This document shows positions 1-64,000 of a stretch of DNA of 64,000 nt, one piece after another. The position numbers were made by a program, and so were the translations under genes. Under the pieces are notes generated by a model. The model was not told the DNA's origin. It searched no databases and saw nothing but the letters and a program-made list of their open reading frames with translations. The DNA lies in IMG/VR virus record IMGVR_UViG_3300017755_000004, positions 1 through 64,000 of that record; one strand, given 5' to 3'. Numbering within the stretch: the first letter of the stretch is position 1; each line of letters begins with the position of its first letter. This DNA is from a virus.

Positions 1-201
1 GGTTCTGGAATTCCATTTGTTCCTGATCTGACTATTAAAAAAATGTTCCAAAGTCCTGGTAATCAATCTTCGTTAAATAATATACCAGGCAATGAGCAAA
101 TGCAAGTTGCTAATGAGACAGAAGAGCAATTCTCGTTTGGTGATGTTCGTGGTGAGATCGTCGCATTCTATCAACCAACTGTCTATTATACTGAGTCATG
201 A
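1..201 (+). CDS. 3' end of an unidentified structural-block gene (partial)
   Basis: Frame 1 is open from the first base to a TGA at 199-201, giving the last 66 residues of a protein whose start lies outside the window. The tail ends FYQPTVYYTES. The stop overlaps the next start in an ATGA junction (198-201), so it belongs to the same operon as the baseplate hub genes that follow. I recognise no domain in this fragment. A virion or baseplate component is likely only from its position. Confidence 0.7.
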   Translation, partial: GSGIPFVPDLTIKKMFQSPGNQSSLNNIPGNEQMQVANETEEQFSFGDVRGEIVAFYQPTVYYTES

Positions 202-1865
202 TTAAGGCACTAAGAAGAATCATAGAAGGTCCTGATTATTTCACTGATGATGTGGAAGCAAAAACTCCACTAGTGGGGTCAGATAAAGGTGTCAAGATTA
301 AGGCACTTACCAAGATAATTCCTGCTGCAAAGTTTAAGCAGGAGTTGAAGAACTTTGCGAGCATGTTTGTGCCAATCATTCCGCCATGGATGTTGGAGTT
401 TGATCAAGATAAGAAACATTATCTAGTGCCTAAAAATCAATTTAATCTTCTAGTATCTGATGAGGATGTGGACGATTGGAACTATCTGCTAGAGAGATTT
501 AATAATCTTCTTGCTAATCTGACTAAGTTGTTGAATAATGTTAGAAGGGTTGATTATCATAAAATTGTTTATAACAAATTACTTGAGCGTGAAATTCAAA
601 ATAGAAAATTAAAACTTACTGAAAAATTATTAGAAAAAACTGGGGAGAAGGAAGAAGAAGCTAAAACTAAATTGACTGATCTAAACATCAATCAAGAAGA
701 TTTAACAGGTTTTCTAGCAGTGCTAGCAGGAGCTGCAGCGGGTTCTTTCGGTGCTGCTGACCCATTAGATGCTGCAAGTATAAAAGATGCTAAAGCATCT
801 GGTGCAGATTTAGTTGCTGCTGCTCATCTTGCCACACTTGAAGCTTCTGGAGCACAAAATGTTGCTGATGCATTCCAGGTTATGTTGAATAGAGCTAAAA
901 AAAGAAATCAACCACTATCTGTTGTTATTACTGAGAAAGAACAGTTCTCGCCATATTCTGCTGCAATTTATGGGACTAGTGCTGACACCGCCGCCGCTAG
1001 TGTGTATGGTGATATAGGCATCACTAAGAAAGAAATTTTTGAGATTGCTGCTAAACCAAATGGAATGCAATTATTAGTTGAGAAATTTGGTAATGGTAAT
1101 GCTGCTGTTGCTCAGCAAGTGTTAGATGACTTTGAATCTGAAGGACCAATGTCAGAAGCAGCGGCAGAATTTGTTGGTGGTGCAGAATACTTTATGAAAT
1201 ATGAGACAGGTGGACTGAATGAACGAAAGAGAGGCGAGGGCGGAAACTTCTTTAGAGATGCATATTCTACTGGTGCTATTATTTTACCTCAATTATTTGA
1301 CGTAAAACATAATATCTACTATAATGTCAATGACAAGACTGATGACCTTGCTCAATTCATTGTAAACAAACCTACTATAGTTGATCTGCAGCAGGTGGGT
1401 GAACCTTTGATTGTTATTCCTACTGAGAGACCGATTGGTCAGCAAATCTTAAATATCTTATTCAAGCAACCTTTCAAAAAAATTGAAGAAATTTTTGAAA
1501 AAAATGACAAGAAGCAGGAGTCAAAAGCACAGACACCTATTCAAAACAATACCACTTCTATTAATAGATCACCGATTCCTGAATCAAGTAAACCTACATC
1601 AAGTTATCTTCAACGTGAACAACAATCATCACTATTTAATAATGATGATATGGGGGTAGAATCTATTACAAGAGATACCTCTATTGATAGTATTCAAAGT
1701 AATCTTATAAAGGTTACTAGTAAGATTTCAGAAATTACTAGACAATCGCAGACCACTACACAAAGATCAATATCTAATATAGATACTGTATCGCAAACAA
1801 CCCAAAATGTTTTTGGTGCTAAAACAATATTAATGACACAAGATATCTACGCAACAGAGGAATAA
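198..1865 (+). CDS. SleB-like cell wall hydrolase, probable baseplate hub lysin
   Basis: The protein has 555 aa. Residues 1-150 are charged and helical, with a coiled-coil-like stretch near 110-160. An Ala-rich linker (about 175-205) leads to a segment resembling the SleB/Hydrolase_2 peptidoglycan hydrolase family: AHLATLEASG (candidate catalytic Glu215), then VADAFQVMLNRAKKR and EKEQFSPYSA, matching the family pattern of a Glu, a VLNR motif and a QFSP motif. The C-terminal 150 residues are Ser/Thr/Gln-rich and low complexity. It sits directly before a gp27-like hub and a gp5-like protein, so I infer that it supplies the tail-associated murein hydrolysis done in T4 by the gp5 lysozyme domain. 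The fold assignment is by motif only. Confidence 0.6.
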   Translation: MIKALRRIIEGPDYFTDDVEAKTPLVGSDKGVKIKALTKIIPAAKFKQELKNFASMFVPIIPPWMLEFDQDKKHYLVPKNQFNLLVSDEDVDDWNYLLERFNNLLANLTKLLNNVRRVDYHKIVYNKLLEREIQNRKLKLTEKLLEKTGEKEEEAKTKLTDLNINQEDLTGFLAVLAGAAAGSFGAADPLDAASIKDAKASGADLVAAAHLATLEASGAQNVADAFQVMLNRAKKRNQPLSVVITEKEQFSPYSAAIYGTSADTAAASVYGDIGITKKEIFEIAAKPNGMQLLVEKFGNGNAAVAQQVLDDFESEGPMSEAAAEFVGGAEYFMKYETGGLNERKRGEGGNFFRDAYSTGAIILPQLFDVKHNIYYNVNDKTDDLAQFIVNKPTIVDLQQVGEPLIVIPTERPIGQQILNILFKQPFKKIEEIFEKNDKKQESKAQTPIQNNTTSINRSPIPESSKPTSSYLQREQQSSLFNNDDMGVESITRDTSIDSIQSNLIKVTSKISEITRQSQTTTQRSISNIDTVSQTTQNVFGAKTILMTQDIYATEE

Positions 1866-1866
1866 T

Positions 1867-3237
1867 ATGTCAGTTACTGAACCTAACGTAAGGGCTATAC
1901 AAGCAAAAGTATATGATATTCCTGATAGTAATAAACTGGTTGGATTAGCACCTTCAGGAGATCCAGTAGAATTTCCTGAAGTAATTTCGTTTAATTATTA
2001 TGAATCATTATACGAATCTTTTATCACTGCTGATATTACTATCCTAGACTCTGCTGGTGCTGTTGATGAAGCATTTAACAAATGTGGTGTGCGTCAATTT
2101 TGTCCTGTAGAGATCGTTGTTAATGATCCTAGTAGTGGAACTGACTGGCAGAAAAAACGCCCAAAATTTGAATTTTTTGGTAGTAACTGTTTCTATGTTA
2201 ATAGAGTTGTCAATCAAGTAATTAAAGGTAAGAAAAAGCAATATACTTTAGAACTTATCAATAAAGATGCTATTGTGGCATTATCTAAAAATGTTAAAAG
2301 TTCTTGGCCTCCTGATGAAACTACAAAGGTAGATTATAATACTGTTGTTGATGATGTACTTGGTAGGTATATACAAACTGCCAAGAATAAAGCACCTGTT
2401 ATGGAACAAATGACAGAAAGTGTTGCAAAAATACAGGGGCATAACAAGTTAGTTTATCAACTCCTTAACAGTATGTGTAAGCCTGCTACACCAAAAGGAA
2501 CTGATGGTTCTGGTAAAGAAGAAACCAGACCTGCTGGTTATGTATTCTATGAGACCTACGATGAGTATAGATTTGATTCAATTAATACGATACTCACAGA
2601 GCCTTTTAGATTAGATACCAAGAGTGGAACTGCATATCAAGTTAAGTTTGTTAATGATAATCAAACTGGTCCTGCGCTTGCATCTCAAACTATTTTAAGT
2701 TATAAGTTCTATGATGGTGCCACTCAATCTAGTCTTCTTGAGGAGATCGCGACAAAGAAGAGAGGTAAAACCAAAACTATTCTCATTGATGGTCAACGAA
2801 ATAAACTTAAGTCTATTGAAAAATTACCTCCAAAAACCATGGAGGATAAATGTTTAAAATGTGCATCAGATGGTGAGTTTACGACAGTTAAATACATTGA
2901 GGAAACAGAATATCAGATTGAGTATTATAATGTATGTGACGAGACTGCCCTAGATAATGAACCAGTTAATCCAACATTGTCTTCTATGAATTATGGTGCT
3001 ATGTTAGATATGTTAAAAGCTAGGGCATCTACGATTAGAGTTCCTGGCAATTTATCATTGTCAGCTGGTGGTCATCTGTATCTTGATTTTCCTTTAATCA
3101 AGGGAGACTCTGGAAAAGCGGATCAAGCGAGTGATAAATATTCAGGAGTATATTTGATCACGAAGATCAATCATAGGATTGAAGATATTACTCATGTGTA
3201 TACTCATATGGAAATTTGTAAACTAGTAGAGTCCTGA
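1867..3237 (+). CDS. Baseplate hub protein, gp27-like
   Basis: The protein has 456 aa. The N-terminal half has the beta-rich look of tail hub proteins (T4 gp27/gpD fold): FPEVISFNYYESLYES, then ADITILDSAG. The C-terminus carries the hub signature of an embedded beta-domain, SGVYLITKINHRI followed by THMEICKLVES, preceded by a loop-rich region with NLSLSAGGHLYLDFP. Four cysteines near residues 321-357 may be structural. It lies 1 bp after the hydrolase gene, and its TGA overlaps the next ATG (TGATGA at 3235-3240). That neighbour begins with a gp5-like OB domain, which is the expected binding partner of gp27. The family call rests on motifs and gene order. Confidence 0.65.
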   Translation: MSVTEPNVRAIQAKVYDIPDSNKLVGLAPSGDPVEFPEVISFNYYESLYESFITADITILDSAGAVDEAFNKCGVRQFCPVEIVVNDPSSGTDWQKKRPKFEFFGSNCFYVNRVVNQVIKGKKKQYTLELINKDAIVALSKNVKSSWPPDETTKVDYNTVVDDVLGRYIQTAKNKAPVMEQMTESVAKIQGHNKLVYQLLNSMCKPATPKGTDGSGKEETRPAGYVFYETYDEYRFDSINTILTEPFRLDTKSGTAYQVKFVNDNQTGPALASQTILSYKFYDGATQSSLLEEIATKKRGKTKTILIDGQRNKLKSIEKLPPKTMEDKCLKCASDGEFTTVKYIEETEYQIEYYNVCDETALDNEPVNPTLSSMNYGAMLDMLKARASTIRVPGNLSLSAGGHLYLDFPLIKGDSGKADQASDKYSGVYLITKINHRIEDITHVYTHMEICKLVES

Positions 3238-6200
3238 TGAACACAGACTTTTCCAAAAATTTATCGTATCAAGGTAAAGAACTTACCAAACCAGGCACTA
3301 ATTTACTTGGTTGGATTACCAGTGCGAAATCAGAAGGTGGTGGGGGATACTATCAAGTCAGATGTCCTGCTATTCATGGATATTGTGATATTGATGAAAA
3401 TAATTGTGAGGAAGATGTAGTAGCAAAGGCAGCACTTCCTTGGATTGCTACTATTGGAACTGAGTCTGCTAATAGTGCGGTAAGAAATAATAATGTTAGA
3501 CAATATGGTAAAGGTCAATTTGTTGTTGTTAGATTTGATGGTCCAGATTATAGTAGTCCTGTAATCATATCTGCACATAAAGCAAAGCACCCAGTTCTAG
3601 GCAAAAAAGAAGATTTTGATCAAACATCTCCTTATGTTGCTGCCCAACTTGTAGAACCTCTTAAAGAGAATAAGAGTGGTATTCAAGGAGATAATGGTTG
3701 CTTTAAGGTTGTAACAAAAGCATCCAAGATTCCTGAAAATGGTGAAAGTATAAAGGGTGCTGATAAGTGTGGTGACAGTGGGTCATTATCATCAGACATT
3801 GGAGCATTCATTGGCGATTTCTTAAAGATCGTTCAGAATACGGATGGTAAAATTGGATCTAAGTTTGTTAATGGTTTAACTGGAGAGTTATTCTCCATGA
3901 CAGGATATGTTCAAAAATATCTTGCTTCTATTAGTGGTGTTATTCGTAGTGGAATTGGTTGGGTTAAAGCAATCATCACCAAATATGCTAGAAAAGCTAT
4001 TGATCAATTAGTGAAGTTGATCATGGTTCCTCTTAAAGGCGTCACATCAACAATTAATGAAACCATTGAGAAAATTCTCAACATGGTGTTCTGTAGTTTT
4101 GGTAATATTGAGGGACTAGTTGGCAATATGATTGAAGGTCTTCTTAATACACTTGTAGATTCAGCAATTAGTAGTGTATTTGGTTGTCTGGATACATTAG
4201 TTGATGGTATTCTTAATGAGATTATGGGAGAAGTCCTAGGTCTTATTGAGAGTATCATGGGTGCTATTGAGTCTATTGCTGGTATCATTGGTGGTTTTGG
4301 TAATCTTTTAGGTGAAGCAATCAATGCTGTATTAGACTTCCTAGGAATTAGTTGTGGTGGTTCTGGATCATGTTCCACTTCTGCTTCAAATGCTCTTATC
4401 ACTGCGTTTAATAATCCTGGTGAGTTTGGTCTAACAACAGGTATTAAATCTTCTCTTGAGGGTGGATTGCAGGGCATCAACAATTTATCAAATGATATTA
4501 ATAAGTCTACTGCCTCAGCAAACGCAGAAGCAGCAGCGTTTGCAAAGGGTGTTGATCTTGGAACGGCAAATGTTCCTGGAGTCTCTACAGATAACCAAGC
4601 GTTAAGAAATGCATTCACCACAGCAACTAATATTGCTTCGTCAAAAGTATCTGACGTATTTGATTTTTGCAATAACCTTAGTAACGGAAAGAATGGAGAT
4701 GGTTCTGATGCTCCGCCATCAGTTCCTGGTGATCCAGCTCCATATTCTCCCTCCTCAACATATGCTGTTGTTATTGGCAAACCAGATGATAGATATGATT
4801 CCGAATATATGATTTTCCCTAAAAAGGAAACTGTCAAGAGTGGTAAAACTCAGAAGGTACAAATCCGAAGAAATAATACTGAGTACCAAGGTGTAATTAT
4901 TTTTGCTGCATATTTGAACCCAAATGACACTGCCAGAGTTGTTGGTATTACTGAAGGTCTTACATCTGGCGGTGATATCATCAAAGGATCTTCTTTAGGT
5001 GATAACAAATATGGTAAAGCGCCGAGGAATAAAAGGAAAAAAATTATTCAACAGTTCCCAAAAAGAAAAAATGTAATTTTTTCTGAGGAAGTTGTATTTA
5101 AAAAGGGGCAAAATGAAGTTACCATAGATATCCCCACGGTAGTTGCTGAACCTCCTAAGGATGAAGCAGGTGTTCAAACTACTGAAGAAGTAACATATAC
5201 TGCTTCAATTTACAGATCATCATCTGATTTTAATGACAAAAAATTTCCATATAAAAATTTTCCTAGTACATCAGAAATTCTTAATACCACTAAACTGAAG
5301 ATTAAATTTAAACCGATTGAAAAGAAAGCTCAAGCAGTAAGTGATATTTACTTCCCACCTGAGATTATTACTAAAAATGTAAATTATGTAGTCGGTCCTG
5401 TTAGTGTAGTTGCAGGACAACCTGCACAATTCAAAGTAATTCGTACCCCTGTGGTAAATTTTACCACTAGAGTTAAATGCGAAACGATTCAGGATAATAC
5501 TTTAACTTTCCCTGCTGTTCAAGGCACACATTATACTGGTGGAGAAGGTATTCTTACATTTGCAGCAGGGGAAAGTATGAAAATTTTCTCTGTCCCAACT
5601 TTCACTGATTTTTCACTGAATAATACTACAAAAACATTTAAAGTTAAATTTACAGATGAATTACTTCCAGTAAAAACAGGATCAAATCTTGGTGGAGTTG
5701 GACAACAAGGATCAACTCAAGTAGGTGAAGGTGTAGAGAGAACTGCAGTTATTAACTATAGCACAAACTTTAAACCATCTCCCGTATGTGAACCTGAAAT
5801 TGTATTGACATCTGAACCTATTACTTGTTTGGTTCAGGAGGAATCTATTCCTCTAAAGATTGGATTTGTTGCTAAAGCGAGTGTTCCTGGTTATACATTA
5901 TCTTATGCATGGGAGAGAACTTATGATCCTTCTGGTACATGGACTGCTGTTGCCGATGGTGTTAGATCTGAAACTATTAATGAAAGAGTAACCACCTTTG
6001 GTCCGTCTGGTGTTACTATTGGTGGAACTACCCTTGATAAATGGTCAACATCTACTGTTCCACAGTCTGCTAGCATTACATATTCTGGCGCTGTAACTAA
6101 TAGATTAAAAGTTGCTCAACCATCTTATTTGATTATGGATGAGGAGTATTATCGTTGTACGATTACTGGAACACCTTCAACTCCATCAGCATTTACTCCT

Positions 6201-8768
6201 GTAATTACATTTACAACTAAGCAAACATATATTGGAATCACTAAAAAGGGGTGTTATTCTAGCACTGTAAACTGTGCTCCTCCTGGAACACTTCAGGATG
6301 GGGATTTAATCTCATATACTGATGTAGCTGCTACTCCTGCCGGTTTTGGTGAGTCTATAGAACTTTTTGAAAACTTTAAACCTAGGATGACCGCAGAAAG
6401 TGTTCTTAATGAACTTGATGCAAAGTTCCTTAATGATGGGTCTGGTTTAAAGGTTACTGGTGATGTTGGGGAAGGTGCTGTTAAATTAAGATTTGAATGG
6501 GATGATGATCCTGATAAAAGTGGTTTAGCAGTTGGAGAACTTTTTGTCGCGGGTAAAACTTTTAAACAGTTAAAAGAAAAAGGTTCAGTAACGAAAACCG
6601 TATTTGTTAGTTCTGGAGAAACTTATAAATTCAAATATAAAGGGAATCAACTTTCCACCACCACCGAAACTACTGATGCTCAAAAATCATTTGCTATCAG
6701 AACTGAAGGTGAATCCTCTACGGCGGGCAGAAAAGTTGTCCGTGGTGGTAAAGAAGTCCAGTTTGATGATCGTGCCTCTAATGGTTTTGATAAAAATGCT
6801 GCGTTAGAAATTGAAGATACATCTTCCGGTGTCACTGCAAAGTTTAATGATGATGGAACTCAAATGCTTGTTACTGGGAAGGGGGATGTCTCCTTAAAGT
6901 TTACTTGGAATGATAACCCTAGTACATCTGGTCTCGCTGTAGGAACTTTGAAAGTTGGTAATGGTGAAAAGGTTAGTTGGACGACTCAACAAAAAGGTAC
7001 ATCGGGTACTGATAGAAAAACTATTGCAGTTGACGCTACTACTACAGCTTCTGTTGAAGTTGGTAAAGAACAAAGTAAGCCACAAATTATTTCAAAAGGT
7101 CAAGTAGCTAGATGGGATGACAATCCTGAGAATGGTTTTGATGAAAATGCTAGATTGACCATTCTTTCTGTTACACCTAATGAATCTAGTGTTAAAAATA
7201 AGTTAATCAATGATTTTGAAGCAGGGTTCTATCCGAAGAGGATTGGTGAATTCGCACAGCATACTTATGGTACTGCCCTTAACTGGGCTAATATGAAAGA
7301 TTCTTATGAAAGTGAGTTTGACTTAGTTGGCGGTGATGGAACAGGTCTTAGAGTAAAAGCAAGATTTGAGGCACTCTTTGATGAAAATAACGAACCTAAG
7401 AATACCAGATATACAATTCTTAAAATTGTTAACCCTGGTCAAAACTACACGGTTGGGAACACATTATCATTCCCAGACCAGGGTGGATATTCTTTCAGTG
7501 GAATGGGAGAACTTGTAAAACTTCTCACTGTTGATTTTGGTGTTGCTCCTGATTCTGGGCTGTGTGATATTATTGAACCTACTGATAACAAAGATGTTCC
7601 AGAAGATTTTCCTGATGATGATCCTGATGATGATTGCACGGTCGTGAGAAGAATGTTGTTTGAAGATCCAAACTCTCTTACATATATGAAGGAGAAAGAA
7701 GGATATTGGAAGGATAAAACTAACAAAGAATATTATTGTCCAGATGAGGATATTATTCCTACTACGGGATGTTTAGTAGATTCTGACTGTCCTGAAGGTC
7801 AAATATGTATCAATGGTGAATGTGTACCTGATCCTGCTCCAGAATGTACAATAGATGCTGACTGCCCTAAAGGACAGGTATGTATTGATGGTGTTTGTGT
7901 ATCTGTTGATGATATAATTGACCCGCCTCCTCCATTTGATGAACCTGATGATGATCCACCGCCTACTCTTGAACCTGATGAATGTAAAATAGATGAAGAC
8001 TGCCCTGAAGGTATGATATGTGTTAATGGTAAGTGTGTGATAGGATGTAAAATAGATGACGACTGTCCTGAAGGATATGTGTGTGTTAATGGTGTATGTG
8101 TACTTGCATGTACGATAGATTCTGATTGTCCTGAAGGATATGTGTGTGTTAATGGTGTTTGTGTACCTGATGATGATGATGAGGATGATTTGTTTACTGA
8201 CGATCCACCTCCTAGTACACCAGTTATTGTTGGTCCTCCTGGTGGTGTAGTTTCTGTGCCTATTCCTCCTGAATTGCAAGACTGTAATGTGCGATATAAG
8301 CAACCTCCTTTAATTGCTATCAGCGGTCTTGGGACTGGTGCTATTGCTAAAGCAGAGTTAGATGAGCATGGATGTTTAATTAATATTATAGTAAAATCTC
8401 CAGGTATTGGATATACTCCAAACGTTGATATAGCAGGTGAATGCGGAATTCTTAGTGAGATTGCTCTTACGAATGTCGGTGGTTATTATGAATCATCGCC
8501 TACTGTTTATGTTAATGGCGACCCAACTATAGCATTTGCTGCTATTGAGGATGGAAAACTTGTTGAGATTAGAATCACCAATCCACAAAATATAGTTTAT
8601 GATAAACTTCCTGATATTAGAATCAGAGGTGCTAATGGATTTGGTGGATCTGCTAAACCAATTATCCAATTTGTTCCTTGTAGTGAAGTTGCTGAACGCT
8701 ATCTCAGAGTCGTCAATAAATATAATGATAGTACAATTGGAACCGTGTTCATCGTAGATTGCCCATAA
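3237..8768 (+). CDS. Giant gp5-like central hub/spike protein with Calx-beta/Ig-like and Cys-rich repeats
   Basis: The protein has 1843 aa. Residues about 20-115 look like the OB-fold of gp5/VgrG hub proteins (NLLGWITSAKSEGG, then KGQFVVVRFDGPDYSSPVII). Residues about 190-375 are a hydrophobic helical region rich in I/L/G. Residues about 515-820 are beta-rich, with a Calx-beta-like stretch (GTHYTGGEGILTFAAGESMK). An Ig-like segment follows near 850-990. A duplicated module occurs at about 1071-1110 and 1210-1245 (LKVTGDVG / MLVTGKGD, each followed by SGLAVG). Five cysteine-rich repeats lie at 1512-1643. The C-terminus (about 1680-1843) has the GIGYTP...V.I beta repeats common in cyanophage structural proteins. 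The usual T4 gp5 lysozyme domain is not visible, and the hydrolase upstream may replace it. Confidence 0.6.
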   Translation: MNTDFSKNLSYQGKELTKPGTNLLGWITSAKSEGGGGYYQVRCPAIHGYCDIDENNCEEDVVAKAALPWIATIGTESANSAVRNNNVRQYGKGQFVVVRFDGPDYSSPVIISAHKAKHPVLGKKEDFDQTSPYVAAQLVEPLKENKSGIQGDNGCFKVVTKASKIPENGESIKGADKCGDSGSLSSDIGAFIGDFLKIVQNTDGKIGSKFVNGLTGELFSMTGYVQKYLASISGVIRSGIGWVKAIITKYARKAIDQLVKLIMVPLKGVTSTINETIEKILNMVFCSFGNIEGLVGNMIEGLLNTLVDSAISSVFGCLDTLVDGILNEIMGEVLGLIESIMGAIESIAGIIGGFGNLLGEAINAVLDFLGISCGGSGSCSTSASNALITAFNNPGEFGLTTGIKSSLEGGLQGINNLSNDINKSTASANAEAAAFAKGVDLGTANVPGVSTDNQALRNAFTTATNIASSKVSDVFDFCNNLSNGKNGDGSDAPPSVPGDPAPYSPSSTYAVVIGKPDDRYDSEYMIFPKKETVKSGKTQKVQIRRNNTEYQGVIIFAAYLNPNDTARVVGITEGLTSGGDIIKGSSLGDNKYGKAPRNKRKKIIQQFPKRKNVIFSEEVVFKKGQNEVTIDIPTVVAEPPKDEAGVQTTEEVTYTASIYRSSSDFNDKKFPYKNFPSTSEILNTTKLKIKFKPIEKKAQAVSDIYFPPEIITKNVNYVVGPVSVVAGQPAQFKVIRTPVVNFTTRVKCETIQDNTLTFPAVQGTHYTGGEGILTFAAGESMKIFSVPTFTDFSLNNTTKTFKVKFTDELLPVKTGSNLGGVGQQGSTQVGEGVERTAVINYSTNFKPSPVCEPEIVLTSEPITCLVQEESIPLKIGFVAKASVPGYTLSYAWERTYDPSGTWTAVADGVRSETINERVTTFGPSGVTIGGTTLDKWSTSTVPQSASITYSGAVTNRLKVAQPSYLIMDEEYYRCTITGTPSTPSAFTPVITFTTKQTYIGITKKGCYSSTVNCAPPGTLQDGDLISYTDVAATPAGFGESIELFENFKPRMTAESVLNELDAKFLNDGSGLKVTGDVGEGAVKLRFEWDDDPDKSGLAVGELFVAGKTFKQLKEKGSVTKTVFVSSGETYKFKYKGNQLSTTTETTDAQKSFAIRTEGESSTAGRKVVRGGKEVQFDDRASNGFDKNAALEIEDTSSGVTAKFNDDGTQMLVTGKGDVSLKFTWNDNPSTSGLAVGTLKVGNGEKVSWTTQQKGTSGTDRKTIAVDATTTASVEVGKEQSKPQIISKGQVARWDDNPENGFDENARLTILSVTPNESSVKNKLINDFEAGFYPKRIGEFAQHTYGTALNWANMKDSYESEFDLVGGDGTGLRVKARFEALFDENNEPKNTRYTILKIVNPGQNYTVGNTLSFPDQGGYSFSGMGELVKLLTVDFGVAPDSGLCDIIEPTDNKDVPEDFPDDDPDDDCTVVRRMLFEDPNSLTYMKEKEGYWKDKTNKEYYCPDEDIIPTTGCLVDSDCPEGQICINGECVPDPAPECTIDADCPKGQVCIDGVCVSVDDIIDPPPPFDEPDDDPPPTLEPDECKIDEDCPEGMICVNGKCVIGCKIDDDCPEGYVCVNGVCVLACTIDSDCPEGYVCVNGVCVPDDDDEDDLFTDDPPPSTPVIVGPPGGVVSVPIPPELQDCNVRYKQPPLIAISGLGTGAIAKAELDEHGCLINIIVKSPGIGYTPNVDIAGECGILSEIALTNVGGYYESSPTVYVNGDPTIAFAAIEDGKLVEIRITNPQNIVYDKLPDIRIRGANGFGGSAKPIIQFVPCSEVAERYLRVVNKYNDSTIGTVFIVDCP
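7770..8164 (+). repeat. Five cysteine-rich EB/dickkopf-like repeats in the gp5-like protein
   Basis: Five copies of a roughly 19-residue unit share the pattern C-x3-D-x-D-C-P-x-G-x2-C-x2-G-x-C-V. An example is CTIDSDCPEGYVCVNGVCV. The copies sit within residues 1512-1643 and are separated by Pro/Asp-rich linkers. Each unit has four cysteines, suggesting two disulfides per unit or metal binding. The DNA copies are similar (TGTCCTGAAGG recurs), indicating recent tandem duplication. Confidence 0.9.
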
Positions 8769-8769
8769 A

Positions 8770-9963
8770 ATGTTAGATACTAAACAGTCCCTTGTACAAG
8801 AATCTTCCAAAATTACGGAGGAAATAAATGAGGTAAGGGAGACTCTCACTGATAGCTCCTTTGCCATTAGAGAAACATGTGGTCCTGACGATAGGAACTA
8901 TGAGATGCGACATTATCGCGGATCATTTGTTCGTTGGCAGGAGAATGGTGCAGTTTTAATTAATGCTAGAAGTTCAGATATGACCCCTAATGAGGGATAC
9001 CTTGATGTTAAATCAGTGGGGTATATGCACTTCAAGTCAGGGCATAACATTAAGTTAATTGCTGAAGGTCATAGAGTTACTGGTGGTGGTGAGGCTGGTG
9101 AAGATGAGGAAAAAAGTGTTGAAATCTTTGGCACTGGAGACATATGTATTCAATCTAATGGTAAGGGAGGAATTTATATTTCTGCCGCTAAGGATATTGA
9201 ACTGAATGCAGGCGGTAGTATTAAACTGAAAGCAGCAGAGCAAATTAGTTTAAACACTGGAAGTCAAGATCCTGTACCATTTGGGTTAACAAAAAGTGTT
9301 GGTAGTGGCAAATTAAGTATTTCCACAGGTCAGTATGAACTTTCTACAACCAGTTTCAAAGAAACTGTTACTGGTAGTAAGATGGAGGAGAATTATGGTG
9401 AAGTAATTCAGGAACAGAAGATGAATATTCTGGAACCCTCTGTTTTGGGACCAGGAGCTCATATTACCACCCACGAAACTCAGGGAACACTTCATCATAA
9501 AGTAGGTCATGACTATATTCTTGAGGTTGATGGCAAGATGAAAGTCAAGGTCAACAATAACCCAATTAAAAAAGTTGGACCACTGCAAATAGAAATGCCG
9601 ACTGAGGCATTAAAATATGAAATTGTTGGTAGTAGGACATCAACATTGCTGATGGATCCTCTTCTACAATATTCTCAAGATTTTGTTAATATCCCTGTGG
9701 GTAATTCTTACTGTCAGGTTGGCACTGCTGCACCAGGACTAACAGCATGGTCTGCTGGATCTTTGGTTAAAGGTGATTGTGTTCTCCAGGCAACAGCAGT
9801 AGGTAATATTGGCATTCAAACTGGTCCCACGCCACTGAATACAATCCTCCTACAAAACTTAGGTGGTTCTGTTGCAATACAAGCAACTGGTGCCATGGGT
9901 ATGATTTCAATGGTAGCAACAAAGGAAATTGCAGGTACTGCTCTTATTATTAGATTGAACTAA
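8770..9963 (+). CDS. VrlC-like baseplate/spike-associated protein
   Basis: The protein has 397 aa. An N-terminal helical segment (about 1-35) is followed by a long run of short alternating beta-strands rich in G, S, I and V (GGIYISAAKDIELNAGG, SIKLKAAEQISLNTG). This pattern resembles the triple-stranded beta-prism or helix of gp5C/VgrG spikes. In cyanophages a gene of this type next to speD is usually annotated VrlC. It starts 1 bp after the stop of the gp5-like protein and overlaps speD by 1 bp. I infer a spike or hub accessory role. The VrlC name comes from memory of cyanophage gene order and is not proven here. Confidence 0.55.
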   Translation: MLDTKQSLVQESSKITEEINEVRETLTDSSFAIRETCGPDDRNYEMRHYRGSFVRWQENGAVLINARSSDMTPNEGYLDVKSVGYMHFKSGHNIKLIAEGHRVTGGGEAGEDEEKSVEIFGTGDICIQSNGKGGIYISAAKDIELNAGGSIKLKAAEQISLNTGSQDPVPFGLTKSVGSGKLSISTGQYELSTTSFKETVTGSKMEENYGEVIQEQKMNILEPSVLGPGAHITTHETQGTLHHKVGHDYILEVDGKMKVKVNNNPIKKVGPLQIEMPTEALKYEIVGSRTSTLLMDPLLQYSQDFVNIPVGNSYCQVGTAAPGLTAWSAGSLVKGDCVLQATAVGNIGIQTGPTPLNTILLQNLGGSVAIQATGAMGMISMVATKEIAGTALIIRLN

Positions 9964-10295
9964 TGACACTTGGTAAGCATTGCTTCACCGAGGCATATGA
10001 ATGCCCTCGTGAACTTCTTGATGATGAAAATTATTTAAAAGAGCAAATTATTCAGTCTCTAAATAAAACTAGTTTAACCTTATTGGATATCTCATCTCAT
10101 AAGTTTGAACCACAAGGTGTTACTATTGTAGCATTACTCTCAGAGAGTCACATCAGCATCCACACTTGGCCCGAACGAGGGTCTGCCGCCCTAGATGTTT
10201 TTACATGTGGGGAAACGAATCCAGAAGTAGCGATGATGTATATGATTGAGGCACTTAAAGCGAGAGAATATAACCTTAAATGCATAAAACGCTAA
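9963..10295 (+). CDS. speD: S-adenosylmethionine decarboxylase proenzyme (SpeD)
   Basis: At 110 aa it is about the usual length of the prokaryotic class 1B family. It makes decarboxylated AdoMet, the aminopropyl donor for spermidine synthesis. The self-cleavage region reads LLSESHISIHTWPERG, with Ser62 as the likely pyruvoyl precursor and His67 as the processing His. DVFTCG follows, with Cys82 as the catalytic proton donor. It is a known auxiliary metabolic gene of cyanophages. Its placement at the end of a baseplate operon (TAATGA overlap with the VrlC-like gene) suggests co-expression with structural genes. A role for polyamines in DNA packaging or host translation is inference. Confidence 0.92.
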   Translation: MTLGKHCFTEAYECPRELLDDENYLKEQIIQSLNKTSLTLLDISSHKFEPQGVTIVALLSESHISIHTWPERGSAALDVFTCGETNPEVAMMYMIEALKAREYNLKCIKR

Positions 10296-10296
10296 T

Positions 10297-10557
10297 ATGT
10301 ATAAAGTAACCACTAAGCATATCCTCACTGATGAGGAAGGAATAGTAAAAGCATACTTATTAAATGGCACTCCATTTACATTTGATTCTTTAGATGATGA
10401 GGCAAAAGAAACAGAAGCAGTGTTGGCAGAAGCAATAGATTCTCCTTGCATTTCAATTGAACTGATTCATCAGAAATCAGCATATTTGTTAGAGGAAGGT
10501 TTACATCCCATGTTAAGTGGCATAGAATTAGATCCTGAAAGTATTTTACCAGAATGA
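10297..10557 (+). CDS. Small acidic protein of unknown function
   Basis: This 86-aa protein is acidic (many D/E) and starts 1 bp after speD. Its beginning, MYKVTTKHILTDEEG, suggests a beta-strand start followed by a helical acidic segment. No family is recognised. It overlaps the next start by 4 bp (ATGA), indicating translational coupling in the speD operon. Confidence 0.65.
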   Translation: MYKVTTKHILTDEEGIVKAYLLNGTPFTFDSLDDEAKETEAVLAEAIDSPCISIELIHQKSAYLLEEGLHPMLSGIELDPESILPE

Positions 10558-10736
10558 AAATAAACCTGTGGTATTCTAAGGGTATGCAGCAATGGCGTTG
10601 GACTCTTGCTGAAGAATTGAAAAATGGCGAACCTAAAACAGAACAATATTCTGGACAACAACCAGTTTTACGTGATGCTATGGATGATGTTGCCAACACT
10701 GTAGAATACATACTTGACACAATAGAATATGAGTGA
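10554..10736 (+). CDS. Small protein of unknown function
   Basis: This 60-aa protein starts MKINLWYSKGMQQWRWTL, with a Trp-rich beta-hairpin-like beginning and an acidic helical C-terminus (DAMDDVANTVEYILDTIEYE). The start overlaps the preceding stop. It is the last gene before a strong terminator, so it closes the speD operon. No function is assigned. Confidence 0.65.
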   Translation: MKINLWYSKGMQQWRWTLAEELKNGEPKTEQYSGQQPVLRDAMDDVANTVEYILDTIEYE

Positions 10737-10769
10737 TAGAATTTAACTTCCGTGTGAAGGAAGTCTTAA

Positions 10770-10798
10770 AGATCAGGTATTAATATCTGATCTTTTTT
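10770..10798 (+). terminator. Rho-independent terminator after the speD operon
   Basis: AGATCAG (10770-10776) pairs with CTGATCT (10787-10793) around a 10-nt loop, followed by a T run (10793-10798). A second short hairpin, ACTTCC/GGAAGT, lies just upstream at 10746-10764. Confidence 0.8.
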
Positions 10799-10801
10799 AA
10801 T

Positions 10802-10809
10802 GATAAATA
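10802..10809 (+). promoter_or_regulatory. T4-type late promoter motif
   Basis: GATAAATA lies 33 bp before the tail fibre start and just after the terminator, a good fit to the T4 late -10 element TATAAATA with one mismatch. T4-like late promoters have no -35 and use the phage gp55 sigma. Confidence 0.6.
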
Positions 10810-10842
10810 CCCCAGAAGAACCATTTTGTATAATAACTCCAG

Positions 10843-13800
10843 ATGGCATTAACCAGACTAACTAATTTGATTGCTTCCAGAACTGGAAGGATGTTGTATG
10901 TCAACCCTGACGATTTTAATGCGTCGGACTTGATTTCAAATAACGGAAACTCTCCCACTAGACCGTTCAAAACTATTCAGCGTGCGCTGCTGGAAGTAGC
11001 AAGATTTTCATATATTCAAGGTCAGAATAATGACAAGTATGATCAGTTTACGATCAACCTGTCACCCGGTGAGTATATCGTTGATAACCGTCCTGGTAAG
11101 GCAAACACTGCTGAAGTTGCTGAACTATCGGATCAATCTAACTTTGATATTTTAGATCCTAATAATGATCTTCATAAGTTTAACTCCGTAATCGGTGGTT
11201 TAGTTGTACCTAGAGGTACTTCACTCGTTGGTATGGACCTTAGAAAAACGAGAGTTCGTCCTCGTTATGTTCCTAATCCTGCTGATGATTCTATTGGTAG
11301 AACATCAATCTTTAAGGTAACTGGTGCATGTTATTTCTGGCAGTTCTCACTGTTTGATGCTCTTCCCACATCTGATGTCTCTGGTAACGGTGGTGTTTAT
11401 TCTGATCCTACTAGCACTGCTATTGTAAACTCTAACTATTCTCACCATAAAGTTACTTGCTTTACATATGCTGATCAAACCGATCTAGATCTTTTCTATT
11501 CAAAAGCATCTAAAGCATTTGCATCAATCCCCACAACTCCAGGTGAATTAGAATCTAGAACACAAGAAAATAGAATTGTTGGTCCTCTACAACAGGCAGG
11601 ACAAAAAGAAATTTCAACAGCAAGTGTTTCTGGTGCATTGATTACTATCGTAACTGATGGTCCTCATGAAGTATTTGAAGGTCAGCAAATCACCATTGAG
11701 AATGTTGCAGGTTCTTATACTGATTTGAATGGAACTTACTATGTTACTAGAGTTAATAATGATACTGAATTAGTAGTTACTCTAAATGGTCTGGCTCCGG
11801 GTAATATTCCTGTTAGTGATATTGATCAGGCTATTGTTAAAGCTGAGATTGATACGGTTGACTCATCTTCACCATACATCTTTAACTGTTCATTAAGATC
11901 CACTTATGGTCTTTGTGGTCTATGGGCAGATGGTAGTAGAGTCAGTGGATTTAAATCCATGGTTGTTGCACAGTTTACTGGAGTTTCACTTCAGAAGGAT
12001 GATCGTGCATTTGTTAAGTTTACTGAAACTACAGTTCCTAATCCTAGTTTTGTACTAGAGAATGGTGCTTCTGATGCTGTTGCACTTCACCAAGATTCTA
12101 CCAGAGGTGTGTACTATCGTGGTGATGCTAGCACTGGTTGGAGACATTATCACATCCGTGTGTCTAATAATGCATTCATTCAGTCAGTCTCTGTGTTCGC
12201 CGTTGGTTACGCTGAGCAGCACCTGATTGAGTCTGGTGGTGATTATTCTATCACTAACTCTAACTCTAACTTTGGTACTCAGGCTCTAATTGCTGATGGT
12301 TTCCGTCCAGATTCGTTCACACTTGATAAGAAAGGTAAGTTCACTCACATTGTTCCACCTCAGTCATTATCAACAATTGAAAGTGATGTTCAGTATTATC
12401 CATTAGATGTTCAGAAGAGTAGAGCAAACTTAGCTGCCAACACTACGGGCACCAAACTATTCTTGTTTGGACAGAGAGATGCCTCTGAGGCACCAGTATT
12501 TGACATCAACAATTATAAGATTGGTGGTAAAATTAACGATAGGATTCATGTAAAACTTAGTAATCCTGTTACTAATGGTTTAGATGTATATGAAGCAGAA
12601 ATTGATCCTAGTGGTATTGAAGAACATACTGTTACTGATGTAGATGTCGCTACTGATACATTCACTACAGCATCTACAAATGAATTTGAGACTGCTACTC
12701 CTATTAGAATTTACAGCAGCACAGGTTATTTGCCACTAGGCATGGAGTCTAATAGACTTTATTATGCTATTAAGGTAAATAATACATCATTTAAAATTGC
12801 ACCTTCAGAAGAAGATGCAAGAGCTGGTGCAGATTCTAGTAATCCTCTTTCTTCAAATAGTATTGTAAACCTCAGATCTATCATAGCTTTAGGATCTTCT
12901 TTGGTCGTAAAGGCATTTGTTTCTGATACTAATCCAGAACTTCCAAGATTTGATGTTGAAGCAAATTCAAGCACTGAGACATTTTCAACAGGCACCTTCC
13001 CTCACGGTTTCTCTACTGGAGATAAAGTATTCTTCCGCCGTAGAGTAATTGCTGATGTTAAAACTACTGGACAACTTCCTCAAATTCAGCAGAGTGGAAC
13101 AACACAGTCTATCAGTCTTAAAAGTGAATATTTTGTATTTGTTGTAGATGCTTATACATTTAAGATTTCAGACACTGAATCAAATGCAAACAATGGTATT
13201 GAGATTAACATTGATGCACCAGGAGATGTAAATCAGATAAAGGTTTATAGAAATATCCAGAAATCTCCACTGAGATATGATCCAGTGCAAGAAAACTGGT
13301 ATCTTGCTGTAAAATCAAATGCAAACAATGGTATTCATCCAGTTCTTACTAACCCAAATAGTATCTACAGTAACGTTACTTTAACAAATACAGAAAATAT
13401 TTTCTTCAGAAGAATTGCTGATAATAGACAGTTAGCTGACAGAACATATCGTATGCGTTATGTTATTCCTAAGACTGAACTTAATGCAAGACCACCTCTG
13501 ATTGGTTATGTTGTTGCAAGAAGAACTGATGCAAGTAATGTAATCGTACCTTATGATACTAATTCTCAGACAGATCAAACTGCTCCATATGACAGAATCT
13601 ATTTTATCTATAGATCTGATACTGTTCTTAGACATATTCCTGATGAGCAGGATGGTATCTATTATCTGACTATTCTTCTTGCTGATATTGCTCCTACAGG
13701 AGATCAGTTTAATTCTCTGGATAACACATTTAATTTCTTGAAGTATTCTCAAGATGTTTCTAAGATTTATCCTGACCTTGATAAAGATAACCCTGCTGCT

Positions 13801-16647
13801 GACCCTGCCGCTGCTGTTTCAGTTGCTGATAACTTAGTTCATGGTTTAGTTTACCAGGATGATAATAGATCCTCCATCACTAAAGAAGCAGTTGCCACCT
13901 TGGTTGCTGATTCTGGTTATAGTCCTGCATTAAATTCTTTGAGTGGAAAGGCAACTTCTGGTCAAGAAAATAGATTGATTGCATTTAATGCAAATATTCC
14001 TGATATCAATGTTGAACTCAGAAGAACATCACAGGTTCGTGCTGGTAACCAGACGTTTGAATATACTGGTTTTGGTTCAGGTAACTACTCAACTGGTTTC
14101 CCATCTAAGCAGGAAATTGTTCTTACCGATAAAGAAGTTCTTTATTCTCAGTCACAACGCCGCCGTGCTGGTGTTGTATTCTACTCTGGTCTGAACGCAT
14201 ATGGCGATCTGTATGTTGGTAATCAGAAGATTAACGCTATTACTGGTGAAGTTGAGATTCTTGATAAACCAATTCTAAGAGTTGCAGGAACTGCTGTTGC
14301 TGTTAATGAAGAATATGTCCCATATGTTGCGGGTTCTAAGAACGTTTATATTGAAGGTAATCTTGCTACTGATGGTGGTGTAGGAAACGCACTTCCAAAT
14401 AACTTCAATAACTTGTCTAAATTTACTGAAGGTGCTCAAGTCTCTAATGAGGAAGATAGTAATAGAGCGTTAATTAGTCATGATATTTGTTTCAGACAAA
14501 AGGTATCTAACGTAGCAGGAGAATTTGCCAATTATACTAATAAACAAATTGCATTAAGTGTTGGTAACACTAAACCTACTCCTGGTGTTGAAGGTGAGTT
14601 TCCTGGCGATAAGAGATATAAACCAGTAATTAACCGTACAAGTAGACATGAGGGATATATTTTTGTTGGTGGTGATTCATCTGAAACTGCTCCGCCATTA
14701 AGTCTTGTCGGTGATTACAGATCTATCGGATTGATTGGTACTGGACACCTCACATCTATTGAAGAATCACATGTTCAGGCACCTAATTTCTCTAGTAATT
14801 TGCCAGAACCTTATGAAGTTACTGGTAAGTTTGGTATTAACCAGACAGCACCTACCGCATCACTTCATGTTGGTACGGGTGATGTTCTGTTTGATAACAA
14901 CTTGACTGTGACCGAAGATGTAGCAATCAATGGTGGTGATCTTACCTCTACTGCTACTACATTTAACTATACTACTACTTCTACTGAAGTTAATTTTTCT
15001 ACTAATGCAACACTAATGAATGTTGCTGCCTCTAATGCATCTTTAGGTGCAGGAACTCAAGGTGGTAATTCTGTTGCAGTCATTGCTAGTGATACTACTC
15101 GTATCATGGGTGATGTTGAGATGCATGGTAAGTATGACACTGGTACTACCGGTTCTAAAACTGCCACAATCACTACGATTGCAGACGTAACTAACTTCTT
15201 GACAATTCCTTCTACAGTCAACTTTAGTTCTGCAACAATGAATGCGTTTACTGGCGCTACTCTCATCAACATTGGTAACACCACAGGCACAACAACTGTC
15301 AATCATAACCTTACAGTTACTGGTGATCTGAGAATTAATGGTACTACAACCTATGTAAATAGCACGATTGTTGATCTTGACGATCCTATTATTTCTCTCG
15401 GTGGTACTACTGATGATGGTGCCGCTGCTGCTTCTGCTGCCAATAAAGATAGAGGTTTAGAACTTAAGTATTATTCAGGTTCTGCAAAATCTGGATTTAT
15501 GGGTCTAGATGTCAGTGAAATGAAGTATAAACTTTATACTGATGCTAGTGGATTTGATACTAATCAGGTAACAGGAACTCTTGCAACATTGAATCTGGAG
15601 AAGATAGAAGCTGAGGGTACAGTTGAAGCAAGTACGTTTGAGCTGGATGCATCATTAAGTTATACCTCTCAGGGCAATGAGTTTAACTCTACCATGAGAA
15701 GTGCAATCATGAAACATGCTCTTCCTACTGGTGCAGTTATTATGTGGCACGATTCTAGTGGAAATGCTGGAAGTAGTATTCCTAATGGTTATAAATTATG
15801 TGATGGTGGCACATATACCAGCAGAGACGGATCATCATTTACAACACCAGACTTTAGAGGAAGATTTATTGTAGGAAAGGGTAATAATGCTGGAGGTAAT
15901 TATACTTCTATGCTAGGTGGTTCGCATTCTAAGACTACTAGTGATGCAACTAACGCAACAACACTTGCAGTTAATATGAGTGCGTTTACAATTACTAATC
16001 ATTCATTAACCATTGGTCAACTTCCGCAACATCAACATGGTATGAATCATGGTCATAGTTCAGTAGACGTTACTTCATTTACTGCAAAGAGCGGCACAAT
16101 AGACTATGACACAATGCCAGACACCGGACTCCACGGACACACAGTTAGCGGAATGGCTCATGATCACTACTTTGGCGGTGATGATCACCTTACAGCTGCT
16201 AATTCAGAAACAGGCGGCTCCACAAACTATTGGCCTGATGCAGAGCCTGTTTGGACAGATGAGTCCGGGGAACAATATGATTGGGAATCTGGTAAAGATT
16301 CTGGTTCTGGTGGTAGGTACAGAATTTACCGAACTAGCGGGGCTACGGGGATGGATCCGCATGTAAGTGGTGGTGGCGCTCATGATCACAGAATACTCCT
16401 TAGTTACTCTGAGGTCGCGAATGCCATAGCAAGTGGTAGTGGAAGTATCCCTGAAAGTGTTGTGACAAACCCCTGGAATAATCCTAATGCTACTGGTGAA
16501 GGTACTGCTTATGGACTGAAAAGTCCAGCAGATGGTCATAGTCATGGCACAGGTGGTCAGGTTACACTTGATAATAGATCACACACTCATAGTATCTCTG
16601 ATATTACACCACCATGGAGAAACACTACGTTTATTATAAAGATGTGA
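10843..16647 (+). CDS. Long tail fibre with C-terminal collar domain and His-rich tip
   Basis: The protein has 1934 aa. The N-terminus (MALTRLTNLIASRTG, then SPTRPFKTIQRALLEVARF and INLSPGEY) is typical of cyanophage tail-fibre-like proteins and resembles the start of pectate-lyase-like beta-helices. The middle is long, beta-rich and low in Cys. From about 1627 (LPTGAVIMWHDSSG, then YKLCDGGTY and TPDFRGRFIVGKG) it is a phage tail collar domain as in T4 gp12/gp37. The last 210 residues are packed with H-x-H motifs (QHQHGMNHGH, HDHYFGGDDH, HDH, HSH, HTH), as in the metal-binding needle of T4 gp37, and it ends PPWRNTTFIIKM. It is the likely receptor-binding organ, transcribed alone from a late promoter. 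Confidence 0.85.
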   Translation: MALTRLTNLIASRTGRMLYVNPDDFNASDLISNNGNSPTRPFKTIQRALLEVARFSYIQGQNNDKYDQFTINLSPGEYIVDNRPGKANTAEVAELSDQSNFDILDPNNDLHKFNSVIGGLVVPRGTSLVGMDLRKTRVRPRYVPNPADDSIGRTSIFKVTGACYFWQFSLFDALPTSDVSGNGGVYSDPTSTAIVNSNYSHHKVTCFTYADQTDLDLFYSKASKAFASIPTTPGELESRTQENRIVGPLQQAGQKEISTASVSGALITIVTDGPHEVFEGQQITIENVAGSYTDLNGTYYVTRVNNDTELVVTLNGLAPGNIPVSDIDQAIVKAEIDTVDSSSPYIFNCSLRSTYGLCGLWADGSRVSGFKSMVVAQFTGVSLQKDDRAFVKFTETTVPNPSFVLENGASDAVALHQDSTRGVYYRGDASTGWRHYHIRVSNNAFIQSVSVFAVGYAEQHLIESGGDYSITNSNSNFGTQALIADGFRPDSFTLDKKGKFTHIVPPQSLSTIESDVQYYPLDVQKSRANLAANTTGTKLFLFGQRDASEAPVFDINNYKIGGKINDRIHVKLSNPVTNGLDVYEAEIDPSGIEEHTVTDVDVATDTFTTASTNEFETATPIRIYSSTGYLPLGMESNRLYYAIKVNNTSFKIAPSEEDARAGADSSNPLSSNSIVNLRSIIALGSSLVVKAFVSDTNPELPRFDVEANSSTETFSTGTFPHGFSTGDKVFFRRRVIADVKTTGQLPQIQQSGTTQSISLKSEYFVFVVDAYTFKISDTESNANNGIEINIDAPGDVNQIKVYRNIQKSPLRYDPVQENWYLAVKSNANNGIHPVLTNPNSIYSNVTLTNTENIFFRRIADNRQLADRTYRMRYVIPKTELNARPPLIGYVVARRTDASNVIVPYDTNSQTDQTAPYDRIYFIYRSDTVLRHIPDEQDGIYYLTILLADIAPTGDQFNSLDNTFNFLKYSQDVSKIYPDLDKDNPAADPAAAVSVADNLVHGLVYQDDNRSSITKEAVATLVADSGYSPALNSLSGKATSGQENRLIAFNANIPDINVELRRTSQVRAGNQTFEYTGFGSGNYSTGFPSKQEIVLTDKEVLYSQSQRRRAGVVFYSGLNAYGDLYVGNQKINAITGEVEILDKPILRVAGTAVAVNEEYVPYVAGSKNVYIEGNLATDGGVGNALPNNFNNLSKFTEGAQVSNEEDSNRALISHDICFRQKVSNVAGEFANYTNKQIALSVGNTKPTPGVEGEFPGDKRYKPVINRTSRHEGYIFVGGDSSETAPPLSLVGDYRSIGLIGTGHLTSIEESHVQAPNFSSNLPEPYEVTGKFGINQTAPTASLHVGTGDVLFDNNLTVTEDVAINGGDLTSTATTFNYTTTSTEVNFSTNATLMNVAASNASLGAGTQGGNSVAVIASDTTRIMGDVEMHGKYDTGTTGSKTATITTIADVTNFLTIPSTVNFSSATMNAFTGATLINIGNTTGTTTVNHNLTVTGDLRINGTTTYVNSTIVDLDDPIISLGGTTDDGAAAASAANKDRGLELKYYSGSAKSGFMGLDVSEMKYKLYTDASGFDTNQVTGTLATLNLEKIEAEGTVEASTFELDASLSYTSQGNEFNSTMRSAIMKHALPTGAVIMWHDSSGNAGSSIPNGYKLCDGGTYTSRDGSSFTTPDFRGRFIVGKGNNAGGNYTSMLGGSHSKTTSDATNATTLAVNMSAFTITNHSLTIGQLPQHQHGMNHGHSSVDVTSFTAKSGTIDYDTMPDTGLHGHTVSGMAHDHYFGGDDHLTAANSETGGSTNYWPDAEPVWTDESGEQYDWESGKDSGSGGRYRIYRTSGATGMDPHVSGGGAHDHRILLSYSEVANAIASGSGSIPESVVTNPWNNPNATGEGTAYGLKSPADGHSHGTGGQVTLDNRSHTHSISDITPPWRNTTFIIKM

Positions 16648-16669
16648 GGCACCCTGTGCCAATTCAATA

Positions 16670-16713
16670 ACTGTCACAGGGGGTGGTCCGTTCGTTGGGT
16701 CATCCCCTATACT
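16670..16713 (+). promoter_or_regulatory. Box + 29 bp + -10 promoter before the CobT-like gene
   Basis: ACTGTCACAG (16670-16679) precedes TATACT (16708-16713), with exactly 29 bp between GTCACA and the -10. The ATG at 16735 follows 21 bp later. Just upstream is a small hairpin, GGCAC-CCT-GTGCC (16648-16660), that may end the fibre transcript. It is one of 13 such modules in 16.6-34.1 kb. Confidence 0.6.
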
Positions 16714-16734
16714 TGTATCAGTTGAGAGGAACGC

Positions 16735-17103
16735 ATGATTAATCAGGAGATCAAAGGCAATCTCGCAAAACTGCTCGCCACCGAGAATCTTATCGTTGAG
16801 CATCGCACGGTGCCTACAGCGTCATTTGATACTCTTCGCCGTGTTCTGACCTTACCTGTCTGGGATAAGGCGTCAGCGACCGTATACGATATGCTGGTGG
16901 GGCATGAGGTAGGACATGCATTATACACTCCTGATATTGATTGGCGTGAGTCTGTTCGTAACAATGTTCCTAAAGACTTTGTGAATGTTGTTGAGGATGC
17001 TCGTATTGAGAAACTTATGAAGCGTAAGTTTCCTGGTCTCTCTCGTAGTTTCTATCAGGGTTATGAAGAACTGAATGATCAGGACTTCTTTGAGATTCAA
17101 TAA
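16735..17103 (+). CDS. N-terminal HExxH metallopeptidase-like part of a CobT-like protein, cut by an in-frame stop
   Basis: The product is 122 aa, ending at TAA 17101-17103. It contains GHEVGHALYTPD (a HExxH zinc-site motif), then VNVVEDARIEKLMKRKFPG, a typical downstream Glu-bearing helix. This is the front of the cyanophage 'peptidase' family, which continues into a CobT-like VWA domain. The reading frame continues unbroken after the stop (IN AEN at 17104 on), and the following ORF is in the same frame, so one T>C or T>G change at 17101 would restore a roughly 717-aa protein. The start is supported by GAGAGGA 5-11 bp upstream. It may be a sequencing error, a real split, or a readthrough site. 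Confidence 0.75.
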   Translation: MINQEIKGNLAKLLATENLIVEHRTVPTASFDTLRRVLTLPVWDKASATVYDMLVGHEVGHALYTPDIDWRESVRNNVPKDFVNVVEDARIEKLMKRKFPGLSRSFYQGYEELNDQDFFEIQ

Positions 17104-17118
17104 ATCAACGCTGAGAAT

Positions 17119-18885
17119 TTGTCGTTCATTGATCGTATCAACCTTCACTTCAAGGTTGGTGCTTTCGCTATGATTCCTTTCGCCAATGACATTGAGCAGC
17201 AATTTGTTGCTCGTGTAGGTGATGCTGAGACATTTGAAGAAGTTCTTGCTATCTGTGAAGATATTGTTGACTACCTGAAAGAACAGGAGAAGCAACAGAC
17301 ACCCGCTCCTATGCCCCCACAACAGCAGGGACAGCAGGGTGAGACTGAAGAACAGGGAGAGGAAGAGAATCAACAGGGAGAGGTTCAGGGTGAAGAGACT
17401 AATCAGGATGCTGAGCGTGCTGATTTAGACACACCTTCTTATAGCAATGGTGCTGCTGATACTTGTGATGAGAATGAGTCTATGACTCAACGTGCTTTTG
17501 ATGAGAATGCTGAAGATCTTGCTAATCAGTCTGAATATGCTAACCAGACTGAGTATGTAGAACTGCCTGAGTTGTATATGGATAATATCATTGTTGATTC
17601 TAAAGTTCTGACTCCTTATATTACTAAAAAATTTACTGCTGCACAGCAAGAACGTATGCAGCACTGGGGTGATGTTTTTGAGCAGGTTGACAATGCATAT
17701 AAAACATACAAGAAATCTTCTTTAAAAGAAGTCAACTATCTTGTAAAGGAGTTTGAGTGTAAGAAATCTGCTGATGCTTATGCTCGTCAAGCAACATCTC
17801 GTACTGGTGTGCTTAATACTAAAATGTTGCACACATACAAGTACAATGAAGATCTGTTCAAAAAAGTAACTGTTCTTCCTGACGGTAAGAATCATGGCAT
17901 GATTTTCGTGCTGGATTGGTCTGGTTCTATGGGAGATGTTATTCTTGATACTGTAAAGCAACTGTTAAATCTAACATGGTTCTGTAAGAAAGTGCAGATC
18001 CCCTTTGAGGTTTATGCTTTCACTAATGAGTGGCATCCTGTTTTCACTGATCCTGATTATGACAGCACAGATGGTCTTCCAGAGAAATCAATAAAGAAAG
18101 CAGGTACGATTGATGTTAATAAGCACTTTACTCTGCTGAATGTGCTTAGTTCCCGTACTAATGCTAAGCAGTTTGAGGAACAGTGTATTAATCTGTTCCG
18201 TTGCACCTACACTTTCAAGTATTCTTGCTGGTATAGAGTTCCTGCTGGTCTGGGACTGTCTGGCACACCTCTGAATGAGAGTATCATCGCACTTAACACT
18301 ATCATCCCTAAGTTCAAGAGCGATAATAAACTTCAAAAGGTGAACTGTGTCATTCTTACTGATGGAGAAGGTTGTGATCTTGCCTATCATTATGAATATC
18401 CTTATGGTGCAAATGGTCTTGGTCGCCGTCGTTGCACTGGATCTGCTACTCTACGTGATCGTCAACTTGGTCGCACATACAAAGAGTTCTCTACATGGGG
18501 TGGTGATTATGAACAATCTTTGACCGCTATTCTGCTTCAAAATCTGAAGGATCGCAACCCTGATGTTAATATCTTAGGATTTCGTATTTGTTCTGGTTCT
18601 GACTTCTCCCGCTTCTATCGTTACGTTAGCAATGGTCGTTCTTACATGGAACTTCCTGAGAATATCATGAAGAACTGGCGCAAATTCAAATCCATTGAGA
18701 TGAGTTTTGTTGCTGGTTATGATTCATTCTATGCTATTTCTGCCTCTGGTATGAATGTTGAGACTGAGTTCAATGTTGCTGATGATGCCAGTGTTGCTGA
18801 GGTTCGTAAAGCATTTCGTGACAATTTGAAGAAGAAGACCACCAACAAGAAACTTCTCTCCTCCTTTGCTTCACTTGTCTCTTGA
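17119..18885 (+). CDS. CobT-like VWA-domain protein (C-terminal part)
   Basis: The ORF is 588 aa from a TTG at 17119, 15 bp after an in-frame TAA and in the same frame as the HExxH ORF. It has a short helical region, then a Gln/Glu-rich acidic linker (about 55-105) as in CobT, a helical middle, and a von Willebrand A domain starting about residue 259. The MIDAS motif is VLDWSGSMGD (DxSxS), with a threonine-containing GLSGTPL loop and VNCVILTDGEG further on. CobT/VWA proteins pair with MoxR/CobS AAA+ ATPases, and the cobS-like gene lies 1.1 kb downstream. The target substrate in the cell is unknown. Annotating it as cobalt chelation would be speculative. Confidence 0.8.
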   Translation: MSFIDRINLHFKVGAFAMIPFANDIEQQFVARVGDAETFEEVLAICEDIVDYLKEQEKQQTPAPMPPQQQGQQGETEEQGEEENQQGEVQGEETNQDAERADLDTPSYSNGAADTCDENESMTQRAFDENAEDLANQSEYANQTEYVELPELYMDNIIVDSKVLTPYITKKFTAAQQERMQHWGDVFEQVDNAYKTYKKSSLKEVNYLVKEFECKKSADAYARQATSRTGVLNTKMLHTYKYNEDLFKKVTVLPDGKNHGMIFVLDWSGSMGDVILDTVKQLLNLTWFCKKVQIPFEVYAFTNEWHPVFTDPDYDSTDGLPEKSIKKAGTIDVNKHFTLLNVLSSRTNAKQFEEQCINLFRCTYTFKYSCWYRVPAGLGLSGTPLNESIIALNTIIPKFKSDNKLQKVNCVILTDGEGCDLAYHYEYPYGANGLGRRRCTGSATLRDRQLGRTYKEFSTWGGDYEQSLTAILLQNLKDRNPDVNILGFRICSGSDFSRFYRYVSNGRSYMELPENIMKNWRKFKSIEMSFVAGYDSFYAISASGMNVETEFNVADDASVAEVRKAFRDNLKKKTTNKKLLSSFASLVS

Positions 18886-18910
18886 CAGATGAGACATCTG
18901 CCTTTATAAT
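18867..18910 (+). promoter_or_regulatory. Box + 29 bp + -10 promoter with TTGACA and spacer hairpin
   Basis: TGCTTCACTT (18867-18876) is a degenerate box 29 bp before TATAAT (18905-18910). TTGACA (18882-18887) sits exactly 17 bp before the same -10, giving a near-perfect sigma-70 promoter. The spacer contains a perfect hairpin, CAGATG-AGA-CATCTG (18886-18900). The -35 and box lie inside the end of the VWA gene. The start at 18929 follows 18 bp after the -10. Confidence 0.75.
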
Positions 18911-18928
18911 TACTATACACATGAACTC

Positions 18929-19426
18929 ATGAAAATGCACCAACGGGAACTTTTAGAAGCTAGAAACTATTGTGAACTTTACAACTGCTATGCATTATGG
19001 ATTACAGACAACCGTCAATTCTTTACTACGGGATCTCATGCGGTAAGGAAAGCTGATAATCAGGTCAAAAAACCATATGGTTTCCGTTCCTACTTAAAGA
19101 CATTCTTGAAAACTGAGTATGAAATTCATAGTGCAGAGCAACATGCTTCTGAATATCTTACTGATCATCCTGATGAGTTCATTAAGAATGCAGATATTTT
19201 TGCTAGGCAGTTTCCTAACATCATTAAGAATCGTCAAGAGAACCTGAAACAGAAGGAAACTATGTCTAGTGCTACACTGAATGAGCATTTTGAACAGTTG
19301 TCTGTGGACCTTGTGCCTAGATCTGATGAGACTGTGACTGAGACTGAGACTGAACGTCTACTCGCCATGGCACAGAGACATGGTGCAAAGATGTTTAAGA
19401 AAGGAGACCTGGAAATCCATTTCTGA
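18929..19426 (+). CDS. Unknown protein
   Basis: This 165-aa protein is mostly helical. Its beginning (MKMHQRELLEARNYCELYNCYALWITDNRQ) has a compact N-terminal domain, and it ends with an acidic Thr/Glu linker and KKGDLEIHF. An alternative ATG lies at 18935. It has its own promoter (18867-18910) and ends 5 bp before a 2OG oxygenase gene, so the two are probably cotranscribed. No family is recognised. Confidence 0.7.
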   Translation: MKMHQRELLEARNYCELYNCYALWITDNRQFFTTGSHAVRKADNQVKKPYGFRSYLKTFLKTEYEIHSAEQHASEYLTDHPDEFIKNADIFARQFPNIIKNRQENLKQKETMSSATLNEHFEQLSVDLVPRSDETVTETETERLLAMAQRHGAKMFKKGDLEIHF

Positions 19427-19430
19427 AACT

Positions 19431-19910
19431 ATGATTGAGATATTTGATAATTTTTTATCTGAAGTTGATTATAAAGATGTAGTAAGATACTGCATGACAG
19501 CACCATATCTTTATGGTGAGGTTGATCATCCCGGTGCAAAACCTACTGGTATGATTCATTCCATTGAGGAGGCAAGTTGGATTTACGAATTGTTTCGTTA
19601 TAAACTTGACGAGATTGTTGATATAACTGAGCATCCATTTGATAGAATGTATGTAAATTGTTTCGCTGCTGGTGAGAGTCCAGACTATCATGTTGATGGT
19701 AGGCAAGGTTATACGTTTCTATTCTATGCTAATCAAAAATGGAATCTAAAAATGCAGGGAGAGACACAATTCTTAATTGATAATCAAATTACAGGAGTTC
19801 TTCCTTATTCAAACAGAATGGTTCAATTTGATGCAACTTTAAGGCATCGCGCTACATCGTTCACAAACCGACACCGATTTACCCTAGCGGTAAAATACGG
19901 TTCCCAATAG
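19431..19910 (+). CDS. 2OG-Fe(II) oxygenase
   Basis: The protein has 159 aa. Iron ligands fit HVD (His87, Asp89 in SPDYHVDG) and His139 (DATLRHRATSF), with Arg147/Arg149 in TNRHRFTLAV as 2-oxoglutarate binder. Such enzymes hydroxylate proteins, nucleic acids or small molecules using O2 and 2OG. The frame is open further upstream, but I chose ATG 19431 because it follows the stop of the previous gene and gives the usual family beginning (MIEIFDNFL, as in 'I.vidnfLs'). It is one of eight such genes in the window. The substrate is unknown. Confidence 0.78.
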   Translation: MIEIFDNFLSEVDYKDVVRYCMTAPYLYGEVDHPGAKPTGMIHSIEEASWIYELFRYKLDEIVDITEHPFDRMYVNCFAAGESPDYHVDGRQGYTFLFYANQKWNLKMQGETQFLIDNQITGVLPYSNRMVQFDATLRHRATSFTNRHRFTLAVKYGSQ

Positions 19911-19921
19911 ACAGTTTGTAA

Positions 19922-19965
19922 ACTGGCACAGGGTCTCGCCCACGACCCTTCAAATACTGTATATT
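19922..19965 (+). promoter_or_regulatory. Box + 29 bp + -10 promoter before the CobS-like gene
   Basis: ACTGGCACAG (19922-19931) and TATATT (19960-19965) are separated by 29 bp counted from GGCACA. ATG 19994 follows 28 bp later. It shares this architecture with the promoter of the VWA partner gene, suggesting co-regulation. Confidence 0.65.
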
Positions 19966-19993
19966 AACATTGTTCGCAACCGAGACACACCAC

Positions 19994-21097
19994 ATGCCAC
20001 GTAAGATCAACATTGATATGAACGCTCTGACCGCATTCATCTCAACTCACTATGGTGATGAGTTTAGTGGTGATGCAGTTCGTGCCGCCGCTACTGAGTT
20101 TGGTGTTACCTATCCTACCATCATGAAGCGCGTTGAGCAGTATAAGGTTGGTTATGGCAAGTGGAATCTCTCTGTTCAAGAGAAACTAGAGCAAACTTAC
20201 GCTGCTCCTGCTGCTGTTTCTGAGTCTGTTGTTCAAAATCTTGTTCCTACTAAGGACGATACTTTTGTTCCATTCGGTAACTTTACCGATATGAAGAAGA
20301 TCATAAGCTCTAAGATCTTCTACCCTGTGTTCGTTACTGGTATGTCTGGTAATGGTAAGACCCTCAGTGTTGAACAGGCATGTGCTGCACTTGGTCGCGA
20401 ACTTATCCGTGTCAATCTCACTATTGAGACTGATGAGGATGATCTGATCGGTGGATTCCGTTTGGTCAATGGTAACACCGTATGGCATAATGGTCCTGTG
20501 ATTGAAGCATTAGAGCGTGGTGCTATTTTGTTGTTGGATGAGATTGATCTTGCTAGCAACAAAGTTATGTGCTTACAATCTATTCTTGAGGGTAAAGGTG
20601 TGTTCCTCAAGAAGACTGGTCAATATGTAAAACCCGCTGCTGGTTTTAATGTCATCGCCACTGCCAATACTAAAGGTAAGGGTTCTGATGACGGTCGTTT
20701 CATCGGTACTAATGTACTGAATGAGGCATTCCTTGAGCGTTTCGCTCTCACCTTTGAGCAGGAATATCCTACTCCTAAAGTTGAGCAACGTATTCTTGAG
20801 GGTATATCTCATGAACTTGGTCTAGAAGATCGTGAGTTCTGTGAGAAACTTGCTCAGTGGGCAGATATTATTCGTAAGACCTTCAATGACGGAGGCATTG
20901 ATGAAGTGATCTCAACACGTCGCCTGGTCCACATCATCCGTGCCTACGCTATTTTCAACAAACGCATGAAGTCTATTGAGGTTTGTGTGAACCGTTTTGA
21001 TGAGGAAACTAAAACTTCTTTCATTGAACTGTATGACAAACTTGACGCTAGCGTTGGTGAGGAAACCGAAAAGGTTGACACACCACAAACTTTCTGA
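19994..21097 (+). CDS. cobS: CobS/MoxR-like AAA+ ATPase
   Basis: The protein has 367 aa from ATG 19994 (an in-frame ATG at 19970 would add 8 residues). Residues 25-55 look like the HTH-like N-terminal domain of CobS (AAATEFGVTYPTIMKRVEQY). Walker A is GMSGNGKT (116-123), Walker B is ILLLDEID (178-185), the sensor 1 region is FNVIATANT, and LNEAFLERF carries the likely arginine finger. It is annotated in many cyanophages as CobS, the chelatase subunit for cobalamin synthesis. Its pairing with a VWA/HExxH protein equally fits a MoxR-VWA chaperone or protease-activating system. The start choice follows the promoter position and the conserved MPRKINID beginning. Confidence 0.9.
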   Translation: MPRKINIDMNALTAFISTHYGDEFSGDAVRAAATEFGVTYPTIMKRVEQYKVGYGKWNLSVQEKLEQTYAAPAAVSESVVQNLVPTKDDTFVPFGNFTDMKKIISSKIFYPVFVTGMSGNGKTLSVEQACAALGRELIRVNLTIETDEDDLIGGFRLVNGNTVWHNGPVIEALERGAILLLDEIDLASNKVMCLQSILEGKGVFLKKTGQYVKPAAGFNVIATANTKGKGSDDGRFIGTNVLNEAFLERFALTFEQEYPTPKVEQRILEGISHELGLEDREFCEKLAQWADIIRKTFNDGGIDEVISTRRLVHIIRAYAIFNKRMKSIEVCVNRFDEETKTSFIELYDKLDASVGEETEKVDTPQTF

Positions 21098-21101
21098 TAC
21101 A

Positions 21102-21108
21102 ATAAATA
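21102..21108 (+). promoter_or_regulatory. Late-type promoter motif upstream of the secreted beta-barrel gene
   Basis: ATAAATA occurs 65 bp upstream of ATG 21174 and directly after the cobS stop. A TTGACC-containing inverted repeat (GTCTT...AAGAC, 21112-21133) follows. AAGGAG at 21159-21164 is a clear ribosome binding site for the gene. Confidence 0.4.
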
Positions 21109-21173
21109 CAACGTCTTGACCTAACGTTAAGACTTATTACAAACAACTCATCTCACTAAGGAGAATTATTTAA

Positions 21174-21545
21174 ATGTTCAAATCTGTATTCGCAGCAACC
21201 GCTGCTCTGTTCGCTTCTGCTGGTGCTGCTTTCGCTGGTCCCTACGTCAACGTAGAAACAAATGCTGGCTGGACTGGATCCGAGTATAACGGCGCTGGAA
21301 CAGACCTTCACGTAGGGTACGAAGGTGCTCTTGGTGAAGCTGGTTCTTACTACGTCCAGGGCGGTGCTACCGTGCTGACTCCCGATGGTGGTGACGCTGA
21401 TACCGTCCCTTCAGGTAAGGCAGGTCTGGGTCTCGGTTTGACCGACAACCTCGGTGCATATGGTGAAGTATCCTTCGTAGGTTCAGGCGACGAAGATCTT
21501 GACCGTGGTTATGGAGCAAAATTGGGTGTGAAGTACAACTTCTGA
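21174..21545 (+). CDS. Secreted porin-like/outer-membrane beta-barrel-like protein
   Basis: The protein has 123 aa. A canonical signal peptide (MFKSVFAATAALFASAGAAFA, cleavage likely before GPYV) is followed by about 100 residues of amphipathic beta-strands (YVNVETNAGWTGS, LHVGYEG, YYVQGGATVL, GLGLGLTDNLGAYGEVSFVG), ending in YGAKLGVKYNF with a terminal Phe as in outer-membrane proteins. It is too short for a full porin, so an 8-strand or oligomeric barrel is plausible. The role may be host envelope remodelling or superinfection exclusion, but this is inference. It has a strong RBS (AAGGAG) and its own terminator. Confidence 0.72.
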   Translation: MFKSVFAATAALFASAGAAFAGPYVNVETNAGWTGSEYNGAGTDLHVGYEGALGEAGSYYVQGGATVLTPDGGDADTVPSGKAGLGLGLTDNLGAYGEVSFVGSGDEDLDRGYGAKLGVKYNF

Positions 21546-21552
21546 TCTGTGC

Positions 21553-21558
21553 TATAAT
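21553..21558 (+). promoter_or_regulatory. Possible -10 element before the terminator and tRNA-Ser
   Basis: GCTATAATTTAG contains a perfect TATAAT. Transcription would start within the following hairpin and run into tRNA-Ser. No -35 or upstream box is evident. Confidence 0.35.
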
Positions 21559-21562
21559 TTAG

Positions 21563-21582
21563 GGGTCTTCGGACCCTTTTTT
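21563..21582 (+). terminator. Rho-independent terminator
   Basis: GGGTC and GACCC form a stem around a TTCG tetraloop (21563-21576), followed by six T (21577-21582). It terminates the secreted-protein transcript just before tRNA-Ser. Confidence 0.85.
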
Positions 21583-21585
21583 GCT

Positions 21586-21670
21586 GGAAGGTTGGCAGAG
21601 CGGTTTATTGCACCAGTCTTGAAAACTGGAGAGGATCACACCTCCGTGAGTTCAAATCTCACATCTTCCT
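21586..21670 (+). tRNA. tRNA-Ser (UGA)
   Basis: The acceptor stem GGAAGGT (21586-21592) pairs with ATCTTCC (21663-21669). The anticodon arm CCAGT-CTTGAAA-ACTGG has anticodon TGA. A long variable arm (GAGGATCACACCTC) and a T-arm with GTTCAAATC are present. About 85 nt is the expected size for serine. CCA is not encoded. It reads TCA/TCT-type serine codons, frequent in the AT-rich structural genes. Confidence 0.93.
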
Positions 21671-21711
21671 TTGGAGTTATCTCCACCCCCCATTACCTAC
21701 ATTTTTTTCTC

Positions 21712-21897
21712 ATGAGCGATCTCAACCAAGTAGAAAACATTCTGTGTGACATTGATGGATTGATTGGTGCTGCCCTGGAGGCAGGAGACAGTGAGAATGC
21801 TCGTGCCCTGGTAGAAGAATTTGGTGAGTGGTTCCTAGATTATGAGAGCGAGAAAGATATTGAGGTCATGTGCCTGGAGGTATTGAGCGAGCAATGA
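21712..21897 (+). CDS. Small acidic protein of unknown function
   Basis: This 61-aa acidic, helical protein starts MSDLNQVENILCDIDG. The frame is open upstream through the tRNA, but ATG 21712 is the first start after it. It overlaps the next gene by 4 bp (ATGA). Function unknown. Confidence 0.7.
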   Translation: MSDLNQVENILCDIDGLIGAALEAGDSENARALVEEFGEWFLDYESEKDIEVMCLEVLSEQ

Positions 21898-22118
21898 TAT
21901 ACTATGAACTCTCTATAGTAATCTTTGCATTTCTCATATTTTTAATTTACACAGACCCTACCGCTGCCCCATACTTTAATTTAATTTTTAAGGAAAGTTG
22001 GGTCAACGTTAGACGCTGGTTACTAATCGCTCGTTTGTATCCAAGAATTAAATTTGATACATGGATGATGAGGCGTAGAGTAGAAAAAATTAGAAAGCAG
22101 AAGAATGATATTGTATGA
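21894..22118 (+). CDS. Small membrane protein
   Basis: The protein has 74 aa. One transmembrane segment occurs near the N-terminus (LSIVIFAFLIFLIY, about residues 6-19), followed by a basic cytoplasmic tail (MMRRRVEKIRKQK). It is coupled to the upstream gene by an ATGA overlap and overlaps the oxygenase gene downstream. Function unknown. Confidence 0.65.
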   Translation: MIYYELSIVIFAFLIFLIYTDPTAAPYFNLIFKESWVNVRRWLLIARLYPRIKFDTWMMRRRVEKIRKQKNDIV

Positions 22119-22590
22119 TTATGTTTGGACTAAGGAGGAGTTAGAATTATATTCTAACTATCAGTGCAATCAGAAAGAACAGACGAAGTTTAGTTCTCGT
22201 AATGTTATTTGGTTGCCTTCTTATCCTGACACATCCAAACTTATTCAGACATATACCAAACAACTTTATCCATTGGTTGCTCAAGAGTTTCATCGTCAAC
22301 TCAATCGTGGTTATAAATTTGATGCTAAGATAGCAGAGTATAAAGATAACAATCATTACTTCTCATGGCATTCTGATGAAAGGTCTGAAGGTAACATGCA
22401 TAGAATGCTATCTACTATAACTTACCTTAATGATGATTTTGAATCAGGAGAGACTCAATTTATTGATCGTGTAATCACACCATCGGCAGGTAAAACTTTA
22501 ATGTTTCCATCTTCATTCAACTATCCTCATTGTGGTCTGCGTGTTACAAGAGGTATTAAAAAAATATTAGTAATGCACCTTTGGGTGTAA
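22105..22590 (+). CDS. 2OG-Fe(II) oxygenase, prolyl-4-hydroxylase-like
   Basis: The protein has 161 aa. The double-stranded beta-helix core shows FSWHSDE (His89, Asp91), ITYLNDDFESGETQF, PSAGKTLMFPSSFNYPHCG (distal His142) and RVTRGIKKILVMHLW. The last motif is normally PVTxGxRxxL.xW, so the 2OG-anchoring Arg appears to be Lys152 or Lys153 here. It overlaps the membrane-protein gene by 14 bp. It is a catalytically plausible P4H-type hydroxylase, with unknown target. Confidence 0.85.
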   Translation: MILYDYVWTKEELELYSNYQCNQKEQTKFSSRNVIWLPSYPDTSKLIQTYTKQLYPLVAQEFHRQLNRGYKFDAKIAEYKDNNHYFSWHSDERSEGNMHRMLSTITYLNDDFESGETQFIDRVITPSAGKTLMFPSSFNYPHCGLRVTRGIKKILVMHLWV

Positions 22591-22604
22591 AAAAGTGTTA
22601 TAAT
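22576..22604 (+). promoter_or_regulatory. Hairpin followed by -10 element
   Basis: CACC-TTTG-GGTG (22576-22587) at the end of the oxygenase gene is followed by TATAAT (22599-22604), 22 bp before ATG 22627. No ACTGKCACA box is found at the expected place, so this is a simpler promoter than the repeated module. Confidence 0.5.
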
Positions 22605-22626
22605 TAGTCATAGTTATGTTCATTAA

Positions 22627-22803
22627 ATGACGAACTACAACATAGTAATTAACGCCATTTCAAAAGAATTGCATAAGGTCTACCAACAGGACAACTGGAG
22701 TGAAAGTAATGCGAAACAAACATCATACAAGATCTTGACACTGGTAGAAGAATTCCAGAATTTAAAATCACAACCACTACCAAGATGGAGAGCAAGCGAC
22801 TAA
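22627..22803 (+). CDS. Small protein of unknown function
   Basis: This 58-aa helical protein starts MTNYNIVINAISKELHKVYQ. It follows a TATAAT by 22 bp and overlaps the next start (TAATG). No family is recognised. Confidence 0.6.
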   Translation: MTNYNIVINAISKELHKVYQQDNWSESNAKQTSYKILTLVEEFQNLKSQPLPRWRASD

Positions 22804-22970
22804 TGACTGATGCAATTGCAACACTTACTGTTGACTATGATGACAACGGTGATGCAGTTCTCAACCTTACAGATGATCTAATTCACTCAACTGGTTGGGA
22901 ACCGGGAACAACAGTGGAATGGATTAACAACAATGACGGCACATTCACTCTTCGTAAAGTAACTAACTGA
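22803..22970 (+). CDS. Small AbrB/MazE-like protein
   Basis: The protein has 55 aa from the ATG overlapping the previous stop. The segment AVLNLTDDLIHSTGWEPGTTVEW, then NNDGTFTLRK, resembles the swapped-hairpin AbrB/MazE fold (L..ELL..LGW..GD.L......G...L.K). No toxin partner is next to it. It may be a DNA-binding regulator, but the call is tentative. Confidence 0.5.
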   Translation: MTDAIATLTVDYDDNGDAVLNLTDDLIHSTGWEPGTTVEWINNNDGTFTLRKVTN

Positions 22971-23254
22971 TGGCAATTCGTAATCGCAAGGGCAACACTG
23001 TCGCCGCTGATGGTGATATTACCAAACGCAAACCAGGACGCCCTAGAAAACAACGTGGACCTGTAATTGATCCTCCTCGTTGTTCAGAGGGGGGATTTCA
23101 TAAGGTATTTCCTTACCATCTCCACTACAAGGATACTGATGGCAGTAATAGAAATTGTTATTTCCAATGTGAAGGTCATATGAACACACACATAGAGAGG
23201 TATAAAGTTGACAGAAGAAAAGCAACTATCAAAGCAACTGAACCAAGAAACTAA
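22970..23254 (+). CDS. AT-hook-containing small basic protein
   Basis: The protein has 94 aa. KRKPGRPRKQRGP (about residues 19-31) is a classical AT-hook (GRP core flanked by K/R), which binds the minor groove of AT-rich DNA. The C-terminal part has two Cys and several His (CYFQCEGHMNTH) that could bind metal. Its start overlaps the previous stop by 1 bp. A DNA-binding role is inferred from the motif. Confidence 0.65.
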   Translation: MAIRNRKGNTVAADGDITKRKPGRPRKQRGPVIDPPRCSEGGFHKVFPYHLHYKDTDGSNRNCYFQCEGHMNTHIERYKVDRRKATIKATEPRN

Positions 23255-23255
23255 C

Positions 23256-23540
23256 ATGATTCACCCATCTTTAAAGAGTACACTAGGACCAAATAATACT
23301 ATTGAAAAGAGTATTCCAGAAAATGTCGTGTGGATTGATGATACCTTCTACATCAAGAAGAGTATGTTTGGATTGTATACTAGCATTCTAAAGAATCCTT
23401 TGGGTGCTCATTTTCTCACTGGTGCTACTGAAGAAGGTGTGGTTCAAATGTCTAGATGGCATCTTAAGTGTCTTCAAGATGGCACACTTCAAAATTATAC
23501 TCGTGTGGTAAATTCTGGTATTGTTAGTGGAAAGTTGTGA
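23256..23540 (+). CDS. Unknown protein upstream of oxygenase cluster
   Basis: The protein has 94 aa from ATG 23256. A TTG at 23208, behind AGAGAGG, would add 16 residues. The sequence starts MIHPSLKSTLGPNN and contains YIKKSMFGLYTSILKN. It ends with a GTGA overlap into the next oxygenase gene, implying coupled translation. No family recognised. Confidence 0.65.
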   Translation: MIHPSLKSTLGPNNTIEKSIPENVVWIDDTFYIKKSMFGLYTSILKNPLGAHFLTGATEEGVVQMSRWHLKCLQDGTLQNYTRVVNSGIVSGKL

Positions 23541-24145
23541 TCATTCATACGTTCAATGATAAATTAAGTGATGCTCTGGTAGAAGAACTGAGTCGGTCAA
23601 TTAAGATTGATAACTTCATCTACCCACGTAAGGGTGTTCAGTTTCCTATTTACTCATCATATAATGCTTCAAAATCTCGGCATTTTCCTCCTGAGTTAGA
23701 GAGTTATTATGATGAGAAACTGAATGAAATTCTAGATCATCTTGATTTACTAGACAGAACTGTAAATGATGTATTCAAGTGGTGTCAGATCTATAATAGA
23801 ACAACTAGTGGGTTTCATCCTACTCACACACATTTTAGTGGTGATCAGTTGTTATCAATGGTTCATTTTATAAGAGCGCCCAAGGATCAGAAGTGCTTTT
23901 ACTTTATTAGTAAAGGCAAGAAGTATTATCCTGACACACAAAACTCAGGAGACTTCATTGCATTTCCTTCATGGGCATCTCATGGTGTAGATCCTGTGGA
24001 TTACGATGATAACGATAGAATTATTATATCTATTAATATACATTGTAAAGAGTATAAGGATAATATGAATCTTGATGATACTCTTGTTTGTAGTAAAAAG
24101 CATCGTAAAAATATGCTAACTAAAGTGTGGTCTGAAAAACTATGA
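23537..24145 (+). CDS. 2OG-Fe(II) oxygenase
   Basis: The protein has 202 aa from a GTG start overlapping the previous stop. Candidate iron ligands are in GFHPTHTHFSGD (His97/His99 with Asp103, or an HxH variant) and His149 in FPSWASHGVDP. Arg161 in DNDRIIISINIH fits the 2OG-binding position. It belongs to the putative 2OG-FeII_Oxy group by layout. Its start and stop overlap its neighbours, so it is the first of three oxygenases translated as one unit. Confidence 0.72.
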   Translation: MIIHTFNDKLSDALVEELSRSIKIDNFIYPRKGVQFPIYSSYNASKSRHFPPELESYYDEKLNEILDHLDLLDRTVNDVFKWCQIYNRTTSGFHPTHTHFSGDQLLSMVHFIRAPKDQKCFYFISKGKKYYPDTQNSGDFIAFPSWASHGVDPVDYDDNDRIIISINIHCKEYKDNMNLDDTLVCSKKHRKNMLTKVWSEKL

Positions 24146-24768
24146 AAACAAAAATATTAAATTTATTTGCTACTCCTGTTATTCAAACTGAGTTTGATGC
24201 TCATCGGAAATACGCGGGAGAGTTTGGTAACTGGGATAAATGTGATCGCAAACCAGAATCATGGCACGTTCCATTAAATACATCATTCCCTGAAGTGAGA
24301 CAGGATGATCCATATGTTCCTCCTGCTATTGTAGATGATCTGAAGGAAGATATTATGTTCCAGATCAAGAAGATCATGCTCAGTAAGAATATGCCGACTG
24401 ATTTAAGGTATACAGCGTTCTGGTATAATGCATATTATGATGGTCAGGGTCAAGAACCACATAATCATTTGACAGTTGATGGAAAGGATCCATTTTGGTC
24501 TGGAGTATATTTTGCAAAAAATTGTTTCCCTGGATCATTTTATTTTATCAAAACAGAATACTCACATAGAACTCAACAATCTTTTGCTCATCAAACCACA
24601 CCATTGAGAGATTATTATGAAGAGTTTTATCCCACTCCATTCTCTGATGGCAATTTAGTTTTGTTTCCACCACATTTACATCATTCAGTAAAAGTAGGAG
24701 CAACAAACAGAACTGAGCAGAGACTAACTTTTTCATTCAACATCAGTCATAACAATGAAAAATACTGA
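24142..24768 (+). CDS. 2OG-Fe(II) oxygenase (2OG-FeII_Oxy_5-like), paralog A
   Basis: The protein has 208 aa. The beginning, LNLFATPVIQTEF, is the typical 'lFpTpv' start of the 2OG-FeII_Oxy_5 family. It has EPHNHL (107-109 as HxH), FWSGVYFAKN, NLVLFPPHLHHSVK (His178/His181) and QRLTFSFN (Arg194). It is a clear paralog of the gene immediately downstream, with alignable motifs throughout, showing a tandem duplication. It overlaps both neighbours. Confidence 0.8.
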   Translation: MKTKILNLFATPVIQTEFDAHRKYAGEFGNWDKCDRKPESWHVPLNTSFPEVRQDDPYVPPAIVDDLKEDIMFQIKKIMLSKNMPTDLRYTAFWYNAYYDGQGQEPHNHLTVDGKDPFWSGVYFAKNCFPGSFYFIKTEYSHRTQQSFAHQTTPLRDYYEEFYPTPFSDGNLVLFPPHLHHSVKVGATNRTEQRLTFSFNISHNNEKY

Positions 24769-25408
24769 AGTAATTGAACTATTTTCAACACCCATTATCA
24801 AATTCAGGTTTGAAAAGCATGATGAATATAATGATAAATGGGATAACTGGGATGTTGTTAAACGTCAACCTAGATCATGGCAGTGTGAATTAAATACATC
24901 ATTTCCTCAGGTACAGCAGGATGATCCTTATGCACCGATGGAGGCAGTAAATCAACTTCAAAAAGATTTGCTATTTCAAGTTAAGAAATTGCATAAATCT
25001 TATGGATTAATGACTGAGATTGTGTTTTATAACTTTTGGTATAATGCATATTATGCAGGTCAAGGACAAGAATGGCACAATCATCTTCCTGAGGCTGGAT
25101 TAGCACCTATCTGGTCTGGTGTTTACTTTGCAAAGAATTGTCTGCCTGGTCAGTTTGCATTTCAAAAAACAGATCTCTCAATGAAAACACAGGGACCAAT
25201 AAATGTTCAGAGTAGTCCATTGAGAAAATACTATGATGATAATTACATCACTAATTTTGTTGATGGTGATGTAGTGCTGTTTCCACCACACCTAAATCAT
25301 TGTGTGAAACTCAGTGATGATCAAAATGTCACTGACCAAAGACTAACATTTTCATTTAATGCAGATAGTGTAAGGTCATTGGAGTTCCAAAACGAATTAA
25401 AAGTTTAA
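24755..25408 (+). CDS. 2OG-Fe(II) oxygenase (2OG-FeII_Oxy_5-like), paralog B
   Basis: The protein has 217 aa. The motif order matches paralog A: ELFSTPIIKF, LNTSFPQVQQDDPYAP, FWYNAYYAGQGQEWHNHL (HNH 108-110), IWSGVYFAKNCLPG, DVVLFPPHLNHCVK (His182) and QRLTFSFN (Arg196). It overlaps paralog A by 14 bp. The two copies have diverged strongly outside the core, so the duplication is old or they act on different substrates. Confidence 0.8.
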   Translation: MKNTEVIELFSTPIIKFRFEKHDEYNDKWDNWDVVKRQPRSWQCELNTSFPQVQQDDPYAPMEAVNQLQKDLLFQVKKLHKSYGLMTEIVFYNFWYNAYYAGQGQEWHNHLPEAGLAPIWSGVYFAKNCLPGQFAFQKTDLSMKTQGPINVQSSPLRKYYDDNYITNFVDGDVVLFPPHLNHCVKLSDDQNVTDQRLTFSFNADSVRSLEFQNELKV

Positions 25409-25420
25409 CAGGAGAATAAC

Positions 25421-25603
25421 ATGTTTGATCAAATGTCGGATTCTGGTCTTGACCCACGGGATGAAATGTATGAAGATAGAATTACAGATTTGGAAGCAAG
25501 GATTGAATCGTTAGAGAAATATGTTTCCGATCTGAGGAGAACTGTTGACAATATTCATCCAGTGCAATATAATATAGTTGCTAAGGATGATGACAATGTA
25601 TGA
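25421..25603 (+). CDS. Small coiled-coil protein
   Basis: The protein has 60 aa. An acidic N-terminus is followed by a heptad-like helix (ITDLEARIESLEKYVSDL, about residues 21-40). AGGAG lies 8-12 bp upstream of the ATG. It overlaps the next gene. A structural or oligomerising role is likely, but function is unknown. Confidence 0.65.
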   Translation: MFDQMSDSGLDPRDEMYEDRITDLEARIESLEKYVSDLRRTVDNIHPVQYNIVAKDDDNV

Positions 25604-25775
25604 ATCACTCAATTGTTTTGAGGAAGCACTTAAACACTTTGGAACCAGAGTTGAGATGATCACTGCTATGGAAATGGCAAAGAAACTAACACCTGAAGAT
25701 GCTTATCAAATGATTAAAGATGAACTCAAAGAAGTTAAAAAGTGTCGTAAACTATTTAAACAGGAGCAAGACTAA
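25596..25775 (+). CDS. Small helical protein of unknown function
   Basis: The protein has 59 aa from ATG 25596 (in-frame ATGs at 25587 and 25590 are alternatives; 25596 is best spaced from AAGG at 25583). The sequence MYESLNCFEEALKHFGTRVE is helical and ends in a basic segment (KKCRKLFKQEQD). It overlaps the next ATG by 1 bp. No family recognised. Confidence 0.6.
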   Translation: MYESLNCFEEALKHFGTRVEMITAMEMAKKLTPEDAYQMIKDELKEVKKCRKLFKQEQD

Positions 25776-25945
25776 TGGAAGATAGTCTTAAAATTGATTA
25801 TGATGAGGACACTGGTCAAATTACCATTGACTGGGATAAGAATGATCCTCAGTGGAGTTTTCTCAACAGTATGTCACAAGAGGAGATTCAAGGTATGTTA
25901 ATTTCTAACCTAGAAGAATTAGTAAAGAGCGATGAAAGTTGTTGA
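25775..25945 (+). CDS. Small acidic protein of unknown function
   Basis: The protein has 56 aa, starts MEDSLKIDYDEDTGQITIDW, and runs to TGA 25943-25945. It overlaps the following oxygenase start by 14 bp. It is very acidic, with a predicted beta-hairpin then a helix. Function unknown. Confidence 0.65.
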   Translation: MEDSLKIDYDEDTGQITIDWDKNDPQWSFLNSMSQEEIQGMLISNLEELVKSDESC

Positions 25946-26492
25946 TTTAGAAAACCCAATAGAACCACTGAAGTTTGAAGACTGTAGTTTTATTGATAGA
26001 GCAACCCAAGATTATATCAGACAGTTTAAAAATACTCTTACTGCTGATGAATGTCAAGAAATCATTGGTATGTATAAACATGATGATTGGCAGGAGTTAG
26101 AGAGCAATGGTGACAAATTATGTGATGTTGTTGGTATCGGACCTGGCAAAATTGATGATCTTTTAATGGATAAATTCTCTAAATTGATGTATTCGTATGC
26201 CAAAGATTATCCTAGAGCAGCATCTTTCAGTACAGATATTGGATATACTTTAATAAGATCCACTGTAGAACATCATTGTCCGATTCATCATGAACCTAGT
26301 GGTGCTGCTATCACAGCAATAATTCATCTTAATGATGACTGTGAAGGTGGGGGATTACAATTCTATGGTACAGAAAAAACCGACTCATCTACTGGCACTG
26401 GTATTGTGTTTCCATCAGCATTCATGTTCCCATATGAAACACTTCCAGTGACTAAAGGTATACGTTATTCAGTGTATACACAATTTAAGTGA
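25932..26492 (+). CDS. P4H-like 2OG-Fe(II) oxygenase with altered metal triad
   Basis: The protein has 186 aa. The fold markers are present: ITAIIHLNDDCEGGGLQFYG, GIVFPSAFMFPYETLPVTKG and IRYSVYTQF with Arg178. The first iron motif reads HHE (His119/120, Glu121) instead of HxD, and the distal His is replaced by Tyr168 in FPYETLPVTKG (normally FxHxVxPVTxG). Glu can replace Asp in rare cases, but loss of the distal His suggests an inactive or non-canonical enzyme, possibly a binding protein. Confidence 0.7.
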   Translation: MKVVDLENPIEPLKFEDCSFIDRATQDYIRQFKNTLTADECQEIIGMYKHDDWQELESNGDKLCDVVGIGPGKIDDLLMDKFSKLMYSYAKDYPRAASFSTDIGYTLIRSTVEHHCPIHHEPSGAAITAIIHLNDDCEGGGLQFYGTEKTDSSTGTGIVFPSAFMFPYETLPVTKGIRYSVYTQFK

Positions 26493-26533
26493 ACATTAAA
26501 ACATTATTAACAGACTTGAGTAAGTCACCTAGA

Positions 26534-26553
26534 TATGTTAGGATACTAACATA
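26534..26553. repeat. Perfect 8-bp inverted repeat with GATA loop
   Basis: TATGTTAG (26534-26541) and CTAACATA (26546-26553) flank GATA. It sits in a 75-bp intergenic gap, 14 bp before ATG 26568, with a smaller hairpin (GACTT/AAGTC) upstream. It lacks a T tract, so an operator or RNA element is more likely than a terminator. Confidence 0.6.
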
Positions 26554-26567
26554 ATCAAAACCACGAC

Positions 26568-26744
26568 ATGTCATTCTTACCAGCGGATCGCTGTAGTACA
26601 TTAACTCCTAATGAACTGGAGGAACTCAACGCATTGCGAAAAGCACTTAAGGAACATCCAGCGTCAGTACATCACGACAAAATGGAACGTTTCACTCATC
26701 TTATGGTAAAATGTCTACAGTCTGAGCAAACCTCAGATAAATAA
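26568..26744 (+). CDS. Small protein of unknown function
   Basis: This 58-aa helical, charged protein starts MSFLPADRCSTLTPNELEEL. The start follows the inverted repeat by 14 bp. It is monocistronic or cotranscribed with cp12 (33-bp gap). No family recognised. Confidence 0.6.
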   Translation: MSFLPADRCSTLTPNELEELNALRKALKEHPASVHHDKMERFTHLMVKCLQSEQTSDK

Positions 26745-26777
26745 TACATAAATTTACTCTCACTATTACCAAAAAAT

Positions 26778-27005
26778 ATGGAGAACATAGAATCTCACAT
26801 CGCCAAGGATAGAGAAATCCTTGACAATCCTATGATTTCACCCAATCAACGTCGCCACATTGAAGGTGAGTTGCATGAACTGGAAGATTATGCAGAACAT
26901 CACAAGGCAGAGATTGAAGCAGGTGATCATCATGACCCATCACCATTAGAACTATATTGTGATGCCAATCCATCTGAACCGGAATGTTTAATCTATGAAG
27001 ATTAG
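26778..27005 (+). CDS. cp12: CP12-like Calvin cycle inhibitor
   Basis: The protein has 75 aa. The C-terminus, LELYCDANPSEPECLIYED, matches the CP12 GAPDH-binding tail (C-x3-P-x4-C then a YED/YDD end), with Cys61 and Cys70 forming the redox disulfide. The N-terminal Cys pair of plant CP12 is absent, as is usual in phage forms. The first half is helical and charged. CP12 bridges GAPDH and phosphoribulokinase and stops carbon fixation. In cyanophages it is thought to redirect carbon to the pentose phosphate pathway for nucleotide synthesis. The usual Arg after EC is Leu here (ECLIYED). Confidence 0.85.
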   Translation: MENIESHIAKDREILDNPMISPNQRRHIEGELHELEDYAEHHKAEIEAGDHHDPSPLELYCDANPSEPECLIYED

Positions 27006-27192
27006 TGATTTTGTAAAGGGACAACGATTCCTCTACACTTCTAATGGTTTTGATCACGATGGTGTAGTAAACTTCATTGATGATGTTGGTGGAAAGTATA
27101 TTACATTGACAGTTGGACCGAGTAATCTAGTGATCTATCCAGAATGGTGGGACAGATTGACCCCAATTGACAATCCCCCCTGTGACACTTAA
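26995..27192 (+). CDS. Small beta-rich protein of unknown function
   Basis: This 65-aa protein starts MKISDFVKGQRFLYTSNG and appears to be a small SH3-like beta-barrel (GQRF...GVVNFIDDVGGKYITLTV). It overlaps cp12 by 11 bp, so it is in the cp12 operon. It is followed by a terminator/promoter. Function unknown. Confidence 0.65.
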   Translation: MKISDFVKGQRFLYTSNGFDHDGVVNFIDDVGGKYITLTVGPSNLVIYPEWWDRLTPIDNPPCDT

Positions 27193-27195
27193 TGA

Positions 27196-27239
27196 ACTGG
27201 TTCAGCATCCTTGACAGGGTGCTTTTTTTATGCCATACT
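27196..27239 (+). promoter_or_regulatory. Box + 29 bp + -10 promoter merged with terminator
   Basis: ACTGGTTCAG (27196-27205) lies 29 bp before CATACT (27234-27239). TTGACA (27211-27216) lies 17 bp before the same -10. ATG 27264 follows 24 bp later. Confidence 0.6.
27204..27229 (+). terminator. Rho-independent terminator with TTGACA loop
   Basis: AGCATCC (27204-27210) pairs with GGGTGCT (27217-27223) around a TTGACA loop, followed by T 27224-27229. It ends the cp12 operon. The loop doubles as a -35 element of the next promoter. Confidence 0.85.
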
Positions 27240-27263
27240 ATCTGTATCAACGCAAGGCACTCC

Positions 27264-27848
27264 ATGTTTGACAATCTTTTCGCTGATGGTAGTCTCCGCT
27301 CCTATGTTGACAGCAATCTGAGTGATCCTTGGGTAGGTACACCTTTTGAGGGTTATGTGTTCATGTCACCTAAGCAGAAGGGTGAGTTTGGTGAGCGTTT
27401 TGTGTCTAAGTTCATGGAGAACATGCTCTGTGAAGTCAAACGTGCCGCAACATCTACGGCAGGACATGATCGTGTGATCAGTAATATCCTCACAGAGATT
27501 AAGTTCTCTATCGCCACTCGCGCTAAAAAAGGTGGTGTGATCGTTGATAAGTTCATCATTAATCATGTTTCCGTATGTAAGGATTGGGAACGCCTGATCT
27601 TCTGCGGAATTAATCCTTCTGAGCAGGACATTCGCGTGTTCTACATCACTAAAGAAGATTTTGAAGCACACTTGAAGAGTGATGATTGCTTGTTCAATGT
27701 GCAACAGGGTGGACAGAGTGGCGGTAATGATGATTACATCTGCACCAACGTTGCAGCACTGATGCAGACTGCCATCGCTCGCCCCATTGTCCAGTGGTCC
27801 TGTGACAGTTCCCAAACTGGTACTAAGACCCTTGGCATCGCTGCCTGA
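27264..27848 (+). CDS. PD-(D/E)XK nuclease-like protein
   Basis: The protein has 194 aa from ATG 27264 (the frame is open upstream but only through the promoter). The segment GEFGERFVSKFMENM, then AGHDRVISNILTEIKFS, fits a PD-(D/E)XK core: Glu44, Asp69, then Glu78-x-Lys80 on adjacent strands, as in restriction-endonuclease-like proteins that see DNA ends. The C-terminal half is of mixed composition. It could degrade host DNA or process phage DNA. This is a motif-based call without sequence-search support. Confidence 0.5.
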   Translation: MFDNLFADGSLRSYVDSNLSDPWVGTPFEGYVFMSPKQKGEFGERFVSKFMENMLCEVKRAATSTAGHDRVISNILTEIKFSIATRAKKGGVIVDKFIINHVSVCKDWERLIFCGINPSEQDIRVFYITKEDFEAHLKSDDCLFNVQQGGQSGGNDDYICTNVAALMQTAIARPIVQWSCDSSQTGTKTLGIAA

Positions 27849-27859
27849 TGCCCTATAAT
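27816..27859 (+). promoter_or_regulatory. Box + 29 bp + -10 promoter
   Basis: ACTGGTACTA (27816-27825) lies 29 bp before TATAAT (27854-27859). TTGGCA (27832-27837) is a -35 at 16 bp. GGCATC/GATGCC (27834-27839, 27847-27852) form an inverted repeat between them. ATG 27883 follows 23 bp after the -10, behind AAGGAA. Confidence 0.65.
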
Positions 27860-27882
27860 TAATTCATCAACCAAGGAACCCC

Positions 27883-28134
27883 ATGCAACTCACTACACTC
27901 GTCACCACGGTTGATTTCTTTCCTGAGGCATTCATCGCTGAAGAGTCTGGCACTGTCGTCAAGCGTTTCCAGAAGCGTGTCACCTGGAATGCTAACGGTC
28001 TCAAGTCCTACAGCACTGTCACCATGCTCACAGCACGTAATGAGTGGGCAGAGCGTATCGCTAACGGTGCTGAGGTAACTAACTACAACGTAGAGCAGAT
28101 GCCACGCTCTGAGTATGCTCCGATGACCTGCTGA
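27883..28134 (+). CDS. Small beta-rich protein of unknown function
   Basis: The protein has 83 aa. It starts MQLTTLVTTVDFFPEAFIAE and has strands followed by a helix. An AAGGAA ribosome site precedes it. Its TGA overlaps the next ATG. No recognised family. Confidence 0.7.
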   Translation: MQLTTLVTTVDFFPEAFIAEESGTVVKRFQKRVTWNANGLKSYSTVTMLTARNEWAERIANGAEVTNYNVEQMPRSEYAPMTC

Positions 28135-28298
28135 TGCATACTAACTACGCTCTACATGGGGATAACATTATCCCCTATTATTCTATCCAAGAGTGGGTAA
28201 ACAATTGGGACGAATTGTTTGAGCGGGTTGAAGTTGATCGTGAAACCATTGGTATCTACGATAACAACAAGTATTGCTTATTCGTTCCATTCTCCTAG
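28134..28298 (+). CDS. Small protein of unknown function
   Basis: The protein has 54 aa, from ATG 28134 (overlapping the previous stop) to TAG 28296-28298. It starts MHTNYALHGDNIIPYYSI and ends NKYCLFVPFS. It is translationally coupled to the gene before it. Function unknown. Confidence 0.6.
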   Translation: MHTNYALHGDNIIPYYSIQEWVNNWDELFERVEVDRETIGIYDNNKYCLFVPFS

Positions 28299-28356
28299 GC
28301 TGCACAGTATTAAGCGTAAGACCTAGACAAACAAACACTAACATTTTTTTATCATC

Positions 28357-28614
28357 ATGATCGTGAACGCTCCTATCGCTCGTATTCTCACTGCTGAACA
28401 ATCCAGTGCAGTTGCATTCATCAAGATTGAAGATGCAGTTGTAACTATTTCATATCAGTCTAATCCTGATAAAATGTATGAGTTCACCAGCGAATCTCAG
28501 GCATTTGTATCACAACTGACTCAGATTGTTGAAGCAGAAGATCTTATGGGCATGTCACTGGGCGGTATTGTAGCAGATGCTCGCCGCGTCGGTGATCTGG
28601 TCCAGTCAGTCTGA
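28357..28614 (+). CDS. Small protein of unknown function
   Basis: The protein has 85 aa: MIVNAPIARILTAEQSS, then VVTISYQSNPDKMYEF, a beta-hairpin loosely like KTSC-type domains, then a helix. The 58-bp upstream gap has a T-rich run but no convincing -10. It is followed immediately by a promoter module. Function unknown. Confidence 0.65.
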   Translation: MIVNAPIARILTAEQSSAVAFIKIEDAVVTISYQSNPDKMYEFTSESQAFVSQLTQIVEAEDLMGMSLGGIVADARRVGDLVQSV

Positions 28615-28616
28615 TA

Positions 28617-28660
28617 AGTGGCACAGGGACGCTCCTAGCGTCCTCTCAGTGCTCTATAAT
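28617..28660 (+). promoter_or_regulatory. Box + 29 bp + -10 promoter with internal hairpin
   Basis: AGTGGCACAG (28617-28626) lies 29 bp before TATAAT (28655-28660). GGACGCT-CCT-AGCGTCC (28627-28643) is a perfect hairpin between them. ATG 28682 follows 21 bp later. Confidence 0.7.
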
Positions 28661-28681
28661 TACTTCATAGGAACAAATCTC

Positions 28682-28882
28682 ATGAACAGAGAAACACTTC
28701 AATCCCAACTCATCCAGCAAACACTTGACGACATGGATTTAAAAACTGTAATGAGTGTTCTGTATGACTTCATGAATGAGTCTTACTCAAACTATTCTGA
28801 TGCTGAGATTACTGAAGAGGTTGAGGAGTATTATCCTGACCTACTAGATAGTGATCCTGATGAATCAACTGGTTGGAACTGA
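28682..28882 (+). CDS. Small acidic protein of unknown function
   Basis: This 66-aa helical, acidic protein starts MNRETLQSQLIQQTLDDMDL. The frame is open upstream into the promoter. ATG 28682 is chosen for its position 21 bp behind the -10. It overlaps the next start (TGATGA). Function unknown. Confidence 0.65.
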   Translation: MNRETLQSQLIQQTLDDMDLKTVMSVLYDFMNESYSNYSDAEITEEVEEYYPDLLDSDPDESTGWN

Positions 28883-29094
28883 TGACAAGTAAGTATCAAG
28901 TATGCGAGATCGCATTTAATTTTGAGGACAGTGATTTTGAACTGCCTCCAAACATTCAGGAAGAACTCATCACTGATTGTTTACATCGTGTCTGGCATTG
29001 TGATGAAGATGACCTAGTGGATGAGATTACAGAGTTCTATGGATTCAATGTTCAGAACATTGACTACGAGAAAAGATCTCAGGTAGAATCATGA
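28882..29094 (+). CDS. Small acidic protein of unknown function
   Basis: This 70-aa protein starts MTSKYQVCEIAFNFEDSDFE and is acidic, with WHCDEDDLVDEITEFYGF. It overlaps both neighbours by 1-4 bp, in a run of four coupled small genes. Function unknown. Confidence 0.65.
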   Translation: MTSKYQVCEIAFNFEDSDFELPPNIQEELITDCLHRVWHCDEDDLVDEITEFYGFNVQNIDYEKRSQVES

Positions 29095-29258
29095 TGGCAC
29101 AACAAACTCTTAGTATCACAGGTTTGCATTATGAAGAGTTAATTCTGTTGCAAGAATTGATGATCATGATTGACAACACTGATCTAATTGATCATCCTAT
29201 TCTCGTTGATGATCGTAAAACTTTCAATGAACTCTTCAACAAGGTAATGAGATCATGA
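29091..29258 (+). CDS. Small protein of unknown function
   Basis: This 55-aa protein starts MMAQQTLSITGLHYEELI and is mostly helical. It overlaps its neighbours by 4 bp at each end. Function unknown. Confidence 0.6.
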   Translation: MMAQQTLSITGLHYEELILLQELMIMIDNTDLIDHPILVDDRKTFNELFNKVMRS

Positions 29259-29398
29259 CTTACATTGTTAAAATGTATGCCGCTGGCAAACTATTTGAAG
29301 AAAAAGTAATCGCTGCTAACCCTCATGATGCTCGCACAACTGCACTCGCAAGGAACCCAACAGCAACAGTCGTGGGAGTCAATTTTTCATTCAAGTGA
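29255..29398 (+). CDS. Small protein of unknown function
   Basis: This 47-aa protein starts MTYIVKMYAAGKLFEEKVIA and reads as a strand, helix, strand unit. The ATG overlaps the preceding stop. Function unknown. Confidence 0.6.
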   Translation: MTYIVKMYAAGKLFEEKVIAANPHDARTTALARNPTATVVGVNFSFK

Positions 29399-29402
29399 AA
29401 TG

Positions 29403-29495
29403 ATGAATGAGACCATTGATGGTGCGATTGAAGATTATCACATCAATGAATTACAACGCCACGCTGAACTGTATGATGCACGAATTACCTACTGA
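29403..29495 (+). CDS. Possible very short gene
   Basis: This is a 30-aa ORF, MNETIDGAIEDYHINELQRH onward, starting 5 bp after the previous stop and ending 9 bp before the next membrane ORF. It fits the operon spacing, but its size leaves it doubtful. Confidence 0.35.
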   Translation: MNETIDGAIEDYHINELQRHAELYDARITY

Positions 29496-29503
29496 TTTCC
29501 CTT

Positions 29504-29701
29504 ATGAAGCACCATCAGGATACAGATACCGAACCGCTGAATTTAAACCAAATGTTATTAGCATCTGGTGTGACCATCTTAACCATTATAATTTCAATAG
29601 CGGCGCTACAGTCAGCACAATCTGGGGGTTTGTCAAATTTAAGACAACAAAGAGAGGCACTACGCACACTTACCATGCCCCCATCAGATCAAATAAGATA
29701 G
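29504..29701 (+). CDS. Small membrane protein
   Basis: The protein has 65 aa, with a hydrophilic start and one transmembrane segment (MLLASGVTILTIIISIAALQ, about residues 17-36), then LSNLRQQREALRTL. A longer ORF in another frame (29407-29826) covers the same bases but lacks coherent protein features. The membrane segment makes this one the better choice. Function unknown. Confidence 0.5.
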   Translation: MKHHQDTDTEPLNLNQMLLASGVTILTIIISIAALQSAQSGGLSNLRQQREALRTLTMPPSDQIR

Positions 29702-29756
29702 GTAAGATCGTAGCACTAGATCAGACTAGTGCATACAGTGCCATGCCACTTCTTAA

Positions 29757-29801
29757 ACTGTCACTGGATCCCACCGATGACGCCCCAGCATCTGTTATGA
29801 T
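29757..29801 (+). promoter_or_regulatory. Box + 30 bp + -10 promoter
   Basis: ACTGTCACTG (29757-29766) lies 30 bp before TATGAT (29796-29801). ATG 29827 follows 25 bp later. This position argues that the downstream gene starts at 29827 rather than at the far-upstream in-frame ATG. Confidence 0.55.
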
Positions 29802-29826
29802 TAATTCATCAGCAAAGGACACCACC

Positions 29827-30234
29827 ATGACCACCACCACATTCAACCAAGATCAAGCATTCTATAATAGTAAAGAATTTTCTGACTACTGTGCTCAGAA
29901 GGATGCACAGAACACCAACCAACTCAACGTCACTAAGTATGGTCTAATGTTGTGTGATGCACTGCAACAGTCACATCAGCGTTCACATCCTAATGGTCAG
30001 AACTATTCTTATGCATTAATCTCTTCTGGTCGTAAGTATCACAAGGTCATGCAATGTGTGAATGGTGAGACTGAATCAGTTCATGCCTTCATTGACAAGA
30101 AGACTGGTGAAGTATACAAGGCAGCATCATTCAAACAACCTGCTAAAGGAGTACGCTTTAATCTTCTCATTATCACCGAGCGTGAGTTTGTATTAGAGAA
30201 CTGTGATTGGGCAGGTGGTTATCTTTATAAGTAA
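29827..30234 (+). CDS. Unknown protein
   Basis: The protein has 135 aa from ATG 29827: MTTTTFNQDQAFYNSKEFSD. The middle has SYALISSGRKYHKVMQC, then SVHAFIDKKTGEVYKAASFK, a beta-hairpin motif seen in many small phage proteins. The frame is open to 29407, but a promoter at 29757-29801 and another plausible ORF there favour the short form. It is followed 23 bp later by an oxygenase. Function unknown. Confidence 0.65.
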   Translation: MTTTTFNQDQAFYNSKEFSDYCAQKDAQNTNQLNVTKYGLMLCDALQQSHQRSHPNGQNYSYALISSGRKYHKVMQCVNGETESVHAFIDKKTGEVYKAASFKQPAKGVRFNLLIITEREFVLENCDWAGGYLYK

Positions 30235-30257
30235 TATACAACAAGACCACAAACATT

Positions 30258-31001
30258 ATGTTTAACAACTACATTTATTATTCTGATGAACCTCTTCTAT
30301 CACAAGAATTTTGCGATAAACTAATTGCAAAGTTTAATACTGATAAGAATGTTCATCAGGGTGTATGTGGTCATAAAGATGGTCCTCCTCAAGTAAATCT
30401 AAAGATTAAACAGTCTACTGATCTACACATCTATAATAATCGTAAGTATCACTTTGAATCACAAGAACTACAACGTGTTATTCTAAAGACTCTTGCAACA
30501 TATACTGATCTCATTACTGATCAATGTCCTGATCTAATTTATCCACTGTTTCGTAAGAACTCTTATATCACAGGATTTAACGTACAGAAGACTACACCTG
30601 GAGGATTCTTTAAATGGCATAGTGATGACTATTATGATCCTAATGCTCATGAAGGTTATTGGAGAGCAATATCTTATCTAATCTATTTGAATGATGTAGA
30701 GGAAGGAGGAGAGACTGCATTTGTAGATGGTTTCAAAGCATTACCTAAGCGTGGTCATATTTGTTTCTTCCCTTGTACTTGGTCTTATGTTCATTGTGGG
30801 GTGCCTCCTATTAGTGGTGATAAGTATATTATTGCAGGTTGGTGGATGACTAATGCATCAATGGCATCACAGAGAGCAAACATTGCGGAAGTAGATAGAG
30901 ATGAGATGAGTGAGAAGGAGTATGGTATTAGATCTAGGTTACATGCATACGATCAAGAGGAGAGAGAACGTGATAAGTTCTACCGTAATAACCTTATCTA
31001 A
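30258..31001 (+). CDS. 2OG-Fe(II) oxygenase, P4H-like
   Basis: The protein has 247 aa. It has a complete catalytic set: FKWHSDDYY (His121, Asp123), ISYLIYLNDVEEGGETAF, KRGHICFFPCTWSYVHCG (His179), and GDKYIIAGWW, where Lys189 sits at the usual 2OG-binding basic position. The C-terminal about 50 residues are a charged helical tail (SEKEYGIRSRLHAYDQEERE). It is the longest oxygenase here and the last gene before the non-coding region. Target unknown. Confidence 0.85.
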   Translation: MFNNYIYYSDEPLLSQEFCDKLIAKFNTDKNVHQGVCGHKDGPPQVNLKIKQSTDLHIYNNRKYHFESQELQRVILKTLATYTDLITDQCPDLIYPLFRKNSYITGFNVQKTTPGGFFKWHSDDYYDPNAHEGYWRAISYLIYLNDVEEGGETAFVDGFKALPKRGHICFFPCTWSYVHCGVPPISGDKYIIAGWWMTNASMASQRANIAEVDRDEMSEKEYGIRSRLHAYDQEERERDKFYRNNLI

Positions 31002-31004
31002 GTA

Positions 31005-31036
31005 ACTCCGAAGGTACTGTGGGGTGTATTCGGAGT
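31005..31036 (+). terminator. Hairpin after the P4H-like gene, possible terminator
   Basis: ACTCCGAA (31005-31012) and TTCGGAGT (31029-31036) form an 8-bp stem around a 16-nt loop, 3 bp after the stop. No T run follows. A late-type TATAAATG motif (31040-31047) starts just after. Confidence 0.5.
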
Positions 31037-31219
31037 ATATTATAAATGTCATTTTAAATATACTTAAGTTTTCCACATGCCTGTGGATAATGTGTGGAAA
31101 AAGGTGTGGAATACTTGATAATGTGCGGATGTCCTTCTGTCTTAGCGTGCATCGTACCGATTGTCAACCCATAGTATAAGAACTTCACAGATATGTCAGA
31201 AGGTTCTCACAGTTGGCAC

Positions 31220-31248
31220 TTGACAAACCTCCGAGATCCTTATATAAT
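31220..31248 (+). promoter_or_regulatory. Consensus sigma-70 promoter P1
   Basis: TTGACA (31220-31225), a 17-bp spacer and TATAAT (31243-31248). This is a perfect match to the bacterial housekeeping promoter, so the host polymerase should use it immediately after infection. It reads towards the structured block and tRNA-Leu. Confidence 0.85.
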
Positions 31249-31307
31249 AACTCTGTAGGGTTTCAAAGGTCAGTCCCTATGAGGCATTCCGAGGAATCTT
31301 ATAGAAC

Positions 31308-31336
31308 TTGACAAATCCTCAGTTCTACAGTATTAT
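31308..31336 (+). promoter_or_regulatory. Near-consensus sigma-70 promoter P2
   Basis: TTGACA (31308-31313), 17 bp and TATTAT (31331-31336). It lies 88 bp downstream of P1 in the same orientation. Its -10 is inside the inverted-repeat block. Confidence 0.75.
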
Positions 31337-31417
31337 AATAACTGAGGGTTTTATAGTTTCTGAGAAACTTATAGAATCTCAGAAACTGTAGAACCTGAGG
31401 AATTATAAAAACCTCAG
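31317..31417. repeat. Nested inverted repeats (alternative hairpins)
   Basis: CCTCAGTTCTACAG (31317-31330) pairs with CTGTAGAACCTGAGG (31386-31400, one extra base). Inside, AGTTTCTGAGA (31355-31365) pairs perfectly with TCTCAGAAACT (31377-31387). CCTCAGT/ACTGAGG (31317-31323 / 31341-31347) and CTGAGG/CCTCAG (31395-31400 / 31412-31417) give competing stems. Confidence 0.8.
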
Positions 31418-31482
31418 AAATCTTAAAAGTTAAGTATTTAAGAACTTCACAGTACTGTGGAAAACTTTATATTTAACTAATT

Positions 31483-31568
31483 AGGACTATGGTGAAATTG
31501 GTAAACACAACAGACTTAAAATCTGTCAGATTTAAATATCTTTGTCAGTTCAAGTCTGACTAGTCCTA
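31483..31568 (+). tRNA. tRNA-Leu (UAA)
   Basis: The acceptor stem AGGACTA (31483-31489) pairs with TAGTCCT (31561-31567), with discriminator A. The anticodon arm CAGACTTAAAATCTG has anticodon TAA. A long variable arm and T-arm (GTTCAAGTC) are present. CCA is not encoded. It reads TTA, a common leucine codon in the structural genes. Confidence 0.93.
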
Positions 31569-31621
31569 TAGAGAATATTATACTAAATATTCTCAAATTA
31601 ATAACACTTACAAAGACTACA

Positions 31622-31780
31622 ATGTCTTCTTCAAACAAGTTTGAGTACTATTTTGAGACTGCTGATGGAGTAAATCAAGAAGGATTTGTGACAGCAAATA
31701 CTCACCAAAATGCAGTCAAGAAGGTCAAAAAAGAATATAAGAAACTTAAAATTACTTACCTTGATGTTCAACCACTATGA
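31622..31780 (+). CDS. Small protein of unknown function
   Basis: This 52-aa protein starts MSSSNKFEYYFETADGVNQE and has a basic middle (AVKKVKKEYKKLK). It starts 53 bp after tRNA-Leu and overlaps the next start by 4 bp (ATGA). Function unknown. Confidence 0.65.
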   Translation: MSSSNKFEYYFETADGVNQEGFVTANTHQNAVKKVKKEYKKLKITYLDVQPL

Positions 31781-32031
31781 AAACTAGACCGATGACTATT
31801 GACAACTATGTTGTATGCGAAGGTTATGCATACTGGGAAAAAGATGGCAACTATTACACAACAACAGTTGACAAGAAGAACAACATCAACTGGGCAAATG
31901 CTTCTCGGATTGATATTAAATCCCCTGGTGGACTTGATATCACTAGTGTACATCAACTGTATGATTGCCTCCACACAATCAAATCAACACAACGACAGTT
32001 ACTTAACGAAACTCGTAAAGTTGCCGTTTAA
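31777..32031 (+). CDS. Small protein of unknown function
   Basis: The protein has 84 aa. Its beginning, MKTRPMTIDNYVVCEGYAYW, then NYYTTTVDKKNNINW, is beta-rich, followed by a helical end. It is coupled to the gene before it. Function unknown. Confidence 0.65.
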   Translation: MKTRPMTIDNYVVCEGYAYWEKDGNYYTTTVDKKNNINWANASRIDIKSPGGLDITSVHQLYDCLHTIKSTQRQLLNETRKVAV

Positions 32032-32035
32032 TACT

Positions 32036-32188
32036 ATGCATGAATCAACTCTAGATCTCTTCTGTGATGATAACAACTCAGATGAAGATAATCATATCTT
32101 TGCAGAAGAATTCGCTGCTAGTTTAGAAGAACGTGCTGCATTCTATGAAGTTACTGTAGACTACTACATGGAAGAGTTTCTAACATAA
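32036..32188 (+). CDS. Small acidic protein of unknown function
   Basis: The protein has 50 aa: MHESTLDLFCDDNNSDEDNH, then a Glu-rich helix. The frame is open much further upstream (to 31799), but only as a shadow of the previous gene. ATG 32036 is 5 bp after its stop. Function unknown. Confidence 0.55.
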   Translation: MHESTLDLFCDDNNSDEDNHIFAEEFAASLEERAAFYEVTVDYYMEEFLT

Positions 32189-32219
32189 ACTGATTCAGCC
32201 GACCGTGGACGATTCGCGA

Positions 32220-32263
32220 ACTGTCACATGGTAGCATGTCAGGGGTCGGTGCTGCTGTAGGAT
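32220..32263 (+). promoter_or_regulatory. Box + 29 bp + -10 promoter
   Basis: ACTGTCACAT (32220-32229) lies 29 bp before TAGGAT (32258-32263). ATG 32287 follows 23 bp later. Confidence 0.5.
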
Positions 32264-32286
32264 GACTTCAGTTGAGAGAAAAACCA

Positions 32287-32454
32287 ATGTGGGATGAGAT
32301 TCAGGACATGATGGGAGAGATCTTTGATATGGGAGATGTCACCGATGACATCCCGTCCATCCTCTCGTTTGATTGTGACATTGACGACAGAGACGCCATG
32401 CCTCTGGACATGCAAGACGACATTGAGAAGGAAGACCCTCTGCTGGACGATTGA
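32287..32454 (+). CDS. Very acidic small protein
   Basis: The protein has 55 aa from ATG 32287 (a TTG at 32272 would add 5): MWDEIQDMMGEIFDMGD, ending EKEDPLLDD. Nearly a third of residues are D/E, which suggests a DNA mimic or a partner of a basic protein, but there is no direct evidence. Function unknown. Confidence 0.6.
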   Translation: MWDEIQDMMGEIFDMGDVTDDIPSILSFDCDIDDRDAMPLDMQDDIEKEDPLLDD

Positions 32455-32457
32455 CGA

Positions 32458-32500
32458 ACTGTCACCCTAGCGTGGCACAGCACTCAAAATCCTCTATTGT
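32458..32500 (+). promoter_or_regulatory. Box + 28 bp + -10 promoter
   Basis: ACTGTCACCC (32458-32467) lies 28 bp before TATTGT (32495-32500). A second box-like CGTGGCACAG is at 32471-32480. The -10 is only 6 bp from ATG 32507 but 33 bp from the in-frame ATG 32534. Confidence 0.45.
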
Positions 32501-32506
32501 AGACAC

Positions 32507-32740
32507 ATGAACAAATTCAAAGATCCCTGCACCATGGCACTTGAGACTGATGAGGTTCTGATGAACATTCATAACCCCTACGTGGCAAACCTCGTAGAGA
32601 TGGGATACGATCGTGCCGACTGTGAGATGGTCGCCGCTGCTGGTCGTGATGCCTCATACCCTCGCACGATCTACGGTCGCACCTTTGAGACTAAAGCAGA
32701 ATACGATGAGGCACTCGCAGACTACCTGAACGGTCTGTGA
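32507..32740 (+). CDS. Small protein of unknown function
   Basis: The protein has 77 aa from ATG 32507, or 68 aa from ATG 32534 (MALETDEVLMNIHNPYV). The promoter position favours the shorter form, or a leaderless mRNA. It is helical, with GYDRADCEMVAAAGRDASYP. It lies in the more GC-rich island. Function unknown. Confidence 0.65.
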   Translation: MNKFKDPCTMALETDEVLMNIHNPYVANLVEMGYDRADCEMVAAAGRDASYPRTIYGRTFETKAEYDEALADYLNGL

Positions 32741-32750
32741 CGATCCACAA

Positions 32751-32794
32751 GGTGGCACACAACTGGTTGTGCTGCCTCTCATCCCCTGTATTAT
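32751..32794 (+). promoter_or_regulatory. Box + 29 bp + -10 promoter with hairpin
   Basis: GGTGGCACAC (32751-32760) lies 29 bp before TATTAT (32789-32794). CACAAC-TG-GTTGTG overlaps the box. ATG 32823 follows 28 bp later. Confidence 0.65.
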
Positions 32795-32822
32795 AAAGAA
32801 GTCAACCAAACCGACACCAAAC

Positions 32823-33149
32823 ATGCGTAAGATTGAAACCCAGATGAACGCTGCCATCACAGCGAACAAGAACTGGAGCAACGCTAACACTCAAGTTGTC
32901 ACCGAAGGCACCATCTCCACTGTGTATCTTCATGGTAACAAGATTGCAAAGGTTGGTGATGATTTTGTCACTGTATTTGATGGAGGTTGGCAGTCTAACA
33001 CCACCAAGTCTCGTTTGAATGCTATCATCAACGAGTTCTGCAATTCATTCACTGACGGTGTATTTCAGAAGGACTATCAGTGGTTCATTCGTGACAACAA
33101 AGTTGTTCATGATTTCGTTAACGGATTCACATTTTGTGAGTACGCTTAA
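32823..33149 (+). CDS. Conserved phage-type small protein (VYLHGN / GGW motifs)
   Basis: The protein has 108 aa from ATG 32823. STVYLHGNKIAKV, then FDGGWQSNTTKSRLNAI, is a motif pair found in a widespread family of small phage proteins of unknown function. It has its own promoter module and a strong terminator, so it is expressed as a single-gene unit. Confidence 0.7.
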   Translation: MRKIETQMNAAITANKNWSNANTQVVTEGTISTVYLHGNKIAKVGDDFVTVFDGGWQSNTTKSRLNAIINEFCNSFTDGVFQKDYQWFIRDNKVVHDFVNGFTFCEYA

Positions 33150-33153
33150 GTGA

Positions 33154-33176
33154 GAGGGGTATATCCCCTCTTTTTT
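33154..33176 (+). terminator. Rho-independent terminator
   Basis: GAGGGG (33154-33159) and CCCCTC (33165-33170) around TATAT, followed by six T (33171-33176). Confidence 0.9.
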
Positions 33177-33229
33177 ATTGTCTCCACTAAGTAACACTAA
33201 CTGGTCGGCTGCCTGTGGACGATCGCCCT

Positions 33230-33273
33230 AGTGGCACACAAGACCTAGCATCACCTCTCACAGCCCCTATAAT
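33230..33273 (+). promoter_or_regulatory. Box + 29 bp + -10 promoter
   Basis: AGTGGCACAC (33230-33239) lies 29 bp before TATAAT (33268-33273). ATG 33297 follows 23 bp later. Confidence 0.7.
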
Positions 33274-33296
33274 AAGGACATCAAGCGAACCACACC

Positions 33297-33491
33297 ATGA
33301 CACGATCAAAAGCAATCTCATCACTGATCTCCATGTTCTGTGAGAAGAATGACCAGACTGAAGCACCCCTCTGGTTAGTAGAGTTGTATCACCGCTCCTC
33401 TGATCACGACCTGTGCCTCATGCTGATCAACTGGTCTAAGTCCTATCCTCAGGGATGGAATCGTTTCGGTTACTATCCCATGGGAGTGTGA
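33297..33491 (+). CDS. Small protein of unknown function
   Basis: This 64-aa helical protein starts MTRSKAISSLISMFCEKNDQ and continues with LWLVELYHRSSDHDLCLMLI. It is monocistronic between two promoter modules. Function unknown. Confidence 0.65.
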   Translation: MTRSKAISSLISMFCEKNDQTEAPLWLVELYHRSSDHDLCLMLINWSKSYPQGWNRFGYYPMGV

Positions 33492-33501
33492 CAGGCAGGG
33501 A

Positions 33502-33545
33502 ACTGTCCCCAGAACCCCTAGATCCCTAGGGTGACCGACTAGAAT
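33502..33545 (+). promoter_or_regulatory. Box + 29 bp + -10 promoter
   Basis: ACTGTCCCCA (33502-33511) lies 29 bp before TAGAAT (33540-33545). ATG 33571 follows 25 bp later. The 14-base stretch GACCGACTAGAATT around the -10 is repeated exactly at the 33985-34028 promoter. Confidence 0.6.
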
Positions 33546-33570
33546 TTAAAAGAACAAACGAACCGACACC

Positions 33571-33834
33571 ATGCGATTCAAGATCAACACCGATCAATCC
33601 AGTTCAGTTGACACGCTCAAGGTCAATCCTATCACAGGAACCGCTCGCGTCACCTGGAAATCTCGCGATAATTATGAGAGCTGTGAGTATCGCTGCACCA
33701 AGGTATCACGCCGTAAGATCCTCGCCCTGATGCTGGATTCTGATCGTTCCCTCGGACGATGGGTCAACCGCCATGCACAGTGGAAAGACTACGTTATCAA
33801 GAGCGGTCGCATTCACTCCATTCGCTTTAACTGA
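33571..33834 (+). CDS. Small basic protein of unknown function
   Basis: The protein has 87 aa and a KTSC-like beginning: MRFKINTDQSSSVDTLKVNP, then GTARVTWKSRDNYESCEYRC, then a helix and IHSIRFN. It is basic and beta-rich, so it may bind nucleic acid. Function unknown. Confidence 0.65.
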   Translation: MRFKINTDQSSSVDTLKVNPITGTARVTWKSRDNYESCEYRCTKVSRRKILALMLDSDRSLGRWVNRHAQWKDYVIKSGRIHSIRFN

Positions 33835-33836
33835 TC

Positions 33837-34010
33837 ATGCAACGTACAGGATTTTTCATTCATAGCGACAACCCCTCCCCTCTGATGACTAAGGTCATGG
33901 AGAACATCCAACGCCAGCACCTAGCAGAGACCGAACGTCGCCAGCGTATCAGAGCAGGACTTGAGCCAGGTGGACAGTGGACGACCTGGCACATCAGCGA
34001 CAGACATTGA
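33837..34010 (+). CDS. Small basic protein of unknown function
   Basis: The protein has 57 aa: MQRTGFFIHSDNPSPLMTKV, then an Arg-rich helix (HLAETERRQRIRAG). It starts 2 bp after the previous stop. The next promoter box lies inside its 3' end. Function unknown. Confidence 0.6.
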   Translation: MQRTGFFIHSDNPSPLMTKVMENIQRQHLAETERRQRIRAGLEPGGQWTTWHISDRH

Positions 34011-34028
34011 CCGCTGACCGACTAGAAT
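33985..34028 (+). promoter_or_regulatory. Box + 29 bp + -10 promoter
   Basis: CCTGGCACAT (33985-33994), inside the preceding gene, lies 29 bp before TAGAAT (34023-34028). ATG 34059 follows 30 bp later. Confidence 0.65.
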
Positions 34029-34058
34029 TCTTACATACCAAACAACACAGGACACAGC

Positions 34059-34280
34059 ATGAACGGATGGGCAAACCACGCAACATGGAACGTCGCTCTT
34101 TGGATCGGCAACGATGAGATGATCTATCGCCACGCCAAAGAAAACCAGAACCTCGGTTACCGCAAGTGGGCAAAGCGTTTCATTGACGAGTTCGGTGAGT
34201 ACATCACAGGCGACGGCATCTCCTGGTTGTCTGACGATGTAGACACCGACGAGATGGATGCCATGCTCGCAGAACTCTAA
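34059..34280 (+). CDS. DUF7249-like phage protein
   Basis: The protein has 73 aa. MNGWANHATWNVALWIGNDE is the hallmark beginning of a widespread small phage family (DUF7249, as I recall it). The rest is helical and acidic. It has its own promoter. Function unknown. Confidence 0.7.
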   Translation: MNGWANHATWNVALWIGNDEMIYRHAKENQNLGYRKWAKRFIDEFGEYITGDGISWLSDDVDTDEMDAMLAEL

Positions 34281-34331
34281 GGGCACACGCCCACACCCTG
34301 ACCCCTTCGCTATCCTTCTATGACCTACAGC

Positions 34332-34493
34332 ATGAGCACCGACATCCAGACTTATCGCATCGTCTGGACACTGAACAACGGCACAGCAGAGGGAGGGCAT
34401 CCCATCGGGTCGTCTGCCTTCGCTATCGCTGGACAGATGGCAGAACTCTGGCATGATGAGGCAGTCGCCGCCATCCCTACCTTTGAGGACTGA
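34332..34493 (+). CDS. Small protein of unknown function
   Basis: The protein has 53 aa from ATG 34332 (MSTDIQTYRIVWTLNNG). ATG 34320 would add 4 residues but overlaps the likely promoter region (TATCCT 34311-34316). It ends 4 bp before the HicA-like gene. Function unknown. Confidence 0.6.
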   Translation: MSTDIQTYRIVWTLNNGTAEGGHPIGSSAFAIAGQMAELWHDEAVAAIPTFED

Positions 34494-34497
34494 GGAC

Positions 34498-34683
34498 ATG
34501 AAGCACAGAAAATCTCTCACCGTTCTCATGAAATCTTATGGGTTCTCCCTAGAGCGTGAAAGCAAGCACCTAGTCTGGAGGAATGCCGAGCGGGTGATGA
34601 TCACCACTAGCAGCACACCATCAGACATCAACGCCATCCGACAGGTAGAGCGACAGATCAGACGCAAACTCGCTGCAGTCTAG
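34498..34683 (+). CDS. HicA-like dsRBD-fold small protein
   Basis: The protein has 61 aa. LTVLMKSYGFSLERESKHLV, then WRN...RVMITTSSTPSD and a C-terminal basic helix (RQVERQIRRKLAAV), fits the HicA/YcfA layout: beta-hairpin, Lys-His, strands, helix. His in SKHLVW sits where the HicA catalytic His lies. No HicB antitoxin gene is adjacent, so it may be an orphan RNA-binding protein rather than a toxin. Confidence 0.55.
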   Translation: MKHRKSLTVLMKSYGFSLERESKHLVWRNAERVMITTSSTPSDINAIRQVERQIRRKLAAV

Positions 34684-34694
34684 CACAGTATGAC

Positions 34695-34710
34695 ACCCCC
34701 TTCGGGGGGT
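34695..34710 (+). terminator. Hairpin terminator
   Basis: ACCCCC-TTCG-GGGGGT (34695-34710) is a strong GC hairpin 11 bp after the HicA-like stop. It is followed by TAATCC rather than a T tract. Confidence 0.6.
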
Positions 34711-34824
34711 TAATCCAAAAAACCCATACTACCCTAACCTACAAAGGTTCCCAAACGCCCGAAAGAATCTCCATCCATATAAAAAATTTTTACCCCATAA
34801 AATTCTCGTAAAACCTCCGATTGC

Positions 34825-34832
34825 TATATAAG
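34825..34832 (+). promoter_or_regulatory. Possible -10 element
   Basis: TATATAAG lies 19 bp before ATG 34852 in an AT-rich gap. No -35 or box of the repeated type is seen. Confidence 0.35.
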
Positions 34833-34851
34833 TCAGTTTCATATAAACATT

Positions 34852-35031
34852 ATGAGTGTAGCAAATATTCATCTAAATTTATCAGAGCATGAGATGGATG
34901 TCATGTTGAACGCCCTAGAGATCGCGATTGAAAACGCTGATGAATATGAGGCAAGTGAGTACGAGGAAGTATTATTTCATGTACAGAGAAAGCTTGACGA
35001 AGAGTACGACCTTGGTGTAGAATTAGATTAG
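34852..35031 (+). CDS. Small acidic protein of unknown function
   Basis: This 59-aa helical acidic protein starts MSVANIHLNLSEHEMDVMLN. It starts a new transcription unit before the glutaredoxin gene (13-bp gap). Function unknown. Confidence 0.65.
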   Translation: MSVANIHLNLSEHEMDVMLNALEIAIENADEYEASEYEEVLFHVQRKLDEEYDLGVELD

Positions 35032-35044
35032 TTCATTTATCAAA

Positions 35045-35281
35045 ATGCCTTATACAGTATACACACGAAGTAATTGCCCGTATTGCGATAACGTTAAAAA
35101 AGTTCTCGCAGGGATTGGCGAATCTTATATGGAAGTAACGTTAAATCGCGATTTTACCCGAGAACAATTTACAGGTAAGTTTGGATATGGGAGTACATTT
35201 CCCAGAGTTCTAAAGGACGGTAAGCTTATCGGAGGATGTAGCGAGACTATTACACAACTAAGAAATGAGGGAAAAATCTAA
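35045..35281 (+). CDS. grx: Glutaredoxin
   Basis: The protein has 78 aa. It has the CPYC active site (Cys11, Cys14), TFPRVL with the cis-Pro, and GGCSET near the C-terminus (GGxxD-like, with Cys in the usual position). It reduces disulfides and donates electrons to ribonucleotide reductase, supporting dNTP synthesis during infection. The size is typical of phage glutaredoxins. It overlaps the next ATG by 1 bp. Confidence 0.9.
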   Translation: MPYTVYTRSNCPYCDNVKKVLAGIGESYMEVTLNRDFTREQFTGKFGYGSTFPRVLKDGKLIGGCSETITQLRNEGKI

Positions 35282-35478
35282 TGTCAACTAAGAAATGGTA
35301 TGTACGTGAGACAAACTCTTCACGGTATGTGAGTGAACCTTATATTTACTGGACAGAGGGTTCTAATATACAGACATGGACAACTGAGATCTCCAAAGCG
35401 CGAGCCTGGCGGACTAAAAAAGAAGCCACAGCGTTTATCTCTGAGGCACTAGGTAGAGGAGAAGTACATGGCGAATGA
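35281..35478 (+). CDS. Small protein of unknown function
   Basis: This 65-aa, Trp-rich protein starts MSTKKWYVRETNSSRYVSEP, likely a small beta-sheet then a helix (KARAWRTKKEATAFISEAL). It overlaps its neighbours by 1 and 11 bp. Function unknown. Confidence 0.6.
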   Translation: MSTKKWYVRETNSSRYVSEPYIYWTEGSNIQTWTTEISKARAWRTKKEATAFISEALGRGEVHGE

Positions 35479-35656
35479 AGAGTACTTTGACTTTGAGGAA
35501 GTACTAGAGCGCATAAATAATCTGGAGATTGTAGTAGCAAGACTCGTCAATCCAGAGTTGACATATAAAAGACCTGGAACAGAAGAGTATGAGAAACTAA
35601 CTGACACCCTGGACTATTTGCATAACAAAGTATCAGAACTAGAGAGAAATGAGTAA
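35468..35656 (+). CDS. Small coiled-coil protein
   Basis: The protein has 62 aa: MANEEYFDFEEVLERINNLE, then LTDTLDYLHNKVSELERNE. It has two heptad-like helices. It overlaps the structural gene that follows by 8 bp. Function unknown. Confidence 0.6.
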   Translation: MANEEYFDFEEVLERINNLEIVVARLVNPELTYKRPGTEEYEKLTDTLDYLHNKVSELERNE

Positions 35657-36659
35657 CACCGTAGTTTATAGTGCTTTTAATGGATTTCCTGGATCACAGG
35701 ACACCTACGATGATGATTCTGGTGCAGAGATTCCGATTCTTCCTGATGTTAACCTTTACAATAGTTTTAACTTTGAACTGAAGGCAACTAGTGTAGCAGC
35801 TCGTAGTCCTACGACTCAAGATGAGGGTGCAGGCGATTATAGTAGAAGTAGTAATTTCAGAACCACAGGTGTTAGAAATGGATCTAGCACTGGTGCTCCT
35901 AATGGTGGTAATTACTATAATGGTATTCATGTCGCACGAATCCCGACAAGAATGTATTGGGTAGACGACCAAGGACCAGAGGGCAATGCAATTTGCCAAA
36001 GTGAGATTGGTGATTGGTTTACCCGTGATGTATTAGCGAAACCTGATGGTCAAGGTGGTGGTGTAGAGTTTATTGAAAATGCTGCTCCTGCTGGTACGTT
36101 CCTGTTTACATTTAACACCAGTTCAGATGGTGGGGGAGATTTGCAGGAAGATAGTCATTCGTTTACAGTAAATAATTGGAACACTCTTTCAGTTAAGGGT
36201 GGATATAATGCTTCAGTATTTTGCCGTAACGAGTTTGGTTATACCAATGATTATGAAGGCGGTACATATGAAGTCAAGAGTCTATATGAACTTCCTGAGA
36301 AGTTTGATAATTTATATAAATTTATTCCCGACCAACGAGAGTTCACCACCCTTACATTTAAAATTAAAGTAGATTGGGCACTTGCTGTACACTATGGTGC
36401 ATATCAAGCTTCCATTAGTTCATCACAGCAAAATTCAGTCTTATCAGACATGGGATATAACAGTTCTGGAGCAACTGGAACTGATACACATGTTATTACT
36501 CATGTAGTAAATAATAGTAATAACGATTATAATAAAATTTTGAATGATTTGTTAAACGATAGGCAGAGAACACCAGAAGAACAACGAAAACGTTATAATC
36601 AAACGTTCGTAGAAACTTCTGCTAATATGCAAATTACTACTCCTTCAAAGATACAATAA
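35649..36659 (+). CDS. Putative virion structural protein
   Basis: The protein has 336 aa: MSNTVVYSAFNGFPGSQD, then Ser/Gly/Asn-rich beta segments (NFRTTGVRNGSSTGAPNGGN, VARIPTRMYW, FLFTFNTSSDGGG). The C-terminus is helical and charged (RTPEEQRKRYNQTF). Its stop overlaps the PAAR gene (TAATGA). Position beside the spike tip and adhesin suggests it is a tail or baseplate part. No family recognised. Confidence 0.6.
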   Translation: MSNTVVYSAFNGFPGSQDTYDDDSGAEIPILPDVNLYNSFNFELKATSVAARSPTTQDEGAGDYSRSSNFRTTGVRNGSSTGAPNGGNYYNGIHVARIPTRMYWVDDQGPEGNAICQSEIGDWFTRDVLAKPDGQGGGVEFIENAAPAGTFLFTFNTSSDGGGDLQEDSHSFTVNNWNTLSVKGGYNASVFCRNEFGYTNDYEGGTYEVKSLYELPEKFDNLYKFIPDQREFTTLTFKIKVDWALAVHYGAYQASISSSQQNSVLSDMGYNSSGATGTDTHVITHVVNNSNNDYNKILNDLLNDRQRTPEEQRKRYNQTFVETSANMQITTPSKIQ

Positions 36660-36964
36660 TGAGAGCCGCAAGTACAATTGGTCACGTATACTTAAATCGT
36701 TGCAACACTCCTGTGCAAGCAACCGGGGCTTTTAATGTCTTTATAAATGGCAGGTCAGCAAGTAGGATCTCTGATGTCACAGCACCATACTTAGAGATTG
36801 TTCCTTGCCCCAAGTGTTGTACGACTCATGTTGCACCTGTGATTACATCATCGCCAAAAATATTTACTAATGTACTAGGTGCTGAACGTCTGGGTGATCT
36901 AGCATTAGGTATCACCGGCACATTTCCAATTATTGTAGGATCGCCTAATGTGTTTATGATATGA
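36659..36964 (+). CDS. PAAR-domain baseplate spike tip protein
   Basis: The protein has 101 aa. FNVFINGRSASRISDV, then a Cys/His cluster (PCPKCCTTHVAPV) and ITGTFPIIVGSPNVF, is the PAAR fold: repeated glycine turns, metal ligands and VGSPNV. PAAR tips sharpen the gp5/VgrG needle and bind one metal. Here it is 28 kb from the gp5-like gene. It overlaps the next gene by 4 bp. Confidence 0.8.
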   Translation: MRAASTIGHVYLNRCNTPVQATGAFNVFINGRSASRISDVTAPYLEIVPCPKCCTTHVAPVITSSPKIFTNVLGAERLGDLALGITGTFPIIVGSPNVFMI

Positions 36965-39900
36965 GAAAGCACCATCACGAACCATATAGTAATCAAAATA
37001 GATTAATCCCCAAGGATCGCCGTGTCGCCTTGGGGAAGACTCATCCTGTTGATTACTATAATGTGAGTGCTCAAGATATTGCTGTAGGACAAGTTGCCTC
37101 TGGTAGTGCTTTTGCTAATCCAAACAATCCTCCCTCAGGGGCAGGGGCGGGAGAAGGTGGAGCACCTGGGTCTATTGAGAATCTAGTAAAGTCAATCAAT
37201 TCAATTCTTGTATCTCCTTCATCAATTGATGTAGTTGAAGATGAAGCAAAAACATTTTTATTATCTACTGAGGTTAATGTAAATAGACTTAATGTAGATT
37301 TACTAACATTTCAGTGGCAGAAAAAAGTATCTGGTGGGTCATTTACTGATATTGCTGGTGAAACAAACCCTACATTTACAGTTGGATCTGGAGTAACAGT
37401 AGCAGCAGACAATAATGATGAATATCGTTGTCAAGTTTTTCATGTAGATGCAGTTACATCTCCAAAGGATTCAAACAGTGCGACATTAACTGTGACTAGA
37501 AAGATAGAGATCACTACACAACCAATTTTGGGAATTGTTATCCCACAGGGATCTCCAAAAACTTTTGAAGCAGTTGCCACAATTACTAGTGGCACCTTTG
37601 ATTTTCAATGGCAGGTTAAGTTATCAGGAACAACTTTATTCACAGATATTGTCGGTGCTAATGGCACAGGACAATCTAGTGGGTCTACGGTGTCATATAC
37701 GACATCAAATCAAAGTACTGACAATAATGGTGATCAATATAGAGTTATTTTTAGTAATTCTAATGCACCTGATACCACTAGCAGTGCAGTTACCATGGCA
37801 GTCAGTGGTGCTGACTTTAGAATCCAACCAGCACTCAATGGTGTTGAGTTCTGGAGTTTTGAAAAAGATGGTTCTTTAGTATTTGATCCATCTACTGCTA
37901 CTGATTATAGCATTACATCATTAGAAAATGATCGTAGTAAGATTAGTACTCACCTTTGGGGTCAGGGTAGATGTGATACTAAGGGTGGATACACTGATGC
38001 AGACATTCCTATTTCTGGTGCCGATGTTCTAGCACTTAAAATGAATGCAGGGGGTGGTGCAGCAGGATCATCAGACTCTGGACGCTATGCAGAGGCAGGA
38101 GGAGGGTATGCAGGTATCTTTGATACTTCGGTATCACATGCTAATGCTCTTGCCATTGCAGGCGGTGCTGGTGGTTCTAGTCTTAACACGTCATCTACTT
38201 GTGGAGGTAGTCAGCAACCAATCCAATATGCTTACTCTTATCAACAATCATATCAAAGTACCTGTTATCAAACAATTGACAATAGTGTTACTAAAAGTGG
38301 TAGTTGGGCTCACTCATATGATAATGCGAACCGAAGAGATGCATATTTAGCGTGGTACGGCAATACCAGTGTCATATACACTGTCGCTCCACCTTCAAGA
38401 TATTATATTATTGGATTTGATAGTCCTATGCCTAGCAGCAACTATATTTTGCAGATAAGTACAAATGGTTGTACTGCCGGTGGTGGTCTCTGTCCTGGGT
38501 TTAGTCCTGATTATTCACAAATAACTAGAACTTCGGCATGGATGGTTCTGGCATTCCGTAGAAATGATGCTGGAAATTATAGAAGTTTTGTTTCTACTGT
38601 TTATTGGACTATTACTCATCAAGATACACGAACAATTTCATATCCATGTACACAGTATTATACTGTGCAAGGATCTTATCCTCATACTGGAACTGCAAAA
38701 GTTACTGGTGGTGCAGGCGGTGGTACAACAGGGTCTGATGGATTTAGTAGTACATCATCAGTAATTTCTGCTAAAGGGGGATATGGTGCTACTCAATCAT
38801 TAGGAGGAACAGGTGGTAGCACATCATCTGGGGGTAGTACTAATGGTAAGAATGGTTCTACTCTATCAGGTGGAAGAGGAGGAAATAATTCTGGATCATA
38901 CGCTGCTGCCGGAGGCGGTGGTGGTGGAGGAGGATATTATGGTGGCGGTGGCGGTGCTGGTGGATATGATGGGTATAATGGAAGCAGTAATCCTGGTAGA
39001 GGACCACAATCTGGTGGTGGTGGTGCAGGAGGAGCTGGTTTTATTCATTCTACTGCAACTGGAACTACTGGAGTGTTTGGTGGATCTAGTCATCCTAATC
39101 GTGGTAGTGCTGGTAATGCACAGCAGAATTCTAGGATTGTAATTGAAGCATCATTTATTGATATAACTACTCAACCAAGTTCTGTTGTTTTGCAATCAGG
39201 AACAGCAACTTTTAATGTTGTAGCAACAGTTAGTGGTATTTCTGGACAGACAGTTTCATATCAGTGGCAAAAGCGAGGATCTGGACAAAATGCATTCTCT
39301 GATATTCGTGGTGCTACAAGTGCAAGTTACACCACACCAACACTAACAAATTCTAATAATAACGATAGGTATCGTTGTAAACTTGAAAATAATTTCTGTG
39401 CTAGTAAAATTACAGAAGAAGTTGTGACATTGTTCACATCTTCTGGTTCACAGACATATACTATTACACAAACTGGTTCAACTACTATTCCAGTTCCTGA
39501 TAGTGCAACTGAGTTTACTTATGCTATATGGGGTGCTGGGGGTGAAGGCACTGGTGAATGCCCCACAGGAAGTTTTAGTGGGGGTACAGGCGCACATGCT
39601 AGGGGCACAGTGCTGCTCACAGGAAGTTATGCTCCTGGTGAATATGATACCAATAGTATACGTGTATTTGTGGGTGCTTCTGGTCAGGGTTCACCTAATG
39701 GTCAAGCAGGATATGGTGCTGGTCGTGGTGGTCAAGGATCTGATATTTATTATCAGCAGGATCACGTAATCGTAGGTGGAGGCGGTGGTGCTGGTCAGAA
39801 TGGACAAGGTGGATATGGTGGTGTAGCGGGTTCTGGTAGTGGTGGTGTTGGTAGCGGTCCTAACAATGGTTTTGCCGGTGGTGGCAACTCTGGTGGATCG

Positions 39901-41058
39901 GGCGGATCATCTAATGATAGAGACGGTGGAGGTGGATCTAATGGTCAAAGTGGTGGCGGCGCTCCTGGTGGTTCAGGAAGGAATCAGGGTAACCGTGGCG
40001 GCGGTGGCGGCGGTGGACTATATGGTGGCGGAGGAGGCGGTGGATATGACACCTCTAACTGCACTGGTGGTGGAGGCGGTGGTGGATCAGGATCTGTCAC
40101 TCTTCCATCATCCGATAAGCAAAATGGCAATGTAGGATCTGCTGGTGGTTCCTCTCCTCCTGGGACAACAGTTGCTGGATATGTTAGTGGTCGTGGTGGT
40201 AGTAATCAAGATGGTCTTGTAGTTATTTCAATGGTTATTCCTGGAGCATTATCTATTACTGGTGTTGACAGCGCAACAGTTGAAAATATCTCTAATCTTT
40301 CGTCCACAAAAACATTGACTGAATCTGTATTTTTAACTCCATCAGCAATTGATTACAATGTTACTGTAAAACTTCGTGGTAATACTCCATCTGGCAATGG
40401 AGGTACTGGTGGTTATGTTGAAGGAACATTTACTGCGGAAGCAGGACAATCATATCTACTTCATTATACTAATAGGTATGCAGCAGTATTCTATGGAACA
40501 TCTGCCACAGGAAATAAATGCATTATGCTTGCAGCGGAGGGTGGATACGAAAGTAATCCAGGTCCAGATAGAACGGGTAACGGTCATCCATCAAGACCAA
40601 ACCCTGCAGCAGGAGGAAATGCTGGATTACCCAGTGGTTCTGTTGGATCAAATTTAAATAATTCTTATGGTGGTACTGGAGGAATTGTGAACGGTTATAA
40701 AAGTGGTCAAGGTGGTAATGGAGGACAACCCGGATCTAGTGATGGATATTCTGGTAGTAAAGGAGGCGACGGTGCATTCTTCTCATCTGGAGGAGGTGGT
40801 AGTGGAACTGATGGTGATGGTGGTGCTGGTGGGTTTGGTTACTACGGCGGTGGCGGCGGTGGTGGCGGCTGGGATTTAGAGTTTAATGCTGGAGGTTACT
40901 TTGGCGGTGGTGGTGGCGGTGGGGCATCTTACATCGGTGGTTTACCGACTCCCGCCCAAAATGCAAATAGTCCTGCTGAGGTAACAGTTAGTAACACCTC
41001 CTATGGAAATGAAGCAGGTTCACCACAAATCCAAATCATCAGTGTTGCCCAAGCATAA
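36961..41058 (+). CDS. Giant Ig-like / Gly-rich adhesin-like structural protein
   Basis: The protein has 1365 aa. After a short conserved N-terminus (MRKHHHEPYSNQN) it has three Ig-like units (about 85-190, 185-285, 734-830) with FQWQ/YQWQ and DNNDEYRC-type motifs. There are large Gly-rich blocks: about 360-410, 590-735, 870-1090 and 1140-1330 (GGGGGGGGYYGGGGGAGG and similar). Such polyglycine regions fold as PGII helices in T4-like adhesins (gp38) and in phage receptor-binding proteins. The role is probably host-surface binding by variable loops. It starts by overlap with the PAAR gene. Confidence 0.7.
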   Translation: MRKHHHEPYSNQNRLIPKDRRVALGKTHPVDYYNVSAQDIAVGQVASGSAFANPNNPPSGAGAGEGGAPGSIENLVKSINSILVSPSSIDVVEDEAKTFLLSTEVNVNRLNVDLLTFQWQKKVSGGSFTDIAGETNPTFTVGSGVTVAADNNDEYRCQVFHVDAVTSPKDSNSATLTVTRKIEITTQPILGIVIPQGSPKTFEAVATITSGTFDFQWQVKLSGTTLFTDIVGANGTGQSSGSTVSYTTSNQSTDNNGDQYRVIFSNSNAPDTTSSAVTMAVSGADFRIQPALNGVEFWSFEKDGSLVFDPSTATDYSITSLENDRSKISTHLWGQGRCDTKGGYTDADIPISGADVLALKMNAGGGAAGSSDSGRYAEAGGGYAGIFDTSVSHANALAIAGGAGGSSLNTSSTCGGSQQPIQYAYSYQQSYQSTCYQTIDNSVTKSGSWAHSYDNANRRDAYLAWYGNTSVIYTVAPPSRYYIIGFDSPMPSSNYILQISTNGCTAGGGLCPGFSPDYSQITRTSAWMVLAFRRNDAGNYRSFVSTVYWTITHQDTRTISYPCTQYYTVQGSYPHTGTAKVTGGAGGGTTGSDGFSSTSSVISAKGGYGATQSLGGTGGSTSSGGSTNGKNGSTLSGGRGGNNSGSYAAAGGGGGGGGYYGGGGGAGGYDGYNGSSNPGRGPQSGGGGAGGAGFIHSTATGTTGVFGGSSHPNRGSAGNAQQNSRIVIEASFIDITTQPSSVVLQSGTATFNVVATVSGISGQTVSYQWQKRGSGQNAFSDIRGATSASYTTPTLTNSNNNDRYRCKLENNFCASKITEEVVTLFTSSGSQTYTITQTGSTTIPVPDSATEFTYAIWGAGGEGTGECPTGSFSGGTGAHARGTVLLTGSYAPGEYDTNSIRVFVGASGQGSPNGQAGYGAGRGGQGSDIYYQQDHVIVGGGGGAGQNGQGGYGGVAGSGSGGVGSGPNNGFAGGGNSGGSGGSSNDRDGGGGSNGQSGGGAPGGSGRNQGNRGGGGGGGLYGGGGGGGYDTSNCTGGGGGGGSGSVTLPSSDKQNGNVGSAGGSSPPGTTVAGYVSGRGGSNQDGLVVISMVIPGALSITGVDSATVENISNLSSTKTLTESVFLTPSAIDYNVTVKLRGNTPSGNGGTGGYVEGTFTAEAGQSYLLHYTNRYAAVFYGTSATGNKCIMLAAEGGYESNPGPDRTGNGHPSRPNPAAGGNAGLPSGSVGSNLNNSYGGTGGIVNGYKSGQGGNGGQPGSSDGYSGSKGGDGAFFSSGGGGSGTDGDGGAGGFGYYGGGGGGGGWDLEFNAGGYFGGGGGGGASYIGGLPTPAQNANSPAEVTVSNTSYGNEAGSPQIQIISVAQA

Positions 41059-41073
41059 TTTCTGTGTTATAAT
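41045..41073 (+). promoter_or_regulatory. Sigma-70-like promoter
   Basis: TTGCCC (41045-41050), 17 bp and TATAAT (41068-41073). ATG 41097 follows 23 bp later. The -35 is inside the end of the adhesin gene. It is not the boxed type. Confidence 0.6.
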
Positions 41074-41096
41074 ATCAAAGTACATTTAAAACATTC

Positions 41097-41240
41097 ATGG
41101 CACGCACCAAATCTCTTAACGGTAACGAAAATATTGAGTCACAACCCAAGAAATCTCGTCAGGGGTATGGTAAGCATACTAAATATAGTGCAAGCTCTCG
41201 TAATGGAGCTAAGAAACGCTACCGAGGACAAGGAAAATGA
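41097..41240 (+). CDS. Very basic small protein
   Basis: The protein has 47 aa: MARTKSLNGNENIESQPKKS, ending NGAKKRYRGQGK. The many K/R and the RG-type tail suggest nucleic acid binding. The next ATG overlaps its stop. It looks like a small protein shared by cyanophages, but the function is unknown. Confidence 0.65.
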   Translation: MARTKSLNGNENIESQPKKSRQGYGKHTKYSASSRNGAKKRYRGQGK

Positions 41241-41353
41241 GCGAAGAAACACCAGCACCAAAGTCTTATGGTTATGTTGTAGGACGTAGACCTGCAGATC
41301 AAGATCATCCAGACAAAGAAACTGAATCAACTGAATCAAATGAAGAAGAGTGA
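41237..41353 (+). CDS. Very short acidic protein
   Basis: The protein has 38 aa: MSEETPAPKSYGYVVGRRPA, with an acidic, disordered-looking tail ending EESNEEE-like residues. It is coupled on both sides (ATGA overlaps). The acidic tail beside a basic protein gene is suggestive, but function is unknown. Confidence 0.55.
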   Translation: MSEETPAPKSYGYVVGRRPADQDHPDKETESTESNEEE

Positions 41354-41822
41354 AGAGCACATTAAGGAATGGATTGCTAAAATTTCTGAAGTTCGCCCTG
41401 AACTAGGTAATTTTGCAGTCTGCCCTTACTCTCACTCTGCTACATATAAGATCATAGAAGTGCCGATTGACGATATTATACCTACTGATGGGTGTGATAT
41501 CGTCATTTTTGTCGTTGAAGACTATTTGGACGTTAATGCTATTCAAATGTGGTGTGAAATTTATAACACAATTTACCCAGAATGGGTATTTTTAGAAGAT
41601 TGTGCTAACTATAACACCTTCATTAATGGTGTTCAGACAAATAATGGCAAATATAACCTTATCATGTCTCAAACTAAGGCAAAATTGCGTCAACACCGTG
41701 AAATCTTGGCAAAATCTGGATACTATGAGCATTGGAATGATGCTATGATGCAAGAAATCCTCGGCAATGACTACACTACTGTAAAAAACACACAAAAAAC
41801 TAATGGGAAACTCACCGACTGA
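41340..41822 (+). CDS. Unknown protein
   Basis: The protein has 160 aa: MKKSEEHIKEWIAKISEVRP, then FAVCPYSHSATYKI and DIVIFVVEDYLD, a mixed alpha/beta domain with conserved-looking Cys/His. The C-terminus is a helix-rich basic tail. It overlaps the following small gene by 20 bp. No family recognised. Confidence 0.7.
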   Translation: MKKSEEHIKEWIAKISEVRPELGNFAVCPYSHSATYKIIEVPIDDIIPTDGCDIVIFVVEDYLDVNAIQMWCEIYNTIYPEWVFLEDCANYNTFINGVQTNNGKYNLIMSQTKAKLRQHREILAKSGYYEHWNDAMMQEILGNDYTTVKNTQKTNGKLTD

Positions 41823-41937
41823 CCGAAGTAAAGACTTTATTAAGTCTGGGATGACTCTAATTACTCAAATTGAGTCCGATAGACTCCTTAAAAAAGTAAA
41901 AGAAAAGGGAAATGACCGTAAAAAGGTAGATGACTGA
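41803..41937 (+). CDS. Very short basic protein
   Basis: The protein has 44 aa: MGNSPTDRSKDFIKSGMTLI, then a Lys-rich helix (DRLLKKVKEKGNDRKKVDD). It overlaps both its neighbours, linking the 160-aa gene to the oxygenase. Function unknown. Confidence 0.55.
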   Translation: MGNSPTDRSKDFIKSGMTLITQIESDRLLKKVKEKGNDRKKVDD

Positions 41938-42526
41938 GGTTATATCAATTTTTCCGTCACTAATTGTAAAACATGATACTAAACCTGAATTTGATGGTAT
42001 AAAAGAACCCTTAATTAAAGCAATTTATTGTGAGATGGAGCGAAATGAGGGTGTCAAAAAATCAAATGTTGGAGGATGGCAGTCTGATGTATATACTTTT
42101 GAAAAATCAGAATTTTCTAAGTATGCAAGATTTGTGATGCAGCACTCAAAGAAAGCATTATCCAATGTTTTCAATCCAGGTTATAAACTTTTATTAAAAG
42201 GTGCTTGGATTAATGTCAATGCTAAAGATTCTTTTAATGAATGTCATATTCATCCAGATTGCGATATTGCTGGTGTTTTTTGGATAGATGCTCCTCCCGA
42301 GTCTGGAGATTTAACTGTTATTAATAATTCCGCATATTCTAATTTTAAATGGCTTAGTAAGGTAACTGACTCAGTAAGAGAACAGTATAGATATACTGTT
42401 GGATGGGACTTAACTGCAGTTTCTGGAGAAATGGTTTTTTTCCCTTCAGACATGTTGCATAAAGTAAATATTAACAATAATTCCGAGAATAGAATCTCAA
42501 TAGCATTCAATTTATCTTTAGGTTGA
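41930..42526 (+). CDS. 2OG-Fe(II) oxygenase (2OG-FeII_Oxy_5-like)
   Basis: The protein has 198 aa. ISIFPSLIVKHD is the family beginning. ECHIHPDCDIAGVFWID gives HxH (His106, His108), GEMVFFPSDMLHKVN gives His177, and ENRISIAFNLSL gives Arg188. It fits the FeII_Oxy_5 layout of the 24.1-25.4 kb paralogs but is clearly distinct from them. It sits in front of the baseplate gp25 gene, in a different neighbourhood from the other oxygenases. Confidence 0.78.
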   Translation: MTEVISIFPSLIVKHDTKPEFDGIKEPLIKAIYCEMERNEGVKKSNVGGWQSDVYTFEKSEFSKYARFVMQHSKKALSNVFNPGYKLLLKGAWINVNAKDSFNECHIHPDCDIAGVFWIDAPPESGDLTVINNSAYSNFKWLSKVTDSVREQYRYTVGWDLTAVSGEMVFFPSDMLHKVNINNNSENRISIAFNLSLG

Positions 42527-42535
42527 AATAACCAC

Positions 42536-42543
42536 TATAAATA
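42536..42543 (+). promoter_or_regulatory. T4-type late promoter
   Basis: TATAAATA at 42536-42543 is an exact T4 late -10 consensus, 20 bp before ATG 42564. It drives the gp25-gp6-gp7-position operon. Confidence 0.8.
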
Positions 42544-42563
42544 ATTGAAAAATCTACTATCAA

Positions 42564-42968
42564 ATGGCGTTAAATCCGTCAAGATCCTATAAGGACCTGA
42601 GTTTTACATTCAAAATTAACCCGTTGAAGAAAGATCTCAATATTCTCAAAGATGAGAATGCTATTAAGAGATCTCTCCTTAACTTATTTTCGTACAGAAA
42701 GGGTGAAAAATTTTTTGATGCAACATTTGGTAGTGGAATTCCTGATTTGTTATTTGAACCTTTTGATTTTGCTACCGCTGGTTCACTTAAAGATGAAGTG
42801 TCAAACTTAATCTCTACATATGAACCAAGAGTTAACTTAATAGAAGTGTTAGTGGATTTGAATGAAGCGGAATATACTTATGATATACAAATTGATTATA
42901 TTATTCCAGACACTTCGGCACAAATATTCAGTACTACATTATCGTTAACTTCCTCATCAAAGATATAA
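42564..42968 (+). CDS. gp25: Baseplate wedge subunit gp25
   Basis: The 134-aa length matches T4 gp25 (132 aa). NEAEYTYDIQIDYIIPDTS, ENAIKRSLLNLFSYRKGEKF, and then FGSGIPDLLFEPFD are the gp25/GPW family core, which bundles with gp6 and gp53 in the baseplate wedge. It follows a late promoter and is 3 bp from gp6. This is the T4 gene order (25, then the wedge gene). Confidence 0.9.
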   Translation: MALNPSRSYKDLSFTFKINPLKKDLNILKDENAIKRSLLNLFSYRKGEKFFDATFGSGIPDLLFEPFDFATAGSLKDEVSNLISTYEPRVNLIEVLVDLNEAEYTYDIQIDYIIPDTSAQIFSTTLSLTSSSKI

Positions 42969-42971
42969 TCA

Positions 42972-44825
42972 ATGGCATTTGCACAAGTTAGTTCTCTAGA
43001 TTACGCTGATATCAGATCTGCTCTGGTTGAATACTTGAGGCGTAATACTGCTTTTACCGATTATGATTTTGAAGGGTCAACTCTGTCATCAGTTGTTGAC
43101 CTCTTAGCATATAATACTTATTATACTGCTTTCAATACAACGATGGCAGTTAATGAAAATTTCTTGTCGTCGGCGTCATTAAGGGACAATATTGTAAGAA
43201 TTGCGAAGCAGTTGGGGTATACTGCAAAATCTAGAACTTCATCTACTGCTGTTTTAGAGTTAAAAATTGACTTTAGCTCAGTCGCTGCAATTGACCAAAG
43301 ACTGGTGCCTAGATTTCTTACATTAAAGAAAGGAAACAGTTTTATTGCATCAAATCCAGATGCTAGATCAGAAACCTTTCAATTTGCAATACTAGAAGAC
43401 GCTGTAAGTCCGGTTATCAACAATATTTGTTACATTAGTAATAGAAGTGATGCTCGTAATTTGGATATTACCGAGGGCGTTTACTTAACATTTACATTTG
43501 TTGTGGATAATACAATCCCAAATCAAAAATTTGTAATTCCAACGGCAAATATTGATACTGAAACAATTAGAGTATCAGCAAGAGAAAATGCAAATTCATC
43601 TAATAAAGAAATTTTTGAAAAAGTATCTAATATTTTAGATACAACTGCAAATGATCCCGTTTTCTTTGTGCAGGAGATTGATGATAGTAGATATGAATTA
43701 ATTTTTGGTGATGGTGTTCTTGGAAAAGGTTTGAAGGATGGTCAGGTAATTGAAGTTTCGTACTTAACATCATCTGGTGAAACTGGTAATGATATTAAGA
43801 ATTTTGTATTTTCTGGGGAAATTTATGATGAAGAAAGTTCTCGTATTTTAACAGGAATTGGAGTTAGTGTAAAATCTGGCAGTACTGGTGGCGATAGCAT
43901 TGAGTCTGATGACTTGATTAAAGCAAATGCCCCAAAATTCTATTCTGCACAAAATAGAGCAGTAACACTAGAAGATTATAAAATAATTACACAAAACCTT
44001 TATTCTGCAATTGCAGATATTATTGTATATGGTGGAGAAACTGAAGAACCACCTGAATATGGTCGTGTAAAAATTGCGATCAAACCAAAATATAGTGATA
44101 TTTTGAGTAATTCAACAAAAAATGATATTTTAACAAAATTAAAGAAATTTACTGTTGCTTCAGTAACTCCTATCATTGTTGACCCCTCTATTGTTGAGGT
44201 TTTAATAGTATCTAAACTTTTTTATAACCAAACTCAAACAAATTTAACTGCAGAGCAACTTAGAAATTTAGTTATTGATAATCTTACTCAATATGATGAA
44301 TCTGCAGATCTTAGTAAGTTTGGCGGTCTTATTAGGAAAAGTAAAGTTACTACAGTAATTGATTCTGCTCAAGAATCTATTACTGGCAATAATACTGAGT
44401 TTCGTCTTAGAAAAAAATTAGTTCCCGCAATTAATACTAAAGCTCAATATCTTTTGTGCTATGTAAATCCATTTGCAAAATTTTGTGATGGTACACCGAC
44501 GATTACTAGCACTAAATTTAGAATTAGTGGGTATGAGAACGTTGATGCATATTTTGAAAATATAGAGGACGGAACAATAAGAATATATAGTATTGATCCT
44601 ATTACTGCAGATAAGGTAGTCTTGATTGATGATGTTGGTAATGTCAATTATGACGAAGGAAAAGTGATTATAAATTCACTTCAGATTATTAGTGGTACTG
44701 ATGCAGACAATAATATTTTCATTACTGCAGTACCACGAAATGATGACATCACTGCAGTCCGAGAGGTTTATTTAAACCTTGAACTACAAGATAGTACTTT
44801 CTCAATATTCAAAGAAGTAGCGTAA
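42972..44825 (+). CDS. gp6: Baseplate wedge subunit gp6
   Basis: The protein has 617 aa, near T4 gp6 (660). The beginning, MAFAQVSSLDYADIRSALVE, then AYNTYYTAFNTTMAVNENFL and RIAKQLGYTAKSRTSS, is the gp6/J-family wedge signature. The middle has a Baseplate_J-like part (RAVTLEDYKIITQN). gp6 dimers form the ring that encloses the central hub. It is 1 bp from the next gene. Confidence 0.88.
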   Translation: MAFAQVSSLDYADIRSALVEYLRRNTAFTDYDFEGSTLSSVVDLLAYNTYYTAFNTTMAVNENFLSSASLRDNIVRIAKQLGYTAKSRTSSTAVLELKIDFSSVAAIDQRLVPRFLTLKKGNSFIASNPDARSETFQFAILEDAVSPVINNICYISNRSDARNLDITEGVYLTFTFVVDNTIPNQKFVIPTANIDTETIRVSARENANSSNKEIFEKVSNILDTTANDPVFFVQEIDDSRYELIFGDGVLGKGLKDGQVIEVSYLTSSGETGNDIKNFVFSGEIYDEESSRILTGIGVSVKSGSTGGDSIESDDLIKANAPKFYSAQNRAVTLEDYKIITQNLYSAIADIIVYGGETEEPPEYGRVKIAIKPKYSDILSNSTKNDILTKLKKFTVASVTPIIVDPSIVEVLIVSKLFYNQTQTNLTAEQLRNLVIDNLTQYDESADLSKFGGLIRKSKVTTVIDSAQESITGNNTEFRLRKKLVPAINTKAQYLLCYVNPFAKFCDGTPTITSTKFRISGYENVDAYFENIEDGTIRIYSIDPITADKVVLIDDVGNVNYDEGKVIINSLQIISGTDADNNIFITAVPRNDDITAVREVYLNLELQDSTFSIFKEVA

Positions 44826-44826
44826 A

Positions 44827-47800
44827 ATGAATTTCAACAAATTAACTATCTCAGACTTAGTAGATCAACAACTACCAAGTTTTATTGTTGATGAGTTTCC
44901 TACTTTTGTAAAATTCTTTGAAGAGTATTACAAATCATTAGAAATATCTGGTGGAATTTTAGATGTTCAGAATAATTTCTTAGAGTATACTAATGTTGAT
45001 AATTTAAGAAAATTTAACCTAGTTAAAACTTATAAATTGCAGACTGCAATTGATTCTACTGCTACTTCTATTGTAGTAGATAAAATTGATGGACTTTCTA
45101 CTGATGGGGGTATTATTGGAATTGGTAGTGAACTTATTTACTACAGAACTGTAGATATTTCCAATAAAACTTTAATTGATTGTGAAAGAGGGTTTAGTGC
45201 TACTACAGAATTTAATTCACTCAATACTACTGTTGAAACAAGTATTGCTCAAGATCATGCAGTAGATGCTGTAGTAACAAATTACTCAAATTTAATTCTG
45301 TTTTTCGTTTTAAAAAACTACGAAAAGCAATATCTTGCTGGATTTCCTCATGAAAATATTTCTGACGAAATTGGTAAAGATACATTAATCAGAAATATTA
45401 AAGATTTTTATAGTTATAAAGGAACAGATCTTTCTATTCAATTTCTGTTCAGAGCATTATTTGATGAAGAAATTACAGTAAGGTATCCGAAAGATAGAGT
45501 TATCAAAGCTTCATTCTCTGATTTTACTGTTGATGATATTATCAAAGTTGAAACAATTCAAGGAGACCCCTATAGTTTAGTTGGTGCTCAAATTAGACAG
45601 AGTAATGCTACTGGTGTTATTCAGGCAACTGCTATCATTGATGATCTATTGATCAATAATATTTCAAACTATGCTTCTGGTTCTAAAAATATCTATGAAG
45701 TTAGATTAAATGTATTAGATTCACAACCATTTTCTATTCCGCAAGAATCTATCCTTAGAAATGATATTTCTGATACGGATACAGTAATTACTGTTGATAG
45801 CACTCTCAGTTTTCCCAAATTAAATGGTGTAATTGAGATTGATGGTGAGTTTATTACATATAGAACTAAAACTTTTAATCAGTTTATTGATTGTGGTAGA
45901 GGAGTATATGGAACTAATGCTGTATCACATTCAAATGGTCAGCAAATTCGTACTACTGAGTTTATTTTTGGATATGCTCCAGGAAAAACTGCGTTAGAGG
46001 ATCAGATAAGAATGAGAGTCCTCGGAGTTCTTTCTGAGGTAGGAATTAATGATGGATCAAATTATTTTGAAGAAGGTGAAAAAATTAAACTATCTGCAGA
46101 TGGTGCTGCAGATTCCAGACAACAATTTACTAGTTGGAGACTAAATGAGGTTGGAAATCGTTCGTCTAGTGCCGACGTTCAGATTAATAATGCAGTAAAA
46201 AACATTCCTACAGAAATTTTTGCTGTTTTTAAAGATCTAAATTATGCTTATGTGACTAGTGCAGGACTTCCTGCACATCCAATTGGTAACTTTGTTGGAG
46301 CTGGTTTTGATATAAGAAATCAAAATATTCTTAAATCATTTCCATTAGTACAAGAAAAAAATACACAAGTCCAGATTGTTGGAAATAGACCTGTTGGTTT
46401 ATTCATTAATGGTGTTGAGGCATTTAGTGCTCAAGACTATGAAGAAGTTCCTTTTGGATCAATTGATAGTGTAAGTATTGCTCAAACTGGATTTGGGTTT
46501 GAGGAGGACATTCAACCAATTTTCAGAATAAAGAATGCTACTGGAAATGGAGCTACTTTCAACGCAGACATTGTAGATGGTAGAGTCACAGGTATTTCTG
46601 TAGTTGATGGTGGAACAGATTATACCTCAGATCATGAACTTGAAGTAACCTATGGTTTTAATGCAACAGCATCAGTTACTCAAGATGCTCATCTTTCAAA
46701 AGGTGAAATTAAAACTATTACAGTTGCCAATGGTGGGCAAGACTATGTTGCAATTCCAAATGTAGAGATTACTGATACTTCTGGAAGGGGTAAAGGTGCA
46801 TTTGCTATTGCTGAGGTAACAAATAATCAAGTTACTGGAATTGTTGTTCTTAATGGTGGTACTGACTATTCAGATGTAAACACAATTCAAATAAGAATTA
46901 TATCTAAAGGATCTGGAGTTTTTGCTACAGCAAATGTTAAAAAATGGTCTTTTGACAGAGTATTTAAGACAAAATATTCCCCAGATGTTAATGAAAATTG
47001 GATTCCGGTAACACAAGTAAAATCTGATACTGGAAATGGATACTTATACTCTAGTAGAAATGCTGCATATGCATTGCAATATGGATATCCACAAAATCCA
47101 AAAATTTTAAGAAATGCGTTAGGAGATAATGTTTTCGGAGTTAATGCTAACTATGCAGAAAAAACTTCGGGATTTGTTCATTCACCTATTTTAGGTTGGG
47201 CATACGATGGGAATCCTATTTACGGTCCTTATGGGTATGTTAATGCTGTAGATGAAACTAGCAGTATTGTGAGACAAACATCTTCATATGCACTAAAATC
47301 TTCTATTCCATCAACTAGACCAAGTACGGCAAAATATCCCATTGGTGCTTTTGTTGAAGATTATGATTTTGTCCAGGGAAATGGATCATTAGATTTTAAT
47401 AATGGTCGTTTCTGTAAGACACCAGAGTACCCTGAAGGTAGATATTGCTACTTCTTGACTGTAAATAACTTTGGATCTGGTGTTTATCCATATATTCTTG
47501 GAAGAAGTTTCCAATCAGTTCCTGCTGAAAATAATTATGATATTGAATTTGATCAAAGTAATGATTCTAATATCCCTACAACAGCAAGAAGGATTAGGAC
47601 AGCAAATACACCTTCCAAAGGATTTGATGCATCTTTATCAGTCGGGAGTGTTGAGAGAGGATCTGTAGATTCATTTGCTGTAACTGAATCTGGAAATACT
47701 TTTAAAAATAATGATTTCTTATACATTGATAATACCGATACAGAAGGATCTAGACTATTTGGAAGAGTTCTAGAAGTAAATGGAAAAAATGTTCCTAAAG

Positions 47801-50800
47801 TATCATATCAAGTTGCTTCGGGATCTACCATTCCGTCAACAAATGGAATTCCTAATGCCCCGTGGCCTTCTGAAATTAGTGCTCCTCAATATGTAAATAC
47901 CAAATATGATGTTATTGCCGAAACCTCTGAACCACATGGTCTCTCCGAGGATGATATAGTAACTATATCATTAGATTTAGAAAATGTCAATATTACCAAA
48001 AATTTAAAAGTAAGGGTCTCGGACTATCAGACAATTACTTACAACAAACCATCAGTCACGACATCTTTAGTTGCTGATGTTGCTTTTAATGCCACAAATT
48101 TAAATATTGTTACTGTAGATGCTGCATCTTTTAGAGAAAACGATTATATTAAAATTAATGATGAAATTTTAAAAATTACAGCAATTGATGTAAATTCTGG
48201 TCAACTTACGGTTGATAGAAATCAATTCTCAACTCCTTTGAGATTACATGCCACAACAAATACTGTAACTTTACATATTCCAGATGATCAACCAGATTAT
48301 AGAATTGCTGTCGGTGATGCAATTACTAGTCCAGGTGTTGCTAGTGTAATTTATCAAATTAATAAAGAAAATTCAACAATTGATGTAAGAGTAACGTCAG
48401 GAACTATTACAGATGCTATTAATATTACTGATACATCAACACCAACTGGCAAGCAAATAGATATTGCTAGTGTAACAGGAAAAAGTGTATATTGGGAAAT
48501 TGATCCTACAGGAACAGGAAATTATTATGTGAGAGATTTTCAGTTTAGATTTATCAGAGGAAGTAGATATGTATTTGACCTTAGTGATGGATCTAACCTG
48601 AATCACAATCTAATTTTTTCTGAAGACTCTTCTAATGTCAACACATTAGCAAATGTCATATATGTTGGAACACCAGGAACTCCAGGTGCTACAGCAACCA
48701 TTGAAAAAGTAGCTCTGTTGGATACTAACGTATCAAGGGTATATTACTATGATGAAAAAGCTGGAGTTCTTAATAATAACAAATACTTTGATCTTCTTGT
48801 ATCACCTGCAGGAACACAAAAAATTAATATTATTGACTCCACTAAATTTCAATTCCCTGCTCCATTCCAACCAGAAGTAAGCGAATGGTTAAATTTAGTT
48901 TCATATAAAACAACATCATTGACTTCAACTGGACAAATCTCAACTATTTCAGTAATTGATGGTGGTGAGGGGTATAAAAAACTTCCTAAAGTTGAGGGAA
49001 TTACACACAGTTTGTTAGATGATTTTAGGTCTAGTTTGACTTTGGTTAGTGGTTCTATTTCTGATGTCACTGTATTGTCTAATGGATCTAGATATTCTTC
49101 ATCAACTAAAATATTCATAAACACTACTACTGGATCTGGTGCAAAATTAACACCAGTTATTCTCAATGAAAGAATTGTTTCAGTAACAGTAGACAATCCT
49201 GGAAATGGTTATGCAGATAGTGATACTATTACTGCAGTAGATACTAATGCGAAAATTTATGCTGAAGGTAGTAACATTGGTAAAGTTAAGACTGTTCGGT
49301 TCAGCAATAATGGAAGTCAATTTACTTCTGACAGAACTCTTAGTAAATCACTTTTATTCAACAAAAAAGTTATCATCAAAGGTTTAGGAAGCAATACTTA
49401 TAAGTTATCAGAAGTTGTATCAACATCTGGTGGATTTGAGGCTAAAATTGATGAGATTAGATTAATTGGAAACCAAATTTATTTACTTAATCTTGTTGTT
49501 GTCAAAGGAGAATTAGAAATAAATGATGTATTAACTGGTCAAATTAATCAGTATACATCTACAGTTACATATGTAACTAATCCAGATGTTGTTGGATTAG
49601 TTAAATCTTTTATTGGCAAAGTTGGTTTCTATGATTCTGATCTTGGTAAGATTAGTTCGTCCTCTCAAAAAATTACTGATAGTAACTATTTCCAAGATTT
49701 CTCTTATGTTATCAGAAGCACAAGAAGTTTAAATGATTATAAGCAATATGTAGATGAAACGACTCATCCACTTGGATTTAAATTGTTTGGCGAGGTCGCA
49801 GTTGAAAATGATGTAGATTTTGAAGACACAGTAACTGGAAGACCATTTAGTATTGGTCTTGCCAATGACCCACATGCGAACGAAGTTATTATTGAACTTC
49901 CAAATATCAGTGTTGAATCAGACATTGTATTTAAAAAGTATGAACTTTCAACAATAAAAACTGCTAATCTCAAATCTTACGGGGGATCAGGTTCAGCAAG
50001 ACTTAATTTCTTAGATAATCAGATTGAATCTATTAAAATGGCAGATATTTCTGCTAGTTTTGATGGGGCTAGATCTGTATTTGCATTATCTACAAATGAT
50101 GGCAATTTTCCGACAGATACTTCAAATACATCTGTCATGGTTTCTTTGAATGAGATATTCCAAGAACCATATCAAACACAAAATATCACTGGCATTTCAT
50201 ATGACGCTGGTATGATGACTGTTACTACTGATGGTGACCATGGATTAGCAGTTACTGTATCTGGAACGACTTATCCCGATCAAAAGTATCTTCATATTTC
50301 TGGTGTAGTAAATTCTGTTGCGAACATAAACTTTAATGATAAATTTGAAATTTATGATGTTCCATCATCCAACAGTTTCAGATCAACTATTAATAATCCA
50401 AATGGAACATTAACTAATAATAATCCAGCAGTTTGTGCTGATGTTCAATCAACGATTGATAACCTAACAACAATTTTAACATATTATACTGCAAATCCAT
50501 CTCTACCAAGACCTGTTAAAAATGGTGGTATTTGGACTGATCCAACTAAAGGACCAGTTAGTGCAAATAGACATAGAGATGGTGCTAACTTAATCAATGT
50601 AAATAAATTTGAGATTATTGATAGAGCGAATGCTGAAATTTCCCTACAGTATCCTGATTTCTTCTACCCCAATGATCCTCAAACTAACGGATATAGCAGA
50701 TATAGAGATGCTTATCGTTTAATTATGATCAACCGTAAGGAATTAGTTGACAGAGGTGCTGCTCAGATCGCCGTAGACTATCCTGATTTTGTTTATCCGT

Positions 50801-53800
50801 TAGATCCTACTACTGCAAGTGATTATCGCTTCAAGGACGCTTACAGACTCATTCAGCAAAATAGAACTGAGATCATTGATAATGCTTGGACAACTATGCA
50901 GGGTGGATCAAATCCTGCAGATGCTGCTGTAGAAACTAAATGTAAGCGTGATATCGGATTGTTTATTGATTATACTTCACTTGACCTCGTTAATGGTGGT
51001 AACGAGTATGCGCGTAAATTTGCATTACAGTATTTTGACGGTGCTGGAAATCCTCTTACGAATGGATTACTTGGTGAGGAATTAGCATCAGTTGATGGAT
51101 TTACTGCCGCTAAGGATAATATGATCCTTGCGTTTACTAATCAACTTACAATTACTGATACTACAATCACTCCCGATCCTCTTGGTGCTCCTTTATGTGC
51201 TAACGTAACATCTGCTATTACAGTTCTTGCTGGTATTGTAAATGATGCTATTACAGCAGGATCTACTACTGGTCTTCCAGTAGAAACTATCGGATCTGAC
51301 AGAATTGGAGAAGCAAAGTGTAAGCGTGATATTGGATTATTTGTTGATGCTATGGCATTAGACATCCACACAGGTGGTAATGTCTATGCTCGTAAGTTCC
51401 TCAAGCAATACTTTAACGTTTCTGGAACAACATTTATTACTAATGGTCTTGATGGCGAGATTCTTCAGTCTGTCACTGCATTCAATAAGGTCAGAGATCT
51501 TATGAAGCAGGCAATTGTTAATCAGTTGCTGGAAAAGGATCTTACAATTACTGCTGCTAATGCAAATTATTGGGGTGCTGCTGTAGGAACTCCGACAGAT
51601 GTTACTTATACTGCATCTACTGGTGTTTCTGTAATTACTATTGCCAACCATGGACTTAGTAACGGTGATGGTGTTGTAATTAAGTCAAATGGATTGACAT
51701 TCACTTGTGCAATGGATGGTAATTTTGCAGAAAAATCTTATCCAAGACTTGCTGATGGAAATCACGAACAAACACTGACAGTATCTAACGTTACCAACGA
51801 TACTTTTGAAATTAATGTAGGTGCATCTCCACTGGTAAATCATCAAGTATCTACTGCAACTTATGAGCCTGTTTCTGGTGATGTTACCATAGACATCGGA
51901 GCACACTCACTACGTGCAGGAACATCAATTAAATTAAGAGATGAAGCTCTAACATTTACATGTTCTTTAGATAATCATCAAACTGAACATTCTTATCCAA
52001 AAACTACTATTCTTACTGAAACTGTAAGTAATGCTGTCTATAGTCCTTCAGACGGAGTTCTTACAGTTACTGTTGAAAATCATGGATGGGAGAAAGGAGA
52101 TTTCATCAAATTTGATGATGATTCTTTGGTATTTACATGTGCCAGAGATGGAGATCAAACTGAACATACTTATCCTCGTTCATCTGATCCTGTTAGTGGA
52201 AAGTGGATTGCAATTTATGATGTTTATTATGATTCATTCAAAGTAAAAGTTGGAGTTTCTTCTGACACTTCCAATCATACTTTTGTTCGCTCTACATTGT
52301 ATGGTATCAAAAAGAAAAAAGATAAGACCTTTGATACAGCAGTACCTATTGTTACAAAGACTGCAACTACTATCACAATTAATGTTGGTAGTTCTACCGA
52401 TACCTCAGTTCATAGATTTGCGTCTGCTCTCAGTGATGCTGTAATTTCTGGTGGTGGGTATACGCACACATTTATTAAAGCAGCAACCGATGCGATTGTA
52501 AGACCTGTAGTCAATGCTCCTATTACAAATAGTAGTAATGGTGCTTGTGCTGATGTTCAGAGCAATATTGACAACCTTGTCAGCATTGTGACGTTGTATC
52601 TCAATCAAGGATCGTTAGTATCACCATTAGCACTACCAATTGAGTCTATGCGAGTTCCTTCTTTCGGAGAAGGTAAGTGTAAGCGAGATCTTGGAATTAT
52701 TGTTGATGCCATTATTGCTGATATGAGATCTGGTGGTAACTCCAACATTCTTGGTGCCACAGAGCGTTATATTGATGGTAATTCTTTACTTACTAATGGT
52801 ATTGCAGGTGAAGTCGCAGAATCTACAACTGCATTTAATAAAGCGCGAGATTTGGCAAAACTTGCCATCACAAACCAATTATATAATAAAGACTTTACTA
52901 TCCTTCCTGACTTCCTTACAACATCTGGAACTCTTGATTCTGCCGATATTACTAATGCTCTTTATGTTGAAGGTCAATATAAGTATCTAAATTCTGATAT
53001 AACATTCTACGAAAAACCAAAAGAAGGAACTACTTTTTATTCAACATTTTTCAAATTTGTTGATGGTGCTGATGATGCTAGGTATTCCTATAAACTCAAA
53101 GATATTCTCTTTGATGGCACATCCAAAAGATATGATCTTTTTAGGAAAAATGGATCTAATGTTGTAACAGAAGCAGATGAAAATCTTCTAATTTTTGTTG
53201 ATGGAGTAATGCAGATTTATGGAGAATCTTATACAATTGATAGATCAGTAAATCCAAATCAAATTGTATTTACTGATGCATTTCAAAGAGAAAGGCATTT
53301 CTTTGGATATACTTTTAGTAAATATAAAATTATAAACAACTTCTCACATCTTTTAGATGGTGGTAGAAAATCTGTTGAATTGCAGTTTGGTGCTGATAAC
53401 ATTATCCCTCCTGATGTACACCAAATTTTAGTATTGCTTGATGGTGTTCCTCAATCAGAAGGAGTTTCATATACTATTGTTGATAACGTTCTTACTTTCA
53501 CTGAAGCACCTCAGGCAGGAAAAAGTTGTCATTGTCTCTATTTTTACGGGAAAACTTTTGACAAAACAATTTCTATCTGGAATGGTGATGTATATGAAGA
53601 TCTGCAGTATATTGGTGAGAACAGTCCTGATGGATGCAAATACAGAAATAAAACTGCTCTAACTAGAGATATTATTAAACCTGGAGATCTTATCAAGATT
53701 GATGGAGAAACTCCTAAACAGATTATTAGAATTGATCAAAGAGCACTTGAGAATACTGATAATTTACTCTATACCGCATTCGTTTATACTGATAACTCAT

Positions 53801-54792
53801 ATGTTCGTGGTAAGAATGCAGTTGCAAATACAACGGTAACTGGTGTTCCTATTTCTGGAGGCAACACAATCGGTGTTAGTGGAACTGTGGGTATTGCAAC
53901 AGCGCAAGGTGTCCCCCCTGTATTTGATTATCAAGTAACTGGCATTCAAATTACGAACTCTGGACTTGAATATGATGTTGCTCCAGAAGTTCTATTCAAG
54001 GTTGCTTGTGACAATCCTGGGACAGGTGCAGAAGCGTATGCTGAAATTACTAATGGTAAAGTTACCAATGTTGTAATCACGAATGGTGGATCTGGTTATA
54101 CTGAAGCTCCTGAGTTAATTTTTGCTAAAAAGTATGAAATTATTAGACCACAAACACCTTTATTCACCAGACCTTATCATACCATTACTAGTATAGATTA
54201 TAATCATGCCGCGATTGGGTTTGGTGTTGTAAATCAAGATGATGAAGATAGTGATCTTCCTTTGGTGATTTCTCAGATTACTGCAGAAAGAACTACTCAT
54301 GTTGAGACACAAGTTAAAACTAATAAAGACATTTCGCAACCTGGACTTGCATATAACCTGAATACATTTGATCAACTCAAGTTCAAGTTTGAACCCACAC
54401 AACTTAATGATCCTCTTGCGAATTACCTCGGAACGGGAGTTACTATTGAACATATGACACGTTATGCTCCAAATATCACAATTGGAGACTTTACTACACA
54501 TGCAGGTGTTGCATATGGTTCCGCAGGTGGGGTTATTATTAATCTTCCTCTTGATGCCTATGTTGCATATGGTTTGACACTTAATGGATCCATTAATGAC
54601 ACTGTTACTACCGTTACAGTAACAGGTAATGTGGCAAATTTCCCACCCGCAGGATATTTGGAATTTGGTGATGAAACTATGGAATACACATCAATCTCTG
54701 GTCAAGACTTCACAGTCGTCAGAGGATCTAAAGGAACAACAGCATCAGCACAAGCAGATGGTGATTATTTGAGACTCGCTTGGCGAGGGTGA
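44827..54792 (+). CDS. Giant structural protein at the gp7 position (baseplate wedge)
   Basis: The protein has 3321 aa against about 1032 for T4 gp7. Its start (MNFNKLTISDLVDQQLPSFI, then FPTFVKFFEEYYKSLEISGG) is typical of the large cyanophage wedge protein lying between gp6 and gp8. Repeats of about 40 residues with an 'E.I.Y......DC.RG..GT' motif occur near the N- and C-termini. 'GGTDY.......I' beta repeats are frequent around 580-700. Residues about 1869-2698 form a distinct module with three CKRD-type repeats. A gp7 role is inferred from order (gp25-gp6-here-gp8); the sequence alone does not prove it. Confidence 0.6.
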   Translation: MNFNKLTISDLVDQQLPSFIVDEFPTFVKFFEEYYKSLEISGGILDVQNNFLEYTNVDNLRKFNLVKTYKLQTAIDSTATSIVVDKIDGLSTDGGIIGIGSELIYYRTVDISNKTLIDCERGFSATTEFNSLNTTVETSIAQDHAVDAVVTNYSNLILFFVLKNYEKQYLAGFPHENISDEIGKDTLIRNIKDFYSYKGTDLSIQFLFRALFDEEITVRYPKDRVIKASFSDFTVDDIIKVETIQGDPYSLVGAQIRQSNATGVIQATAIIDDLLINNISNYASGSKNIYEVRLNVLDSQPFSIPQESILRNDISDTDTVITVDSTLSFPKLNGVIEIDGEFITYRTKTFNQFIDCGRGVYGTNAVSHSNGQQIRTTEFIFGYAPGKTALEDQIRMRVLGVLSEVGINDGSNYFEEGEKIKLSADGAADSRQQFTSWRLNEVGNRSSSADVQINNAVKNIPTEIFAVFKDLNYAYVTSAGLPAHPIGNFVGAGFDIRNQNILKSFPLVQEKNTQVQIVGNRPVGLFINGVEAFSAQDYEEVPFGSIDSVSIAQTGFGFEEDIQPIFRIKNATGNGATFNADIVDGRVTGISVVDGGTDYTSDHELEVTYGFNATASVTQDAHLSKGEIKTITVANGGQDYVAIPNVEITDTSGRGKGAFAIAEVTNNQVTGIVVLNGGTDYSDVNTIQIRIISKGSGVFATANVKKWSFDRVFKTKYSPDVNENWIPVTQVKSDTGNGYLYSSRNAAYALQYGYPQNPKILRNALGDNVFGVNANYAEKTSGFVHSPILGWAYDGNPIYGPYGYVNAVDETSSIVRQTSSYALKSSIPSTRPSTAKYPIGAFVEDYDFVQGNGSLDFNNGRFCKTPEYPEGRYCYFLTVNNFGSGVYPYILGRSFQSVPAENNYDIEFDQSNDSNIPTTARRIRTANTPSKGFDASLSVGSVERGSVDSFAVTESGNTFKNNDFLYIDNTDTEGSRLFGRVLEVNGKNVPKVSYQVASGSTIPSTNGIPNAPWPSEISAPQYVNTKYDVIAETSEPHGLSEDDIVTISLDLENVNITKNLKVRVSDYQTITYNKPSVTTSLVADVAFNATNLNIVTVDAASFRENDYIKINDEILKITAIDVNSGQLTVDRNQFSTPLRLHATTNTVTLHIPDDQPDYRIAVGDAITSPGVASVIYQINKENSTIDVRVTSGTITDAINITDTSTPTGKQIDIASVTGKSVYWEIDPTGTGNYYVRDFQFRFIRGSRYVFDLSDGSNLNHNLIFSEDSSNVNTLANVIYVGTPGTPGATATIEKVALLDTNVSRVYYYDEKAGVLNNNKYFDLLVSPAGTQKINIIDSTKFQFPAPFQPEVSEWLNLVSYKTTSLTSTGQISTISVIDGGEGYKKLPKVEGITHSLLDDFRSSLTLVSGSISDVTVLSNGSRYSSSTKIFINTTTGSGAKLTPVILNERIVSVTVDNPGNGYADSDTITAVDTNAKIYAEGSNIGKVKTVRFSNNGSQFTSDRTLSKSLLFNKKVIIKGLGSNTYKLSEVVSTSGGFEAKIDEIRLIGNQIYLLNLVVVKGELEINDVLTGQINQYTSTVTYVTNPDVVGLVKSFIGKVGFYDSDLGKISSSSQKITDSNYFQDFSYVIRSTRSLNDYKQYVDETTHPLGFKLFGEVAVENDVDFEDTVTGRPFSIGLANDPHANEVIIELPNISVESDIVFKKYELSTIKTANLKSYGGSGSARLNFLDNQIESIKMADISASFDGARSVFALSTNDGNFPTDTSNTSVMVSLNEIFQEPYQTQNITGISYDAGMMTVTTDGDHGLAVTVSGTTYPDQKYLHISGVVNSVANINFNDKFEIYDVPSSNSFRSTINNPNGTLTNNNPAVCADVQSTIDNLTTILTYYTANPSLPRPVKNGGIWTDPTKGPVSANRHRDGANLINVNKFEIIDRANAEISLQYPDFFYPNDPQTNGYSRYRDAYRLIMINRKELVDRGAAQIAVDYPDFVYPLDPTTASDYRFKDAYRLIQQNRTEIIDNAWTTMQGGSNPADAAVETKCKRDIGLFIDYTSLDLVNGGNEYARKFALQYFDGAGNPLTNGLLGEELASVDGFTAAKDNMILAFTNQLTITDTTITPDPLGAPLCANVTSAITVLAGIVNDAITAGSTTGLPVETIGSDRIGEAKCKRDIGLFVDAMALDIHTGGNVYARKFLKQYFNVSGTTFITNGLDGEILQSVTAFNKVRDLMKQAIVNQLLEKDLTITAANANYWGAAVGTPTDVTYTASTGVSVITIANHGLSNGDGVVIKSNGLTFTCAMDGNFAEKSYPRLADGNHEQTLTVSNVTNDTFEINVGASPLVNHQVSTATYEPVSGDVTIDIGAHSLRAGTSIKLRDEALTFTCSLDNHQTEHSYPKTTILTETVSNAVYSPSDGVLTVTVENHGWEKGDFIKFDDDSLVFTCARDGDQTEHTYPRSSDPVSGKWIAIYDVYYDSFKVKVGVSSDTSNHTFVRSTLYGIKKKKDKTFDTAVPIVTKTATTITINVGSSTDTSVHRFASALSDAVISGGGYTHTFIKAATDAIVRPVVNAPITNSSNGACADVQSNIDNLVSIVTLYLNQGSLVSPLALPIESMRVPSFGEGKCKRDLGIIVDAIIADMRSGGNSNILGATERYIDGNSLLTNGIAGEVAESTTAFNKARDLAKLAITNQLYNKDFTILPDFLTTSGTLDSADITNALYVEGQYKYLNSDITFYEKPKEGTTFYSTFFKFVDGADDARYSYKLKDILFDGTSKRYDLFRKNGSNVVTEADENLLIFVDGVMQIYGESYTIDRSVNPNQIVFTDAFQRERHFFGYTFSKYKIINNFSHLLDGGRKSVELQFGADNIIPPDVHQILVLLDGVPQSEGVSYTIVDNVLTFTEAPQAGKSCHCLYFYGKTFDKTISIWNGDVYEDLQYIGENSPDGCKYRNKTALTRDIIKPGDLIKIDGETPKQIIRIDQRALENTDNLLYTAFVYTDNSYVRGKNAVANTTVTGVPISGGNTIGVSGTVGIATAQGVPPVFDYQVTGIQITNSGLEYDVAPEVLFKVACDNPGTGAEAYAEITNGKVTNVVITNGGSGYTEAPELIFAKKYEIIRPQTPLFTRPYHTITSIDYNHAAIGFGVVNQDDEDSDLPLVISQITAERTTHVETQVKTNKDISQPGLAYNLNTFDQLKFKFEPTQLNDPLANYLGTGVTIEHMTRYAPNITIGDFTTHAGVAYGSAGGVIINLPLDAYVAYGLTLNGSINDTVTTVTVTGNVANFPPAGYLEFGDETMEYTSISGQDFTVVRGSKGTTASAQADGDYLRLAWRG
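50431..52920 (+). repeat. Repeat-rich inserted module in the gp7-position protein
   Basis: The module spans residues about 1869-2698. It holds three copies of a unit beginning CKRDIG or CKRDLG and containing D...GGN and AITNQL-type ends. It also has tandem DAYRLI..NR.E..D units with YPDF-YP ends, and three or four 'HG...GD.........F.C..D......SYPR' units. Arg codons here are CGN in about half of cases, versus almost all AGA elsewhere in the gene. Confidence 0.7.
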
Positions 54793-54796
54793 TAAA

Positions 54797-54804
54797 TATA
54801 AATA
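54797..54804 (+). promoter_or_regulatory. T4-type late promoter
   Basis: TATAAATA (54797-54804) starts 4 bp after the stop of the gp7-position gene and is 31 bp before ATG 54836. An overlapping ATAAATA precedes it. Confidence 0.75.
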
Positions 54805-54835
54805 ACACAAGGAAAACCGTAAACCATTTATAGCA

Positions 54836-56407
54836 ATGCCAGCTTTAATTTCTGAACAATTTAGAATTCATAATGCTCAACAGTTTGAGGAAGCATTTTC
54901 TGAGACGGCTGCCACTAATATGTACTTCTTCATGGGTAGACCCCAAACCTGGGACACCGCTACTGTAGCTGGCGCTCTCTCATATGTTGGTCAACCCGCA
55001 GGTAGTCAGCACAGTGGTTCATATCTCGCTGCTCCAAACGAAAATAATCCTCCAACTCCCATTGACAGTTTCAATTACGAAAAAGAAGTATTTGATGACA
55101 TGATTTCTCTCAAGAGAATTCAGTCTTCGGATGTGAGATTAGTAGTTCCGAGACATAATTGGACATCTGGAGTCACATACTCCATGTATCGTTCTAATTA
55201 TAGTGCTGATTTCAAGGCAAACTCTGCTGGTGAAAATGCTCCTCACCTGTATAGCGGTAAATTTTATGTTGTAAATGACTATAAAATTTACAAATGTATC
55301 TACAACGGTTCTTCTCCTGCCAACCCTAACGGAACTGCTTCTACAGTCGCTCCTTCAGGAACTGGAACAACTATTTTCAGTACTGCTGATGGTTACAGAT
55401 GGAAGTTCTTGTATAGTATTGGAACAGATGATGTAATTAAATTTTTCACTACATCGTATATTCCCGTACCTGCTGTCTGGGGTGTTGGATCTGCAGGAGA
55501 TCCCACAAACGGTGTTGATGTTAAGGGAGCAGCAGTTGATGGTGCTGTTGATACTGTTATTATTAATAGCGGTGGTACTGGATACACTGACAACAACGTA
55601 ACTGGATACACTAATGTTCCCGTCCGTGGAGATTGGGCAAAAAACGGTGGTACTCAGGCAATCGCAACAGTTAAAGTAACTAGTGGTGCTGTTAGTGACG
55701 TAATTATCACAACTCCTGGATCTGGTTACACCTACGGTTATATTAATGTAAATGCAACTGAAATTTCTGGTATTGGTGCCCCTGGATCTGTCGCTCTTCT
55801 GGAAGTAATCATTCCTCCTTCAGGTGGACATGGATATAACATTAATAAAGAACTTGGCACTAAGCGTGTCATGGTCAACTCTAGAGTTCAATACGATGAG
55901 AATCTTGAGTTCCCAGTTGACACTGACTTCAGAAGAATTGGAGTTCTTCGCGATCCTGAGCAAACAGGCGGCGGAGCTGCAACATCTTCTACCTACAACG
56001 CTCTTGTAGCCGTTAAATTCCCTTCAGCAACAGTTGCATCATTTAATATTGATGAAACTGTAACCCAAGCAACTACTAATGCCAAGGGCAAAGTTGTTTC
56101 ATGGGATTCAGGCACAAAGATTCTGAAACTCTATCAGAGTTCTTATGAGCACATTATCACTGGCGATAGCAAAGGAGATCTTCCTGCTTTCTCAGGTGCT
56201 AATGCAATTACAGGTGCAGTTTCTGGGGCAGTTGAAACTCCAGAAACAAGTTATAGTCTTACAACTTCAAATCTAACTTTTACTAACGGTTACGCTAATA
56301 CTGAGATTAAAAAGTATACAGGCGATATCATTTATGTTGAAAACAGAAGAACAGTTTCTCGCTCAATTGATCAAATTGAGGATGTGAAATTGGTCGTAGA
56401 ATTCTGA
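54836..56407 (+). CDS. gp8: Baseplate wedge subunit gp8
   Basis: The protein has 523 aa, longer than T4 gp8 (334). Its beginning (MPALISEQFRIHNAQQFEEA, then NMYFFMGRPQTW) and the motif NDYKIYKCIYN with DGYRWKFLYSI are the cyanophage gp8 signature. gp8 dimers sit on the gp7/gp10 wedge arm. Extra 'NSGGTGY' and 'TPGSGYTYGY' beta repeats are inserted in the second half. It has a late promoter of its own. Confidence 0.82.
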   Translation: MPALISEQFRIHNAQQFEEAFSETAATNMYFFMGRPQTWDTATVAGALSYVGQPAGSQHSGSYLAAPNENNPPTPIDSFNYEKEVFDDMISLKRIQSSDVRLVVPRHNWTSGVTYSMYRSNYSADFKANSAGENAPHLYSGKFYVVNDYKIYKCIYNGSSPANPNGTASTVAPSGTGTTIFSTADGYRWKFLYSIGTDDVIKFFTTSYIPVPAVWGVGSAGDPTNGVDVKGAAVDGAVDTVIINSGGTGYTDNNVTGYTNVPVRGDWAKNGGTQAIATVKVTSGAVSDVIITTPGSGYTYGYINVNATEISGIGAPGSVALLEVIIPPSGGHGYNINKELGTKRVMVNSRVQYDENLEFPVDTDFRRIGVLRDPEQTGGGAATSSTYNALVAVKFPSATVASFNIDETVTQATTNAKGKVVSWDSGTKILKLYQSSYEHIITGDSKGDLPAFSGANAITGAVSGAVETPETSYSLTTSNLTFTNGYANTEIKKYTGDIIYVENRRTVSRSIDQIEDVKLVVEF

Positions 56408-56449
56408 TATATATCATATAAGATCAAAACAACATTCTAGTCTAGTAAT

Positions 56450-59400
56450 ATGCCCCAGAGTACTAACTTAAATAAAGCTCCTTATTTTGATGATTTTGAT
56501 CCGAATAATAATTTTTACAGAGTTCTCTTTAGACCTGGATATTCTATCCAGTCTAGGGAACTCACTACGCTGCAATCAATTTTACAGAATCAAGTAGAAA
56601 GTCTTGCGAAAGCAAATTTTAAACAAGGTTCTATTGTAGTACCTGGGGAACTTATTGTAGATAGGCAATTTAATTTTGTAAAGGTTAGTTCTTTTACAAA
56701 TAATTTGCTAATTACCGATTACATCGGTAAAAAAATGACTGGCAATACTTCTGGTATTGTCGCTACTGTTGTCAATGCTACTGCATCAACAACAACGGAT
56801 TCCGCTACACTTTTTGTTAAGTATGAAAGTAGTGGCGATACAAACACTTCCCTCACCTTCATAGAAGGTGAAACAATTACTTCTAATTCTGCTGGAGCTC
56901 CCACAGCAATTGTTGGTGTTAGTGGAAATGTGAAACCAACTACCTCTAATGCGATGGGGTTTGGTACAGCAGTTTCTGTAAATGAAGGTATCTATTTTAT
57001 TAATGGGTCTTTAGTAAAGACAGCTTCACAAACAATTATTCTTGAAAAATACAATAATACTCCGACTTATAAAGTTGGATTTATTGTTTCAGAACAGTTA
57101 ACAACACCAGAAGAAGAACTTTCACTTCTGGATAATGCACAGGGATATTCTAACTTTGCTGCTCCTGGAGCACATAGACTTAAGATTGGACTTACATTAG
57201 TCTCAAGACCAATTGATGCACCTGACCAGAGAGATTTTGTTCAGTTACTTCAAATTAAGAATGGAATTACTACACCAGTTGTAGAACTTTCCAACACTAA
57301 TGGTCTCGTTGAAGATATTCTTGCTAGAAGGACTTTTGATGAGTCTGGCAATTATGTAGTTAAAGAGTTCTTGCTTAGTCTCAAGGAGAGTCTTGCAAGT
57401 ACCGACAATAATGGTGTATATACTGTTTCTCAAGGAGGGTCTGCAGATAAGTTTGTATCAGTTATTGAACCTGGCAAAGCATATGTCAAGGGATATGAGA
57501 TTGAAACAACTTCAACTAGATATGTTTCTATTGAAAAAGCTAGAGATACACAGACTCAAGAAAATAATTCAATTTCTGCTTCAGAGGGATCTAATTATAC
57601 AGTAAAGAATTTACTTTCATTTCCTGATGTTGAATCTAGATCAGAAAATGTTACTGGTTTAGGTCTTGTTAGCACAAATGCAAATCAAGAAGTAGTCCTG
57701 TATGATAGACATACAGATACTGAATTTGGTGATACTACAAAGAATCTTGATTCTAATGCGCCAGAAACTGATGCATATTTTATTTTCACATTATCATCCC
57801 TTTCTGCAACTACAAATCCAGTAACTGATGGTGGCGGTACAACTACGTGGTCGTTGTCGGGTCAAACTGGTACTGCTTTTGCTTATCATATTAATGAATC
57901 TCAAAATAAAGCTTTTGTAGTATGTAAGCGTACCAGCGGCAGTGGTGCATTTGCTATTGGTGGATCTATCACGATTGGTGCAGTCACGGCGACTGTGAAA
58001 TCAGCAGAATATGTTACAACTCCTTTTGTTGGCATTGGTAAAACAAAATCTTTTAAATATCTTACCGGAAATTCATCAAATGGTGCATATGATAAAGATT
58101 GTTTGTTTAGGCATGGTTTATTTGGATTAGAGTATTTTGTAAGAATTAAATGTAAAGATCCACTAAACTTTAGTGTAGGTAAATTCATTACTGGACAAAC
58201 TAGTGGTGCCAGAGGTATTGTTGAACAACTTATTGCGGACTCTAAAGAATTAATTCTTTCCAGAGTTGTTGGAGAGTTCTCTGAGGGAGAAACTCTTGCA
58301 TCTGAACAAGATGGTGCATCAACTCCATTTAACTTTATTGAAACAGAAGGAACTATTTCAGAATTCAAGATTCAAAATTTTGGAGCAGCATATGTTGATG
58401 CTGCTGACATTACTGCTATTAATATTGGCGGAGTGAATCAACTCACTACAATTGAAGCATCAAATATTACTGTAACAAATAATCAACTTAGAGTAATTAC
58501 AATTACTGATACAACTAGAGCTGCTATTGGTAAATTCAGTACAGCTCCCGAAATTCAGGTTGTCGCGACAACAGGTTCTGGAGCTGTAGTTACTCCTGTT
58601 ATGAACTACAAAAATATAGTACCTTATAATTCATCTTTCGTTAGAAGTTTCTATGGAACTACCACAGGAAATCCTTTTGCTGGCGATATTGCTTCAGTAG
58701 AATCATCGTTTGCGGTTGCAGGCGGATCAACTTTTAGTGCCATTGAAGGTGATTATTTCATTACTGCAGATAATCTTGGGTCAAGACCAGATCTTGATTT
58801 GGTTGAGGGAGATATTATTTCTGTTATTGATAATGTTGGACGTGTCAGAAAATATGTTGTAAAATTTGCATGTATTGATGGAGCTACTACTACAGCAAGA
58901 ATTTTTGTATATGGCGAAATATTGTCTGCTTTCACTACCAAGAGTATCCAAAGGAAGCGTTCTAAGTTGTCTGGAGTCGCCTCTAACACACTTCTATATG
59001 CACTCCCTAATAAAGATGTCAAAACTCAGGTTTTAGATCCTAATGACACGAATATCAACTATACTGTAGCAAAAGAATTTTTAGGTAATTTTGATTCCAA
59101 TTCTTTAGCAAGTGTAACTGTTGGAACCAATGAACAGTTCCTCAATTATTCGGCTGGTGATTATGTTATGTCTAATCCGACTAGCGGAAATCTTCTTGAT
59201 ATTTCTGGTAAGGTTGCAATAGGTGCTAATGGCACGAGTATCAACATTGATATGAGTAGTTTTACTGGGTTTGCAAACACACCATTTAAACTTATTGCTC
59301 CTGTCAGAAAAGTTGATACTTCACCAAAAACTAAAGTCCTTAAGTCTAGTGTAGAATCAAATATTGCAACTGGATTTAATGATCCCGTAATTCCTCTTGA

Positions 59401-62400
59401 ATATGCTGATGGTCTTAAACTAATATCAGTTTTTATGTCGTCAACAACAGCGCCTGCAACTAATAATGATGTTGAGATTACTGATAGATTTACATTTGAT
59501 GGTGGTCAAAGAGATACTCATTATGATCTTGCAAGAATTATCTTAAAACCAGGCGAGATTGCTCCAAGTAATCAATTATTAGTAGTGTATGATTACTTTG
59601 ATCATATTGGCGGTGTTGGTACAGGCTCTGCTGGTAGTGGATATTTCACCGTAGACTCTTATACTAATATTGAGTATAAAGATATTCCCAATTATGATTC
59701 ATCAGTATTTGGAAAAATTTCTTTAAGAGATGTTGTTGATTTTAGACCAAGGGTATCTGATTTTACTGGTCTTAATACCGCAACAGTTCTTCCTGGGTAT
59801 AGTGATTCAAGAACAATTGATGCTTTGAAATTTAGTGGTTTAGGATCATCTTCTGCTCCTTTGCCTATTTCTGGAACTACATTTGAGTCTAATTATGAAT
59901 TCTATTTGAATAGAATTGATTCCATTTATATTTCTAAATCTGGTAACTTTGTTGTTGCTAAGGGAACTCCTTCTCTTAATCCACAGGTTCCAGAAGAAAT
60001 TTCTGATGGAATTCTTCTTTATCATTTGAATATTCCAGCATATACTTATAAGTTATCCGATGTTACTGTCAAGAATTTTGACAACCGTCGTTATACGATG
60101 CGTGATATCGGTAAACTTGAGAAGAGAGTTGAAAAACTTGAATACTATACAGTATTAAGTCTCCTGGAGCAGGATACATTTAATACTCAAGTTAGAGACG
60201 AGTTTGGTAATGATAGGTTCAAGAATGGTATTCTTGTAGATAACTTTGAAGGACATGGAGTAGGAAATACTTCGTCTATAGATTATAAGTGTTCTATTGA
60301 TACACAAACTGGTGTTCTTAGACCAAGTTTTGCTTCTTCTCAAACTAAACTTGAGGAGAAAAATCTTACTGATCTGCAGAGAACTGCAAGTGGATATGTT
60401 AAGAAAGGTGATTTAGTCACACTTCCATTTACTGAGCAGAACACTATAACTAATCAGTATTCAACAAAAACACTTAAGTTAAACGTAGGTAAAACTTCCA
60501 AGTATTCTGGAATGATGTTGCTGCAACCTGATATTGATGAATGGAAAGATACTGTAACATCTCCTGAATTAATTGTTAATGAAAATTCAATATTTGATGT
60601 TATCAAGAATGATAACAATGTTTGGGGCAGTTTATGGAATGAATGGCAAATTTCTTGGACTGGAACTCCAACATATACTCTGAATAATTCTACCAATACT
60701 ACTACTTCACAATTTGCTGGTGATCCTAATCTAGTTATTAAAGGAAAAACTAGAACTAGAAGTAGAAATGGCACCCAGAACAGATTGTCTCCATATGGAG
60801 CATCTTCTGTAGACAGAGGTCAAAGAGCTGTTTCCACACCATATGTTCCTTACATTAGAACTAAACTTGTAAAATTTGTTGCGAAAGGTCTTGAACCTGA
60901 TACTCAACTCTATGCTTTCTTTGATGGCATTAGTGTTTCTTCATGGGTCAACCCAGATAATGTTACTAGCTTAACCACTCCATTTACTGGAAAAGCTGGT
61001 TATGCTGAAAAAGGTTTTGGTGAAAAGATCGTCACAGATGACAAAGGTAATATTAGTGGTTTCTTCTTGATTCCAAATGGATTTGCACCTAGAAAAAGTA
61101 GAAAGAGTTTGGATATGACTAACTCTCCAAGTATATTCTATGATAATGCAAGTACTAAGAGATCTTTTGTTGCTGGCAGTAAGTCATTTAGATTAACTTC
61201 TAGCAGTAGTAATTCCAGCGATTCTGGTGATGTAGCTACATTTGCAGAGGCAGTATATACTGTAAGTGGTTTCCCCAATACTTCTACTACATCAATTCAA
61301 TCCACAAGAGTTCCTTATATTAATAGAAGATCTACTTCAAATTCTGACACAGTTCAATATGTTGGAAGTTCTTTAGTCAATGTAAATCAAACTGGTTTAC
61401 TAGATCCTCTTGCACAAACTTTTAAAGTTTCTGGATTTGATGGGGGAATGTTTGTATCTAGTGTGGATTTATATTTCAAGAACAAGCAGACTCCTACTGA
61501 TGAGGAAACTGATAGACCAGTAACAGTTTATTTGGTTGACACTAATGGTGGATTACCCACCAGAAATATAATTCCATTTAGTGAATCTACACTTGAGTCC
61601 GACACTCAACTCAGAATTAAAATTAATACAGATGTTCCATCTGGTGAGACTATCCTGAAAGGTGAGACTATCAAAGGATCAGCATCAGGAGCATCAGGAA
61701 CAGTCAAATCAGATTTGACAGTTACTACAACTAACACCAGATATAATTTGATTCTTTCTAATCATAATGGTAAAGAATTTATTCCAGGTGAAGCATTTAC
61801 TGTAGAGAGAGCCCCTGCTATTTCTACAACAACATTCAATATTGATGAAGATTCTGGTATTATTGATAGAATTAAAGTAACATCATTTGGAAGTGGTTAT
61901 GCCAATGATACAACATCGGTCAACGTTTTTGGTGAAAATGGAGGAACATTTGGCGTAAATGCCACTGCTACCGCAAAAATTTATAATGGAAAAATTTATG
62001 AAGTTGAATTAACAAATAGAGGTTCAAATTATTATACCCCACCTAACGTCACAATTTCAGGAGGTGATGGTCAAGCAACAGCAACATCGTTTATTAGAAT
62101 AACTAATCCTGCTGTCAGGATGGGAATTTCAACTTCAGTTGATAGCAACACAAGGACTAGATTTAAATTTACATCACCAGTATATCTCCAAAACGATACA
62201 AAATATGCATTTGTAATCTCATCTTCATCACCGGATTATGAAATTTACAGTGCTAAAATTGGAGAGAAACTTCTTGGAAGTTCTGTTATTGCATCTGCTC
62301 AATCTAACGTTGGAGCTTTGTTCAAATCTCAGAATTCTACAGCATGGTCCGAAGATACTGCTGAAGCAATTAAATTTGATGTAAATAGATGTTTATTTCA

Positions 62401-64000
62401 AACTAACTCAAGTGCATCAATTGAATTTAGAAATGAAGATCTTGATTTTGTGAATCTTCCCGACAATCCTATTACTGTTGATAACACTGATGGATCTTCT
62501 GCATTGTTTGGTACTAACCAAAAAGTTATTCGTGTGAAACAACCAAATCATGGAATGAAAGATGGAGATTTTACTATTCTTAAGAACGTCGTAGGATCTG
62601 GAGCAAACAATTCAATCTATGGAATTCCTGTTACATTGATCAATGGATTCCACTCCGTTCAGAATACTGGTCTTGATGATTATTGTATAATGATTGATAC
62701 AACATTATGGAACGCTGCAAATGTCAATATGACTGGTAGTGGATCTGGTGGTGGTTTTAATGTTATATCTACAACAAATAAGTTGTATCAAATTGCAACT
62801 CCTCAAGTTTCAATGATGGTATTCCCATCATCATCGGTATCTCAAAATATTAAAACTGCATTCGGAAGACCAGTTGATTCTACACTAACCAACGAATATA
62901 CAATTTCACCTACGTTTAACTTAAGTCCAAATGATAATTATTATTTTGAAGAAACTAGAGTGATTGCATCATCTGTCAATGAAGTTTATCGTAATCAAGC
63001 TTCACTTTTGAATGGTAATAAGTCTATAACTTATACTATTTCATTGAGCACTGATCAAGATAATCTTTCTCCTGTTGTTGATCTTAGTCGTTGTAACTTA
63101 ATTACAGCGTCTTCACGAATGGATAATCCAAAAGGAAATGAAGATAGATTTGGTGCTATTTCACAAACATTAGTTGTACCAGTAACTTCTGATTTTACTG
63201 TATCTACAGTTTCTCCTGACGTTGTTCAAGCTGGACAATTTACTATGAGTGGTGTAACTGGCGGAACATTTATCAATACTGTTGACAGTGCTAGTAGATT
63301 AACTCAAGCTGGTTCCGGTGCATCTGGACAGGTTGTAAATGTTAATGGTGGTATACTTGAATTAATTGATATTACAGGAACATTTGTTGATGGACAACCT
63401 GTTGCTCAGGGTTCTGTAAGTGCAGTTCTTGGAGGAATAGTAATCAAAACTGGTATTGTTATCGGATGGGATTCCGGTACTGGAAATCTAAAAGTGAAAG
63501 TAATTACTGACAATCTTTTCTCTGTAAATGACCGAATTGATGATACAAATTCAGGAACTTCTCCAGTAACTACTAGACTTGTGAGCGCAGTCTCCCAAAG
63601 TAATGGATTCCTTTATGTTGACGAAACTACATTTAATAGCTCTACTGCCTCTAAGTATATTACAAAAGAGGTAAGTTTGGATAGTCCCGCAACATCTTTG
63701 GATTGTAAGTTAACAGCTAACTTGTTTAGCAATGAAAATGTCAAGGTTCTTTTCAAGATTCGTCCTGATGGAAGTTCTGATAACTTCTCTGAAATGGCGT
63801 GGCAGTATTTTAATGGTACTGGACTCTCTGATTTTAACTCAAATATTACTCCAGAACAAAGTAAATCATTGTCCCCATCAATGGAAGACATGAATTCTTA
63901 TCTGGAATATGTTTATACCGCAAATAATTTGAAACCATTCTCAGCGTTTGCGATTAAATTGGTGTTTGCTGGTACTGATCCAGCACTTGCTCCACGAGTT
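56450..64000 (+). CDS. DUF4815-like giant virion structural protein (3' truncated by window)
   Basis: The frame is open from ATG 56450 to the last base (2517 codons) without a stop, so the gene continues beyond the window. The start, MPQSTNLNKAPYFDDFDP, then FYRVLFRPGYSIQSRELTTL, is the DUF4815 beginning typical of the large cyanophage baseplate protein after gp8. Later motifs include APGAHRLKIGLTLVSR, QTFKVSGFDGGMFVSSVDLYF and, at the very end, VFAGTDPALAPRV. It may do the gp9/gp10 job of attaching fibres, but this is inferred. Confidence 0.8.
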   Translation, partial: MPQSTNLNKAPYFDDFDPNNNFYRVLFRPGYSIQSRELTTLQSILQNQVESLAKANFKQGSIVVPGELIVDRQFNFVKVSSFTNNLLITDYIGKKMTGNTSGIVATVVNATASTTTDSATLFVKYESSGDTNTSLTFIEGETITSNSAGAPTAIVGVSGNVKPTTSNAMGFGTAVSVNEGIYFINGSLVKTASQTIILEKYNNTPTYKVGFIVSEQLTTPEEELSLLDNAQGYSNFAAPGAHRLKIGLTLVSRPIDAPDQRDFVQLLQIKNGITTPVVELSNTNGLVEDILARRTFDESGNYVVKEFLLSLKESLASTDNNGVYTVSQGGSADKFVSVIEPGKAYVKGYEIETTSTRYVSIEKARDTQTQENNSISASEGSNYTVKNLLSFPDVESRSENVTGLGLVSTNANQEVVLYDRHTDTEFGDTTKNLDSNAPETDAYFIFTLSSLSATTNPVTDGGGTTTWSLSGQTGTAFAYHINESQNKAFVVCKRTSGSGAFAIGGSITIGAVTATVKSAEYVTTPFVGIGKTKSFKYLTGNSSNGAYDKDCLFRHGLFGLEYFVRIKCKDPLNFSVGKFITGQTSGARGIVEQLIADSKELILSRVVGEFSEGETLASEQDGASTPFNFIETEGTISEFKIQNFGAAYVDAADITAINIGGVNQLTTIEASNITVTNNQLRVITITDTTRAAIGKFSTAPEIQVVATTGSGAVVTPVMNYKNIVPYNSSFVRSFYGTTTGNPFAGDIASVESSFAVAGGSTFSAIEGDYFITADNLGSRPDLDLVEGDIISVIDNVGRVRKYVVKFACIDGATTTARIFVYGEILSAFTTKSIQRKRSKLSGVASNTLLYALPNKDVKTQVLDPNDTNINYTVAKEFLGNFDSNSLASVTVGTNEQFLNYSAGDYVMSNPTSGNLLDISGKVAIGANGTSINIDMSSFTGFANTPFKLIAPVRKVDTSPKTKVLKSSVESNIATGFNDPVIPLEYADGLKLISVFMSSTTAPATNNDVEITDRFTFDGGQRDTHYDLARIILKPGEIAPSNQLLVVYDYFDHIGGVGTGSAGSGYFTVDSYTNIEYKDIPNYDSSVFGKISLRDVVDFRPRVSDFTGLNTATVLPGYSDSRTIDALKFSGLGSSSAPLPISGTTFESNYEFYLNRIDSIYISKSGNFVVAKGTPSLNPQVPEEISDGILLYHLNIPAYTYKLSDVTVKNFDNRRYTMRDIGKLEKRVEKLEYYTVLSLLEQDTFNTQVRDEFGNDRFKNGILVDNFEGHGVGNTSSIDYKCSIDTQTGVLRPSFASSQTKLEEKNLTDLQRTASGYVKKGDLVTLPFTEQNTITNQYSTKTLKLNVGKTSKYSGMMLLQPDIDEWKDTVTSPELIVNENSIFDVIKNDNNVWGSLWNEWQISWTGTPTYTLNNSTNTTTSQFAGDPNLVIKGKTRTRSRNGTQNRLSPYGASSVDRGQRAVSTPYVPYIRTKLVKFVAKGLEPDTQLYAFFDGISVSSWVNPDNVTSLTTPFTGKAGYAEKGFGEKIVTDDKGNISGFFLIPNGFAPRKSRKSLDMTNSPSIFYDNASTKRSFVAGSKSFRLTSSSSNSSDSGDVATFAEAVYTVSGFPNTSTTSIQSTRVPYINRRSTSNSDTVQYVGSSLVNVNQTGLLDPLAQTFKVSGFDGGMFVSSVDLYFKNKQTPTDEETDRPVTVYLVDTNGGLPTRNIIPFSESTLESDTQLRIKINTDVPSGETILKGETIKGSASGASGTVKSDLTVTTTNTRYNLILSNHNGKEFIPGEAFTVERAPAISTTTFNIDEDSGIIDRIKVTSFGSGYANDTTSVNVFGENGGTFGVNATATAKIYNGKIYEVELTNRGSNYYTPPNVTISGGDGQATATSFIRITNPAVRMGISTSVDSNTRTRFKFTSPVYLQNDTKYAFVISSSSPDYEIYSAKIGEKLLGSSVIASAQSNVGALFKSQNSTAWSEDTAEAIKFDVNRCLFQTNSSASIEFRNEDLDFVNLPDNPITVDNTDGSSALFGTNQKVIRVKQPNHGMKDGDFTILKNVVGSGANNSIYGIPVTLINGFHSVQNTGLDDYCIMIDTTLWNAANVNMTGSGSGGGFNVISTTNKLYQIATPQVSMMVFPSSSVSQNIKTAFGRPVDSTLTNEYTISPTFNLSPNDNYYFEETRVIASSVNEVYRNQASLLNGNKSITYTISLSTDQDNLSPVVDLSRCNLITASSRMDNPKGNEDRFGAISQTLVVPVTSDFTVSTVSPDVVQAGQFTMSGVTGGTFINTVDSASRLTQAGSGASGQVVNVNGGILELIDITGTFVDGQPVAQGSVSAVLGGIVIKTGIVIGWDSGTGNLKVKVITDNLFSVNDRIDDTNSGTSPVTTRLVSAVSQSNGFLYVDETTFNSSTASKYITKEVSLDSPATSLDCKLTANLFSNENVKVLFKIRPDGSSDNFSEMAWQYFNGTGLSDFNSNITPEQSKSLSPSMEDMNSYLEYVYTANNLKPFSAFAIKLVFAGTDPALAPRV

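Follow-up and report, generated by a model that had tools for sequence, protein, structure and literature searches.

A 24-bp palindrome at a fixed distance from the -10 element marks a putative promoter class of cyanomyophages

Analysis of a 64,000-nucleotide stretch of viral DNA (the window; positions 1 to 64,000 of the 65,522-base IMG/VR virus record IMGVR_UViG_3300017755_000004), whose relatives are the T4-like cyanophages, revealed a 24-bp palindrome, TGTGACAGTT-N4-AACTGKCACA, whose 10-bp arms flank a 4-bp gap and which lies 28-30 bp upstream of a -10 hexamer. Comparison of phage genomes indicates that this element is real and widespread among cyanomyophages. We propose, with a probability of roughly 0.6, that it marks a phage promoter class in which a putative dimeric activator, bound to the palindrome at about -53.5, aids the host sigma-70 type RNA polymerase. 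The element bears on how cyanomyophages take over transcription without MotA and AsiA, and a defined palindrome with fixed spacing provides bait for the factor and a route to regulon lists in sequenced phages.

The palindrome and its sites in the window

An earlier sequence-only reading of the window had listed 13 boxes near ACTGKCACA, each followed about 29 bp downstream by a -10-like hexamer and soon after by an ATG. This arrangement holds at 12 of the 13 positions (Table 1), including the two departures noted in that reading: site 32458 is best at 28 bp and site 29757 at 30 bp, with the other 10 at 29 bp. The box taken there for the whole element is present but forms only the right half of the palindrome; the left arm, where one G and one C never vary among the 12 sites, had been overlooked. 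The remaining position, 18867, was rejected as a member because its dyad score is -22 to -23; it reads TTGACA-17-TATAAT, a consensus sigma-70 promoter.

Table 1 Palindrome and -10 elements in the window (sites named by box start)
Box	Dyad	-10 element	Span	Strand	Downstream or remark
16670	16655-16678	TATACT 16708-16713	16655..16713	+	before peptidase gene (phrog_459)
19922	19907-19930	TATATT 19960-19965	19907..19965	+	before CobS-like gene (phrog_249)
27196	27181-27204	CATACT 27234-27239	27181..27239	+	before phrog_6927 gene, start likely 27264
27816	27801-27824	TATAAT 27854-27859	27801..27859	+	ATG 27883
28617	28602-28625	TATAAT 28655-28660	28602..28660	+	ATG 28682
29757	29742-29765	TATGAT 29796-29801	29742..29801	+	30-bp spacer; ATG 29827, within long open frame
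32220	32205-32228	TAGGAT 32258-32263	32205..32263	+	weak -10
32458	32443-32466	TATTGT 32495-32500	32443..32500	+	weak -10; 28-bp spacer
32751	32736-32759	TATTAT 32789-32794	32736..32794	+	
33230	33215-33238	TATAAT 33268-33273	33215..33273	+	
33502	33487-33510	TAGAAT 33540-33545	33487..33545	+	-10 under strict threshold
33985	33970-33993	TAGAAT 34023-34028	33970..34028	+	-10 under strict threshold

The region of the window devoted to tail and baseplate contains no site, in line with what the reading had observed for baseplate genes. Its proposal of a regulon in the accessory part, with structural genes left free, also fits Syn9, in which 0 of 9 elements lie inside 58309-119028. The CobS-like gene named for this regulon does follow an element; endonuclease V (nuclease-like, 19380-19910) is not directly behind one.

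By eye, most of the 12 sites have no TTGACA 17 bp ahead of the -10 element. TTGACA occurs in or near the -35 place at two sites, and at site 27196 it stands 17 bp ahead of the -10 (by eye).

The peptidase gene (window 16735-18885) is interrupted by an in-frame stop, either a mutation or an assembly error; the frame is open in a 177,686-base IMG/VR record (G001) that matches the window at 97.6-99.9% in the main blocks. At 29407-30234 a single open frame spans matches to two separate families, phrog_573 and phrog_818, and the element at 29742 lies between them. A consensus sigma-70 promoter, TTGACA-17-TATAAT, was seen by eye at 31220-31248 within an approximately 350-base stretch containing repeats.

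Constancy of spacing exceeds chance

An early strict pattern gave no match in the window's own genome and eight other records, and was replaced by matrices. For the strict matrix we used 29 elements, none from the window phage or its near kin and each differing by at least six mismatches from every window dyad. All 12 window dyads score 14-24 bits with this matrix, and 8 of the 12 pass both thresholds on the + strand when a -10 is required at 28-30 bp, compared with a mean of 0.09 per strand and a maximum of 2 in 100 Markov-1 simulations, which bears out the earlier contention that the spacing is too constant for chance. The -10 is weak in this test at 32220, 32458, 33502 and 33985. On the + strand, spacings from 5 to 65 outside 28-30 yielded three single matches; the - strand gave seven, of which two share spacing 32. 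When no -10 is required, dyads scoring more than 10 bits number 15 on the + strand (12 being the listed sites) and 13 on the - strand (simulated mean 3.2, maximum 7). An earlier matrix that still included near kin (L005-L007) recovered 10 of the 12 sites against a null of 0.04; the strict figures (8/12, null 0.09) come from the run without L001-L008.

Spread among phages

In the G001 record all 11 dyad-plus-(-10) matches of a matrix scan fall within the stretch covered by the window. Among loci selected for CobS, 72 of 80 carry one or more dyads that score above 12 bits, and several of the eight dyad-less loci end at or near CobS.

We then consider 12 phage genomes scanned with a matrix, an approach the sequence-only reading had itself suggested. 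The full arrangement of dyad, spacer and -10 is found again in Syn9, S-PM2, P-TIM40, P-HM2, P-SSM2, P-SSM4 and S-SKS1, and S-TIM5 carries a variant. Pairs at spacings 28/29/30 total 17/80/29, and any other spacing from 5 to 65 gives at most 11. By genome the counts are g001 0/9/1, Syn9 2/7/0, S-PM2 2/8/4, P-TIM40 2/11/2, P-HM2 2/3/7, P-SSM2 2/16/3, P-SSM4 0/10/2, S-SKS1 4/10/3, S-TIM5 1/4/7, AG-345-F15 (a partial genome) 2/1/0, HTVC008M 0/1/0 and T4 0/0/0; spacing 30 is favoured in P-HM2 and S-TIM5, the single match in the pelagiphage HTVC008M is chance-like, and T4 has no pair at these three spacings. Because g001, Syn9 and IMG/VR loci formed part of the matrix training they are not independent; the seven other cyanophage isolates lay outside it. 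A promoter class with a common upstream element, as first suggested from the window, thus finds support across many phages.

A second unselected view comes from 217 dyad readings in both directions, in which the best -10 lies at offset 53 in 77, 54 in 22 and 52 in 8. A set of 55 elements was drawn from 120 in which a -10 stood at offset 52-54, by removing 18 wrong-way rows and reducing the remaining 102. As the -10 offset served for selection, the spacing (43/7/5) and -10 logo of this set in part reflect the way it was built. Positions +6, +7 and +8 past the -10, which lie outside this selection, show C in 29, A in 39 and T in 45 of the 55, a preference that looks as at a start site.

Proposed mechanism and alternatives

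If transcription starts, as predicted, seven bases past the -10, the dyad occupies -65 to -42. The box alone would lie at -50 to -42, but the centre of the palindrome, at about -53.5, does not support the class II activator position assigned earlier. In the mechanism that we infer, a dimeric DNA-binding activator, phage-carried or delivered with the virion and not an ordinary host regulator, would occupy the palindrome and help host RNA polymerase begin at -10 elements mostly without a -35, and the downstream genes would be early. Counting against this mechanism are the four window sites with a weak -10 and the two that have a TTGACA at or close to the -35 position. It is conceivable, though less likely than not, that the T4-like and S-TIM5 lineages of cyanomyophages share an activator dissimilar to MotA, carried by the phage or injected, which reprograms the host RNA polymerase at palindromes centred at -53.5.

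The factor might instead belong to the host, the phage having copied the binding site of a host transcription factor, an explanation that we regard as rather unlikely. Early genes need a factor that is there from the outset, a point in favour of a host or virion protein, and among the scanned phages the element was found only in those of cyanobacteria, the related pelagiphage being without it. A loose form of the dyad gave 16 matches, spread over 13 of 121 host-family genomes, versus 4 of 121 genomes for a control pattern, a mild excess; but none of 13 such loci, one per genome, has a -10 at 28-30 bp. Moreover, none of three host genomes (WH7803, RCC307 and WH5701) gave a match at E<=10, whereas 9 of 9 phage controls matched at E<=0.3. 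The element is likewise missing from podoviruses and a siphovirus that infect such hosts: none was found, even at lower thresholds, in P-SSP7 (45,000 of 45,176 bases), Syn5 (all) or PSS2 (100,000 of 107,530). These host-genome negatives lean toward a phage-carried factor, which we consider more likely than a host one. Three GC-rich host-family loci (L310, L311 and L312) contain dyad-like palindromes without a -10.

Among candidates for the factor none stands out. No helix-turn-helix family was found among 10 conserved cyanophage proteins; the list of conserved proteins includes antisense frames. DUF1825, present in 8 of 12 records, was rejected as the factor: S-TIM5 lacks it despite carrying the variant element, and so does the partial genome. 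It is also absent from T4 and HTVC008M.

The palindrome would equally fit an operator at which a phage repressor later shuts these promoters off, as a dimeric regulator of either sign suits a palindrome at a fixed position. We think this improbable: the -35 is missing at most sites, and a site at about -53.5 lies upstream of the core of the polymerase footprint, a position more usual for activators. That the palindrome is an RNA hairpin ending the upstream message is very improbable despite its ten-pair stem and four-base loop, since dyad pairing is 64.2% versus 64.5% in shuffled rows, with no compensatory changes, which favours a DNA operator, and the distance to the -10 is fixed. By eye, many relatives have a terminator-like hairpin in the spacer, and the upstream gene can end on the TGA contained in the dyad.

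Relation to known systems

Doron et al. 2016 (ISME J 10:1437) reportedly described a novel regulatory element for the early genes of cyanophage Syn9, conserved among T4-like cyanophages and also in P-TIM40. The dyad element is probably the same one, and it occurs in both phages, as would be expected. The earlier statement that no factor has been described may hold for the factor, but the element itself probably has been described; our literature search found no paper that prints the dyad motif.

As in T4 middle promoters, which depend on a MotA box near -30 and on AsiA, the -10 is kept and a putative activator site takes the place of the -35; in the cyanophages, however, the conserved element is palindromic and is centred at about -53.5, not near -30. 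CRP/FNR-type sites are likewise palindromes upstream of sigma-70 promoters, with the consensus forms TGTGA-N6-TCACA and GTA-N8-TAC, but the 24-bp dyad, with its 10-bp arms and 4-bp gap, matches neither. The GTA-N8-TAC form is given in a passage of PMC3037559. According to a review (PMC2984593), cyanomyoviruses are without motA and asi homologues, and a putative middle promoter was reported in P-SSM4 and Syn9 but not in P-SSM2 or S-PM2; the dyad element is present in all four. P-HM2 genes fall into early, middle and late clusters, as stated in an excerpt of PMC5082946. Lineage-specific spacer words (CACTACCG; CTACCATTTC) were seen by eye near -30 in P-TIM40 (46-55 kb) and P-SSM4 (44-50 kb).
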